Assembly (NCBI GenBank): GCA_964058805.1
Contig: CAXKVV010002149.1
Location: forward strand, 248,001-312,000
Length of the DNA stretch: 64,000 nucleotides
DNA from: Schoenoplectus triqueter
Taxonomy: Eukaryota > Streptophyta > Magnoliopsida > Poales > Cyperaceae
Reading direction: 5' to 3'
Under the pieces are notes generated by a model. That model ran no database searches, was not told the origin of the DNA, and saw nothing but the letters and a program-made list of their open reading frames with translations. Within the stretch, counting starts at the first letter, position 1; each line of letters starts with the position of its first letter. The translations under genes and the position numbers were made by a program. Of the stretch, positions 1-64,000 are shown one piece after another.

Positions 1-1270
1 TGCTCAAATATCCGAGTTGTTTTATTTTTTAGGAAAGAGTATGGTTTACTCTTCTTGGCTTTGAGGGTTTGCATGACGGCCGATTGTTTAACCTTCGTTT
101 CTTCTCTCCCTGATTCATCCACTATAACAATTACCCGTTTGCCGCTATCGGGTGCTTGTCTTTCAGGGGTCTCGGCGCGGGGTTCGCTCGCCATTTCTTT
201 GAGTAGCTCGGAGTTATAGATCGCGGTTTGCAGGTTTTCAATCATTATCATGATTTCATTGTGTTGCGTCTTGATGTCCTGCATCACTTCCCATTGTTCA
301 GACACCTCCCTTCTATTATTCTCAACCTGGTGCCTCATTTCATCGATCACATTCCAAACACGAGCTTCAAAATTCTCCCGCCATGAGCGTTCTTCGCTTA
401 CAGGCCTCGGCCTAACCGGGTTATCCCTTTCGCTACCGGATCCCATGTTGATCATAAATGACTCCTCACTTTCATTATCTATTTCAGGCCCTTTGTATGG
501 CTTTTTGAGGATGTGATAGATGATCTCTTCGTCAGATTCTTCTTCCCAGGGCTGACGACCATGGCTAGATTCTTCTCCCGAGGTGATATCGCCCGAGTCG
601 TTGGAATCTTCGGAGTCTTCTCCTGAAGTTGCCTCTGTGATCTGAACTTGAGGGGTGTTGGCAGGTTTAAAATTGAAAATGACCTCCTCCTCAGAATCGC
701 TTGAATTGATTTCGCTCGGTTTTATTTGGGCTTTATATGTAGCCACCTGTTTGAAACGGAAGGTTGTTTCCTCACCCGACTTTCCTCCGGGTCTTTGAGT
801 TCGAACACCTCGGGGTTTAATATTGAATTTAACCTCTTCTTCTTCTCCGGATGAGGTGTCAAATTTAGGGCTTTCATTAAGAGGTTTCTGACTTGCTTTT
901 GTTATTGGCCGGCTTGGCGCCGTGGCGGATTTGGGCAGAAAATATTGGGCGTCGTTGAATTTGATCTCATGCACCCCGAATGGTTTGACATCTCCGTCAA
1001 TTCTCTTTTGTTTACCATTCTCAATGTATTTCAGGCATTGGTGCAGAGTAGAGGGTATGACCTGATTGCTGTGAAGCCACGAGCGACCCAGCAACGCCCG
1101 ATAAGAAGTTTCAGCGTCGATAACATAGAATTTGGTAGGCGCTTTTAGGCTTCCGCATTGCAGGTTCAGAGTTATAGCTCCCAATGCCTTTTGGGAGTTT
1201 TGATTGAAGCCATGAATGATCACCTTTTCATCAGATAAGTTCTTCACATCTAAGGTGATGGTCTTCAGGG
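1..1270 (-). pseudogene. Ty3/gypsy protease and downstream linker, continuing in a shifted frame off the left edge
   Basis: After the frameshift near 1270 a different minus-strand frame stays open to base 1. Its first part matches the retropepsin-like domain of plant gypsy polyproteins, including a GRSWLHSN segment and PSTLHQCLKY shortly after, which resemble a conserved stretch of this family. It then becomes acidic (many E, D and S) and Glu/Asn-rich with coiled-coil character. No reverse transcriptase or integrase is reached inside the window, so those domains would lie to the left. The second half ends with a YSFLKNK segment that recalls a run in the gag half (KPYSFRKDK), possibly an old duplication. 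Only the open frame and similarity are seen; function is inferred. Confidence 0.7.
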
Positions 1271-4200
1271 TTTTAGCGGCATGATATTGATTGAAGACCA
1301 TGCATCGACCAAAATACGGCCAATCTTTTGTCCACCGCAGTTTCCGGTGATGTACAACGGGCGGTTGTGGTCGACGGTGCCTATTAAGAGGTCGTCATCT
1401 GTGAAATTTATGTAGGCGGCCCGCTTGGCGGTGAATAGGGCTTCCTGCATATTTTGCTCGATGAAGTATGACTTGTACTTCTCGGGATCTTGCAAGGCTT
1501 GGATTAATACCTCTCTTAGGTCTTGTGACATCATCAATGCGTCAAATATGCTTAATAACGCTGGGATCTTACGCAGATGTGCCAACACATTGTATTCTTC
1601 ACCCGTCGACCGGGTCTTTTCTGGGTTCTTGTTTAGGCTCTCAGCCTCTTTGCCTTTATTCTGGGCTTTGTCCTTTCCCTTATAGGACTCTTTGGGAGCT
1701 TGTCTCTCGGGTACGTAAGTCCCGGACCGGATCACAGCTTTGCATTCTTCATTTTTTGTCCCAGAGGTGCTTGCCTCCCCTTCGTCATTTGGGAAGAACA
1801 TCTCTTCTAATGTTGGCATATCTTCGTCGTGAGAAGAATATACCATGTTGCACGAAGCACCCCAGATCTCTTCACTTTCTTCCTTATTTATTTCTTCATC
1901 TACATTTTCTTTCTTTTGGCCTAGGGTTAACTTCTCCCAGTCTTCTTTGGAGATGAAGTGTTGAAGGGTAATCGCCTTGGGACTGCCCTGCTCGCATTCT
2001 TCGATTTTATTCTTTCTGGACTTGTTGCTTCTATGCTTCTTTCTTTTCTTAAGAACCTGGTCCTGGCTCTGGTCCACCTTATAATACACCCTGGGTTTTG
2101 GTGGGACCACTGGCGTGATGTCGTCTTTCCATCTTATGCCGGGTTCTTTCTTAAGAGTTTTAAGCATTTTAATCGACTTCTTCGATAAGTGCGTAGTCCA
2201 TTGTTCCTCCTGGTTTTCGCTTAACTGGCCCGGGATCTTCTCTTCTTCGTGAGAGATCATATTGGCCTGTTCATGGGCTGATGGGCTTTGCAAGAACCCT
2301 TTGGGTAAAGTAATTTCACCATTTTTGTACGCCTTTTCGACCCAATCTTTGAAGACCCAACAATCTTCAATTGCGTGCCCTAGTACTTTGTGGTATGGGC
2401 AGAAGTTGGGTTCGTCCGATTTATTGGCATCTTCTGGACGTTTACTGGCCGGCAAGACTAGGCCGTTCTTTAGTGCTCCTCTAAAGATTTGAGCAACTTT
2501 ATCTTTTCTGAAGGAGTACGGCTTAGATTTCTTTTGCTTAAGGGACTCAAAGCTCTGTGAACTCCCTCCTGAATTGGGCCTAGGTCCTCTATTATAATTG
2601 TTGCCACTCGTGCCGCTGCTGCCGCTTTGAGTGTTCGTGTTAGCCATCATTTTATCTTTTAATGAGGTGAATGCCACTTTGGTTTCGGCTCGGGCTCCTC
2701 GTTGTGGCCTATTGTTCATGAAGTTTGGCACGGTATGCGGTGACATCCTCTCCATGTTGGATACTGATCTGAGCAAGTCTTTGAACGTGTTGACCTTTGT
2801 CACACCAAGTAGCATGCCCATCCACCCGTCAATGTTTTTCATGATTAGGTTGACGGCCTCATCTTCAGTTAATGTGCGGTCGCATTTGATGCTGAGGTTC
2901 CGCCATCTATTAATAAAATCTGTCATTGACTCCCCTTTCTTGGGTTTAGTGCTTGCCAGATCGGCTATGTTTATCTTGTCAGACACCATGACAAACCGTG
3001 CCCTGAACGAGTCTACCATCTCATCCCAGGTCCTGATGCTGTTGTTTTCTAATGAATAATACCATTGAAAAGCGGTTCCCACCAAGCTTTGAGGGAATTG
3101 TCTCAACAACAGTGCATCATTGCCGCCCGTGTTGCCGCACGAGGCTACAAAGTGTGCCAGGTGTTGCTCGGGATTTAGGTCCTTATTTCCTTCCCCGGAG
3201 AAGGTCCTGAAGCGGGGGATCACATACCCTTTAGGATATTCTTCTAAATCGTATATGGCAGGGTATGGATGTCCACAGTTTTTAACGGGAGGGATAGCGT
3301 ATCCACCTCCAGCTATTTGCATTTGCTGGGCAATCATGGTTTGAATCTCTTTCCGGGATATTCCCGTTGGTTCAGCCTCCACTTCTATTGTTCTATGTGG
3401 ATGGGGTTTAGAATTGACGGGTTGTTTTCCCTTGTGATTGCTTTTGGTACTGTGGACTCCTTCTTGACGGGAACTACCAGCTTTGAAATTGGCGTCTTGT
3501 GATTCTTGCAACGATTTGACCGCTTTAATCAATTCTTCGTTTTGTTTCAGCATGGTAGCGATTAGCTCCCGTTGCCTAATTAGTTCTTCATCCCGTGCCT
3601 CGATGTGGCCTTTCAGGATTTCGATTTCATCGACGGGCACTTCAGGACGTGTTTCAACGTCATCTTCATTATCGAAGAAGTCAGGGTTTTCATTGTGATC
3701 TTCTCCTTCCCTGCTGTTGCCCTCGGGATTGACCCTCTTGGGAGGTCTCCCTTTTCTACCATTATTTTTATTGGTATTGGTGACGTGAGCTTGATTAGGC
3801 GGGGACTGATCATCCTGGGCCATATTCACCTCAGTATCAGTATCTGGATCAGTGTCATAGCTTATACTGATGGTGTTGACCGAGAAGTGCTCTTCATAGC
3901 GAGCGGTTCTTCTCTTCTTTTTCATTTGGTCAGGGGCAGTTATTTTTAAGCTATTGAGTGGTATTCTCGAGCCTAATCGGCTGAATACACTCTCGGACGG
4001 AGCGCTTGAGTTGCCTGCCTTGCTGGGCTTGGTTTGAGACTGGGTTTTCGTTGGCTGGGAACCCTTTGGAACCCACACCTGCTGGACGCTAGGTGTTGCC
4101 TTTGATGTAATCCTCCTTGGGTGTGGAGTCGAGATAATGGCTTGCGGCTGAGCCATATCTTGAGATTGACTGGGACGGGAGACGTATTGTCTCGACCTAG

Positions 4201-4837
4201 CGTTTCTAACGCTTCTCCTCTGTTTGAGGGCCCTGTGAGCCTTGTAGATGGCTTCTGCAGGGGCTTGAGATTTGTGCTGGCGGTGTTGAGGCCTTTGAAT
4301 CGGGCGAGGTGTGGGCTTAGGCACCTCCCATGCCTGGCGGAGCTGGCCAGTGGCTGAGTTCTTTGCCACAATGCGGAGAGCCATGAACTTGTTAGAGACT
4401 GGGATGACTGGCCTAGCCACTAGTTGATTCTGGTATGCATCCAGGGCCCTCTTCCTGGATGCTTGAGAGTTACGGGTAATTTGGGCCGTGACCGTTGGGG
4501 CTGTCCTCTTGGACGGTCGCCTTCTCCTCTTTGGGGAGGTAGTAGGAGAGGCCATTACATTGTTGGAAATACCCTTGGAAGTTAGGGTAATTGAGTCCTC
4601 TTCCTCGTCCGGGATGGAGATCCGGACGGTTGCGGGAGTGATCGTGGCCACTGGAGCTGGGCCGTAGAAGGTGAGTTCTTGCGGGATAGTCCCGAAGAAC
4701 ATGAATAGCTTGCCCTCTGGGCTCTGTGCAGGTGTGACGGTGTAAGGAGCAAGGTTGAAATTTCCAAAGTACGCCATTTCCTGCAAAAACGAAAATACTT
4801 GAAAATCATTAGTCATTTTTAGCGCATAGAAGACCAC
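1265..4837 (-). pseudogene. Ty3/gypsy gag-protease polyprotein, N-terminal part, frameshifted at its end
   Basis: This 1,190-codon frame encodes the gag part of a plant Ty3/gypsy polyprotein, which forms the retrotransposon capsid. In order it has a basic, Ser/Pro-rich N-terminus, an acidic stretch with a predicted coiled coil (about residues 400-445), a retrotransposon gag domain (about 540-705, with the family-typical run AFQWYYSL), a variant zinc knuckle near 810 (CPYHKVLGHAIEDC, so C-x2-H-x4-H-x4-C instead of C-x2-C-x4-H-x4-C), and the start of an aspartic protease. The frame stops at 1265-1267 right after the protease motif, because one base seems to be missing in the A/C run at 1268-1274; the next frame then continues in homologous sequence to the window edge. 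The protease motif reads D-A-W (1298-1306) where D-x-G is expected. An internal Met at about 4816 is an alternative start. Family assignment is by sequence recognition only. Confidence 0.85.
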
Positions 4838-4895
4838 TTGTATCTTTTAACTATCCTATTTGCTTCTCTCTTTCAAAGATAAGAGGAGAATCTAG

Positions 4896-4913
4896 GTCCC
4901 ACTGGGCGTGCCA
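4896..4913 (-). other. Candidate primer-binding site of the gypsy element
   Basis: Read on the minus strand this is TGGCACGCCCAGTGGGAC. It begins with TGG, as plant LTR-element primer-binding sites do, and is preceded by a short spacer and a CA dinucleotide at 4919-4920 that could end an LTR. It lies about 60 bp before the gag frame. The tRNA it would pair with was not determined. Confidence 0.45.
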
Positions 4914-5228
4914 GATCCTGTGCGACCCTTTTTCGCGCGCTCCGCACCGCCGCTGGGCGATGGGATGCGGAAGAAGGACACGGAGATCCCTCCCAAGCGT
5001 GCATCATTTTAATGCCGGCTGATTCTGCCGTTTAGAATGATTTGGATGCGCATTTAGGGGGTTTTTAGTGATTGTGAGTTCTTGTAGATTCCGGTGGGCG
5101 CAAGCCCCCACCGTTAATTACCCTGGGCTATTAACCTCGAGGCACCTCTGGATCTTTAAAAGGGAGAAGCAAATAGTATAGTTAAATGATGGTCAAGTGG
5201 TCGTCTGGATTCACCGAAAGGTTGATCC

Positions 5229-5700
5229 CGTAAAAGATGAACCTACTACAGATCGGTTCAGTCTTTACCGCCTTGAGAGATAACCTTACTACAGATCAGA
5301 TTAATCTCTTCGAAGGGGTTCGAGGTGAGTCTACTTACAGAACGACTTAACCTCAGTTGATCTAGAAGATAAACCTACTACAGAACGGTTCAATCTTAAC
5401 TAGTCAATAACCAATCACACAAAATACAACTCGAAGCACTAAGCCGGCTGATCTTGAGGTTGGTGAATCAGGAGAATGGTGGATTTGGCCCACGTGTTTC
5501 TTCTTGCTGATCTTCTAGATCATGAATTCCAAACACTAAGTCGATTCATAAACCTAGGAGTACAACTGCACACAAAGTCAAACCTGGAGCACTGAGCCAG
5601 CTTGACATTGAGGCGTGTGTCAGTGAAGGAACCTACTACAGAACGGTTCACATTCACTGTCTTGTGGATGAATCTACTACAGAACGATTCAATCTCACAA
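5229..5700. repeat. Six degenerate copies of a ~25-bp motif (AACCTACTACAGAACGGTTC)
   Basis: Related copies start near 5234, 5284, 5331, 5372, 5629 and 5671, separated by unrelated spacers of about 15-230 bp. They differ at a few positions (ACGG/TCGG, CTACTACAG/TTACTACAG). They lie inside the presumed LTR/leader. Confidence 0.7.
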
Positions 5701-6677
5701 TCTCGGAAGATGGACCAGAAGACAAACTTATCGACGGATGAGTTCAGTCTTACTAGCTCAACTAGTCATGAATTACTTGTTCATGACACCGAGTCATTAA
5801 GATGTCACTTCTTTCGGACATCGTAATGTTCTTCTTTCTTGGAGTCGACATATCTCTTCATGTTGATGTCGCAGCCTTGGTTATTCTTCAACGAGCGTCA
5901 AGATGTTCTTGTCCCGACTAATTATTCTAAATGTTGCATTACTTGTGCAAAATCACTGTGTTGCTCTACACCCCTTGTGTGAGCGTATTTATTCACCTCT
6001 AAAATGTAAAAAGGATTATTACATTTTTATTGATTTTTTTATTATTAAGATAATGTCTTTCATCATTAATCGTTCGATCTCTCCAAGATTCACACACGCG
6101 CATCAATATCCATGTTACTGCGATCTTCTGACTCTCCGGTCAATGGAAGCTCCAAGATTCACGCCACTGGTGGCGCCGGCGACTGAGACCATCTTTTCCC
6201 GATCGGACAACCGCCTTAGCGTCGTCTCATCATGGGGAGTCATTCTACGGTATCCGATCGGTGATCCATACGGTGAATCCTACTGTGCGTTAGCACCAGC
6301 TAGAACAAATTGGTACCGTTCGGTACCGAATCACAAATCTCACAAATTCCATACAATTAATCATTATTTTTAGCAATTAGACACTCAATCCATGTCGTGC
6401 ATGCATGTTAATGTGTTTTAACATGATTAAAATCACTCAAATCGACTTACAACTTCTCTATTCAAGATGCACAGTAATATCGTTCGGTATCGATTATGAT
6501 TTACACTGAATTCTTATAGTCCACCTGTTTATATTATCACTAATGCACTTTGAAAGCTCTATAATGCTTATCTCAATCAAGATATACTTGATTACACTTT
6601 CAATTTCCTTTAATTTTCGAATTCAAATTCAATTCTGGTAACGAAACGCGACGACAGTATTAGAACTTCAAATTAGT

Positions 6678-7155
6678 CGAGTTCTCAAGATTGTATCTGA
6701 GATCAATCGACTTCAAATGATGCTATGGACTTTGATACATATGGTATTAACAAGAATTAAGATAATTTCAACTCAAGGATGAAGAATTTAAACGAGAAAT
6801 CAAACTGTTATCGAGTTCTCAAGCAATCGCTGAGATCAATCGACTTAACAGCATTCTTTTATCAATTTCCAAGCAAAATTCATCCAAGAAAACAAAAGAT
6901 TCATACTCTACAAACTTATAGCATATGGAGGAGAGAAGAAAATCAAAGCATAATTGATAAAATCGGGAAAATTCAAGAATAACACAGTATTATACTGATA
7001 TGCAATTGCGATCATACTCTTAAGCTTTGATCTTCAAGAATTGAACTTGCTAACCTCAAATTGACAGAAAATAGGGCTTAGTACTTACCTCTAGATAAGC
7101 AATTGGAGTAGAATAAATCGAGTTCTCAAGTTAAAACTGAGATCAATCGATTATA
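6678..7155. repeat. Three copies of a ~35-bp motif (TCGAGTTCTCAAG...GAGATCAATCGA)
   Basis: Copies near 6678, 6813 and 7119 share both halves of the motif and differ in the 6-8 bases between. The copies are dispersed rather than tandem. Confidence 0.65.
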
Positions 7156-7283
7156 CCAATCTTCTCTTCTTCTCTCTTGCTTCCAACTTGCTCTTTCTCT
7201 CTCTGAACTTTATACTTGATCTCTGGAGTGTTTCTTTTTTTTCTTCTGTTCTCTCCTCCTTTTGAATCTCCATGGATTAGATG

Positions 7284-7291
7284 TTTATATA
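7284..7291 (-). promoter_or_regulatory. TATA-box candidate, minus strand
   Basis: Reads TATATAAA on the minus strand in the context GCCTATATAAACATC. It would start leftward transcription at about 7255, toward the gag-protease frame. Confidence 0.35.
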
Positions 7292-7511
7292 GGCAATTAA
7301 AGGGTGTATCAAGGGATTAAGGTTGTACACCATCCATACACCAGCGATTGGACTTCCTTGGCTCATGAACATGGTTCTCCAATTCTGTTAGTGCTTCTGT
7401 TATGATGTGGGCCCCATCTAAACGAATCCAAAGTGATTTCTTTTACTGTTGACCATGTTTGACTTCCCCTCACTTCTCATCCGCTGCTAGAACCTTCTAG
7501 GCCACATCAGC

Positions 7512-7519
7512 ATGCTATA
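7512..7519 (+). promoter_or_regulatory. TATA-box candidate, plus strand
   Basis: The sequence GCTATATATACTC is a good plant TATA match on the plus strand. About 500 bp downstream is a short reading frame followed by a splice-donor-like site (8034-8162). Together they could be the start of a second, rightward transcription unit, perhaps of another retroelement. No other support was found. Confidence 0.25.
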
Positions 7520-8033
7520 TATACTCAATTCAATGCATCTAAAGCATCCATTTACTCTCTGCCATTGTAGTTCATCTCCAAAGTTCAAAGCTTTATCACC
7601 CGATTGTGAGCTTTGATCAAAGACATATCTCCATCATCCAATTGATAATCTCCATCATCTAAACAACATCGTGTAGGTACATAGAGGCTACAAGCATTGT
7701 TAATTCGAGTCTACAGCACAAGGTTTTAATTTTCATCAATTTGCCCGATTTCATCACTTCATCTTAATTACTTCAATTCATCTCATAATTGCCGCTCCTT
7801 TTTTCATCCACAGTGTCGCCTAAGTGAGTAGAAGGAGTTTGCACCATCAATTTTAGATTTTGAAGCAAGAATTGAAGTGCCTCATTAATCACCCAAGGTA
7901 TTCATCTCTCTCAATAACCCTATTCATTCATTACTTTTCAATTTTGATCAATTGCACATATTCTCCCATGTATAGGCTAGCTCTAACCGAAAAGAATTGA
8001 AGTTGTGAGCTTTGGAGAGCTTGATCACCTCTA

Positions 8034-8162
8034 ATGGCGCCTTCTGCCTCGTCGAGAAGAAGAAAGAAGATAGTGGGACAGAGTCCACAACATAGTGGGA
8101 CCCACAGTCAGAGGCGCAACACAAGTGATCCAGGTACATATCCCCTTTTTCCCTTGGTTTAA
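8034..8162 (+). CDS. Short basic reading frame with a splice-donor-like end, possible first exon
   Basis: A 42-codon frame begins ATGGCGCC and encodes a Ser/Arg/Lys-rich start (MAPSASSRRRKKIVG). It runs into CCAG|GTACAT at 8130-8139, which would make a good donor and leave a first exon of about 33 codons. Athila-like retroelement gag frames often begin with a similar short basic leader, but no downstream exon was recognised. It may equally be chance. Confidence 0.2.
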   Translation: MAPSASSRRRKKIVGQSPQHSGTHSQRRNTSDPGTYPLFPLV

Positions 8163-8389
8163 ATTTCTGTTTAGATCTGTGCATAGGCTTGGTGCATGAT
8201 TGTCTGTGTGAGCTATACATTCATAAACCTGACAAATGAGCCCCACATGTAAGTATATGAATCTCGGCCCATTAGTCCAACTGTGGATTGATTAACCCCC
8301 TGCTTAAATTTAATTGATCTGACTTGGCACACTCTGATAGGTCCACTTGTTTAATTAATCCATTACTCATATGCATTAGTGTTAAGCAT

Positions 8390-8990
8390 GCTGAGGTGGC
8401 TCTGTAGTGTAGTGCCATGTGGCTTGGTCCACTGTGATGTGGCACCAATGGCCAGCTGCCATATGGCACTGGAGTGTTGAGGTGTGATGCTGTGGTGTTG
8501 CCATGTGACATGTGGAGGGGTGAGGTGGACTCGTCAGAGCTTGCCACGTGGCATGTTGGTGGGGCCCACATGTCAGGTCAGTATAGTGGTGGGACCCGCC
8601 TGGCTGAGGTGGACCAATAGGAGACTGCCATGTGGCACTGACATGCTGAGGTGGCTTCTCTGTGTGTTGCCATTTGGCATACTCCTTGCTGGTGTGGACC
8701 ACTCATAGATTGCCATGTGGCAAGAGTGGTGATGTGGCCTGTGATGTGGACCAATGGGATGCTGCCATGTGGCTCTGTCTGGTCTGACTGGGTGAGAGAG
8801 TGTCCTGCCATGTGTCACGGGCTGAGTGAGGTGGACCAATGGGGTGCTGACACGTGGCACAAGTGGGACCCACTTGTCAGACATGTGGGACCCACATGGG
8901 TGACGTAGACCAATGAGGTGCTGACACGTGGCACTGACATGCTGAGGTGGCCCAATGAGGTGCTGACACGTGTCACACTCTCTCTCTTCT
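8390..8990. repeat. Repeat cluster built of CCAAT + E-box/G-box modules
   Basis: Degenerate direct repeats of about 40-75 bp with the order GAGGTGG-ACCAAT-...-TGCCATGTGGC or TGACACGTGGC. Five CCAAT boxes (8614, 8751, 8836, 8910, 8952) are each followed exactly 15 nt later by CATGTG or CACGTG (8629, 8766, 8851, 8925, 8967). A further CACGTG is at 8545. GTGGGNCCCAC palindromes occur at 8559, 8863 and 8885. Open frames on both strands here reflect the repeat and are not considered coding. Confidence 0.75.
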
Positions 8991-9389
8991 CTGATTCTGT
9001 GTGTGTATGTTTGGGGTCCCCAGTTTGCACCCAGATGAGTCTCTGTCCCCAAGTTGCACCCAGAGTTGCTTTGATTAAATCTCAGCCCTTGATTAATCCA
9101 TTTAATCTGTTTTATCTTCCCTGAATTTATTTTAATAGCTCCACTTATCCAAAAATCATGAAAATTTCACCAAAAATCCCTAAATTCATGATGATCATCC
9201 CTGTAATTTTTAATTCCATTTTTACCCCTGCCTCTTTGAATTAAAAATTCTTTTGTCAAGAAAACCCTATTTCTTCCTCTGAATTAATCCCAAATTTCAA
9301 TTGTAGTTCAGTGTCTCTGCCAATTATCTCTCTCTTGCAGAAACCACCCTAACTAAATATCAATTAGACTTATATTGATATTCATTAGG

Positions 9390-9640
9390 GTTTGATCTGA
9401 TCAACAGTCGATTACTTGTCAACAATTGATACAAATCTAGACTTGATCAGATGGTTGCTCCCAGCTTTGGCACCTGATCAGTCTTGTGAAATTTACTTTC
9501 AATCCCTTAACATGAGGGTGACTTGGTCAAAGAACTGACTACTTATCAGTAATTGACACAAATCAAAGCATGGTTAGGTGGTTGCTCGCAGCTTTGGCAC
9601 CAGGTCAGCCTTGAAAGCAAAATCACATTTGAAATTTCCC
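9390..9640 (+). repeat. Two tandem copies of a ~125-bp unit
   Basis: Both copies share GGTTGCTC-CAGCTTTGGCACC-GGTCAG-like sequence (near 9450 and 9578) and an upstream ATTGACACAAATC-like segment (near 9425 and 9552). A third partial copy may follow near 9670. No coding content seen. Confidence 0.6.
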
Positions 9641-9784
9641 ATGATTAGTTGTATCAGAATACTAGCTTGGCATTGACACAATTCTAGTTGTATAGAGATC
9701 ATACTGCTTCAGTTCTCAGGGTTTGCTTTGATGATAGGTTCCCAGGGTTTAATCTTGACTCCTTTGATATTTTAGTCACTGAGG

Positions 9785-10450
9785 TGTGGGCCCACCTGTC
9801 AGTGAAAAATGATTAGATGGATGACCCCTCTAGAGATCTCTCTCTCCTGAATCTCCTGAGGGTCATCCATCTCGAATGAATAGGAGATGACAGGGTATTT
9901 ATATCCTTGCTCTGCACTTAGGGTTGCCTTGTGGGATTAATGTTTAACCCTTGTTCCGGATTGATTAGACTCATCAGATAGGCTAGGTTCATGCTGTTGA
10001 AGCTACTTATAAAGGGGATGCCAGGTGGGTCCCACTTGTCAGAAAAATGTGATCAGATGGCTGACCCATCAGGAGATTTCTCTCTCTGGAATCTCCTGAG
10101 AGTCAGCCACCTCGAATGAGCAGGAGGTGGTGGAGTATTTATATCTCTGTCTCTCACCCTGATATTTCCTTGTGGGATTAGTGCTTAACCCTTGTTCCGG
10201 GTTGATTAGGTTTCTTAGTAAAATAGGCTAGGTCTATGTTGTTAGAGCCGTCTACAGGGGACTGCCAGGTGGGTCCCACTTGTCAGAAAAGATATAATCA
10301 CATGGTGACACCCGAGAGATCCCTCCTCTCTCTCGATCCTCTCGGCTGTCACTCATGCTGAGTGGATAGAGGATAGTGGGGTATTTATACTCTTCCCTTC
10401 ATGCCCAGAATTTCCTTGTGGGACAAATAAAGTTGCTCCGGAGTTCCATT
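9785..10450. repeat. Three tandem copies of a ~240-bp unit, each with a stem-loop and a minus-strand TATAAATA
   Basis: Copies begin with GTGGGNCCCAC-TGTCAG at 9786, 10025 and 10269. Each then has an inverted repeat that can form a stem of about 58 nt in all (9815-9872, 10055-10112, 10301-10357), a minus-strand TATAAATA (9896-9903, 10136-10143, 10382-10389), and CTTGTGGGA-TTA plus a TTGTTCCGG-like segment. The third copy is diverged and cut short. The shared GTGGGNCCCAC-NTGTCAG motif links these units to the 8.4-9.0 kb cluster, so both may belong to one long element. Confidence 0.75.
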
Positions 10451-10574
10451 AGCGACTTCTTCTGATTAGTGGGCCTCCTCTTCCTTGTTTCTCTTCTTTT
10501 CTCTTCTTATGATTTACTATTGATAATTGATTTTATTTTCATTTATTCGGCTACTCATCCTTGGAATTTTTCAA

Positions 10575-11440
10575 GGGTAAACAGGTTGCTTCTGGTTTTC
10601 TATCCATTGTGGATAATTTTTATGCTTTAGATACTATTGCTTCATATAATGAGACCTTGAATAATGAAACTCAAAATTTTAGACAAAAATTAACACATCA
10701 GGATTCAGCTGCACTTTGACACAAACGTTTAGGTTATATTTCTCAACAGAGAATTACACATCTTGTTCAAAGTAAAATCTTGCGATCCTTGAACATGTCG
10801 GATATTGGCCCATGCATTGAATGTGCTAAGAGTAAACAAACAAGCATGTACAAATATACAACCAATTGTATGACAGATGTTCTTGAACTGATACATACGG
10901 ACATATGCGGACCATTCCCTACGATAACTAGGAATAGTCATGTATATTTTATCAGCTTCATTGACGATTATTCAAGATATGACTATATATATTTAATTAA
11001 AGAAAATGTTTAAGCTTTGGACACATTTAAATCTTTCAAGTCTGAAGTCGAGTTACAACTCAACAAAAGGATTAAAAGCGTCATATTAGATCGTGGTAGT
11101 GAATATTACGGTCGCTCTGACGGATTGGGAGAGCAACGACCGGGGCTTTTTGCTAAATTTTTGGAGGATAATGGGATTGTGTCACAATATACAATGCTGG
11201 GTTCACCGATAATGAACGGTGCGGCTGAAAGGCACAATCGAACATTAATGGAGATGGTGCAAAGCATGATTTCTCATACCTCGCTTCCATTGAACCTCTG
11301 GGGAAGAGCACTTAAGACAACAACATACATTTTAAATCGGGTACTGACTAAGACAACAAACAAAACTCCATATGAGTTATGAACTGGATGAAAACCTAAT
11401 CTCTAATATTTTAGAATTTGAGGTTGTCCAGCTGAAACTG
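10575..11440 (+). pseudogene. copia gag-pre-integrase and integrase relic
   Basis: The first segment matches the pre-integrase domain with the HKRLGYIS run and a C-x2-C pair (CIEC). The codon before HKRLG is a stop (TGA near 10717) where family members have Trp. The integrase core follows with all three catalytic acids still readable: D in HTDICG, D in ILDRGSEY and E in AAERHNRT. Further stops interrupt it near 11011 and 11380 (after TPYEL). It would have inserted the element's cDNA; as it stands it cannot be made as one protein. Confidence 0.85.
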
Positions 11441-11639
11441 CCCTTATAGGCCACAAGAGAAGAAATTGGATGAAATGATTGTTAGCTGTTATTTTATCGG
11501 ATATGCAGAAAGGTCCCCTGGTATAAATTTTATGATCCCACTAATAGAATAATTTCCGAGACAAATATAGTTAAGTTCTTTGAGGATGTTATGATTTAGA
11601 GGGAAAATACAAATTAAATTGTCTTTGAAGAATCATAAG

Positions 11640-12800
11640 ATTCTCCTATACAAGATACACCCACATCGGTACCAATTATAATAAGGATATCTGGAGACTC
11701 ATTGGTTCAAAATCTTGTGGTGAATGAACCTTCAAAAATAGAAAAGAATCCAGAACAATATAATGTTGATATTGAAGAGGAACCTATACCATCTCAATAA
11801 CCTCAAAAAGTAGTGCCTATAAGACGGTCTACCAGATAGAGAAGAAGTATAATATCTAATGATTATATTATGTTCCTTCAAGAAATTGAATTCAACATTG
11901 GCATGATGGAGGATGATCCTCTCACTCTCTGTCAGGCTTTAGAAAATATGAATTCTCATAAATGGACCAAAGGCATGGATGAAGAAATAAAGTCAATGTA
12001 TGACAATAAAGTTTGGGATATCATCTCTTTACATGAAGGTGTGAAGCATATTGGTTGTAAATGAATATTTAAGACCAAAAAATATTCAAAAGGTAATGTG
12101 GAAAGATATAAAGTACGACTAGTTGCTAAGAAATTTACATAGAAAAAAGGTATTAACATTATGGAAATTTTCTTGTCTGTGTCAATGAAAGATTCTTTTA
12201 GAATTATCATGGCTTTAGTTGCACACTTTGACCTTGAATTACATCAGATGGACGTTAATACCGCATTTCTCAATGGTAACATTGATGAATATATTTATAT
12301 ATCGTAACCACCGAATTACGAGTTTGATTACTCAAAATAGATGGTTTGCATATTAAAGAAGTCTATCTATGAACTCAAGCAAGCGTCTTGACAATGGTAT
12401 TTCAAATTTCATCAAGTAATTATCTCATTCGGATTTGAGCCTAAATTGGTGGATGAATGCATATATCACAAGTTCAATAAGAGTAAGTTTGTATTTCTAG
12501 TTTTATACGTTGATGACATATTGCTTGCCAGTAACGATAAAAATATGATGCATGAAACTAAGAAATTTCTTTTCAAGCATTTTGACATGAAAGATCTTGG
12601 GGAAACATCACATATGTTAGGCCTTAAAATACACAGAGATCGAAATAAGGATATTTTAGTATTTTCACAACAAACATATATCGATAAAATTCTCAAGCGA
12701 TATGGTATGAAAAATTATAAATCAGAAAATACCCCTATTGCTAAAGGAGACAAATTCAGTCTTGATCAGTCCCAAAAATAGAACTCGAGAAAGCAGAAAT
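11640..12800 (+). pseudogene. copia reverse transcriptase relic
   Basis: Frames at 11870-12064 and 12446-12781, with recognisable sequence between, match the copia reverse transcriptase: ALENMNSHKW at the start, MDVNTAFLNGNI, a KKSIYELKQAS run, and the catalytic YVDDILLAS box near 12508-12534. In-frame stops interrupt it at 12061-12063 and at several points between 12140 and 12400, including a Trp-to-stop change in the LKQAS-QW run. Non-functional copy. Confidence 0.85.
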
Positions 12801-13423
12801 GTACCAGATTCCATATACTTCCTTAATATAAAGTTTTATGTATGCTCAAGTGTGTACGCGTCCGGATATTACATATATCACAGGAATGCTTGGTCGTTAT
12901 CTCAGTAATCCTGGTATAAATCACTGAAAAGTAGCCAAAAGGGTACTAAGGTACTTGCAAAGAATGAAGAATCACGTGTTAACATATCGGGATCAGACAA
13001 GCTTGAGGTCATTGGATATACTGATTCTGACTTTGCGGGTTGTGTGAATAGCTTAAAGTCAGCATTCGGTTATATTTTTATGTTGGTTGGGGGAGTGCAA
13101 AATAAACCATGATTGCCTCCTCCACCATGACACCCAAATTCATTGCGTGTTTTGAGACATTGAACCATGAAATATGACTAAGGAACTTTATCACAGGGCT
13201 GCGTATTGTGGATACTATTAAGTTATCACTTAAGTTATATTGTGATAATAGTTCAGCAGTACTGTATTCTAACAATAACAGAAGCTCATCGAAATCCAAA
13301 CATATTGATATTAAGTTCTTTGCTGTGAAGAAGAGAGTTCATAGTGGACTTATAAGTATTGAGCATATTGGTACAACTTTCATGCTAGCAGATCCACTAA
13401 CTAAGAGATTGATACCCAAATAA
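12800..13423 (+). pseudogene. copia RNase H relic
   Basis: Sequence after the reverse transcriptase matches the copia RNase H: YLQRMKNH-like and GYTDSDFAG-like segments near 12950-13040, then an intact frame at 13208-13423 with KLYCDNSSAVLYSNN and the family-typical SKHIDIKFF and DPLTKRLIPK ending. Frameshifts separate the parts. Confidence 0.8.
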
Positions 13424-13906
13424 TTTCATGAGCATGTCGCTCATATGGGTATATATGTTACAGAGGATTATTAGGTTGAGTGAGAGTTTGTACTTATATT
13501 TCATATTTTTATATTTTATATGACATATTTTTTCATATATCATGTAGTTGTTCTTATATGATATTCTGTGATTTCGTATATATCATGCAGTTATTCAATT
13601 TTATATACACTCTAAGTTTATGATTGACCTCAAATTCAGATTAATTAAGATGACCAAATTAAAAATAGACATGTGGATCACATTGCATGTAATTTTCAAA
13701 CTACACATCTCTTTCATGATTCATGTCATTCAGTTATATTTATATCGTGATTTGTGTTAGTTTAGTTTCGTTTTATGAGATGAATACTATATAAGTCCTT
13801 ATAAATATGATTGATGGACGGAATTGGATGATGACACAAAAGGTTAAGGTAGCACAGTTAAGAGTACTCAATTCAATATATATATATATTTCAGATACAT
13901 ATAGCC
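13424..13906 (+). other. Non-coding 3' region of the copia element
   Basis: AT-rich sequence between the end of RNase H and the polypurine tract. It includes a short (TA)n run near 13880. No gene seen; the 83-codon frame at 13807-14058 crosses into the LTR and has no recognisable content. Confidence 0.5.
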
Positions 13907-14520
13907 CAAATGAGAGATTGTTAAAATTAATTATTATTAATTACAACATGTATGAGCTTATATGTAATAAATATATATTATATAATGGACTGTCAAATTA
14001 TACCCATTATGAAGTGATCAAATTCTATATCAGGTTTAATATGTGTCATGGGAAGTGAGCCATTTAATATGTAGAATGCGTATTAATAACTTTATGATTT
14101 AGTGATGATCTAAATTATATAAAGTTTGATAATAATACAATTATGTTATTGGTCCCTGAAGAACACAACTATAGACAGTTTTTTGATTAAGTAGCGAACC
14201 CGTTAAGAGAGATTTGGATCTGATATGGACCCGCTAAGAAATAACTACTCTCAGTTATGGACGTTCATTATATACAGGAAGACTGTTGATTTTTGAAATG
14301 AATTCCTCATTCTCCATTTTCTGGCACCTTTTCATTTTCCAACAGAAATCCATCTCTCTAAGATAGAGTTCCATAAGAGAATAAAACTGTCTGCGCCGGT
14401 CCTCTCAGTCGCTCCATCGAATTAGAGGAAGATCGCTAGAAGGCTTAAAGGAATCTGATGATCAATGAGGTTGTGTCTTTCTGAAAGATCGACAGTATGG
14501 ATCAAGGTAATCTAATTTAT
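13907..14520 (+). mobile_element. Polypurine tract and 3' LTR candidate of the copia element
   Basis: CAAATGAGAGAT at about 13907-13918 fits a copia polypurine tract and is followed at 13919 by TGTTAAAATTAATTATT, a typical copia LTR start. The LTR contains TATA-like sequence near 14115 and a 5'-leader-like CT-rich part near 14380-14420. Its right end is not defined; 14520 is a guess and no target-site duplication was found. Confidence 0.55.
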
Positions 14521-14691
14521 GATTAGGTGTTCACTAGAGGATCACGGCCATAAAGAAATTATAACAGAAAAATTATTGACGAAGAAAGCCATAATCTTCC
14601 CATGATGCATCAGCTTCGGAGAGGTTCATCCCTTTAATCAAAAGTTGTGGTACTGCTATATTATCGCATTTGACAGCAAGTCGACCCAAAA

Positions 14692-15190
14692 TTATTCAGG
14701 AAAAAACTTCAAATAACCTTCGGTACTGAGCAATGGCAATGTAGGTGACACAATTGTACCTCGCACAATGTGTTTTTTTAGTTGAGAACAATGAAGAACT
14801 GGGTAGATTGCTGAACTAGCCAGTAGGCGCAGTCGGTACGGAAATGGTACCAACCCGTTCTTCAATCTCAAATGGCTCATAAAAGCGAGGAGCAAATTTC
14901 TGATTCTTACCTTTGGATATAGAAATTTGCCTATAAGGTTTCAATTTAAGGTATACCCAATCGCCTACGTCGAATTTCTGCTCGGTACGGTTAAGGTAAG
15001 CGTATTTCTTCATCCGATTATGTGCATTTGTCAAATTAGCACATAATTGAGTGAGAGAACAATGTTGGACTCTCAATAGAGTATCTACAGCTGCAATTTG
15101 ACTTCTAGAAGGATGACTCAAAGAAGATAATGGTGGTGGGTATCCATATAAAGTCTGGAATGGAGAAGTTTCAAAGAACGATGGAAGCAA
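14692..15190 (-). pseudogene. gypsy integrase C-terminus and pre-chromodomain segment
   Basis: Two overlapping frames (14816-15190 and 14692-14895) carry the integrase C-terminal part: FQTLYGYPPP, a KKYAYLNRTEQKFDVGDWVY segment, and then LPASSAIYPV-like and HCSQLKKHI segments, typical of chromovirus-type gypsy integrases. The switch of frame near 14820-14890 shows an indel. A chromodomain itself was not recognised to the left. Confidence 0.75.
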
Positions 15191-15194
15191 CTAT

Positions 15195-15578
15195 TGTACC
15201 ATCACTGAGCCAAAGGCAACCATTTTATCCATCGATGTGGTTGACCATTTTATCTCAGTAATTTTTAAGGCACTGATTGACCCTCTCTGTCTGACCATCA
15301 GTTTAGGAGTGATAGGCTGAAGACATATTCATTTTGATACCTAGAAGCTTTGACAATTTCTTCCAAAAATTACTGGTAAATACATGGTCACGCTCTGTAA
15401 TTATGGAAGTGGGTAGACTATGTAATTTGTATACAGTATCAATGAAAGCATGAGAAATATCTACTACAGTATATAGATGAGATAAGGGAATGAAATAGAC
15501 AAATTTGGTGAATCTGTCAACAATGACCATAATGATATTTTTGCCCTCTAATTTGGATAAGCTACTAATGAAGTTCAT
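15195..15578 (-). pseudogene. gypsy integrase catalytic core relic
   Basis: Shows the integrase core with IIMVIVDRFTKF (first catalytic Asp present). The second catalytic position reads ITERDHVF, so the Asp usual in SDRD is Glu. A stop at 15303-15305 falls in the SSAYHP-QTDGQ-E region, where Gln is expected; the third catalytic Glu is still readable beyond it. Non-functional. Confidence 0.8.
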
Positions 15579-15643
15579 GCTTGTTCTGGAATGGATAAGA
15601 GTTGAAGGTGTCCAGGATAATGAATATGTTCAAGTTTATCCAT

Positions 15644-15994
15644 TTAGCAATTTGGATAAGACCTGACATAATTGATAGTATCTTCCTTCATATGAGACCA
15701 ATAGAATATTTGCTTGAGTCTATGATAGATAACATCTGTGGCAAAGCGATCCCCTTGAGCTGAGTCATGAAGTTCTTTGAGAATTAACTGGCGCCAATTG
15801 TGTGAACTGCCAATACAGATCCGTCCCTTGAATCTAAGTACACCTTGATCCAAGGAGTAGTGAGATGATGGTGGTGGAGAAGACTGAAAAGATGTCATTT
15901 GTTGAGTGATCCAAGAGTTATCTACATAGCTAAGTTTAATATCCTTCATCCACTGTGAAATTAATTCAAAAAAAGTAAAAATATCAGAATTCAA
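15644..15994 (-). pseudogene. gypsy integrase zinc-binding domain relic
   Basis: A 116-codon frame ends with the integrase H2C2-type region: KELHDS, YHRLKQIFYWSHMK and YVRSYPNC. The second zinc-binding His and the first Cys of the usual pattern appear replaced (GDR for GGH, SYPNC for SCPxC), consistent with decay. Confidence 0.75.
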
Positions 15995-16578
15995 ACAAAG
16001 TAGCTGGTCAGATGGGGCCTCTCTTCTTGATAAAGCATCTACTACCTTATTGTGAACACCATTTTTTATATTCTATAGTTAAATTCAATAATTTACACAA
16101 GCCCATATATTATAAAGCAGTATTGATTTTTTGCTCTAAGAGGTACTTAAGACTAATCTAATATGTTTTGTTAATGAATTTATGTCCAAGAAGGTAATGC
16201 TTTCATTTAGTCACTGTAGTGATTAAAGCAAGAATTTTTTTCATAAACCGATAGTCCCTGATTCTTAATTCATAACTTCTGACTTAAAAATACAATTGGA
16301 TTCCTCTCTTGTATGAGTACTGCTCTTATTCCATCTTGAGATGCAACAGTCTCTACATTAAATTATTTTGTAAAATCAAATAGAGCTAAAATTAGTGCAT
16401 AAGTAACTGTAGTTTTTAATTTATCAAAAGTACATTAAGTCAATGAGAAGTTTAAAAACATTAATTTTAACAAGTCAGTGAGAAGTTTGTTAATCAAGTC
16501 ATAATTTCTTATAAATTTTCTATAATATTATATAAGGTCTAGAAAACCCTTGAGCGATTTGATTATTTTTGGATAAGA
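15995..16578 (-). other. Decayed RNase H / connection region of the gypsy element
   Basis: Lies between the reverse transcriptase and integrase pieces, where the RNase H domain belongs. No frame over about 60 codons survives and no motif was read with confidence. Confidence 0.4.
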
Positions 16579-17317
16579 CTATTGAAGCATTATAGTGATC
16601 TTAGATGGGTCAGTTGAAACACCTTGAGAAGAAATAATATGATCTATATTCAATTTGACTAACAGTAAAAGAATATTTAGACAATTTAGCATGTAAATGA
16701 TTATCCTTAAGTAATTGAAGTGTAATAGTAGGTGTTTCAAGTGGGAAGAAAAGTCAGGGCTATAAATAAGTATATCATCAAAGAAAACTAGAATAAAATT
16801 TCTAAAATAAGGCTTGAAAATGGAGTACATCAATGATTGGAAAGTAACTGAAATATTTGTCAAATCGAATGGAATGATAGTGAAGTCAAATAGGCCATTA
16901 TGGGTCCTAAAGGCAGTTAATGAAATATCCTAAGCATGCATGCAAATTTGATGATAGCCTGAGCGCAAATCAATCTTAAAAAAATATATTAGCATTATGT
17001 AATTCATCGAGTAAATCATCAATAATTGGAATAAAAAATTTATTCTTAATTATGAGATCATTTAGTTTTTAATAATCAACACATATACGTCAAGACCCAT
17101 CTTTTTTCTTAACTAGCAACACAGGAGAAACATATGGACTGACTGAAGGTTGAATGAAATTATTTTGAAGCAACTCAGATAAAAAAAATTTAAGTTCTTG
17201 CTTCTGATCATAAGAGAATCTATAGTGCCGTAAATTGAAAGGAATACTATGAGGTGTGAGAGTAATTTTGTGATCACAAGTCCAAAAAGGAGGTAAACAA
17301 GTGGGCTCAGTAAACAC
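16579..17317 (-). pseudogene. gypsy reverse transcriptase relic
   Basis: Two frames cover the domain: 17090-17317 (HYRFSYDQKQE, FIQPSVSPYVSPVLLVKKKDGS, the palm entry) and 16579-16863 (VFFDDILIYSPDF, the catalytic box with FFDD in place of the general YxDD, normal for this group). The 220 bp between are recognisable but frameshifted. Confidence 0.85.
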
Positions 17318-17900
17318 ATGCTGAAATTGAACAAGTATTGACTGAACTCGAGACTGGTGAGCCTAGATAGAAGAGACAGACTGGTCCTCATCATAAAGGA
17401 GGTGAGTTCAGTAGTATGCTCCTTAATGAGGTTAAGAGTGTAGTCAAAATGTTATAAGGTAGAAGATATTGGCTGAGACTTGAGAATAATTTTTTTACCC
17501 TTGAGAATAATTTGAATTTCACCCAATTTTTATTGGACTATGATCTAACAACCAATCAATGTCTAGAATGATATCATAATCAGTGACATGCAAACCTCTT
17601 AAGTCAACAGTAAAAGAGTGATCTTGAAATGAAAATTATAAACCAGCATAAAGGATAAAAGTAGTTATGCTAGTACCACTTGCAGTAGTTACAGTAAGGA
17701 GAGGACAAGTAATAGTTGGAAGAAAAAATATTAGAAGCACTAAGAGTGATAGTAGCAAGTTCAGATTCATGCTCAGAATGTACTGATCCAGAAGAGAATT
17801 CTTCAGAGTCACTGTCAATATCACTCAATTAATCACCATCAAGAACATGTAGAGCTTGGGATTTGCACTTATGGCCTTGATGATATTTGTCCTCACATTT
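17318..17900 (-). pseudogene. gypsy protease region relic
   Basis: Upstream of the reverse transcriptase and therefore in protease position. The 62-codon frame at 17636-17824 contains a Ser/Glu-rich start in another frame and ITCPLLTVTTASGTS. The catalytic Asp motif was not located with confidence. Confidence 0.45.
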
Positions 17901-18669
17901 AAAGCAAAGGCCCAAAGAATTTTTTTTTTATTAATTTTAGAATTTGAATCAAAAGGAACATTAGGTTGTATGGGCAAGGTAGAAATTTGAGGATCAGCTG
18001 ATTTAAATTTAACAGTAAAAAATATTAAGAGTTAAAGGGTTTGTGTTGAAGGATTTTGGTTTGATTGTCTATGAGTTTTTTTAACATTTTTAGCAATTTT
18101 AATTGTCTATTTTAAAGTGGTCAGTTCATATAAAATCACGGTATTTACAATTCTTTCCTTTAAACCACTGAGAAAACCCAATAAATAATATTATTCTTCT
18201 ATATAATATTTGGCAAGAACAAGAACTTTGATTCTTTCATATTTCTTGGCATAGCCATCTACTTTACCAACTTGATGTAACCTTTTGAATTTATCCATGG
18301 GGTCTTTAGAATTAAGATCAAAGCGATCTAAGAGTTCTTCTTTAAATTATATCTAAGGAGGATCAAGTTTGTGTAATTTAAAATACTTGTACCACTCTCT
18401 AGCATCTCCAACTGAATAAGAAAGCATCTCCAACTGAATAAGAAATAATGGTTTTCACTTCATAATGGTCAGCAGTGTTATAGATATCATTATAGATATC
18501 GAAATAAAATTCACAATCCTCTAACCACTTAAGAATACCCAAACAATCAAATTTATTTAGTTCTGCTCACAGATGATGCCACTTGAAAGTATGATCAGAG
18601 AACTGACGATCATCATCCTTGTTAGAAACCGATATGTCAGTATGATGATCAGTGAAAATGGCTCTCGGT
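17901..18669 (-). pseudogene. gypsy gag relic, downstream part
   Basis: Broken frames on the minus strand carry a retrotransposon gag domain: WHHL-AELNKFDC, WLEDCEFYFDIY, AREWYKYFK and FKEELLDRFD-like runs. This part joins, across the solo LTR, to the upstream gag segment at 19127 once one copy of the target duplication is discounted. Confidence 0.7.
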
Positions 18670-18674
18670 TCTTT

Positions 18675-19121
18675 TGTTAAAAGAGAATGGTGGATATCAC
18701 ACTTTGAGATAAGAGAAGAGATGGATAAAATAAGTTTTCTTTCTATTAGAAACTCTTATATCTTTCTTACATATCAAATAACAGATTACAACTCTATTTA
18801 TAAGCTAAGACAACAGAAGTATCTAGAAAATTCGTATTAAAAACGGAATATCAAACAGCAGCTGTTTCAGCTGACTCCTGTCCACTAAAACAGTCATAAC
18901 TCTCTGTAGTGAACTCCAAACGATTTGGTATTTGAACCATTGAAAATTGGACTTCAAGATCTTTTCATCCATAGGTCATACAGCTAAAATGAACGTCGTT
19001 TGTTTTTTCATATATCTTAATCAATCAGCTCATAAATTCTGCAACTGCTGAATTCTAAGAGTCTCCTTTATTTTTCACTAGACTTAATATCATTAATGAT
19101 AATTAAATTTATATTTCAACA
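18675..19121 (-). mobile_element. Solo LTR inserted in the gypsy gag
   Basis: A 447-bp sequence with TGTT...AACA ends, flanked by a perfect 5-bp duplication: TCTTT at 18670-18674 and at 19122-19126 (plus-strand reading). On the minus strand it has TATAAATA at 18795-18802, about 320 bp from its start, which suggests minus orientation. The surrounding gag similarity is continuous across it. No internal retroelement sequence remains, as expected after LTR-LTR recombination. Confidence 0.85.
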
Positions 19122-19126
19122 TCTTT

Positions 19127-19460
19127 ACCATTAGGCAGACGTGAAGTGGAGTGTCTATGAGTTGTTGTACGCAAAGCCAGAAGAATGAGGAGGTATCAAA
19201 GATTGAGCAACAAGAACTTCAGATTGCTTATCAAATTTCAACATGAGGCGCTCAAGAATGTCTTTAGAACATTGGTTGGTCTCTTCAATTTTTTTATCCT
19301 GTTCAACAAAATGATGTTTGATTCAAAAAGACATCTCACTGATTTAAGTCGCAAGCGAGGCAACTTGTTGATCGACAGCTGAAGTGGCTAAAGCGGAATC
19401 ATCGGTACTGAAACCGGTGCCAATGGATGGTAGACTTTGTTAGTTTCACCATCTTGAATA
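19127..19460 (-). pseudogene. gypsy gag relic, N-terminal part
   Basis: Decayed frame with a coiled-coil-like stretch (QDKKIEETNQCSKDILERLM) typical of the region near the start of plant gypsy gag proteins, with several stops. An ATG at about 19453 on the minus strand follows the primer-binding site. Confidence 0.6.
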
Positions 19461-19497
19461 ATTTTGATCGCAAGAAAATTCCCAGATAGAATCGAAA

Positions 19498-19510
19498 GGT
19501 CTCTATACCA
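19498..19510 (-). other. Degenerate initiator-Met tRNA primer-binding site
   Basis: Minus-strand TGGTATAGAGACC, close to the TGGTATCAGAGCC used by many plant LTR elements, directly after a CA that would end the LTR. Confidence 0.55.
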
Positions 19511-19718
19511 TGCGTAATACTCCTAATATAATTCAAGGCAGTATTCAAGTGAATTGCGTAATTAGAGGATGAATTAGGAAATTAGAAATGGCGGAAGAAC
19601 GAACGTGTGAAAAATAAAACTCAAATTGAGCAAAATTATAATTTCTTAGCATGAATTTGTTGTTCAATTACATAGCCTATATATAGGCAACAATCATCAG
19701 AAAAGAATTAGTACAAGT
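19511..19718 (-). mobile_element. 5' LTR remnant of the gypsy element with TATA box
   Basis: Ends with CA next to the primer-binding site and has a minus-strand TATATATA at 19678-19685 inside a palindromic CCTATATATAGG. U3 is almost absent, so the LTR seems cut off at about 19718, where different sequence begins. Confidence 0.45.
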
Positions 19719-19787
19719 GTAACGTCTCGACCGATGCGCTATAGAATCGGTATCTTCCGCATCCATCCGACGGTCTGCAATCTGTGT

Positions 19788-19880
19788 CGTCAACAACAAC
19801 AACAACAAAGTCTTTAATCCCAAATAAATTGGGGTAGGTTAGAAATGAAACTCAATCGGAAAGCATAAGATCAAATATCT
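19788..19880 (-). mobile_element. 3' tail of an RTE-type LINE or a SINE with the same tail
   Basis: On the minus strand the sequence passes through CCTACCCCAATTTATTTGGG and AAGACTTTGTTG and ends in (TTG)n at 19790-19807. This is the characteristic 3' end of plant RTE LINEs and of SINEs that share it. Only the tail was seen. Confidence 0.55.
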
Positions 19881-19889
19881 CAAATATCA

Positions 19890-20040
19890 GTGATAATAAT
19901 GAATATGATGAAAGAAAAAGAAAATAAATAAATAAAATAATAATAATATAAAAAATAAAGATGATAATGATAATGATGATGATAATATGTTAATAATAAT
20001 AGCAATAATAATAATAATAATAATAGTACAATAAACTTTT
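19890..20040. repeat. AT-rich microsatellite (AAT/GATAAT repeats)
   Basis: Imperfect runs of AATA, GATAAT and (AAT)n with few C or G bases. Simple-sequence DNA with no other content. Confidence 0.8.
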
Positions 20041-20870
20041 ATTATAAAATATATTTCTAAATCCTAAAATTCTATTTTAAAACCTATTTCTAAATTCTAA
20101 ATCCTAAAATCCTAAAAATCTAAAAACATGAAGTCTATAAAACCTGCGTCGCCAACAAATAAAAATAATAATATAGAAACAAAATGAAGTCAGCTTACAA
20201 AGCTCAGTAACCGGTTATTTAACAATGCAACTTCTCTATAACAATATTATGAATAATATAGTTTCTTTCAAGGCATTTAAATAATAATATAATTCATTCT
20301 TATTTAATTCAAGCATATATTTTAAGCAATTATGCATAAATACATGAACATCACACACCGTGCCATCGTGATAAGTGGGGGAAATCCGCTAGTAAGCGGG
20401 ACTCCACAGAGCCATCTTCCACTCATAACCCTTCAGGTTGTGTGAACCCTCCCTTTCAGAGTACGAGAGGGTTAGATTACGACATATTCAATTATGCATA
20501 ATTTGACCAGTTCTAATTATCAACATACAATCAATTCAGACAGTTCAATTCATACTTCATATCACATATTCATTCAGATAATTCGGATCACCGACCCATA
20601 TATCAAGTCAAAAGTCAATCAATTCATATCAACTAAATTCAAGTCAAGTCAATAGTCTAATTAACGAATAATAATCAAATACAAATTATAAAAAAGTTTG
20701 TTTGCCTGATTCATATATGAAATGATTATGATTCTCGACTCGCTACGCGACGTTCCTTGAATCGACATACGACACTTATAATCAACACTTTCTTGAGTGG
20801 CCAACTCGTCACTTGTTGTTTGGAAATTAGACGGTCCTTAGCTATGTACTTCGCTTTTCCAGATTTTTTT

Positions 20871-21187
20871 AATATAATAATTATAAAAATTATATTATTA
20901 ATAATAAGAGTGATAAAAATAAAATTCTAAATCTATGAATGGCAACGCGCCACTACCAATGGCGCGGAGCAAATGCGCCACTGTCAGTAGTGTGTTTGTC
21001 TCTTACAAATACCAACTGCGCAAGTATCTATCTGTGTGTATATTTATAAAACCCGTTTTTAAGCAAACACGTCACTACCAGTGGCACGTTTACACAAAGA
21101 CATCACTACCAGTGGCGTGCTGTCATTCATAATTTTACTTTTATCATTCTTATTATTAATAATATGATTATTATAATTATTATATAT
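20871..21187. mobile_element. Palindrome-rich foldback/MITE element, copy 1
   Basis: Inverted terminal sequences of about 60 bp (TTATATTATTAATAATAAG on the left matches the reverse complement on the right). The centre has diverged copies of the palindrome CGCGCCACTG-N-CAGTGGCGCG (for example near 20946, 20976, 21070 and 21101). A second copy lies at 33185-33597. No coding capacity; target-site duplication not resolved in the AT-rich flanks. Confidence 0.7.
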
Positions 21188-21396
21188 AACAAAATCTGTC
21201 GCTTTTCTCTTCTTCCATCAGTTTTTTTTTATTTATTTATTTCTTTTCTCCTCTTTGGATTAGTTCCTCCATTCCTGACTTCATTATTTTTTTCCAGTTT
21301 TCTTCTTTCCGATTCCTTATCCAGTTCTTTCTCTGTTTGTTTATTTTTTTCCTTTGTTCCATTGAGGAAGAGATAGAGGATTTGCTTAAGAAGTGT
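21188..21396. other. Intergenic pyrimidine-rich stretch
   Basis: T- and CT-rich sequence between two DNA transposons. No feature recognised. Confidence 0.5.
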
Positions 21397-21399
21397 TAA

Positions 21400-22359
21400 G
21401 AGCATCTCCAATGCAAATTCAGTTTCTAAATATTTATATCTGACACGTTGGATATAAGAGTGAATAGTTTCTAAATTTAATCCATCCGCTCCAACGCTGA
21501 AACTGCGGTTTCTAAACTAACAGCGCCAAGTTGGAAAATATTTCGGCGCCAAACTTCTTTCGCGGGGGAAATTGGAAGCGCCAAATCCTGCATTGCCTTC
21601 GAAACATATATTGATAAAAGCATTTGGTCTGTATCTCAACTTTATCCTTTGGTAAGTGGGACCTCCTTCTTGGTCATATAGAAGTATTTTTTTATTGAAG
21701 CAAAATGAATTAAAAAACAAATACACAAAAGGCCAAATTTAGCCCTTTATTTGCTTCTAGAGGAATCCCCAAAAGGCCAAAACCCTGGCTTCTCTACCAT
21801 CCGAAACCCCAGTTAGTAAATTTAGGAAATGCAAAATCAGCATATAGTTCGTGTGTTTGTACCAATTCGATACCAACTGCACTACGACACAGAGGACAAG
21901 TGGAGTGAGAATGAAAGCACATGTATTTTTTTGGATTACCTACCTATTTGTTTTGTAATTATTACCAGCTAGCTAACAAAGCAAATCACGCCTGCAATCT
22001 GGGGAGGGCGGCAATGAGAAGCTTGCTATCTGGGGAGTATACGAGCGGGAGGAGGCAGCAAGGGAGCAGACGAGCAAGAGGAGGCGGCAAGTTGTGAAGT
22101 CTTCGCGTCTGGGGAGCGATCGAACGAAGGATAAAAAGGAGGCGGGTGAGAAAATAGGTTAGCGATAAATAAAAATTTTTCGCTCCATCGCTGAAAATCA
22201 GCGTAGTTCTAAATCCGACTCAGATTAAAATCGAGTTTCTAAATTAGAAACCGTGGTTCTGGTTTCTAAATTAGAAACTCCATCTCCAATGCTAAAATTA
22301 AAATTATATCGTGACACATCAGATTAGAAACTGAATTAAAAACCCCATTGGAGATGCTC
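21400..22359. mobile_element. PIF/Harbinger-like non-autonomous element
   Basis: A 960-bp element bounded by a 14-bp perfect terminal inverted repeat (GAGCATCTCCAATG) and a 3-bp TAA duplication at 21397-21399 and 22360-22362. Terminal-repeat similarity extends inward (TTCAGTTTCTAA on both sides). No transposase frame is present. TIR sequence type and TWA duplication fit PIF/Harbinger. Confidence 0.8.
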
Positions 22360-22362
22360 TAA

Positions 22363-23268
22363 GAGGTACCAAGTACCAACCGACACCGCAAAGCCACGTG
22401 TCTAGTGGACGAACAACTACGTGTCTTCACCTGTTTTGTAATTTTTTTAAAGTAAATTTTACAGAATAGTCCATAAATTAAGTATAATTGCAAAATAGTC
22501 CAAAATAAATAAACTTACTTTTAATTTATAGAATATTACAACAGAAATTCTTAATATATAAAAAGATTAAAGTTTTTAAAATTTTCAAGCATGCCACATC
22601 ATTATTTTTCTCCACCATTGATTTTGTTTAAATCTTTTCATATTCTTAAATCCAAGAGTTCATATAAAATAATTTCTCTCTCCTCATTTAAAATAATATG
22701 TGTAATATATTTAAGGTGAAACTTAACTCTTAAAATGATCCAACTTTTTTATATTATCATTTATAAGTTATTATGTGTTTAATTATATTATCTATTATGA
22801 TTATAATTATCATTATTACTTAGCATTTAAAAATAATTATCATTATTATAATTTATTATTATTATTTTATTAAATATATTTAAAATTTTATATAATTATT
22901 TATTTATTTGAGGACTATATTATCGGGGAGAAATCCGAATTACAACCCTAATTAATCTTAAATCCTAAATCTAAACTTAAGTTAACGACGATGCGCCACA
23001 TCAGCTGGAATTGAATTGAGACCATCTGATTAATTAGTTGTTGGTGCTTCTCCATCGGTCAGTGTTTTAAATAACAGATCCCCTTATCAGCGTTGCTTAA
23101 TTTAAAAAAGTTCTGCCTGAGTCCTTGCCCGTGCTGCCCTTCTTCAGCGAGCTGTTCTTCCCTCCATCTGTCAGCAATTTGATAGCTGACAACTAAACAC
23201 TTGCCATTAAAAAATTATGTCCTTTGCGTTCGCATGCTCAAAGGGAACCAAACATAAACAATACTGGT
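22363..23268. other. AT-rich intergenic spacer
   Basis: Mostly A/T with long (ATT/TTA)-type runs near 22780-22920. No gene, no recognisable transposon end. Confidence 0.5.
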
Positions 23269-24001
23269 CAGAGGCAGATTCACCTTAGAGGAATGGAGGA
23301 GGTCAATTGACCCTCATTAATTTTAAATGAATCTTTAATAATTCATTAAATTATCATGTATTTGAATAAAAAATATTATAATTATATGAAAATTGACGCC
23401 ATAGTTTTATTAAAAAAAATTATATTGTTGACCCCCATTTAATTTGTAAAAGAATATACATAAGATAATTGTATTTTTTGCGTACAATTGAGTATTCATA
23501 TCACTTTTATATTTCTCATGCTAAATAAAAATTTCAATTAAATCATTTTTTCTGGACTTTGCTCTCCTCTCTCTTCTTTTCCAAAGCTTATTTTCTATTG
23601 TTTAACTTACTCAGACAACACATCACTCGTATTTATGTATGATTCTATTATATTTTTTTATTCTTCACTTTATTTTATCACTTATGAAATCAGATGCTCT
23701 CTCAAATCAACTTATTAATCTACTTGTTGGTTTTCAATTCTGTGAAATTTAACAAGTCTAATATGAGTTAGATTGAGCTAACTTATAAAATGATAATATA
23801 ATAATAATAATAACAATAATAACTATTATTATAATACAATTACTGATATCAAAAGAAGAAATGATTATAATAATTACAATGACTATTATTAATATTATTA
23901 TTTTTATTGTCATAATTATTATTATATTATTATTATTATATTAATAATACTATAATAAAAAAAAACTTTGACTCCATTATCGAAAATTGTCTCCGCCTCT
24001 C
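23269..24001. mobile_element. hAT-like non-autonomous element candidate
   Basis: 733 bp bounded by imperfect terminal inverted repeats (CAGAGGCAGA on the left, TCCGCCTCTC on the right) and an 8-bp duplication with one mismatch: ATACTGGT at 23261-23268 and ATACTGAT at 24002-24009. The interior has AT-rich microsatellite and TTGACC/GACTCC segments common in such elements. No transposase. Confidence 0.5.
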
Positions 24002-24009
24002 ATACTGAT

Positions 24010-24434
24010 AATACTATTGCTCCAACGATGAGAAGTTGAGAAATTAATAAACTTATTTTGCTTGGTGGAGTGGGTACAGACATTTTTTGCACCGTACTGC
24101 CCATCCTTCCACCTTTTATGAACCGTGGCAATATTTTAGTGTAATTTCACTTTACTCGAGAAAAAAACATTTTATACTTCTGCCAAGATAAAGAGTTGCG
24201 TTTCAATATGTTAATCTATTTCCCCTTGCAAAACCGACCAAAAAATGGCTAAATACATATTTCCATTCTGATTACATGATAATCTAATTAATTACAAGAT
24301 TAATCAGACCTCTGCCCCCGTGCAAAATTACCTAAAAAAAATCTGCAAATTACATAAAAAAAGTAAAAATAGGCAATACCCAAAAAAGAAAAAAGAAAAA
24401 TGTATTACCAACATTATCGTGGTGATCAGACACT
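24010..24434 (-). other. 3' flank / probable 3' UTR of the ABCB gene
   Basis: AT-rich sequence following the ABCB stop codon (minus strand). The polyadenylation site was not identified. Confidence 0.4.
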
Positions 24435-27400
24435 TCACCCCAATGAACTGGCTATCGACGATGGACCAGGCACATTGGGCCCCACATGGTGATGTGTGAA
24501 TCGTTGCAGCTGCAGCATCTTCGCATACACCCCGTCAGGGTAGTGATTAAGCAGGTGGGAGTGTGATCCCTGCTCAACCACATTTCCCTCATCGATAACT
24601 GCAATGGAATGAGCATTTCTTATCGTGGCTAGACGGTGGGCCACCACAATTGTTGTTCGGCCAGATCCCGATTTATCCAATGCTTCCTGTACCCGCCTCT
24701 CAGACTCTGCGTCTAATGCGCTTGTTGCCTCATCTAGAAGCATTATTTGCGCCTTCTTCACCAGTGCTCTGGCTATTGCGATTCGCTGCCGTTGACCACC
24801 TGACAGTTGGGCCCCACGCTCACCAACTAGTGTCCTGTAACCATCAGGCAAACCAGAGATGAACTTGTGCGCATTAGCCTGGGTTGCTGCTTCCACCACC
24901 TCCGCCTCGGCCACACCTTCTTTACCATAAGCTATGTTGTCAAAAATTGAGGCAGCAAAGAGGAAGGGCTCTTGTGGCACAACTGCTATTGCCTGCCTCA
25001 AAGACTTGAGGTTATATTTCCTCATGTCCTTCCCATCTACAAGAACTCGACCTGAGTTTGGTTCATAGTACCGCAGAATTAGAGCAAGCACAGAACTCTT
25101 GCCACATCCACTTGGGCCAACTAGTGCTAGGGTTTTGCCAGCACGTGCCTTCAGGGTGAGATCACGGAATATGGACATGTCTGGCCGGGATGGATATGAA
25201 AAATCAACATGCTTGAGTTCGACTTCACCACGTAGCCGGTCTGGTACGGGTATTGACTCTGGTTCGTCGGGCTCAATCTCGGTTCTCCTATCGATTGTCT
25301 CAAAAACAGAGTGCATAGCCCGTCCACCTTTTATGAAATCAGGTGCAAGTGTCAAGGTCTCTGCAGCACCATTAGCTGAGACCATGAGAACCATGAAAAC
25401 ACGAATTGTCTTGGAGAAGTCAGAAACACCATGTTTGACCAACCAAGCAGCATACCATAGGCCAAGTGCATATGATGCGTACAGAAGGAACTGAGCCACA
25501 CCGAACCCAGTGCCGGCAATCTGCCCCTTCCAAAAGCATCTCCGCAGTGGACCTCTAAGATTGGCTTCAAATAACCGTGTTATTTTTGTCTCTGAATTAA
25601 ATGCAGCTACCGTGCGCACGTTTGCCACAGCCTCCCCTGCAATCTGAGTTGCTTTTGCATGAGCCCCTTCCAGGTCTCCAGAAAAACCCTTCATAAACAT
25701 TTTCTGCACAAAAATGAAGTTGCATTTTCTTTTAGTCATGGAAAAAAGAATAAAAGAACCAAGTACACGAGCATGCAACTCTTTACCTGCAAGACTGTCG
25801 CACCTACAACAAGAGGGAACACTGCAATGAGCACAAGTGCAAGCCGCCACTGTAAGATGAACCCAGCTGTGCACGCAACAAGCATGAGAGCAGAGTTCTG
25901 AACTATAACTGAAATGCGATCTCCTATTGCCGACCTTACATTGTGTGCATCCAATGACAGTTTAGCAGCGATTCTCGCACTTGCATTTTCCTCCCGATCA
26001 AACCATGCAATTTCATTACGTAGGACAGAAGTGAGCATCTTCTCTCTCACACGTTTTGTCAAGTTCTCCCCAACTGTGTCCCAGAAGAGATGCTGCACTG
26101 TGTTGAACAAGAACGCAGCTGAAGACATACCGATAAGTAAATAACAGTACTTCCCAATTTCACGGTTCATGTACTTTGGGTCTGGCGCGTAGTAGATGCT
26201 CATAACAGCACTGAGAATGTACGCGAAAATAGCACTAAAGGAACCACAAACCATGGAGCCAATAGAGCCCACAAGAGCATATTTCCACTCAGGGGAGTTC
26301 ATTTTGGCAAGACGAACAAATGAGCTTGCTTGCGCTCGGAAAGCAAGCTTCTCCATGCGGTGATGAGGATCAAATGACAAGCTGAAGTCTGAGATAGAGA
26401 AGTCAGACAGGCGCCGGTATGGAGACCGACCATAAGAGGAATTCCTCATCATGATTGGTGAGCTGACTGAATTTCGTGCACTTGAGGGTCTGTAATTAGA
26501 ATCACATATCTTTAAATAGAAAAAAATAAAAGAAATTTCAAAAACCAACTTGGCCAAAAAACAAAGAAGAAGAGAAAACGAACAAAAATAAAACAAAATT
26601 AAGCAAACAGAACACACAATATAAAATTTCTGAAAACTATTTCCTTGTTTCACAGCTGAACTTTCAGTACCTGGCACTGCTTTTACGGGCATTGATCAGA
26701 GCAACCTCATGTGCCTGCTCTTGCATGCGAATCAACTTTGCATAAAGTCCATTGTCCCCTTTAGACATGAGATCATCATGTGTTCCGATTTCTGACAGGC
26801 TTCCCTGTTGTAGGACAGCAACAGTGTCAGCCTTGCAGATGGTGGAGAGATGGTGAGCTATGATAAGGGTTGTGCGACCAATCATGAACCGGTCAAGTGC
26901 CTCCTGTACTAACTGTTCCGACTCTGAGTCCAGCGCACTTGTTGCCTCATCCAACAGGAGAATTGCCGGGTTCTTTAACATGGCACGTGCAATAGCTATC
27001 CTCTGCTTCTGCCCTCCAGACAGTTGTAGCCCCCTTTCTCCAACCTACGTTTCACAGTTAAAGTTAAATGATTGCCCCCTACTGTGAAGAATTAAATTGG
27101 TAATTCCTCGTGCTGAATATACGATTGTTTCAGTCATTTAGCAATATTTTAGTTCTATTAATGTACTGGCTGATTTCAACCATTTAGCAATACTTTTAGT
27201 TCTACTAGTAAGATCCATAAGTGGGATAATCAAGTATAGTGTTTTTTAGTTCACTTGTATTTCCTAGCAGAATGCTCAGGAGCAAGAACATTATCTACTC
27301 AGATAAGTCTAGTAACTTCTGCTATCCTACATCCTAGACTACAAGATAAATTTTGTAACTCAAGTTTGGAGTAACGGGGCATGCTCCCTGCACAAATGAG

Positions 27401-30400
27401 GGCCCTTTACCTAATAGGAAAATGTATAAGATCTTTTGAGATCAGTTAAATCTTCTATGGTTGGATTCAATGTCAGATGACTTTGACCACCAATGAGGCC
27501 CCGCGACTTCAGAATTTAATAAAAGATATATATGCACAAGTACAATTAATATAAGCCAAATCAGTTAAAGACTGAAACGAGGACATTACCAGGACAGAAT
27601 TGACAAAACTTTAGTTATCATATGTACAGATTTCAACATTAGCCATGCAACATGCTCTATTTTAAAATATTCTCTTGCCTAGATACTCTTAAGATGCTAT
27701 AAAAGTAGCCATAATCTCGATTTTCATCTGATCAATAATTTAATAACAAAGGACAAGGTGATTCTCACGATCGATTTGAAAATTTGACATTCCTCACTAG
27801 TGACCTCTGGCATAATATTATTATATTATACAATTGAGCAGATAGGTACAAGTAGGAAGCAATATGTACACTTTTAGTTAGCAGATGGATACAAGTGGGA
27901 AACAAACTAGGGATTTGAAACCTACCTCCATTTAAACATTGATGGTACCTTGGCACAGCTTATGGGTGTAGAAAACGACCCTTAAGAAAGGAATCTTGTC
28001 ATGTTATTCATTGTTGGGACAAAGTGACATTGTAAATATTATAAGATGTTTAAATTCTCTGTAGCCACTTGTGTGGTACTGAGTTGATCAATTATCCCTA
28101 GTATTACGTACAAACAAGTTCTGTCATTAACCTAGATGGATCACTCTTTGTAAGAAATTACAGTGCAAAAATGAAAATGTGGAGGAAGAAACAGCTCCTA
28201 AAACACAGAGAGAGCCAGAAAACATTTTTAATTGCCAAAAGTAAACAGATTAGCGGTCAAGTGTGCATTACTATGTGGCAAGTTGATCCTCCTAATCTCA
28301 AATTCTCAATACAGAATTCATAGAAATGATTTGCAACACAGATGACAGCATTGAAGTGCATTGTGATTTGTGAAGAATCAAATTTCACAGATAACTCGTC
28401 TTTTGGTGGGACCCATTAAAATGGCCATTTTTGTCTCAAAGGGACGCAAAATGGGGACCAACAGGGAAGGAGCGTTGTCAAAAAATGAAACTAAAGATAG
28501 ACGGTAAAAAAACAGCAGTAAAAAAAAAATAAACAAGGTATGGCAAGAAAAGAAATTAATGATTGATTCTGACCTGGGTATCATATCCATCAGGCAGCTT
28601 AATTATGAAAGAGTGCGCATTGGCAACTCTTGCTGCCTCTTCAATCTCTACTTGTGTGGCATCTTCTCTTCCTAGAAGTAGATTTTCTTTTATTGTTGTG
28701 GCAAATAGTGCTGGTTCCTGACTCACTAATCCAATCTGTTGCCTCAGCCACCTCAGCTTCAAGTTCTTCAAGTTATTTCCATCCAGCAGTATTTCACCTA
28801 AAAAATAAGCAACAGAAGTTCAGAATTCATCGAATTCAAAGTATTAATACATTTATTTTTCTATTAATATAATCTTTAAATAGCCTAATTACCAGCAGTT
28901 GGATCATAAAACCGCTCAATAAGTGAAACCACAGTGCTCTTTCCAGATCCACTACTTCCGACCAAGGCAAGCATCTTTCCAGCAGCAATAGTGAGCGAAA
29001 GATCTTTCAATATAAGAACCTCAGGTCGAGATGGGTATGCAAAGTCGACATGTTTTAGCTCAACCAGGCCGGTTACAGAACCCAGCTCAAGCCCGGATTC
29101 GCTGTTTCGATCAATGCTTGGTTTGTGATCGATTGTTTTGTATATCTTCGCAGCCGCCACCCTTGCCTTTGCGAAAGCTGCCATGCTCGGAGCTGATTGT
29201 CCTAAAGCCCTACATTTCAAATTTTGCAATTGAATCCCTATTAATATTTTATTTTTTGAATACTATTCAATTAAACAGAGATTATTAAAGGTACTTACAA
29301 TCCACCAATCATGACAGCAAACATGGTGGCAATTGCAAGACCACCATTGGTGTGGTGCCGGCGAACAAGAACACCACCATACCATAACAACAGTGCATAA
29401 CAACAGAAAACTGTAAAGTAGGTCCCACCCAAACCGAGCCCTTTCGCCAACCCACTACGATACCCAATCCTTTGTGCAACAGTCAATGCAGCAGAGTATG
29501 CTTGGAGCACTCTTGACTCACCCACAAATGCCTGGACTATCCTAATTTGACCCAATGCCTGAAAACAAAGGTTGATAAAGAAAAATAACAAACATTAAAA
29601 CAGTAGTCCCAGTGGAGTAACAAAATTTTTGAAAATGTATGGACTAAAATGGATAACCTGTTCAGCAATGTTGCTTGCTTTAGAAAGTTCATCTTGGCTC
29701 CTAGAAGAGAGCTTAGAAAGCACTGCAGCACAGAGGCCACCAATAACAGCAATCAACGGTACCACAGCAAGCGTAACAAGAGCCAACTTCCATGCGGCCG
29801 TGAACCCGACTATGAAGCCCGACACAAATGTCGCCATGTAATGTATCAGGTTCCCCAACTACATTACAGGGACAATAGGAAAAGTTGCAGAAAGTAAGAA
29901 ACAGAGGTGATAAACTGCTTTTGTAAAAATGGGACCAATGTCCGGTGACTCGCTACACACCTTCTCACTGATAGCATCCTGGACTATGACTGCATCGGCA
30001 TTGATGGCATAGATAACATCGGAGGTGCGTACATCAGTGTCGAAGTAGCAAACATCTTGGTTTAGCGCTGCCTCAAGATATCGAATCCTCATTTTCGTGG
30101 ATTGCCTCTCTCCAGTCCACATCCAACACGATATCTCTGTTTTTGACAAAAAGAATCACACAAACATTGAGCAAACCATGAATTGATTGATTGTTTCAAC
30201 TTTCAATACTGAGAACTCAATTTGAGTAAAATGCTCACCAGCCCACGATGAAGCCCAAATGGCAGCTCCAACAACAAGGAAATAAAAAGCATACTGAATC
30301 AAAACAATCAACAACAACTCAAATTAATGATACAACGCGGATGAAATTCAGTCAAAGGAGAAAACAGAGAATTAACATAAGAGATTTGAACTACCTTTAC

Positions 30401-30802
30401 AACTTCACGAACCATGGTATCCGGATCGTCGGCATTAGACCCGAAGGAATTTACAAGATCAGCAAAGAATCTAAGAAATACAGGGAGAGAGCATCCGTGA
30501 ACTAGAGCTCCGACAGATCCAATGGCCATTAGCACATAATCCAGACTATCAGCGAACCGGAAGAGTTGGAGGAGCCCGACCGCCGGAGCTGGAGGCGCGG
30601 GTTTCTCGTCCTCTGCGGCGGGGTTGGAGCTGGAGGTCGCCATTTCAGAGGTAGCGGTATTACCTGAAGGAGGAGAGGAAGGGGTCGGAATGGAGGGGAT
30701 GTCGACAGAGGAATCGATGTGGAAGGACTGGAGCTCGGGGCGGTTCCATTCTTCGTCAGTGCTTTTTGTAGAGGTATCGATTGGATTTGGGTCGGATGAC
30801 AT
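24435..30802 (-). CDS. ABCB1: ABCB1-like ABC transporter (P-glycoprotein / auxin exporter class), ten exons
   Basis: Full-size ABC exporter (TMD-NBD-TMD-NBD) of the plasma membrane. Plant ABCB1 proteins export auxin; the substrate here is inferred. Exons (minus): 30395-30802, 30239-30293, 29961-30136, 29658-29858, 29299-29558, 28893-29209, 28574-28797, 26671-27044, 25787-26489, 24435-25703. All introns are GT-AG and join in frame to 3,987 bp, 1,328 residues; ABCB1 proteins are usually about 1,280, the excess being an N-terminal Ser/Pro/Glu-rich tail. First membrane segment about residues 88-112. NBD1: Walker A GSSGSGKS 451-458, LSGGQ 555-559, Walker B ILLLDE 575-580, H-loop His611. NBD2: Walker A GPSGCGKS 1102-1109, LSGGQ 1206-1210, LLDE 1228-1231, His1262. 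The linker has the [16 protein letters not shown] run of this subfamily. Oddity: after the NBD1 H-loop, [11 protein letters not shown] replaces the usual AHRLSTIRKAD. Start chosen as first Met in the open first exon. Confidence 0.93.
27045..28573 (-). other. Large intron (1,529 bp) of the ABCB gene
   Basis: The other introns are 83-181 bp. This one interrupts NBD1 just before the LSGGQ motif, after the codon for Gln547 of the DTQ|VGERG run. It is AT-rich; no transposon ends or coding sequence were recognised. Confidence 0.7.
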
Positions 30803-31060
30803 GAAGAGGTATCGATTGGAGAGAAGAAAGTTGCTTCCTTTCTCTGCTTTGCTGTCTCTCTCTCTCTCTCAGTCTCTCTCTATCACTTCCTAGTCTAATG
30901 GGAGTTGTCTGGCTAGAGTGACACTAGGCTCTTTGTTTGGTTTCCCTTTTAATTTTTCTCCCTTTCTCCCTCCGGTGTTAACGCTCGGTGCCTTTTAAAC
31001 GACGACGCTTCGCGTAGATTATAAACTGAGCGAGCTGATGTTATATAAATGAGTGAGGTG
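30803..31060 (-). promoter_or_regulatory. 5' leader and core promoter of the ABCB gene
   Basis: Upstream of the ATG (minus strand) is a GA/CT-rich leader ((GA)n at about 30851-30872). TATA candidates on the minus strand are at 31041-31047 (TATATAA) and at 31019-31026 (TTTATAAT). Transcription start near 30990-31010 is inferred from TATA spacing only. Confidence 0.4.
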
Positions 31061-31075
31061 ATGTTATTATATGAT

Positions 31076-31461
31076 TATACATTTGCATATTCTCAATATA
31101 AAAATGAGATTGTGATATATCTCCAAAGCACTTGCTAAGCGTACATAAACTTTCCCCATAAACGTCGACCGGGGAAGCCAAAATGGTGTGGAATGTCGAA
31201 TGTGGTTCTTCCTCTTCAATCTTCATACACAAATATTGAAGGGGGAGCGCATCCTGACAATGACTTATAATATACATTTGCATATTCTAGATATAAAGAT
31301 TATGAGAAATCTCTGAACCACTGTACTTGTTATGCGTACACAAGCTTTCCCCGTAAATGTCCATCGAGGAAGCAAAAATGTGAAATGGCGTGGAATGTCA
31401 AATGTGGTTCTTCCTCTTCAATCTTCATAACAAATATTAAATGGGGAGGGGATATCTGACA
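31076..31461. repeat. 195-bp tandem duplication upstream of ABCB
   Basis: Two diverged copies start with TATACATTTGCATATTCT at 31076 and 31271. Both contain CTTTCCCC-TAAA-GTC, GGAATGTC-AATGTGGTTC and TTCCTCTTCAATCTTCAT in the same order. The first copy overlaps the presumed promoter of the ABCB gene. Confidence 0.8.
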
Positions 31462-31468
31462 ATTATTT

Positions 31469-31753
31469 GTTTTAATAATGTTGATAATATATTTTTAAAT
31501 AAAAATAAATAAAAAATTTAATAGATATATTTTTTTATTTATACATAATATTTTTAAAATTTTATGTAATTTTATTATCATTTGATAGTCCATCAGAAGC
31601 ATCAAATTTTATATAATTTACAATGATTTTAGTTTAACGTTCTTTGATGGACTAACAAATGATAATGAAATTGTATAAAATTTAAAACATTATCGATCTA
31701 TAAATAAAAAATATATATCTATAAACTTTTTTATTTTTAAGATTGTTAAAACA
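31469..31753. mobile_element. Inverted-repeat (MITE-like) element
   Basis: Ends TGTTTTAA...TTAAAACA, with arms of about 110-120 bp that are imperfect reverse complements (for example TTATCATTTGATAGTCCATCA versus the complement of TGATGGACTAACAAATGATAA) around a ~45-bp loop. AT-rich, no coding. No target-site duplication recognised. Confidence 0.6.
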
Positions 31754-32488
31754 GCCATTGTTAAGGGATTTCTCCCTATATTAAATAAATGAACTTATAT
31801 AACATAACAATTAATTTAATTTAATAGGGAGATATCTTTCTGCCTTTTTTATTAGCACATGGTAGGTTATATGGTGAAGCATCTATCTATAATAAAAGTA
31901 AACGCATGACATTATATTGTTATATAAATTTGTAGTGGGAAATCAATAAATTCCACTATGCAAGGCATGATGTGCATGCAGATGCAGTTCCTCCACATGG
32001 TCATGGACCACGTCCTCAAGATGACTAATCAAGAAAGGAACAATCGGCATTGGAGAGAAATAAAGAAATTAGATTGAGAGAAAGAGGTGCATGGGAAGTG
32101 GGTTCATTACATTAATTAATTAAATTAAAATAAATGCACGTTTAAAATTTAAAAATTAAAAACGGTGTACCCGGCAACAGGACGTGTGAGCATTTTTGGA
32201 GTTTTGGCTCCAACCAACTGAAACGCAACTCTGCAACCAAACCGAACTGGAAAGAAAATGTACACTGTGTACAGGGACTGCAGTGTGCACTGCGACTGCG
32301 TTCTCTGAATTTCTAGTTGGGACTTGGGTGCCTACTATTTTGAACCACCTGCAGCGTTTGGTACAAGAGAATTAGACGACTGTCAGTAAATGGGACTAAA
32401 TGCGGAGAATTAGACGACTGTCACTAAATGCGACTAAGAATGCATTTAGTCCCATTTTGGACTAAAATATTAATTATTGTTGCACTAT
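31754..32488. other. Intergenic spacer with a 38-bp direct duplication
   Basis: AT-rich at first, then more balanced. A 38-bp unit beginning GAGAATTAGACGACTGTCA is duplicated at 32367 and 32405. No gene recognised. Confidence 0.55.
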
Positions 32489-33031
32489 TAGGGCTGCAAG
32501 AAATATTCGAAGTTTGTAATTCGTTCGTGTTCGATTTGAAAAAAGTTCGAAAAAAGTTTGTTCGATTCTAGTTCGAAATTAATTTCAAATCAAACTGATT
32601 CGATTCGAAATTATATCGAATCAAACTCAAACCATGGTGAGTTCGTTCGAAATGTGTTCACGAACTATTTTTGTTTGAATTTATATTAATTATTTGATTG
32701 TTTGAGACTTTGAGTAGTATGAATTTATATAAAATTTATTATTTTTTGTTGAATGAACTTTTAGTTTTGTATGAATTTATATTAAATTGACATTTTTTAT
32801 ATTTGATTCTATTATTTTGATATGAATTGTGGAATTTGTTCACCTAATAATTCTATTTCAAACTATTTACGAATCAAATCAAATAGTTCGAATATTTAAC
32901 GAATCAAATTTCAAACAATGGTTTGAGTTCGAAACTGCCTATCTATTTCAAATCAAACTAGTTCGAAATAGATTTCAAATCAAACTCAAACACAAGTCAG
33001 TTCGTTCGTGTTTGATTCGTTTGCAGCCCTA
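32489..33031. mobile_element. hAT-like non-autonomous element
   Basis: 543 bp with perfect 11-bp terminal inverted repeats (TAGGGCTGCAA / TTGCAGCCCTA) and a perfect 8-bp duplication TGCACTAT at 32481-32488 and 33032-33039. The interior is rich in TTCGAA and AAATCAAACT motifs and has extended inverted symmetry. No transposase; frames here are not coding. Confidence 0.88.
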
Positions 33032-33184
33032 TGCACTATATATTTACCCTACGGGCCTTTTCTCAAAAAAAAAAATGCGACTAAATGCGGCTGCAGCTCC
33101 ATGTGGATTTAGGTTTAGGCACATAGTCGGTGATGTATTGTCGCCGTTAAAAAAGAATAACTTTTTATGGAATAAGAAAAAGAA

Positions 33185-33597
33185 CAGTTTTTAATGAAAA
33201 TAATTATTAGTAAATTAATATTATTAAAAATAAGAGTGAGAAACGGATAAGTTCAAAAATACGAATAGCAACGCGCCACTGGCAGTGGCGCGCTCACTGC
33301 GCGTTTGAATTTACGAAACGCGCCACTGTCAGTGGCGCGTTTCCGTTTTTTTTTTTTTTTTTACGAAACGCACCACTGCCAGTGGCGTGTTTCCTTCTTA
33401 TATATACAAAACGCGCGCAGGCGCAAGTGAGATGGAGGCGCTGCGCGGGGTTTGGACGAAACGCGCCACTGCCAGTGGCGCGTTTCGTCCGCGCCACTGA
33501 CAGTGGCGCGCTGCCATTCGTATATTTGAAATTTTACGGTTTTCACTCTTATTTTTAACAATATTAATTTAATAATAATTATTAACAATAAAAACTG
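33185..33597. mobile_element. Palindrome-rich foldback/MITE element, copy 2
   Basis: About 90-bp inverted terminal sequences from CAGTTTTTAAT to the complementary right end, sharing TAAATTAATATT-TTAAAAATAAGAGTGA. The centre has five palindromes of the form GCGCCACTG-N-CAGTGGCGC at 33272-33292, 33319-33339, about 33367-33388, 33462-33482 and 33491-33509, four of them perfect apart from the middle base. A T-run of about 18 follows the second. Related to copy 1 at 20871-21187. Confidence 0.8.
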
Positions 33598-34894
33598 GAA
33601 AAAGAAGGAATATGAGTCATAATTTTGAATGGAATAAATCATAAAATTCTCTACGTACATTTAAATTTTGAGAGAATATTAAAAATAATATGTGTTGAAG
33701 TTATTGAGAGCTCTATTAAAAAAATTGATATATTTTTTTAATATTTATTTAAAATAAAATTTACTTTTGTAATGTTGTTCAGAGAGAGAACTCATTTTTT
33801 TCTCTTTTTCTGTTCTTTTGAGGCAAGCTGATTTTGCATTATGTAAAATAATATAATTACAGTATGTATTGACAACCTAAACTGAATTCATCTGACTAAA
33901 AGAATATCAAAATACATTTTGCATTATTCTAACAAAACATGTACGAAGTTGGTATGAAATATGTAAATTTCTATAATTTTGAATTGTTGCTTAATATTTC
34001 TTTAGTAATTTTCTTTTTAGAAAAAAATTACATTTAACATTTAAACCGTTCAAATTAGTCTCGTACAAAAAATTAACGAATTTAGACAAGTAAATGAATT
34101 TGGCAACTAATTTCATTTGTTTAAAAAAATAAACATCCTTAATGTATAGAATAGCCCAAGTGTGGAACAAAGGAAAATTGACAATTACTTGCAATTCACA
34201 CGAGAACTTCCTTTTTTTTTTATTGAACAATTAAACAAAAGTCAAAGTAAAAGCAAAGATTATAAAAAAACTTTAAAATTTTTATCAAGGTTAATGTAAT
34301 GCAATGTAAAAAGACTTGAATTTTGGTCAAGCTTGCCCCAATAAATGCGACCCCCTTGGCCATTTTTTATAATCAAGAAACAAACACTCATTTTCTTTGC
34401 CTTGTGGAAGAAGAGACTTCCTTTTGTTCAGTCAACAGCTTTTGCTCCCACCCTTTTACTTGTTTCCTCTGACTTCCTCTTGTGACTCTCTATTTATATT
34501 AAATTGTGTAGCTGCTCACTTCGATTACTGGGAAAAGGCTTTCCAATACCAAAAAGAGAACAATAGTGAATTGACCCGCTATACATAAGTTCATATAAAA
34601 TCATGACGCAGATAAACCGAAACATATACACGCCGACCCGCAAGACCGCAAGTTGTCTGCAAGGTCTGTTAAAATACCTCCAGTTATTCACCCCGACTGG
34701 ATGCACCTTTGCGTGGATCCTTTTCCGAGGAAAAAAATGCCTGATTGGAGTTGTATATTTCTGTATACTGGAGAAGAAAAGAGCGATATCTGAACGTGCA
34801 ATTACGGATTTTTTATAAATAATTTTTTTTTAAATATTGGCACTTATGAAAAAATGATTTAGAAGTCAATATAATGGCGCTCTTTTGACTGTTT
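33598..34894. other. AT-rich intergenic spacer
   Basis: No gene or transposon recognised. Short frames here (for example 34397-34588, 34603-34818) show no family resemblance or conserved motif. Confidence 0.5.
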
Positions 34895-35459
34895 ATTTGA
34901 TCCGTATTTTACCAATAAGATGAATATGAATAAATTTTATTTTCATTAAGTCATCAGATATGAATATGAGTAAAAAAATAAATTCATTAATTTATTGGGT
35001 ATAAATATGAATAAGGGGTTCTCGTTACTCATCATCTATTGGGTAAATTATATAAATATATACTTAAATATATATAAATATAATTATTGTATATTTTTAA
35101 TAAATATATAGTTAAATTATATAAATATATATATAGTAGTTAGTATATATTTTTTATGACAACTGACATCAATAATTATATGATTTTTGTTATATTTAAA
35201 ATGTTCATTATTGTTGTAATTTATTAGTATATTTATTTAATATAATTTATTTATCTAACTCATTTAATTTTTTCATTGAATTATTTTTTTATCCGTTATT
35301 TATCGCTACCCATTCGTTACTCGAAATTTTTAACGGGTAAGGATAGAATATGGGTAAAAAAAAAATAATGAGTATGAGTAAAAAAAATTTTAATGGATAT
35401 GAGTATGAAAATACCTCCATCTGTATTATACCCTATCGGCTTACCCATTGACAACCCTA
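34895..35459. mobile_element. Truncated hAT-like element
   Basis: The right end reads GGCTTACCCATTGACAACCCTA, the usual terminus of a common plant hAT MITE type, and the interior has repeated ATGAATATGAGTA / TTACTCATC-type sequence. A matching left terminus (TAGGGTTGTCAATGGG) was not found, so the copy seems cut at its left. Confidence 0.5.
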
Positions 35460-37401
35460 ATATATGCAATACAAATTGAGCAAATTAGTTCTGTAAATTG
35501 GGAATAATTTGCAAAAATTTTAAATATAGTTCTAACTCATTTATGTAGTTTTGCATGATTAAGAAAAAAAAATTACAAAATGTCTTTCTTATTTCCGGTA
35601 TGAATTTGCTCAATCTGTACTCAATATTCCAATTTTTTAAAACATCTTTTGATAAGTGCAAACGTTTGTACAGGTGTTTAGATTTTTGTAAAAAAATTCG
35701 AAATTACCGGTTAAACACGAGAAATATGCCGAAGTGATCCATGCTAATTTTATTATTTTATTCACACAAAAATGACGAAACTTATTTTCCTCTTTATGCC
35801 TTCAACAAAGAGTTTTTCTTTCACAAAGAATGCATTCATTATAGGGTTAAAGAAAAAAAATGTGACATTTTTGTATTACGTAAGAGTGTCGAAAAGAGAG
35901 ATCAAGTACTGATTGTAAAAAAAATATTATTCGACTCAATAGCACTATCAATTCATTATGTGTTTATAATTCAGATTAATTAAATGATTAATCATTGACA
36001 TGCCTATTCATTGATAATAATCATGATCGACAAACGAAGGTAGAATATATTTCCTAATTGACGAATAATGCCAGAGCTAGGAGATATGTGGGTGATCGTT
36101 AGCATAGCTCCTCAATTTTTGTTCTGTTACTTGATAAGGAACTAAGGAAACCATCATTTACCTCAGAAGTTCACCTCTGGATCTGGGTTTGGGTTTGTAG
36201 CCAACTGCATTTGGTGGGAGTTAGTTAGCTAGCCGAAGTTCAAGCAACTGGATACTCTGTGACGCTTCTCAATGCAGACTTGCAGAGTAGCAATAAAGAC
36301 TACGTCGCATTGCATCATGATGTGTTTTTCTTCGCTAATCATGTGTTTTAGTTTGAAGAGCTGAATTTATTTAAATGATTGTCACGGAATGGGATCGATT
36401 AAGTAAATTTAGTATATTTTACTTGTCAAGAAATTTAAACAAGGTGATAACAAAGATCAGTTCAGCTTTTGACTCTTAATTTGATATGAAATTAATAATC
36501 GTTGTAGTGTTGTGTCATGTGTTCAAATATTTTCGATATCACCAAATTATATTATTGTAGAAGCAAAACAAGAGAAAGGATGCTACATGATTGATATGCA
36601 TACTAAATTACATGACTTAAATTAATTATGAGCCACCACCAATCTGCAAGGGAGCATTCCCGAGTAAATCCACACATATTTCTGTAACTAATTTTCATTT
36701 TTACTCTCTTTTCTCATTAAAAACTTGGACTACACAGCCGCGAACTAATTATTTAGCCCATTCGTTTTCCTCCTTTTTATTTGAATTATAATTATAGTTT
36801 TTCACTGTTCTTATGTTTGAATGGAGGGGAAAATAACATTTTTTTTGAATTAGCGATTATTCTCATTTATTATTCTTTGTTTGTGTGAAATTTTTTTTTT
36901 TCAAAAATATTGAGGTTAGTAGATATTCTCACTAATACTTCTTGACGTATCACTTCTTTATTCAACTTAATATCACTGATATGAATAATATAATAAACTT
37001 ATATAATATGAATAATGATAATACTATACAAAATAAGTCACATAATAAAATTGTTAAGATGAATAACAAAATCCGTTCGATTTTACTATATGTTTATCCT
37101 CCGTTTGTCTTTTCATAATTTTCTACTATAAATTTTAAAATTATCAAAACATTTGTTTGCATTTCCATAAAGACTTATGGAAAGACTCGGAGCTGGGAAA
37201 GAAAAGCCAGCCCTTTTGGGTTTATGGAAAACAAAGGAGTAACTAAGAAGAAATCTCCTCTCTTTTTACGTTGTGAGACAATTAAGTGTAACCCAAATGT
37301 ATCTGCAAATCTCAGATTAGTTTATGATTAAGGTTTTTTGTCAGATACTCCGAGCTGTTAAAGCGAGAATCTTATAATAGGTCAGAAAGAGTGGAAAATA
37401 T
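35460..37401. other. Intergenic spacer, nothing recognised
   Basis: AT-rich DNA of nearly 2 kb. Short frames at 35555-35737 and 35741-35983 are Lys/Phe-rich with no recognisable domain. A less AT-rich patch at about 36080-36330 could be an old gene or element fragment but was not identified. Confidence 0.5.
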
Positions 37402-37724
37402 TAGAGGTGGCAATCGGGCGGGTCGGGTCGGGTTCGGGTTCGGGTCGGGCGGGTCGGGTCAGTTTGACTTTCTGGAAGAAATCGGGTCGGGCCGGGTCGG
37501 GTCAGGGTCGGGTCGGGTCGGGTCAATTTACATGTTGTGTTTTTTCAGATCGTTGATAGATTTCGATTGGATTGAAGGCCATTTGATCTCGGGTCGGGTC
37601 AGGTCAGGTCGGGTTCGGGTCGGGTCGGGTCAGTTTGACTTTCTTAAAAAATCGGGTCGGGTCGGGTTCGGGTCCGGGCGGGTCGGGCGGGTTTGTCGGG
37701 TCGGGTCGGGTTCTGCCACCTCTA
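37402..37724. mobile_element. hAT-like element filled with CGGGT repeats
   Basis: 323 bp with terminal inverted repeats TAGAGGTGGCA / TGCCACCTCTA and a perfect 8-bp duplication GAAAATAT at 37394-37401 and 37725-37732. Most of the interior is (CGGGT)n with variants (CGGGTT, CGGGC), in two blocks around a central unique segment near 37530-37590 and each containing CAGTTTGACTTTCT. The Gly/Arg-rich frame across it is not considered a gene. Confidence 0.88.
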
Positions 37725-37732
37725 GAAAATAT

Positions 37733-38204
37733 AACGGACATAAAAAGTAAGATTATTAGTTTATACTTTATACAAACTTATTGAGTACGAGGAGAAATGC
37801 TATAGTTTTTAATTCATTTTTAGTACCACTGTCAACTACCAACTATGCGGCCTGCCCAAGGACCTGTAAAGCCATATAATACAAATGAATGATCGAATAT
37901 ATAATAAAAAATGTTGGAGATATAAAAGTTCAAAAATAATGACGATGCCTCAGTCTATCGGGTTGGATTGCATCGATCTTTTTAATGAGAAGTACATCAG
38001 TCCAACAAACTTTTCTTTGAAATTATTATTTTGATTGCAACGATCTAATTCTGTATTTCATGTCAATTGCTAAAGCATATGCACAGTGACATAACCTATA
38101 TGAAATAACTAGTCGATTAAAGACAGGAGTAGTAGAATGATAATGAGATACAAGACTAGTGCTATCTGAATAGACAACTAAAAGCTGAGTTTTGGGCGAT
38201 TCTA
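37733..38204. other. Spacer between the hAT element and the 58-bp array
   Basis: No gene recognised. A very short LINE-RNase-H-like residue run (LKAEFWAIL) can be read at 38178-38204 but is too short to call. Confidence 0.4.
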
Positions 38205-38420
38205 ATGGCTAGTGATACCATGCTCTCCCTTCTCCAGTCCATGGAGAAATGGATGACAAAGATGTCATCCTTGTTACAGGAATCGATCCAAGCCCAATCC
38301 AATAAGTGGGCTGTGCAGAATGGGCCTAAACCTGGAGGACATCAATCTCAAGGTCAACAATGGAGGAAGAAAACGGATCTCAAAGCCGCAGTGCACAATT
38401 TGGATCCTGTGAAACAATGA
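38205..38420 (+). CDS. Unrecognised 71-residue frame at the left border of the array
   Basis: Encodes a hydrophilic Gln/Lys/Ser-rich peptide with a Met/Leu-rich N-terminal helix-like part (SLLQSMEKWMTKMSSLLQ). It ends with TGA at 38418-38420, and the same frame then stays open for 264 codons into the 58-bp array. I do not recognise the family; a retroelement gag fragment is possible. There is no promoter or splice evidence, and the surroundings do not favour a real gene. Confidence 0.2.
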   Translation: MASDTMLSLLQSMEKWMTKMSSLLQESIQAQSNKWAVQNGPKPGGHQSQGQQWRKKTDLKAAVHNLDPVKQ

Positions 38421-39370
38421 GTGGAGGAGACTAAGAGAGCATCGTCGGGTCCCGTTTTCGTGTTTTGCCTGCCCAGACTCGTTTTCGGCGGTACCGAGGG
38501 CCTCCGGTTCGGTTTTCGTGTTTTGCGCTCCCGGACTCGCTTTTGGTGGTATCGAGGGTTTCGGGTCTCGTTTTCATGTTTTGCGCGCCCGGACTCATTT
38601 CCGGCGGTACCGAGGGCGTCAGGTCCTGTTTTCATATTTTGCGCTCCCGGTCTCGTTTTCGGCGGTACCGAGAGCGTCGGGTCCCATTTTCGTGTTTTGA
38701 ACGAACAGACTCGTTTTGGCGGTACCGAGGGCGTCCGATCTCGTTTTCATGTTTTGCGCTTCCAAACACGTTTTCAGCGGTACCGAGGGCGTCGGGTCTC
38801 GTTTTTATGTTTTGCGCGCCCGGACTCGTTCTGGCGAAACCGAGGGCGTCGGTTCCCATTTTCATGTTTTGCACGCCGGGACTCCTTTTCGGCGGTACTG
38901 AGGGCGTCGGGTCCTGTTTTCATATTTTGCACTCCTGAACTCGTTTTCGGCGGTACCGAGGGCTTCGGGTCCCGTATTCATGCTTTGCGCGCCCGGACTT
39001 GTTGTCAGCGGTACCGAGGGAGTCGGGTCCCGTTTTCATGTTTTGCGCTCTCAGACTCGTTTTCGGCGGTACCGAGGTCGTCGGGTCTCGTTTTCATGTT
39101 TTACGCGCCCGGACTCATTTCCGGCGGTACAGAGAGAGTCGATTCCCGTTTTCAGGTTTTGCGCGCCCGGACTCATTTTCGGCGGTACCGGGGGCATCGG
39201 GACCCGTTTTCATGATTTGCGCGCCCGGACTCATTTCCGGCGGCACCGAGGGCGTCAGTTTCCGTTTTCATGTTTTATGTGCTCAGACTCCTTTTCAGCG
39301 GTACCGACGGCGTCGGGTCCCATTTTCATATTTTGCGCTCCCGGACTCGTTTTCGGCGGTACCGAGGGCT

Positions 39371-40913
39371 GCGAACGGGACCTAAATCCCTCGGTACCGC
39401 TGAAAACGAGTTCGGGAGTGCAAAAATATGAAAACGGGACCCGACACCCTCAGTACCGCCTAAAAGGAGCCCCGGCGCGCAAAATATGAAAACGGGAACT
39501 GACGCCCTCGGTACCGCTAGAAATGAAACCGGGCCGGCAAAATTAGAAGACGAGACCCGACGCCCTCGATACCGTCGAAAGCGATTCCGGGAGCGTAAAA
39601 TATGAAAACGGAACCCGACGACCTCGATACCGCCGAAAATGAGTCAGAGAGCGCAAAACATGAAAACGGGACCCGACGCACTCGATACCGCCGAAAACGT
39701 GTTCGGAAGCAAAAAAACATGAAAATGGGATCGCACACCCTCGGTACCGCCGAAAACGAATCCGGGCGCGCAAAACATGAAAATCGGACCCCACGCCCTC
39801 GGTACCGCCGAAAATGAGTCCGGGAGAGCAAAACATGAAAAACGGGACCCGACACCCTCGGTTCCGCCGAAAACGAGTCCGGGAGCGCAAAATATGAAAA
39901 CGGGACACGATGCCCTCGGTATCGTCGAAAATGAGTCTGGGGCGCGTAGAACATGAAAACGGGACCGGACGCCCTCGGTACCGTCGAAAATGAGTCCGGG
40001 CGCGCAAAACATGAAAACGGCACCCGACGTCCTCGGTACCGTCGAAAACGAGTCCGGGGGAGCAAAACATGAAAACGTGAATCGACGCCCTCTGTACCAT
40101 CGGAAACGAGTCCGGGCGCGTAAAACATGAAAACGGGAGCCGACGTCCTCGGTACGGCCGAAAACAGGTCCGGGCGCGCAAAACATAAAAACGGGAATCG
40201 AAGCCCTCGGTACCGCCGAACACGAGTCCTGGAGCGTAAAATATGAAAACGGGACCTGACGCCCTTGGAACCGCCGAAAAGGAGTCCGGGCGCGCAAAAC
40301 ATGAAAACGGGACCCGACGCCCTCGGTACCGCCGAAAATGAGTCTGGGCGCGCAAAGCACGAAAATGCGACCCGACGCCCTCGGTACCGCCGAAAATGAG
40401 TCTGGGCGCGCAAAACATGAAAACTGGACCCGAAGCCCTCGGTACCGTTGAAAACGAGTTCGGGCGTGCAAAACATGAAAACGGGACCCGACGCCCTAGG
40501 TACCGCCGAAAACGTGTCCGGGAGCGCAAATGATGAAAACGGCAGTCGTCGCCCTCGGTACCGCCGAAAACGAGTCCGGACGCACAAAAAAAGAAAACGG
40601 GACCTGATGCCCTCTGTACCGCCGAAATCGAGTCCGGGAGCGCAAAACATGAAAACGGTATAAGACGCCCTCGGTATCGCCGAAAATGAGTCCGGGCGCG
40701 CAAAACATGAAAACGGGACCCGACGCACTCGGCACAGCCGAAAATAAGTCCGGGAGCGCAAACATGAAAACTGGACCCGACGCCCTCGGTTCCGCCAAAA
40801 ATGAGTCCGGGCGCGCAAAACATGAAAACGGGTCCGGGAGCGCAAAATATGAAAACGGGACCCGACGCCCTCGGTACCGTCGGAAACGAGTCCGGGCGCA
40901 CAAAATTTGAAAA
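39371..40913 (-). repeat. Inverted block inside the 58-bp array
   Basis: From about 39371 to 40913 the units run on the opposite strand (CGGTACCGCCGAAAA, GCGCAAAACATGAAAAC), about 26-27 units. The left switch point falls inside a unit (CCGAGGGCT|GCGAACGGGACC) and the right one near ATTTGAAAA|TGTGTTTTGC. No foreign DNA lies at either junction. Confidence 0.95.
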
Positions 40914-41573
40914 TGTGTTTTGCACGCCCGGATTCCTTTTCGGCGGTAGCGAGGGCGTCAGGTCCCGTTTTCATGTTTTGCGCTCATGGACTCGTTTTCG
41001 GCGGTACCGAGGTTGTCGGGTCCCGTTTTCATATTTTGCGCTCCCGAAATCGCTTTCGGCGGTATCGAGGGCGTTGGTTCTTGTTTTCATGTTTTGCGCG
41101 CCCGGACTAGTTTCCGGCGATACAGAGGGCGTCGGTTCCCGTTTTCATGTTTTTTTTCAGCGGTACCGAGGGCGTCGGTTTCCATTTTCATGTTTTTCGC
41201 GCCCGGACTCCATTTCAGCGGTACCGAGGACGTCGTGTCCTGTTTTCATATTTTGCGCTCCTGGACTCGTTTTCGACGGTACCGAGGGCTTCGGGTCACA
41301 TTTTCATGTTTTGCGCACCCGGATTCCTTTTCGACGGTAACATGGGCGTCGGGTCCCGATTTCGTGTTTTGCGCGCCCAGACTCGTTTTTGGCAGTACCG
41401 AGGGCGTCGGGTCCCGTTTTCATGTTTTACACGCCCGAACTTGTTTGTGGCTGTGCCGAGGGCGTCGGGTCCCATATTCATGTTTTGCGCTCTCGGACTC
41501 ATTTTTGGCTGTGCATAGTGCGGCCGATCCCATTTTCATGTTTTGCGCTCCCGGAGTCATTTTCGGCGATACC

Positions 41574-44125
41574 GAGGGCGTCCGATCCCGTTTTCATGTT
41601 TTGCGCTCCCAGACACGCCTTTGGTGGTACCGAGGGCGTCAGGTCCCGTTTTGATGTTTTGCCTGCCCTAACTATTTTTTGGCGGTATCGAGGGCGTCCG
41701 GTCCCGTTTTCGTGTTTTGCGCGCCCTAACTCATTTTCGGCGGTACCGAGGGCGTGGGGTCCCGTTTTCATGTTTTGCGCTCCCGGACTCGATTTCGGCG
41801 GTACCGAGGGCGTCGGATCCCGTTTTCATGTTTTGCGCGCCCGGACTCGTTTTCGACGGTAGCGAGGTCGTCGGGTCCCGTTTTCATGTTTTGCGCGCCC
41901 CGACTCATTTTCGACTGTACTGAGGGCGTCAGGTCTCGTTTTCATGTTTTGCGCGCCCGGACTCATTTTCGGCAGTACCGAGGGCGTCGGGTCCGGTTTT
42001 CAAGTTTTGCGTGCCCGGACTCATTTTCGGCGGTATCGAGGGTGTACGATCCCGTTTTCATGTTTTGCGCTCCCGGACACGTTTTCGGCGGTACCGAGTT
42101 CGTCGGGTCCCGTTTTCATGTTTTGCGCTCCCGGACTCTTTTTCGGCTGTACCGAGGTCGTCGGGTCCCGTTTTCATATTTTGTGCTCCTGACTCGCTGA
42201 CGGCGGTATCGAGGGCGACGAGTCACGTTTTCTAATTTTGCCCGCCCGGATTCGTTTCTAAAGGTACCGAAGGCGTCGGTTCCTGTTTTCATGTTTTGCG
42301 CGCCAGAACTTCTTTTCGGCGGTACTGAGGGCGTCGGGTCCCGTTTTCATATTTTTGCACTCCCGAACTCGTTTTCAGCGGTACCAAGGGCTTCAGGTCC
42401 CGTTTTCATATTTTGCGCTCCCGGACTCGCTTTTGGCGGAATCGAGGGCGTGATTTCCCGTTTTCAAGTTTTGCGTGCCCAGACTCATTTTCGGCAGTAC
42501 CGAGGGCGTCAGGTCTCATTTTCATGATTTGCGCACCCGGACTCGTTTCCGGCAGTAACGTGGGCGTCGGTTTCCGTTTTCATGTTTTTCGCGCTCGGAC
42601 CCCATTTCAGCGGTACCGAGGGCGTCGAGTCCCGTTTTTATATTTTGCGCTTCCAGACTCGTTTTCGGCGGTACCGAGGTCTTCGGGTCCCGTTTTCATG
42701 TTTTGCGCGCCCAGACTCATTTTTGGCGGTACCGAGGGCATAGGGTCACGTTTTGATGTTTTGTGCTCCCTGACTCGTTTTCGGCGGTATCGAGGGCGTC
42801 GGGTACCGTTTTCATATTTTGCGCTCTCGGAATCGCTTTCGTCGGTATCGAGGGCGTCCGATCCCGTTTTCATGTTTTGCGCTCCCAGACACGCCTTTGG
42901 TGGTACCGAGGGCGTCAGGTCCCGTTTTGATGTTTTGCCTGCCCTAACTATTTTTTGGCGGTACCGAGGGCGTCCGGTCCCGTTTTCGTGTTTTGCGCGC
43001 CCTAACTCATTTTCGGCGGTACCGAGGGCGTGGGGTCCCGTTTTCATGTTTTGCGCTCCCGGACTCGATTTCGGCGGTACCGAGGGCGTCGGATCCCGTT
43101 TTCATGTTTTGCGCGCCCGGACTCGTTTTCGACGGTAGCGAGGTCGTCGGGTCCCGTTTTCATGTTTTGCGCGCCCTGACTCATTTTCGACTGTACTGAG
43201 GGCGTTAGGTCTCGTTTTCATGTTTTGCGCGCCCGGACTCATTTTCGGCAGTACCGAGGGCGTCGGGTCCGGTTTTCAAGTTTTGCGCGCCCGGACTCAT
43301 TTTCGGCGGTATCGAGGGTGTACGATCCCGTTTTCATGTTTTGCGCTCCCGGACACGTTTTCGGCGGTACCGAGTTCGTCGGGTCCCGTTTTCATGTTTT
43401 GCGCTCCCGGACTCTTTTTCGGCTGTACCGAGGTCGTCGGGTCCCGTTTTCATATTTTGTGCTCCTGACTCGCTGACGGCGGTATCGAGGGCGACGAGTC
43501 ACGTTTTCTAATTTTGCCCGCCCGGACTCGTTTCTAAAGGTACCGAAGGCGTCGGTTCCTGTTTTCATGTTTTGCGCGCCAGAACTTGTTTTCGGCGGTA
43601 TTGAGGGCGTCGGGTCCCGTTTTCATATTTTTGCACTCCCGAACTCGTTTTCAGCGGTACTAAGGGCTTCAGGTCCCGTTTTCATATTTTGCGCTCCCGG
43701 ACTCGCTTTTGGCGGAATCGAGGGCGTGATTTCCCGTTTTCAAGTTTTGCGTGCCCAGACTCATTTTCGGCAGTACCGAGAGCGTCGGGTCTCATTTTCA
43801 TGATTTGCGCACCCGGACTCGTTTCCGGCAGTAACGTGGGCGTCGGTTTCCGTTTTCATGTTTTTCGCGCTCGGACCCCATTTCAGCGGTACCGAGGGCG
43901 TCGAGTCCCGTTTTTATATTTTGCGCTTCCAGACTCGTTTTCGGCGGTACCGAGGTCTTCGGGTCCCGTTTTCATGTTTTGCGCGCCCAGACTCATTTTT
44001 GGCGGTACCGAGGGCATAGGGTCACGTTTTCATGTTTTGTGCTCCCTGACTCGTTTTCGGCGGTATCGAGGGCGTCGGGTACCGTTTTCATATTTTGCGC
44101 TCTCGGAATCGCTTTCGTCGGTATC
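41574..44125 (+). repeat. Two tandem copies of a 1,276-bp (22-unit) block
   Basis: Copy 1 is about 41574-42849, copy 2 about 42850-44125. The same ordered set of unit variants, including odd ones such as CTCGCTGACGGCGG and GTTTCTAAAGGTACC, recurs 1,276 bp apart (22 x 58). Only scattered single-base differences were seen. Confidence 0.9.
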
Positions 44126-47100
44126 GAGGGCGTCGGGTCCGGTTTTCATGTTTTGCGCCCCCGAACTCATTTCCGGCGGTACAGAGGGCGTCGGTTCCCG
44201 TTTTCATGTTTTGGGCGCCAAGACTCATTTTCGACGGTACCGAGGGCGTCGGGTCCCGTTTTTATAGTTTGCGCTCCCGGACTCATTTTCGGTAGGTCTG
44301 AGGGCGTTGGGACCCATTTTCATGATTTGCGCGCCCGGACTCGTTTCCGGAGGTACCGAGGGCGTCGATTCCCGTTTTCATGTTTTGCGCGCCCGGACTC
44401 CTTTTCACCGGCAACGAGGGCGTCGGGTCCCGTTTTCATATTTTGTGCTCCCGGACTCATTTTCGACGGTACCGAGCACTTCAGGTCCCGTTCTCATATT
44501 TGCGCGCCCGGGCTCTTTTTCGGCGGTACCGTGGGCGTCGGGTCCCGTTTTCATTTTTTGCGCTCCCGGACTCATTTTCGGCTGTGCCGGGGGCGTCGAA
44601 TCCCGTTTTCATGTTTTGCGCTCCCGGACTAGTTTTTGGCTGTGCCGAGTGCTGCCGATCCCGTTTTCATGTTTTGCGCTCCTAGAGTCATTTTCGGCGG
44701 TACCGAGGGCGTCCGATCCTGTTTTCATATTTTGCGCTCTCAGACACACTTTCGGAGTTACCGAGGGCGTCGGGTCCCGTTTTGATGTTCTACGATCCCG
44801 TACTCGCTTTCGGCGGTGCCGAGGTCGTTGGGTCCTTTTTCGTGTTTTGCGCTGCCGGACACGTTTTCGGCGGTACCGAGGGAATGGGGTCCCATTTTCA
44901 TGTTTTGCGCTCCCAGACTCGATTTCGACGGTACCGAGGTCGTCGGGTCCCGTTTTCATGTTTTGCGCGCCCAGACTCGATTCTGACGGTACCGAGGGCG
45001 TCGGGTCCCATTAACATGCTTTACGCGCCCGGACTCGTTTTCGACGGTACCGAGGGCGTCGGGTCCCGTTTTCACATTTTGCGCTCCCGGTCTCGTTTTC
45101 GGCGGTACCGAGGGCGTCGGTTCCCGTTTTCATGTTTTGCGCGGCCAGACTCGTTTTCGACGGTACCGAGGGCGTCGGGTCCCGTTTTCATGTTTTGCAC
45201 GCCCGGACTCGTTTTCGGCGGTACCGAGGGCGTCGGATCCCGTTTTCATGTTGTGCGAGCCCAGACTCGTTTTCGGCAGTACCGATCGCGTCGGGTCCGG
45301 TTTTCATGTTTTGCGCGCTCGGACTCGTTTTCGGCGGTACCGAGAGCGTTTGGTCCGGTTTTCATGTTTTGCGCGCCCGGACTCATTTTCGGCGGTACCG
45401 TGGGCGTCGGGTCCCGTTTTCATGTTTTGCGCTCCTTGACTCATTTTCGATGGTACCGAGGGCGTTGGGTCCTGTTTTCATATTTTGCGCTCCCCAACTC
45501 GTTTTCGAAAGGGCCAAGGGCGTCGGGTCCCGTTTTCATGATTCACGCCCCCGGACTCATTTTCCGGCGGTGCCGAGTGCGTCAGGTCCCATTTTCATGT
45601 TTTGCGCGCCCGGACTCCTTTTCGGCGGTACCGAGGGTGTCGGGTCCCGTTTTCATGATTTGCGCACTCGGACTTGTTTCTGGCGGCGTCGAGTGCGTCG
45701 GGTCCCGTTTTCATGTTTGGCGCGCCCGGACCCCTTTTCGACGGTACCGAGGACGTCGGGTCCCGTTTTCATATTTTGCGCTCCCGGACCCGTTTTCGGC
45801 GGTACCGATGGCTTTGGGTCCCGTTTTCCTGTTTTGCGCTCCCGGACTCATTTTCGGCGGAACCGAGGGCGTCGGGTCCCGTTTTCATGCTTTGCGCGCC
45901 CGAACTCGTTGTAGGCGGTACCGAGGGCGTCCGGTCCCGTTTTCGTGCTTTGCGCGCCCAGATTTATTTTCGGCGGTACCGAGGACGTCGGGTCCCACTT
46001 TCATATTTTGCGCTCCCGGAATATCTTTCGGCGGTATCGAGGGCGTCAGGTCCTGTTTTCTTGTTTTTGCGCGCCCGAACTCGTTTCCGAAGGTATCGAG
46101 GTCATTGGGTCCCGTTTTCATGTTTTGCGCTCCGGGTCACGTTTTCTGCGGTACGGAGGGCGTCCGGTATCGATTTCATGTTTTGCGCTCCCGGACTCGT
46201 TTTCGACGGTACCGAGGGCGCCGGGTCTCGTTTTCAAGTTTTGCGCGCCCGGACCCATTTTCGGCGGTACCGAGGGCGTCGGGTCCCGTTTTCATGTTTT
46301 GCGCGCCCGGACCCATTTTCGGCGGTACCGAGGTCGTCCGGTCCCATTTTCGTGTTTTACGCGCCCGGACTCATTTTCGGCGTTACCGAGGGCGTCGGGT
46401 CCCGTTTTCATGATTTGCGCGCCTGGACTCGTTTTCGACGGTACCTAGGGCGTCAGGTTCCGTTTTCATGTTTTGCGCACCAAGACTCGTTTTCGACGGT
46501 ACCGAGGGCGTCAGGTACAGTTTTCATGTTTTGCGCTCCCGGACTCGCTTTCGGCGGTATTGACCTCCCGGACTCGCTTTCGGCGGTACCGTTTTCATGT
46601 TTTGACCGCCCGGACAGGTTTCTAGCGGTACCCAGGGCGTCGGTTCCGATTTTCATGTTTTGCGCGCCGGGACTCCTTTTTGGCGGTACTGAGGGCGTCA
46701 GGTCCCATTTAAATATTTTTGCCCTCCAGAAGTCATTTTCAGCGGGACCAAGGGCTTCAGGTCCTGTTTTAATGTTTTGCGCGCCCGGACTCATTTTCGG
46801 CGGTACCAACGGCGTCGGGTCCTATTTTCATGTTTTGCGTCCCGGACTCATTTTCGGCGGTACCGAGGTCGTCGGGTCCTGTTTTCATATTTTGCGCTCC
46901 CGGACTCGCTTTCGGCGGTATCGAGGGCATCGGTTCCTGTTTTCATGTTTTGCGCGTCCGGACTCGTTTCCTACGGTACCGTGGGCGTCGGTTCCCGTTT
47001 TCATGATTTGCGCGCTCGGACTCGTTTCCGTCGGTACCGAGGTCGTGGGTTTCCATTTTCATGTTTTTGCGTCCGGACTCGTTTTCGGCTGTACCGAGGG

Positions 47101-50100
47101 CTTCGGGTCCCGCTTTCATGTTTTGCGCGCCCGGAATCATTTTTGGCGGTACCGAGGGCGTAGGGTCCCGTTTACATGTTTTGCGCTCCAGACTCGTCTT
47201 CGGCGGTATCGAGGGCGTCGGGTCCCGTTTTCATATTTTGCGCTCCCGGAATCACTTTCGGCGGTATCGAGGGCGTCGGTTCCTATTTTCATGTTTTGCG
47301 TGCCCGGACTCGTTTCCGGCGGTACAGAGGGCGTTGGTTCCCGTTTTCATGTTTTGCGCGCCCGGACTCATTTTCGGCGGTACCGAGGGCGTCGGGTCCC
47401 GTTTTCATATTTTGCACTCCCGGACCCGTTTTCAACGATACCGACGGCTTCGGCTCCCGTTTTCATGTTTTCGCGCCCAGACTCGTTTTCACGGGTATCG
47501 AGGGCGTCGGGTTCCGTTTTCATGTTTTGCGCTCCTGGACTCATTTTCGGCGGTACCGAGGGCGTCTGCTCCCGTTTTCATAATTTGCGCTCCCTGACTC
47601 GTTTTCGGCAATACATAGGCCGTCGGGTCTCGTTTTCTTGATTTGCTTGCCCGGACACCTTTTCGGCGGTACCGAGGGAGTCGGGTCCCGTTTTCATATT
47701 GTGCGCTCCCGGACCCGTTTTCGGCAGTACCGAGGGCTTTGGGTCCCATTTACATGTATTGCGCGCCCGGACTCATTTTCGGCGGTACTGAGGGCGTCGG
47801 GACCCGTTTTCATGTTTTGCGTTACTAGACTCATTTTCGGCTGTGCCGAGGGTCTCGGGTCCCGTTTTCATGTTTTGCGCGCCCGGACCCGTTTTCGGAT
47901 GTGCCGAGGGCGTCGGGTCCCATTTTCATGTTTTGCGCTCTTGGACTCGATTTCGGCGGTACCGAGCGCGTCGGGTTCGGTGTTCATGTTTTGCGAGCCC
48001 GGACTCGTATTCGGAGGTACCTAGCGCGTCGGGTCCGGTTTTCATGTTTTTCGCTCCCGGACACGTTTTCGGCATTACTGAGGGTTTCGGGTCCCGTTTT
48101 CATGTTTTGCGCGCTCCGTGACTAATTTTCGGCAGCACCGAGGGCGTTGGGTCCCGTTTTCATATTTTGCGCTCCTCGACTCATTTTCGGCTGGACCGAG
48201 GGCATCGGGTCCCGTTTTCATGATTTTCGCCCCCGGACTTGTTTCCGGCGGTGCCGAGTGCGTCGGCTCCCGTTTTCATGATTTGCGCGCCCGGGCTCCT
48301 TTTCGACGGTACCGACGGCGTCGGATCCCGTTTTCATATTTTGCGTTCCCGGACTCATTTTCCGCGGTACCGAGGGCGTCGGGTCCCGTTTTCTTGTTTT
48401 GCGCGCCCCGACTCGTTTTCGGCAGTACTGAGCGCGTCGGGTCCAGTTATCATGTTTTGCGCGCTCGGACTCGTTTTCGGCGGTACTGAGCGCGTTCGGG
48501 ACCAGTTTTCGTGTTTTGTTCGCCCGAAATCGTTTTCGGCGGTACCGAGCGGGTCAGATCCCATTTTCATGTTTTGCGCTCCCGCACCCATTTGCGGCAT
48601 TATTGAGGGCTTCGGGTCCCGTTTTCATGTTTTGCGCGTCCGGACTCATGTTCGGCGGTACCGTGGGCGTCGGGTCCAATTTTTGTGTTTTGCGCTCCTT
48701 GACTCATTTTCGGCATTACCATGGGCGTCGGGTCCCGTTTTCATGATTTGCGCTCCTTGACTTATTGAGGGCGTTGGGTCCCCTTTTCATATTTTGCGCT
48801 CGTCGACTCGTTTTCGGCAGTACCAAGGGCGGCGGGTCCCGTTTTCATGATTTGCGCCCCCGGAATCGTTTCCGGCGGTGCCGAGGGCGTCGGGTCCCAT
48901 TTTCAAATTTTACGCCCGGACTCGTTTCCGGCAGTACTGAGAGCGTCGGGTCCCGTTTTCAAGATTTGCGCGCTCGGACTCATTTCCGGAGTTACCGAGG
49001 GTGTCGGTTCCCGTTTTCATGTTTTGCGCACCCAGACTGCATTTCGGCGGTACCGAGGGCGTCGGGTCCGGTTTTCATATTTTTCGCTTCCGGATTCGTT
49101 TTCAACGGTACCGAGGGCTTCGGGTCCCTTTTTTTTCCACGCCTGTACCCGTTTTCGGCGGTACCGAGGGAGTCGGGTCCCGTTTTCATGTTTTGCGTGC
49201 CCAGACTCGTTTTCGGCCGTGCCGATAGCGTCGGGTCCCGTTTTCATGTTTTGCGCTCCCGGGCTCGGTTTTGGCTGTGCCGAGTGCGGCCGATCTCGTT
49301 TTCATGTTTTGCGCTCCCGGAGTCATTTTCGGCGGTACCGAGTGCGTCTGATCCGGTTTTCATATTTTGCGCTCTCAGACACGCTTTCGGCGGTACCGAG
49401 AGTGTCGGGTCCCGTTTTTGTGTTTTGCGCTGTCGGACTTCGGTGGTACTGAGGGCGTGGGTTCTCGTTTTCATGTTTTGTGCTCCTAGACTCGATTTCG
49501 GCGGTACCGAGGTCGTCGGGTCCTATTTTCATATTTTACGCTCCTGGTCTCGTTTTCGGCCATATAGAGGGCGTCGGGTCCCGTTTTCGTGTTTTGCACG
49601 AACGGACTCGTTTTCGGCGGTACCGTGGGCGTCCGATCCCGATTTCGTGTTTTGTGCTCCCTGACACATTTTCGGCGGTACCGAGGGCGTCGGTTCCCGT
49701 TTTCATGTTTTAAACGCCTAGACTCGTTTTTGACGGGACCGAGGGCATCGGTTCCCGTTTTCATATTTTGCGCTCTCGGACTCGTTTTCGGCGGTACCGA
49801 GAGCGTCAGGTCCCGTTTTCATATTTTGCGCTCTCGGACTCGTTTTCGGCGGTACCGAGAGCGTCAGGTCCCGTTTTCATATTTTGCGCTCCCGGACACG
49901 TTTTCGGCGGTACCGAGGGCTTTGGGTCCCATTTTCATGTTTTGCTCCCGGACTCATTTTCAACGGTACCGAGGGCGTCGGGTCCCGTTTTCATGTTTTG
50001 CGCGCCCGAACTCCATTTCAGCTGTTCCTGTTTTCATATTTTGCAATCCCCGACTCGTTTTTAGAAGTACCATGGGCGTCGGGTCCCGTTTTCATGTTTT

Positions 50101-50159
50101 AAGTGCCGATACTCGTTTTCGGCGATGCCGAGGGCGTCGGGTCCCGTTTTCATGTTTTC

Positions 50160-53100
50160 CGCTCCCGAGATCGTCTTTGGCTGTGCTGAGTGCGGCTGAT
50201 CTCGTTTTCATGTTTTGCGCTCCCAGAGTCATTTTCGGCGGTACCGAGGGCGTCCGATCACGATTTCGTGTTTTGTGCTCCCGGACACATTTTCGGCGGT
50301 ACCGAGGGCGTCGGGTCCCGTTTTCATATTTTGCGCTCCCGGGCTCGTTTTTGGCTGTGCCGAGTGCGGCCGATCTCGTTTTCATGTTTTGCGCTCCCGA
50401 AGTCATTTTCGGCGGTACCGTGGTCGTCCGATTCCTTTTTCATGTTTTACGCTCTCGGACACGCTTTCGGCGGTACTGAGGGTGTCGGGTCCCGTTTTGA
50501 TGTTCTGCGCTTCCGGACTCGCTTTCGGCGGTACCGAGGTCGTCGGGTCTCGTTTTCGTGTTTTGCCTGCCCGGACTCGTTTTTGGCGGTACCGAGGGCG
50601 TCCGGTCCTGTTTTTGTGTTTTACGCTGCAGGACTCATTTTCGGTGGTACCGAGGGCGTGGGGTCCCGTTTTCATGTTTTGCGCTCCTAGACTCGATTTC
50701 GGCGGTACCGGTACCGAGGTCGTCAGGTCCCGTTTTCATGTTTCGCGCGCCCGAACTCGTTTTCGAGGGTACCGAGGGCTTCGGGTCCCGTTTTCATGTT
50801 TTGCGCTCCAAGACTCCTTTTCGGCAGTACTGAGGGCGTCGGGTCCCGTTTTCATATTTTTGCGCTCCCGAACTCGTTTACAGCGGTACCGAGGGCTTCA
50901 GGTCCCGTTTTTATATTTTGCGCGCTCGGACTCCTTTTCGGCGATACCGAGGGCGTCGGGTCCCGTTTTCATGTTTTGCGCTCCCGGACTCATTTTCGGC
51001 GGTACCGAGGTCGTCGGGTACAATTTTCATATTTTGCGCTCCCGGACTCGCTTTGGACGGTATCGAGGCCATCAGTTCCTGTTTTCATGTTTTGCGCTCC
51101 CAGACTCATTTTCGGCGGTATCGAGGGCATCGGGTCCCGTTTTCATATTTTGCGCTGCTGAAATCGCTTTCGGCGGTATCGAGGGCGTCGGATCCTGTTT
51201 TCATGTTTTGCGCGCCCGGACTCGTTTCCGACGGTACCGAGGGCGTCGGTTTCCCGTTTTCATATTTTACGCTCCCGGACTAATTTTCGGCGGTACCGAG
51301 GGCGTAGGGTCCCTTTTTCATGTTTTGCATGCCCGGACCCTTTTTTGGTGGTACCGAGGGTGCAGGGTCCCGTTTTCATGTTTTGCGCTCTCGGACTCAT
51401 TTTCGACGGTATCGAGGGCGTCGGGTCCCGTTTTCATATTTTGCGCTCTCAGAATCGCTTTCGGCGGTATCGAGGGCGTCGGGTCCTGTTTTCATGTTTT
51501 GCGCGCCTGGACTCGTTTCCGACGGTACAGAGGGCGTCGGTTCCCGTTTACATGTTTTGCTCGCCTAGACTCGATTTCGGCCATACCGAGGGCGTTGGGT
51601 CCTGTTTTCGTGTTTTGCCCGAACAGACTCATTTTCGGTGGTACCGAGGGAGTCCAATCCCGAATTCGTGTTTTGCGCTCCCGGACACATTTTCGGCGGT
51701 ACCGATGGCGTCGGTTCCCGTTTTCATGTTTGGGGCGCCCGGACTCATTTCAGGCGGTACCGAGGGCGTCAGTTTTTGTTTTCATGTTTTGCGCTCCCGG
51801 ACTCCATTTCAGCAGTTCCCGTTTTCATGTTTTGCGCTCCCCAACTCGTTTTCGGCAGTACCGAGGGCGTCGGGTCCCGTTTTCATGTTTTGCGTGCCCA
51901 GACTCATTTTCGGCGGTGCCGAGGGCGTCGGGTCCCGTTTTCATGTTTTGCGCTCCCAGGTTCATTTTTTGCTATGCCGAGTGCGGCCGATCTCGTTTTC
52001 TTGTTTTGCGCTCCCGGAGTCTTTTTCGACGGTACCGAGGGCGTTCGATCCCGTTTTCATATTTTGCTCTCTCGGACACGCTTTCGGCGGTACCGAGGGT
52101 GTCGGGTCCCGTTTTGATGTTCTGCTCTACCGGACTCGCTTTCAGCGGTACCGAGGTCATCGGGTCCCGTTTTCATGTTTGGCGCGCTCGGACTCATTTT
52201 CGACGGTACCGAGGGCGTCGCGTCCCGTTTTCTTGTTTTAAAAGCCCAGATTCATTTTCGACGGTACCGAGGGCGTCGGGTCCCGTTTTCATATTTTGCG
52301 CTCCCGGACTCGTTTTCGGCGGTACCGAGGGCTTCAGACCGCATTTTCATGTTTTGCGCTCCCGGACTCATTTTCGGCGGTACCGAGGGTGTCGGGTCCC
52401 GTTTTCATGTTTTTGCGCTACTTGACACATTTTCGGCATTCCGAGGGCGTCGGGTCCCGTTTTCATATCGGCTGGTTTTCGGCAGTTCTGAGGTCGTGGG
52501 GTCCCGTTTTCATGATTTGCGCGCCCGGATTCATTTCCGGCGGTGCCGGGTGCGTCGGGTCCCGTTTTAATGTTTTGCTCGCTCAGACTCATTTTCGGCG
52601 GTATCGAGGGCTTCGAGTCCTATTTTCATGTTTTGCGCGCCTAGACTCGTTTTCGGCGGTACCGAGGTCGTCGGGTATCGTTTTCATATTTTAAGCTCCC
52701 GGACTCGCTTTCGGCGGTATGGAGGGCGTCGGTTCCTGTTTTCATGTTTTGCGCGCCCGGACTCATTTCCGCAGTAACGAGGGTGTCGGGTCTCGTTTTC
52801 ATGATTTGCTCGCCCGGTCTCGTTTTCGGCGATACCGAGGGAGTCTGTTTCTGTTTTCATGTTTTGCGCGCCAGGACTCCATTTTAGCGGTACCGAGGGC
52901 GTCGGATCCCGTTTTCATATTTTGCGCTCCCGGATTCATTTTCGGCGGTACCGAGTGCGTCGATTCCCGTTTTCATGTTTTGCTCGCCCGGACTCCTTTT
53001 CGGCGGTACCGAGGGCGTCGGGTCCGGTTTTCATATTTTTCGCTTCCGGGCTCAGTTTTGGCTGTGCCGAGTGCGGCCGATCTCGTTTTCATGTTTTACG

Positions 53101-56100
53101 CTCCCGGAGTCATTTTCGGCGGTACCGAGGGCGTCCGATCCCGTTTTCATATTTTGCTCTCTCGGACACGCTTTCGGCGGTACCGAGGGTGTCGGGTCCC
53201 GTTTTGATGTTCTGCGCTTCCGAACTCGCTTTCGACGGTACCGAGTTCGTCGGGTCCCGTTTTCGTGTTTTGCCTGCCCGAACTCTTTTTTGGCGGTGCC
53301 GAGGGTGTCCGATCCCGTTTTTGTGTTTGGCGCTGCCGGACTCATTTTCGGTGGTACTGAGGGCTTGGGGTCCCGTTTTCATGTTTTGCGTTCCTAGACT
53401 CGATTTCGGCGGTACCGAGGGCGTGGGGTCCCATTTTCATATTTTGCGCTCCCGGTCTCGTTTTCGACGGTACCGAGATAGTCGGGTCCTATTTTCATAT
53501 TTTGCGCTCCCGGTCTCATTTTCGACCATACCGAGGGCGTCGGGTCCCGTTTTCGTGTTTTGCACGAACGGACTCGTTTTCGGCGGTACCGAGGGCGTCC
53601 GATCCCGATTTCGTGTCTTGTGCTCCCGGACACATTTACGGTGATACTGAGGGCGTCGGTTCCCGTTTTGATGTATTGCGCGCCCGAACTCGTTTTAGAC
53701 GGTGCCGAGGGCGTCGGGTCCAGTTTTCATGTTTTAAGCGCCCGAACTCGTTTTTGACGGTACCGAGGACGTCAGGTCCCATTTTCATATTATGCGCTCT
53801 CGGACTCGTTTTCATCGGTACCAGCGTCAGGTCCCGTTTTCATATTTTACGCTCCCGGACGAGTTTTCGACGGTACCGAGGGCGTCGGGTCCTGTTTTCA
53901 TGTTGTGCGCGCCCGGACTCATTTCCGGCGATACTGAGGGCGTCAGTTTTCGTTTTCATGTTTTGCGCGCCCGGACTCCATTTCAGCAGTTCCCGTTTTC
54001 ATATTTTGCGCTCCCCGACTCATTTTCGGCAGTACCGAGGGCGTCGGGTCTCGTTTTCATGTTTTGCGTGCCCAGACTCATTTTCGGTGGTGCCGAGGGC
54101 GTCGGGTCCCATTTTCATTTTTTGCGCTCCCGGGCTCGTTTTTGGTTGTGCCGAGTGCGACCGATCTCGTTTTCATGTTTTGCGCTCCCGGAGTCAGTTT
54201 CGGCGGTACCGAGGGCGTCCGATCCCGTTTTCATGTTTTGCACTCTCGGACACGTTTTCGGCGGTACCGAGGGTGTCGGGTCCCGTTTTGATGTTCTGCG
54301 CTTCCGGACTCGCTCTCAACGGTACCGTGGTCGTCGGGTCCCGTTTTCGTGTTTTGCCTGCCCGGACTCGTTTTTGGCGGTACCGAGGGCGTCCGGTCCT
54401 GTTTTTGTGTTTTACGCTGCCGGACTCATTTTCGGTGGTACCGAGGGCGTGGTGTCCCGTTTTCATGTTTTGCGCTCCTAGACTCGATTTCGGCGGTACC
54501 GGTACCGAGGTCGTCGGGTCCCGTTTTCATGTTTCGTGCGCCCGAACTCGTTTTCGGCGGTACCGAGGGCTTCGGGTCCCGTTTTCATATTCTGCGCTCC
54601 AGGACTCCTTTTCGGCGGTACTGAGGGCGTCGGTTATCGTTTTCATATTTTTGCGCTCCGGAACTCGTTTACAGCGGTACCGAGGGCTTCAGGTCCCGTT
54701 TTTATATTTTGCGCGCTAGGACTCCTTTTTGGCGTACCGAGGGCGTCGGGTCCCGTTTTCATGTTTTGCGCTCCCGGACTCATTTTCGGCGGTACCGAGG
54801 TCGTCGGGTACAATTTTCATATTTTGCGCTCCCGGACTCGCTTTCGACGGTATCGAGGGCATCGGTTCCTGTTTTCATGTTTTGCGCTCCCGGACTCATT
54901 TTCGGCGGTATCGAGGGCATCGGGTCCCGTTTTCATATTTTGCGCTGCCGAAATCGCTTTCGGCGGTATCGAGGGCGTCGGATCCTGTTTTCATGTTTTG
55001 CGCGCCCGGACTCGTTTCCGACGGTACCGAGGGCGTCGGTTTCCCGTTTTCATATTTTACGCTCCCGGACTAATTTTCGGCGGTACCGAGGGCGTAGGGT
55101 CCCTTTTTCATGTTTTGCGTGCCCGGACCCTTTTTTGGTGGTACCGAGGGTGTAGGGTCCCGTTTTCATGTTTTGCGCTCTCGGACTCATTTTCGACAGT
55201 ATCGAGGGCGTCGGGTCACGTTTCATATTTTGCGCTCTCGGAATCGCTTTCGGCGGTATCGAGGGCGTCGGGTCCTGTTTTCATATTTTGCGTGCCCGGA
55301 CTCGTTTCCGACGGTACAGAGGGCGTCGGTTCCCGTTTACATGTTTTGCTCGCCCAGACTCGATTTCGGCCATACCGAGGGCGTTGGGTCCCGTTTTCGT
55401 GTTTTGCCCGAACAGACTCATTTTCGGTGGTACCGAGGGAGTCCAATCCCGAATTCGTGTTTTGCGCTCCCGGACACATTTTCGGCGGTACCGATGGCGT
55501 CGGTTCCCGTTTTCATGTTTGGCGCGTCCGGACTCATTTCAGGCGGTACCGAGGGCGTCAGTTTTCGTTTTCAAGTTTTGCGCTCCCGGACTCCATTTCA
55601 ACAGTTCCCGTTTTCATGTTTTGCGCTCCCCGACTCGTTTTCGGCAGTACCGAGGGCGTCGGGTCCCGTTTTCATGTTTTGCGTGCCCAGACACATTTTC
55701 GGCGGTGCCGAGGGCGTCGGGTCCCGTTTTCATGTTTTGCGCTCCCGGGTTCATTTTTTGCTATGCCGAGTGCGGCCGATCTCGTTTTCATGTTTTGTGC
55801 TCCCGGAGTCTTTTTCGACGGTACCGAGGGCGTTCGATCCCGTTTTCATATTTTGCGCTCTCGGAAACGCTTTCGGCGGTACCGAGGGTGTCGGGTCCCG
55901 TTTTGATGTTCTGCGCTACCGGACTCGCTTTCGGCAGTACCGAGGTCGTCGGGTCCCGTTTTCATGTTTGGCGCGCTCGGACTCATTTTCGACGGTACCG
56001 AGGGCGTCTCGTCCCGTTTTCTTATTTTAAGCGCCCGGACTCATTTTCGACGGTACCGTGGGCGTCGGGTCCTGTTTTCATATTTTGCGCTCCCGGACTC

Positions 56101-59100
56101 GTTTTCGGCGGTACCGAGGGCTTCGGGCTGCATTTTCATGTTTTGCGCTCCCGGACTCATTTTCGACGGTACCGAGGGTGTCGGGTCCCGTTTTTATGTT
56201 TTTGCGCTACTTGACACATTTTCGGCGTTCCGAGGGCGTCGGGTCCCGTTTTCATATCGGCTGGTTTTCGGCAGTTCCGAGGTCGTGGGGTCCCGTTTTC
56301 ATGATTTGCGCGCCCGGATTCATTTCCGGCGGTGCCGGGTGCGTCGGGTCTCGTTTTAATGTTTTGCTCGCTCGGACTCATTTTCGGCGGTATCGAGGGC
56401 TTCGGGTCCTATTTTCATGTTTTGCGCGCCTAGACTCGTTTTCGGAGGTACCGAGGTCGTCGGGTATCGTTTTCATATTTTGCGCTCCCGGACTCGCTTT
56501 CGGCGGTATCGAGGGCGTCGGTTCCTGTTTTCATGTTTTGCGCGCCCGGACTCATTTCCGCAGTACCGAGGGTGTCGGGTCCCGTTTTCATGATTTGCTC
56601 GCCCGGTCTCGTTTCCGGCGATACCGAGGGAGTCTGTTTCTGTTTTCATGTTTTGCGCGCCAGGACTCCATTTTAGCGGTACCGAGGGTGTCGAATCCCG
56701 TTTTCATATTTTGCGCTCCCGGACTCATTTTCGGCGGTACCAAGTGCGTCGATTCCCGTTTTCATGTTTTGCTCGCCCGGACTCCTTTTCGGCGGTACCG
56801 AGGGCGTCGGGTCCGGTTTTCATATTTTTCGCTTCCGGGCTCAGTTTTGGCTGTGCCGAGTGCGGCCGATCTCGTTTTCATGTTTTACGCTCCCGGAGTA
56901 ATTTTCGGCGGTACCGAGGGCGTCCGATCCCGTTTTCATATTTTGCTCTCTCGGACACGCTTTCGGCGGTACCGAGGGTGTCGGGTCCCGTTTTGATGTT
57001 CTGCTCTACCGGACTCGCTTTCGGCGGTACCGAGGACATCGGGTCCCGTTTTCATGTTTGGCGCGCTCGGACTCATTTTCGACGGTACCGAGGGCGTCTC
57101 GTCCCGTTTTCTTGTTTTAAAAGCCTAGATTCATTTTCGACGGTACCGAGGGCGTCGGGTCCCGTTTTCATATTTTGCGCTCCCGGACTCGTTTTCGGCG
57201 GTACCGAGGGCTTCAGACTGCATTTTCATGTTTTGCGCTCCCGGACTCATTTTCGGCGGTACCGAGGGTGTCGGGTCCCGTTTTCATGTTTTTGAGCTAC
57301 TTGACACATTTTCGGCGTTCCGAGGGCGTCGGGTCCCGTTTTATATCGGCTGGTTTTCGGCAGTTCTGAGGTCGTGGGGTCCCGTTTTCATGATTTGCGC
57401 GCCCGGATTCATTTCCGGCGGTGCCGGGTGCGTCGGGTCCCGTTTTAATGTTTTGCTCGCTCATACTCATTTTCGTCGGTATCGAGGGCTTCGAGTCCTA
57501 TTTTCATGTTTTGCGCGCCTAGACTCGTTTTCGGCGGTACCGAGGTCGTCGGGTATCGTTTTCATATTTTGCGCTCCCGGACTCGCTTTCGGCGGTATGG
57601 AGGGCGTCGGTTCCTGTTTTCATGTTTTGCGCGCCCGGACTCATTTCCGCAGTAACGAGGGTGTCGGGTCTCGTTTTCATGATTTGCTCGCCCGGTCTCG
57701 TTTCCGGCGATACCGAGGGAGTCTGTTTCTGTTTTCATGTTTTGCGCGCCAGGACTCCATTTTAGCGGTACCGAGGGCGTCGGATCCCGTTTTCATATTT
57801 TGCGCTCCCGGACTCATTTTCGGCGGTACCGAGTGCGTCGATTCCCGTTTTCATGTTTTGCTCGCCCGGACTCCTTTTCGGCGGTACCGAGGGCGTCGGG
57901 TCCGGTTTTCATATTTTTCGCTTCCGGGCTCAGTTTTGGCTGTGCCGAGTACGGCCGATCTCGTTTTCATGTTTTACGCTCCCGGAGTCATTTTCGGCGG
58001 TACCGAGGGCGTCCGATCCCGTTTTCATATTTTGCTCTCTCGGACACGCTCTCGGACACGCTTTCGGTCGATTTCGGCGGTACCGAGGGTGTCCGATCCC
58101 GTTTTTGTGTTTTGCGCTGCCGGACTCATTTTCGGTGGTACTGAGGGCTTGGGGTCCCGTTTTCATGTTTTGCGTTCCTAGACTCGATTTCGGCGGTACC
58201 GAGGGCATGGGGTCCCGTTTTCATATTTTGCGCTCCCGGTCTCGTTTTCGGCGGTACCGAGGTAGTCGGGTCCCATTTTCATATTTTGCGCTCCCGGTCT
58301 CGTTTTCGGCCATACAGAGGGCGTCGGGTCCCATTTTCGTGTTTTGCACGAACGGACTCGTTTTCGGCGGTACCGAGGGCGTCCGATCCCGATTTCGTGT
58401 TTTGTGCTCCCGGACACATTTACGGCGGTACTGAGGGCGTCGGTTCCCGTTTTGATGTATTGCGCGCCCGAACTCGTTTTAGACGGTGCCGAGGGCGTCG
58501 GGTCCAGTTTTCATGTTTTAAGCGCCCGAACTCGTTTTTGACGGTACCGAGGACGTCGGGTCCCGTTTTCATATTATGCGCTCTCGGACTCGTTTTCGAC
58601 GGTACCGAGGGCGTCAGGTCCCGTTTTCATATTTTACGCTCCCGGACACGTTTTCGACGGTACCGAGGGCGTCGGGTCCTGTTTTCATGTTGTGCGCGCC
58701 CGGACTCATTTCCGGCGGTACCGAGGGCGTCAGTTTCGTTTTCATGTTTTGCGCGTCCGGACTCCATTTCAGCAGTTCCCGTTTTCATATTTTGCGCTCC
58801 CCGACTCGTTTTCGGCAGTACCGAGGGCGTCGGGTCTCGTTTTCATGTTTTGCGTGCCCAGACTCATTTTCGGCGGTGCCGAGGGCGTCGGGTCCCATTT
58901 TCATGTTTTGCGCTCCCAGGCTCGTTTTTGGCTGTGCCGAGTGCGGCCGATCTCGTTTTCATGTTTTACGCTCCCGGAGTCAGTTTCGGCGATACCGAGG
59001 GCGTCCGATCCCGTTTTCATGTTTTGCACTCTAGGACACGTTTTCGGCGGTACCGAGGGTGTCGGGTCCCGTTTTGATGTTCTGCACTTCCGGACTCACT
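50160..59100 (+). repeat. Higher-order repeats of ~3.79 kb and ~1.09 kb in the array
   Basis: Rare marker variants recur at fixed distances: the doubled GGTACC at 50704 and 54495 (3,791 bp), CGGCTGGTTTTCGGCAG at 52469, 56258 and 57347 (3,789 and 1,089 bp). The segment 53.4-54.3 kb recurs at about 58.2-59.1 kb (offset about 4,785 bp). So blocks of 19-65 units were duplicated repeatedly. Confidence 0.85.
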
Positions 59101-62100
59101 TTCAACGGTACTGAGTTCGTCGGGTCCCGTTTTCGTGTTTTGCCTGCCCGGTCTCATTTTTGGCGGTACCGAGGGCGTCCAATCCCGTTTTTGTTTTTTG
59201 CGCTGCCGGACTCATTTTCGATGGTACCGAGGGCGTGGGGTCCCGTTTTCATAGTTTGCGCTCCTAGACTCGATTTCGGCGGTACCGAGGTCGTCAGGTC
59301 CCGTTTTCATGTTTCGCGCGCCAGGACACGTTTTCGGCGGTACCGAGGGCTTTAGGTCCCATTTTTATGTTTTGCGCGCCCGGACTCATTTTCGGCGGTA
59401 CCGAGGGCGTCGGGTCCCGTTTTCATATTTTGCTCTCCCGAACTCATTTTCGGCGGTACCAAGATCGTCGGGCACCGTTTTCGTATTTTGCGCTCCCGGA
59501 CTCGCTTTCGGCGGTATCGAGGGCGTCGGTTCCCGTTTTCATGATTTGCGCGCCCGGTCTCGTTTCCGGCGGTACCGAGGGAGTCTATTTCCGTTTTCAT
59601 GTTTTGCGCGTCAGGACTCAATTTCAGCGGTACCGAGGGCGTAGGGTCTCGTTTTCATGTTTTGCGCTCCCGGACTCATTTTCGGCGGTATCGAGGGCGT
59701 CGGGTCCCGTTTTCATATTTTGCGCTCCCGAAATCGCTTTCGGCGGTATCGAGGGCGTCGGGTCCTGTTTTCATGTTTTGCACGCCCGGACTCGTTTCCG
59801 GCGGTACAGAGGGCGTCGGTTCCCATTTTCATGTTTTGCGCGCCCAGACTCATTTTCGACGGTACCGAGGGCGTCGGGTCCCGTTTTCATATTTTGCGCT
59901 CCCAGACTCATTTTCGGCAGTACCGAGAGCGTCAGGTCCCGTTTTCATGATTTGCGGGCCCGAACTCATTTTTGGAGGTACCGAGGGCGTCGGTTCCCAT
60001 TTTCCCCTTTTCGGCGGTATCGAGGGCGTCGGGCTCCGATTTTCCTATTTTTCGCTTCTGGACTCGTTATCGGCGGCACCGAGGGCGTCGGGTCCCGTTT
60101 TCATTTTTTACGTGACCAGACTCGTTTTCGACTGTGCCGAGGGCGTCAGGTCCCGTTTTCATGTTTTGCGCTACCGAGATCGGTTTTGGCTGTGCCGAGT
60201 GCGGCCGATCTCGTTTTCATGTTTTGCGCTCCCGGAGTCATTTTCGGCGGTACCGAGGGCGTCTGATCCCGTTTTCATATTTTGCGCTCTCGGACACGCT
60301 TTCGGCGGTACCGACGGTGTCGGGTCCCGTTTTGATGTTCTGCGCATCCGGACTCGCTTTTGACGGTACTGAGGGCGTGGGGTCCCGTTTTCGTGTTTTG
60401 CGCTCCTAGACTCGATTTCGGCGGTACCGAGGTCGTCGGGTCCCATTTTCATATTTTGCTCTCCCGGTCTCGTTTTCGGCCATACCGATGGCGTCTGGTC
60501 CCATTTTCGTGTTTTGCACGAACAGACTCGTTTTCGACGGTACCGAGGGCTTTTGATCCCGATTTCGTGTTTTGTGCTCCCGGACACATTTTCGGCGATA
60601 CCGAGGGCGTCGTTTCCCGTTTTCATGTTTTGCGCACCCGGACTCATTTTCGACGGTACCGAGGGCATCGGGTCCCGTTTTCAGGTTTTAAGCGCCCAGA
60701 CTCATTTTTGACGGTACCGAGGGCGTCGGGTCCCGTTTTCATATTTTGCGCTCTCGGACTCATTTTCGGCGGTACCGAGGGCGTCCGGTCACGTTTTCAT
60801 ATTTTGCTCTCCTGGACACGTTTTCGGCGGTATCGAGGGCTTCAGGTCCCATTTTCATGTTTTTTACGCCCGGACTCGTTTCGAGCGGAACCGAGGGCGT
60901 CGAGTCCCGTTTTCATGTTTTACGCGCCCGGACTCCATTTCAGCGGTTCCTGTTTTCATATTTTGCGCTCCCCGACTCGTTTTCGGCAGTACCGAGGGCG
61001 TCGGTTTCCGTTTTCATGTTTTGCGCGCCAGGACTACATTTCAATGGTACCGAGGGCGTCGGACCCCGTTTTCATATTTTACGCTCCCAGACTCATTTTC
61101 GGCGGTATCGAGGGTGTAGGGTACCTTTTTCATGTTTTGCGTACCCGGACCCTTTTTTGGCGGTACCGAGGGTGTAGGGTCCTGTTTTCATGTTTTGCGC
61201 TCTCGGACTCATTTTCGACGGTATCGAGGGCGTCGGGTCCCGTTTTCATATTTTGCGCTCTCGGAATCGCTTTCGGCGGTATCGAGAGCGTCAGGTCCTG
61301 TTTTCATGTTTTGCGCGCCCGGACTCGTTTCCAGCGGTACCAAGGGCGTCGGTTCCCGTTTTCATGTTTTGCGGGCCCAGACTCGATTTCGGCCATACCG
61401 AGGGCGTTGGGTCCCGTTTTCGTGTTTTGCACGAACAGACTCATTTTCGGTGGTACCGAGGGAGTCCGATCCCGAATTCGTGTTTTGCGCTCCCGGACAC
61501 ATTTTCGGCGGTACCGATGGCGTCGGTTCCCGTTTTCATGTTTGCCGCGCCCGGACTCGTTTCAGGCGTTACGGAGAGCGTCAGTTTTCGTTTTCATGTT
61601 TTGCGCGCCCGGACTCCATTTCAGCAATTCCCATTTTCGGCGGTACCGATGGCGTCGGTTCCCGTTTTCATGTTTGCCGCGCCCGGACTCGTTTCGAGCG
61701 GATCCGAGGGCGTCGAGTCCCGTTTTCATGTTTTACGCGCCCGGACTCCATTTCAGCGGTTCCTGTTTTCATATTTTGCGCTCCCCGACTCGTTTTCGAC
61801 AGTACCGAGGGCGTCGGGTCCCGTTTTCATGTTTTACGTGCCCAGACTCATTTTCGGCATTGCCGAGGGCGTCGGGTCCCGTTTTCATGTTTTGCGCTCC
61901 CGGGCTCGTTTCTGGCTGTGTCGAGTGCGGTCGATCTAGTTTTCATGTTTTGCGCTCCCGGAGTCATTTTCGGCGGTACCGAGGGCGTCCGATCCTGTTT
62001 CCATGTTTTGCGCTCCTAGACTTGATTTCGGCGGTAATGAGGTCGTCGGGTCCCATTTTCATATTTTCCGCGCTCGGTCTCGTTTCCGACCATACCGAGG

Positions 62101-64000
62101 GCGTCGGGTCCTGTTTTCGTGTTTTGCACGAGCGGACTCGTTTTCGGCGGAACCGAGGGGGTCCGATCCCGATTTCGTGTTTTGCGCTCCCTGACACATT
62201 TTCGGCGGTACCGAGGGCGTCGGTTCCCGTTTCATGTTTTGCGCGCCCGGACTCGTTTTCAACGGTTCCGAGGGTGTCGGGTCCCGTTTTCATGTTTTAA
62301 GCGCCCGGACTCATTTTTGAAGATAACGAGGGCGTCAGGTCCCGTTTTCATATTTTGCGCTCTCGGACACGTTTTCGGCGGTTCCGAGGGCTTCGGGTCC
62401 CATTTTCATGTTTTGCGCTCACAGACACGTTATCGGCTGTACCGAGGGCTTCGGGTCCCATTTTCATGTTTTGCACGCCCAAACTCATTTACGGCGGTAC
62501 TGAGGGCTTCGGTTTCCGTTTTCATGTTTTGCGTGCTCGGACTCCATTTCAGCGGTTCCCGTTTTCATGTTTTGCGCTCCCGGACACATTTTCGGCGGTA
62601 CCGAGGGCTTCGGGTCCCGTTTTAATGTTTTGCGCGCCCGGACTCATTTTCAACGATAATGAGGGCGGCGGGTCCCGTATTCATATTTTGCGCGCCCGAA
62701 CTCATTTTCGGCGGTACCGAGGTCGTCGGGTCCGGTTTTCATGTTTTGCGAGCCCGGACTAATTTTCGGCGGTACCGAGGGCGTCGGTTCCCGTTTTTAT
62801 ATTTTGCGCTCCCTGACTCATTTTCGGCCGTACCGAGGGCGTCGGATCTCGTTTTCATGATTTGCGCGCCTGGACTCGTTTCCAACGGTGCCGCGTGCGT
62901 CGGGTCCCGTTTTCATATTTAGCACGCCCGGACTCCTTTTCGGCGGTACCGAGGGCGTCAGGTCCGATTTTCATGTTTTGCGCGCCCGGACCCGTTTTCG
63001 GCGGTACCGAGGGCGTCGGGTCCCGTTTTCTTGTTTTGCGTGCTCGGACTCATTTTCGGCTGTGCCGAGGGCGTCGGGTCCCGTTTTCATATTTTGCGCT
63101 CTAGGGCTCGTTTTTGCTGTGTCGAGTGCGGCCGATCCAGTTTTCATATTTTGCGCTCCAGGCACGTTTTCAGCGGTACGGAGGGTTTCGGGTCTCGATT
63201 TGATGTTTTGCGCGCCCGGATTTATTTTCGGCGGTATCGAGGGCGTCGGGTCCTATTTTCATGTTTTGTGCTCCCGGGCACATTTTCAGCGGTATGGAGG
63301 GTTTCGGGCCTCGATTTCATGTTTTGCGCACCGGGATTCGTTTTCGACGGTACCCAGGGCGTCGGGTCCCGTTTTCATGTTTTGCGCGCCCGGACTCATT
63401 TTCGACGGTACCGAGGGCGTCGGGTCCCGTTTTCATGTTTTGGGCGCCAAGACTCATTTTCGGCGGTACCGAGGGGGTCGGGTCTTGTTTTCATGTTTTG
63501 CGCTCTCGGAGTCATTTTCGGTGGTACCTTGGGCGTCAGGTCCCGCTTTTATGTTTTGCGCTCTCGGACTCATTTACGGCGATGCCGAGTGCGTCGGGTC
63601 CCGTTTTCATGTTTTGCTCCGGTTTTCCTATTTTTCGCTTCCTGACTCATTTTCGACGGTACCGAGTGCTTCGGGTCCCGTTTTTTTTTCCGCGCCCGTA
63701 CCCGTTTTCGGCAGTACCAAGGGCGTCGGGTCCCGTTTTCTTGTTTTGGGCGCTCGGACTCGTTTTCGACGGTACCGAGGGCGTCGGGTCCAGTTTTCAA
63801 GTTTTGCGCGCCCCGACACGTTTTCCGCGGTACCGAGGGTATCGGGTCCCGTTATCATGTTTTGCGCTCTCGGGCTCGTTTTTGGCCGTGCCGAGTGCGT
63901 CGGGTCCCGTTTTCATGTTTTCCGCTCCCGGACATGTTTTCATGTTTTGCACACCGGGACTCATTTTCGGCGGAACCGAGGGTGTCGGCTCCCGTTTTCA

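Follow-up and report, generated by a model that had tools for sequence, protein, structure and literature searches.

Few plant holocentromeres are known by their DNA sequence, and how centromeres are marked in sedges that lack the satellite Tyba is an open question. Tyba, the holocentromeric satellite of Rhynchospora, is an AT-rich repeat of 172 bp (PMC5049389), the CENH3 domains of R. breviuscula have a median length of 19,156 bp (PMC10954556), and the centromeric retrotransposon CRRh co-localises with Tyba (PMC6070107). Chionographis japonica carries two holocentromere satellites of mixed orientation, Chio1 and Chio2, with units of 23 and 28 bp (PMC10264360), and the satellites CR1-CR3 of Carex cristatella and C. 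scoparia have units of 31, 29 and 30 bp (PMC9526063). Furthermore, Rhynchospora has species-specific block satellites that appear as clusters on mitotic chromosomes (Ribeiro et al. 2017, as cited in PMC7533669 and PMC5615363).

Comparison with described satellites

The repeat described here is a GC-rich satellite with a unit of 58 bp, which resembles each of these systems in some respects. Like Tyba, it forms blocks on a scale of about 20 kb in a sedge (PMC10954556 and PMC11538461) and is accompanied by a retrotransposon of centromeric type, but its unit is short and GC-rich as against the 172-bp AT-rich unit of Tyba (PMC5049389). Both Tyba primers given there were without a match in the assembly at up to 3 mismatches, in a search run without a positive-control genome, and with its 58-bp unit, a unit GC of 0.56-0.57 and no primer match the family was rejected as a form of Tyba. 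The missing primer match, together with the block-like satellites of Tyba-less Rhynchospora described in the excerpt of PMC11538461, is counted against a centromeric reading.

Chio1 and Chio2 are similar in having a short monomer, an 8-bp dyad, mixed forward and reverse arrays and a large share of the genome, but Chio units measure 0.24-4.46 Mb (PMC10264360, in excerpt) as against tens of kb for the two 58-bp blocks read, and they belong to another plant family; moreover, the 8-bp palindrome of the 58-bp unit is not specially conserved and the 58-bp array is known from sequence alone. CR1-CR3 are likewise short-period satellites spread along sedge chromosomes (PMC9526063, in excerpt), but the period is 58 here and the unit has no significant internal repeat, its best self-match being equalled by 1,374 of 5,000 shuffles, and the two are set apart by description and not by sequence. 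An internal dimer structure of the unit was rejected on the same comparison with shuffles. The block satellites of Ribeiro et al. 2017 are comparable as species-specific satellites, a likeness that lies in their description as cited and not in unit length or sequence.

Literature searches on plant centromere, holocentric and Cyperaceae satellites gave no description of a 58-bp repeat among the matches listed, and the repeat may already have been described. Two mentions of "58 bp" in the plant satellite literature were discarded, one referring to a 5S rDNA flank and the other being part of a table number, a third listed paper dealt with a beetle, and a search of Rfam gave no match reaching gathering scores.

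Structure of the 58-bp array

The window, by which we mean the whole 64,000-nucleotide stretch of DNA analysed, is occupied from 38443 to 64000 by a tandem array for which TRF reports a period of 58 bp (lag-58 autocorrelation 0.72), and the array ends only beyond the window, at C2062:316465, giving a total length of 30,023 bp. The original prediction of some 25.6 kb of uninterrupted repeats was right in that the tandem array is real, but it fell short of the full length and passed over two strand flips near the left end. A first forward stretch (38443..39369, 17 units including partial ones) is followed, after a switch at 39370..39373, by an inverted stretch on the reverse strand (39374..40913, 28 units including partial ones), and a second switch at 40914..40915 leads back to the main forward stretch, which fills 40916..64000 of the window and comprises 480 units over its whole length; in the joined sequence a single TRF row covers 41154-68432. 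The left junction is formed by a short non-repeat stretch (38200..38442, forward strand), which looks retroelement-like by eye. Farther along the same contig there is a second 58-bp array (array 2) with a length of more than 26 kb.

The array was also expected to be GC-rich and dense in CpG beside AT-richer DNA, and this is borne out by a GC content per 2-kb window of 0.55-0.58 in the array against 0.27-0.50 across the remaining window, and by a CpG observed/expected ratio of 1.55 against 0.70. Being long and arranged head to tail, with a short unit in high copy number and non-coding, the array is satellite DNA. Its units have a mean identity to the consensus of 0.84-0.88; compared pairwise, those of the two long stretches average 0.79 and 0.82, with neighbours no closer than other units, and the 829 full-length units comprise 721 distinct sequences. 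In addition, 26 runs of 6-43 units share 92.8-99.1% identity, again with no neighbour effect. The blocks probably grow by duplication of multi-unit segments rather than by the copying of single units.

A KpnI-site palindrome had been predicted to occur in most units, possibly as a binding site repeated hundreds of times. The first notion does not hold and the second is not supported, since CGGTACCG is found exact in only 188 of the 447 units of the first array that start within the window (42%) and ranks 39th in conservation among the 58 8-mer positions of the unit, and since perfect palindromes at this position stay near independence, with 323 observed against 280 expected (n=829), a slight excess. 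Over both arrays the exact sequence occurs in 352 of 991 units, and the shorter GGTACC is present in 218/447 units of the window and 395/991 overall.

Abundance and the adjoining 183-bp satellite

Exact copies of GGTACCGAGGGCGTC number 10,494 + 7,525 in the assembly, spread over many contigs, as against 0 for the reversed control, and calibration with a 15-mer puts the 58-bp family at about 6-7 Mb of the 82-Mb assembly, a share of about 7.5-8.6%. Twenty sampled contigs measure 24-70 kb, and the sequence is also found at interior places of the larger contigs C22, C2057 and C2079. In the window an ABCB1 transporter gene (24435..30868, reverse strand, exons by tblastn) lies 7.6 kb from the array; its spliced protein is 95% identical to that of Rhynchospora pubera over 100% of its length, the next named match being Typha latifolia at 84%, and this protein places the host among the sedges (Cyperaceae), close to Rhynchospora. 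A subtelomere or knob, both suggested by the original prediction, has no support so far, because the array is close to this gene and because of the interior sites on the three larger contigs.

Past the first 58-bp array the contig carries an AT-rich satellite with a unit of 183 bp and a higher-order period of 3217 bp, for which the ungapped identity at lag 3217 is 99.5% in one stretch and 66% in the other, and this satellite has a 58-bp array to either side of it (58-183-58). The 3217-bp spacing recurs on C1411 and C461, with 99-100% matches to a 600-base query, other higher-order periods of the 183-bp satellite are found on C8, C22, C272, C1334, C1613 and C1770, and on C4 and C8 words of the two satellites lie less than 2 kb apart on the same strand. 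The 183-bp satellite makes up about 1.5 Mb of the assembly, as estimated from 3,253 copies of a 15-mer that occurs at 2.23 per kb. A length of 183 bp is usual for a centromeric monomer, and this length and the strong local higher-order structure are counted against the centromeric reading of the 58-bp blocks. Dyads with 6-base arms are more frequent in the 183-bp arrays than in shuffles (24.5 vs 17.4-18.0 per kb) and less frequent in the 58-bp arrays (2.0-2.2 vs 3.1-3.2 per kb), but the dyad count is a weak sign, since the ordinary left flank also exceeds its shuffles (18.0 vs 9.0 per kb).

A CRM-like retrotransposon and its insertion sites

Array 2 is broken by a Ty3/gypsy element of 5,672 bp, behind which the array resumes, and a perfect GCGTG target duplication lies within a 58-bp unit. 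The LTR of the element has the ends TGATGG...TATCA and is accompanied by the primer site TGGTATCAGAGC, presumably that of tRNA-Met, and the pol frame, which is separated from gag by a single in-frame stop, has its last 36 codons in the 3' LTR. In excerpts of PMC3059260, the CRM clade is described as having LTR ends of the form TGATG...[T/C]ATCA and a tRNA-Met primer site, and its group A as having a polyprotein frame that extends into the 3' LTR; the element agrees with all of these and matches a CRM group A-like retrotransposon by its sequence features. Group A is further marked by a CR motif at the C-terminus of the integrase, for which the block SFQPGEND after DLSPY in the element is a possible candidate; about half of 20 chosen relatives have a short block similar to it.

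A search with the LTR yielded 117 candidates, 40 of which were scored and the 30 best-scoring loci fetched, and after merging of shared flanks 15 distinct insertions were left. A 58-bp array is the immediate site of ten of these, and the 183-bp satellite of none; a further 2 are inside copies of their own kind and 3 elsewhere. Among the last three, one (C566) has a 58-bp array at a distance of 0.4 kb, and another (C512) has, 1.4 kb off, a stretch of 82 bp that matches the 183-bp satellite. Given the 58-bp share of 7.5-8.6%, the probability of at least 10 such insertions among 15 is 1e-8 to 4e-8, although the sampling may favour 58-bp sites, the LTR used as query having itself been taken from a 58-bp array and reading having been confined to the 30 loci with the best scores. 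A control family with giant LTRs is distributed differently, its 14 distinct outer flanks being 58-bp repeat in 3 cases, 183-bp satellite in 4, its own kind in 1 and other sequence in 6 (Fisher, 0.018 for 58-bp vs rest and 0.015 for 58-bp vs 183-bp). This family is enriched in the 183-bp satellite (4/14 vs about 1.8%, P 9e-5), and retention in non-genic DNA could therefore also bias the sites. The 58-bp arrays host CRM-A-like retrotransposons, which are a usual companion rather than a strict criterion of a (holo)centromere satellite.

Proposed function of the 58-bp blocks

Since most of the sampled CRM group-A-like copies lie inside 58-bp blocks, we infer that these blocks belong to centromere-associated chromatin, and on balance we somewhat favour the notion that they are a centromere-associated satellite of dispersed centromere units, constituting either the putative CENH3-carrying part or its immediate flank. 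The array is one block of a high-copy, non-coding, GC-rich 58-bp satellite family in a sedge, and such blocks can adjoin the 183-bp higher-order satellite; on this reading they would constitute putative centromeric chromatin in a presumed holocentric arrangement. The holocentromere of Chionographis japonica, with its short monomer and mixed orientation, and the CENH3 domains of R. breviuscula serve as published precedents. A block next to a centromere and a species-specific repeat had been proposed in advance, and both of these, like plant satellite DNA, fit the sedge host, the adjoining higher-order satellite and a CRM-type family whose sampled copies are mostly within the 58-bp repeat. A more specific and decidedly more tentative proposal is that the 58-bp satellite itself is a candidate for the repeat that CENH3 binds in a sedge in which Tyba was not detected, and would as such be a new kind of plant holocentromere DNA, with units of tens of kb that draw CRM elements and join the 183-bp satellite in compound 58-183-58 modules. 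If CRM-type elements do report centromeric chromatin, the 58-bp repeat is a concrete probe for the centromeres of Tyba-less sedges and the 58-183-58 arrangement offers a model of a compound centromere unit that can be tested; if the repeat is heterochromatin only, it is still an abundant marker satellite.

It is possible, though we would not expect it, that within each centromere unit CENH3 is instead bound by the 183-bp satellite, the 58-bp arrays being GC-rich pericentric or spacer DNA. The locus-specific higher-order periods on several contigs, the 58-bp arrays on both its sides in C2062 and the proximity of the two repeats on C4 and C8 are in agreement with this, but the 183-bp satellite is the scarcer of the two in the assembly and received none of the 15 CRM-like insertions directly, as against 10 in 58-bp arrays. 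Confidence in this alternative overlaps with that in the centromere-associated satellite, since it is one branch of the latter. Rather unlikely, in our judgement, is an ordinary block satellite of non-centromeric type, with the family forming a GC-rich heterochromatic band in which retrotransposons merely survive. Variable bands that are CMA+ (GC-rich) do occur in Rhynchospora karyotypes, and in R. globosa and R. ciliata satellites outside the centromere were identified as heterochromatic blocks (PMC7533669), while Tyba-less lineages have diverse satellites with block-like patterns (excerpt of PMC11538461). Moreover, C-to-T changes reach 0.101 at CHG and 0.080 at CG sites as against 0.056 at CHH sites, an excess of the sort expected of methylated DNA. 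Plain survival does not however predict that two retrotransposon families of the same assembly differ in their preference, as they do here, albeit in small numbers.

Two further explanations can be largely dismissed. Each of the three forward frames contains long open stretches, the longest of 741 aa, which might suggest a gene for a tandem-repeat protein, but the forward consensus is simply without stops, 58 is not divisible by 3, and stop triplets are no rarer than under an independent column shuffle (314 vs 315.9 +- 10.5 in 829 units); a coding reading was rejected on this ground and is exceedingly improbable. Repeat arrays are furthermore difficult to assemble, and the array might be a false expansion of a short repeat. 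Such an artefact is very improbable, since 721/829 full-length units are distinct, the family is present in many contigs, and its arrays are broken at different places by different insertions with different target duplications.

Extent and abundance of the 58-bp satellite

The 58-bp tandem array found in the window (array 1) is real, running from position 38443 to 64000 of the window (C2062:248001-312000) and on to about position 316465 of contig CAXKVV010002149.1 (C2062), but with a total of 30,023 bp it is longer than the 25.6 kb of the original prediction, and rather than being uninterrupted it switches strand twice, at 39370-39373 and at 40914-40915. Its description as GC-rich and CpG-dense holds, since the GC content is 0.55-0.58 in 2-kb windows and the CpG observed/expected ratio is 1.55 as compared with 0.70 in window 1-38440. 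Runs of a TCGGG-type 5-bp repeat are found about 0.7-1 kb to its left (window 37414-37711).

In the assembly (82.09 Mb in 2,086 contigs) the word GGTACCGAGGGCGTC occurs 10,494 + 7,525 times, and since its density is 2.93 copies per kb in array 1 and 2.56 in a second 58-bp array on the same contig (array 2), the family would amount to 6.1-7.0 Mb, a share of 7.5-8.6%, provided that the remaining arrays resemble these two. An independent sample of 1,200 bases from both ends of every hundredth contig (20 contigs) showed the 58-bp repeat in 4 of the 40 ends, belonging to two contigs, and in 3,627 of 48,000 bases, contig ends being possibly repeat-rich. These shares refer to the assembly only, which may be partial, since the sampled contigs are just 24-70 kb long.

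Divergence and growth of the arrays

Wrap-around alignment delimited 525 units in array 1 (17 + 28 + 480) and 466 in array 2 up to its first interruption, and 829 of these 991 are full length without insertions, 721 of them being distinct. Units are on average 0.84-0.88 identical to the consensus, the mean pairwise identity being 0.79 in the main stretch of array 1 and 0.82 in array 2, and in both of these neighbouring units are no more alike than others. Above this pairwise background stand 6 and 20 high-identity runs (92.8 to 99.1%) of 6 to 43 units, and the arrays thus expand by duplication of many-unit segments. C-to-T changes, computed without two bimodal positions, are most frequent in CHG (0.101), followed by CG (0.080) and CHH (0.056), a mild methylation-like footprint.

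A palindrome had been proposed to occur in most units and to be a possible repeated binding site, but exact CGGTACCG is present in only 188 and GGTACC in 218 of the 447 window units. Ranked by conservation, its 8-mer comes 39th among 58 windows, and perfect 8-bp palindromes occupy that place in 323 of 829 units as against 280 expected under column independence. We see no conserved binding site in it. A coding function was likewise rejected, since open frames of up to 741 aa arise because the consensus itself is stop-free, and the units contain 314 stop triplets against 315.9 ± 10.5 after column shuffling.

The neighbourhood on C2062

Array 1 is followed by about 0.6 kb of transposon-like sequence (C2062:316465-317070), an AT-rich satellite with a 183-bp unit (GC 0.26) and then array 2, which is broken by a 5,672-bp Ty3/gypsy element and resumes to at least C2062:419000; the main direction is common to array 1 and the two portions of array 2. 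A 246-bp tandem duplication at window 9927-10423 shows about 77% similarity to the transposon-like sequence behind array 1. The 183-bp family, about 1.5 Mb by a similar copy-density calibration and found in none of the 40 sampled contig ends, has on C2062 a higher-order period of 3217 bp with 99.5% ungapped identity in one stretch, while periods elsewhere are 2923 bp (C8), 3599 bp (C22 and C272), 3271 bp (C1334), 3247 bp (C1613) and 3612 bp (C1770), as local homogenisation would give. Exact words of both satellites lie less than 2 kb apart on the same strand in contigs C8 and C4. C15, and C20 as far as listed, yielded the 183-bp word and no exact 58-bp word.

Inserted in the 183-bp satellite is a 23.2-kb LTR retrotransposon (C2062:331142-354324; loci L006-L009) with 7,035-bp terminal repeats that are 99.9% identical and a target duplication ATGAC. 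The listed matches to its LTR end include 40 at full length, and a relative of this end is found at window 4919-5203. Two near-identical 3-kb stretches of contig C60 (135376-138385 and 354336-357345; L003 and L004, also L035), 219 kb apart and each with a mini-array (about 8.4 units of 58 bp) adjoining LTR-end-like sequence, represent either a duplication or an assembly repeat.

Insertion sites of CRM-like elements

The element in array 2 has CRM group A features, with LTR ends TGATGG...TATCA, primer site TGGTATCAGAGC, a pol frame terminating 36 codons within the 3' LTR, a single in-frame stop between gag and pol, and a target duplication GCGTG located in a 58-bp unit. The Pfam chromodomain PF00385 is found in 5 of 120 relatives among the protein-search matches listed, and a short block like the element's SFQPGEND after DLSPY in about half of 20 chosen relatives.

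Searching with the LTR gave 117 candidates, 40 of which were scored and 30 fetched, the other 10 scored places being left out. L065, with its LTR wholly within an element, was excluded, and copies with shared flanks were merged into 15 distinct insertions. Merging joined the C1581 copy to the one at 335 kb on C2079, whose flanks are identical to its own on both sides, and on C2057 the copy at 1,374 kb to that at 762 kb, the two agreeing at 99% in one flank and differing in the other. Ten of the 15 lie directly in 58-bp arrays (C2062; C2079 at 93, 335-346 and 400 kb; C2057 at 708, 752 and 762-767 kb; C50; C1958; C408), five of these with perfect 5-bp duplications, each different, one with an imperfect duplication and four with a single end seen. 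Two lie within copies of their own family (one at 336 kb in the stretch C2079:335233-346132, the other at C2067:112156-116929), although the former, with four LTRs in a row, may be a rearrangement rather than nesting. The remaining three are elsewhere (C512, C379 and C566), that on C566 being 0.4 kb from a 58-bp array and that on C512 1.4 kb from a stretch of 82 bp matching the 183-bp satellite.

At a 7.5-8.6% share the probability of at least 10 of 15 is 1e-8 to 4e-8, sampling bias not being allowed for. As a control we used the 40 listed places of the giant-LTR end, from the family of the 23.2-kb element (38 fetched flanks and two known on C2062), dropping flanks that start with the element's own primer site, including L119 with an altered site, and merging two shared pairs. 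Classed by eye, the resulting 14 distinct outer flanks were 58-bp in three cases, 183-bp in four, own kind in one and other in six (Fisher, CRM-like versus control: 0.018 for 58-bp versus the rest, 0.015 for 58-bp versus 183-bp).

A possible centromeric location

CRM-like copies are mostly found in 58-bp arrays, which suggests that the arrays themselves are centromeric or lie next to centromeric chromatin; in PMC3059260 all tested CRM group A elements are centromeric. Holocentric chromosomes whose repeat blocks measure about 20 kb are known in Cyperaceae, with a median CENH3 domain of 19,156 bp in Rhynchospora breviuscula (PMC10954556), and Chionographis has holocentromere satellites with short units and mixed orientation (PMC10264360). 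That the 58-bp repeat itself binds CENH3 is a tentative proposal, which we consider rather doubtful. It is also conceivable, with similar doubt, that the 58-bp repeat flanks a 183-bp centromere unit, since the adjoining 183-bp satellite has local higher-order structure, but none of the 15 distinct CRM-like insertions has a direct flank in that satellite. Plain heterochromatin is a slightly less likely reading given the difference from the control insertions, but it should be mentioned that the LTR query itself came from a 58-bp array, which may have biased the sampling, and that Rhynchospora lineages without Tyba, the 172-bp holocentromeric satellite of that genus, have block-like satellites according to PMC11538461.

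The 58-bp family is satellite DNA and as such of an already known kind. No described 58-bp family was found in the literature searched, but since this covers the Rhynchospora satellite papers in part, a previous description is possible. Neither of two Tyba primers, taken from PMC5049389, matched the assembly at up to three mismatches in a search without a Tyba-positive control genome. Rhynchospora, which belongs to Cyperaceae, is also the source of the closest match to the ABCB1 gene at window 24435-30868 (minus strand), whose protein, assembled by manual splicing of tblastn exons, shares 95% identity at 100% coverage with that of Rhynchospora pubera (the representative of a cluster of 11 sequences), the next match being Typha latifolia at 84%.
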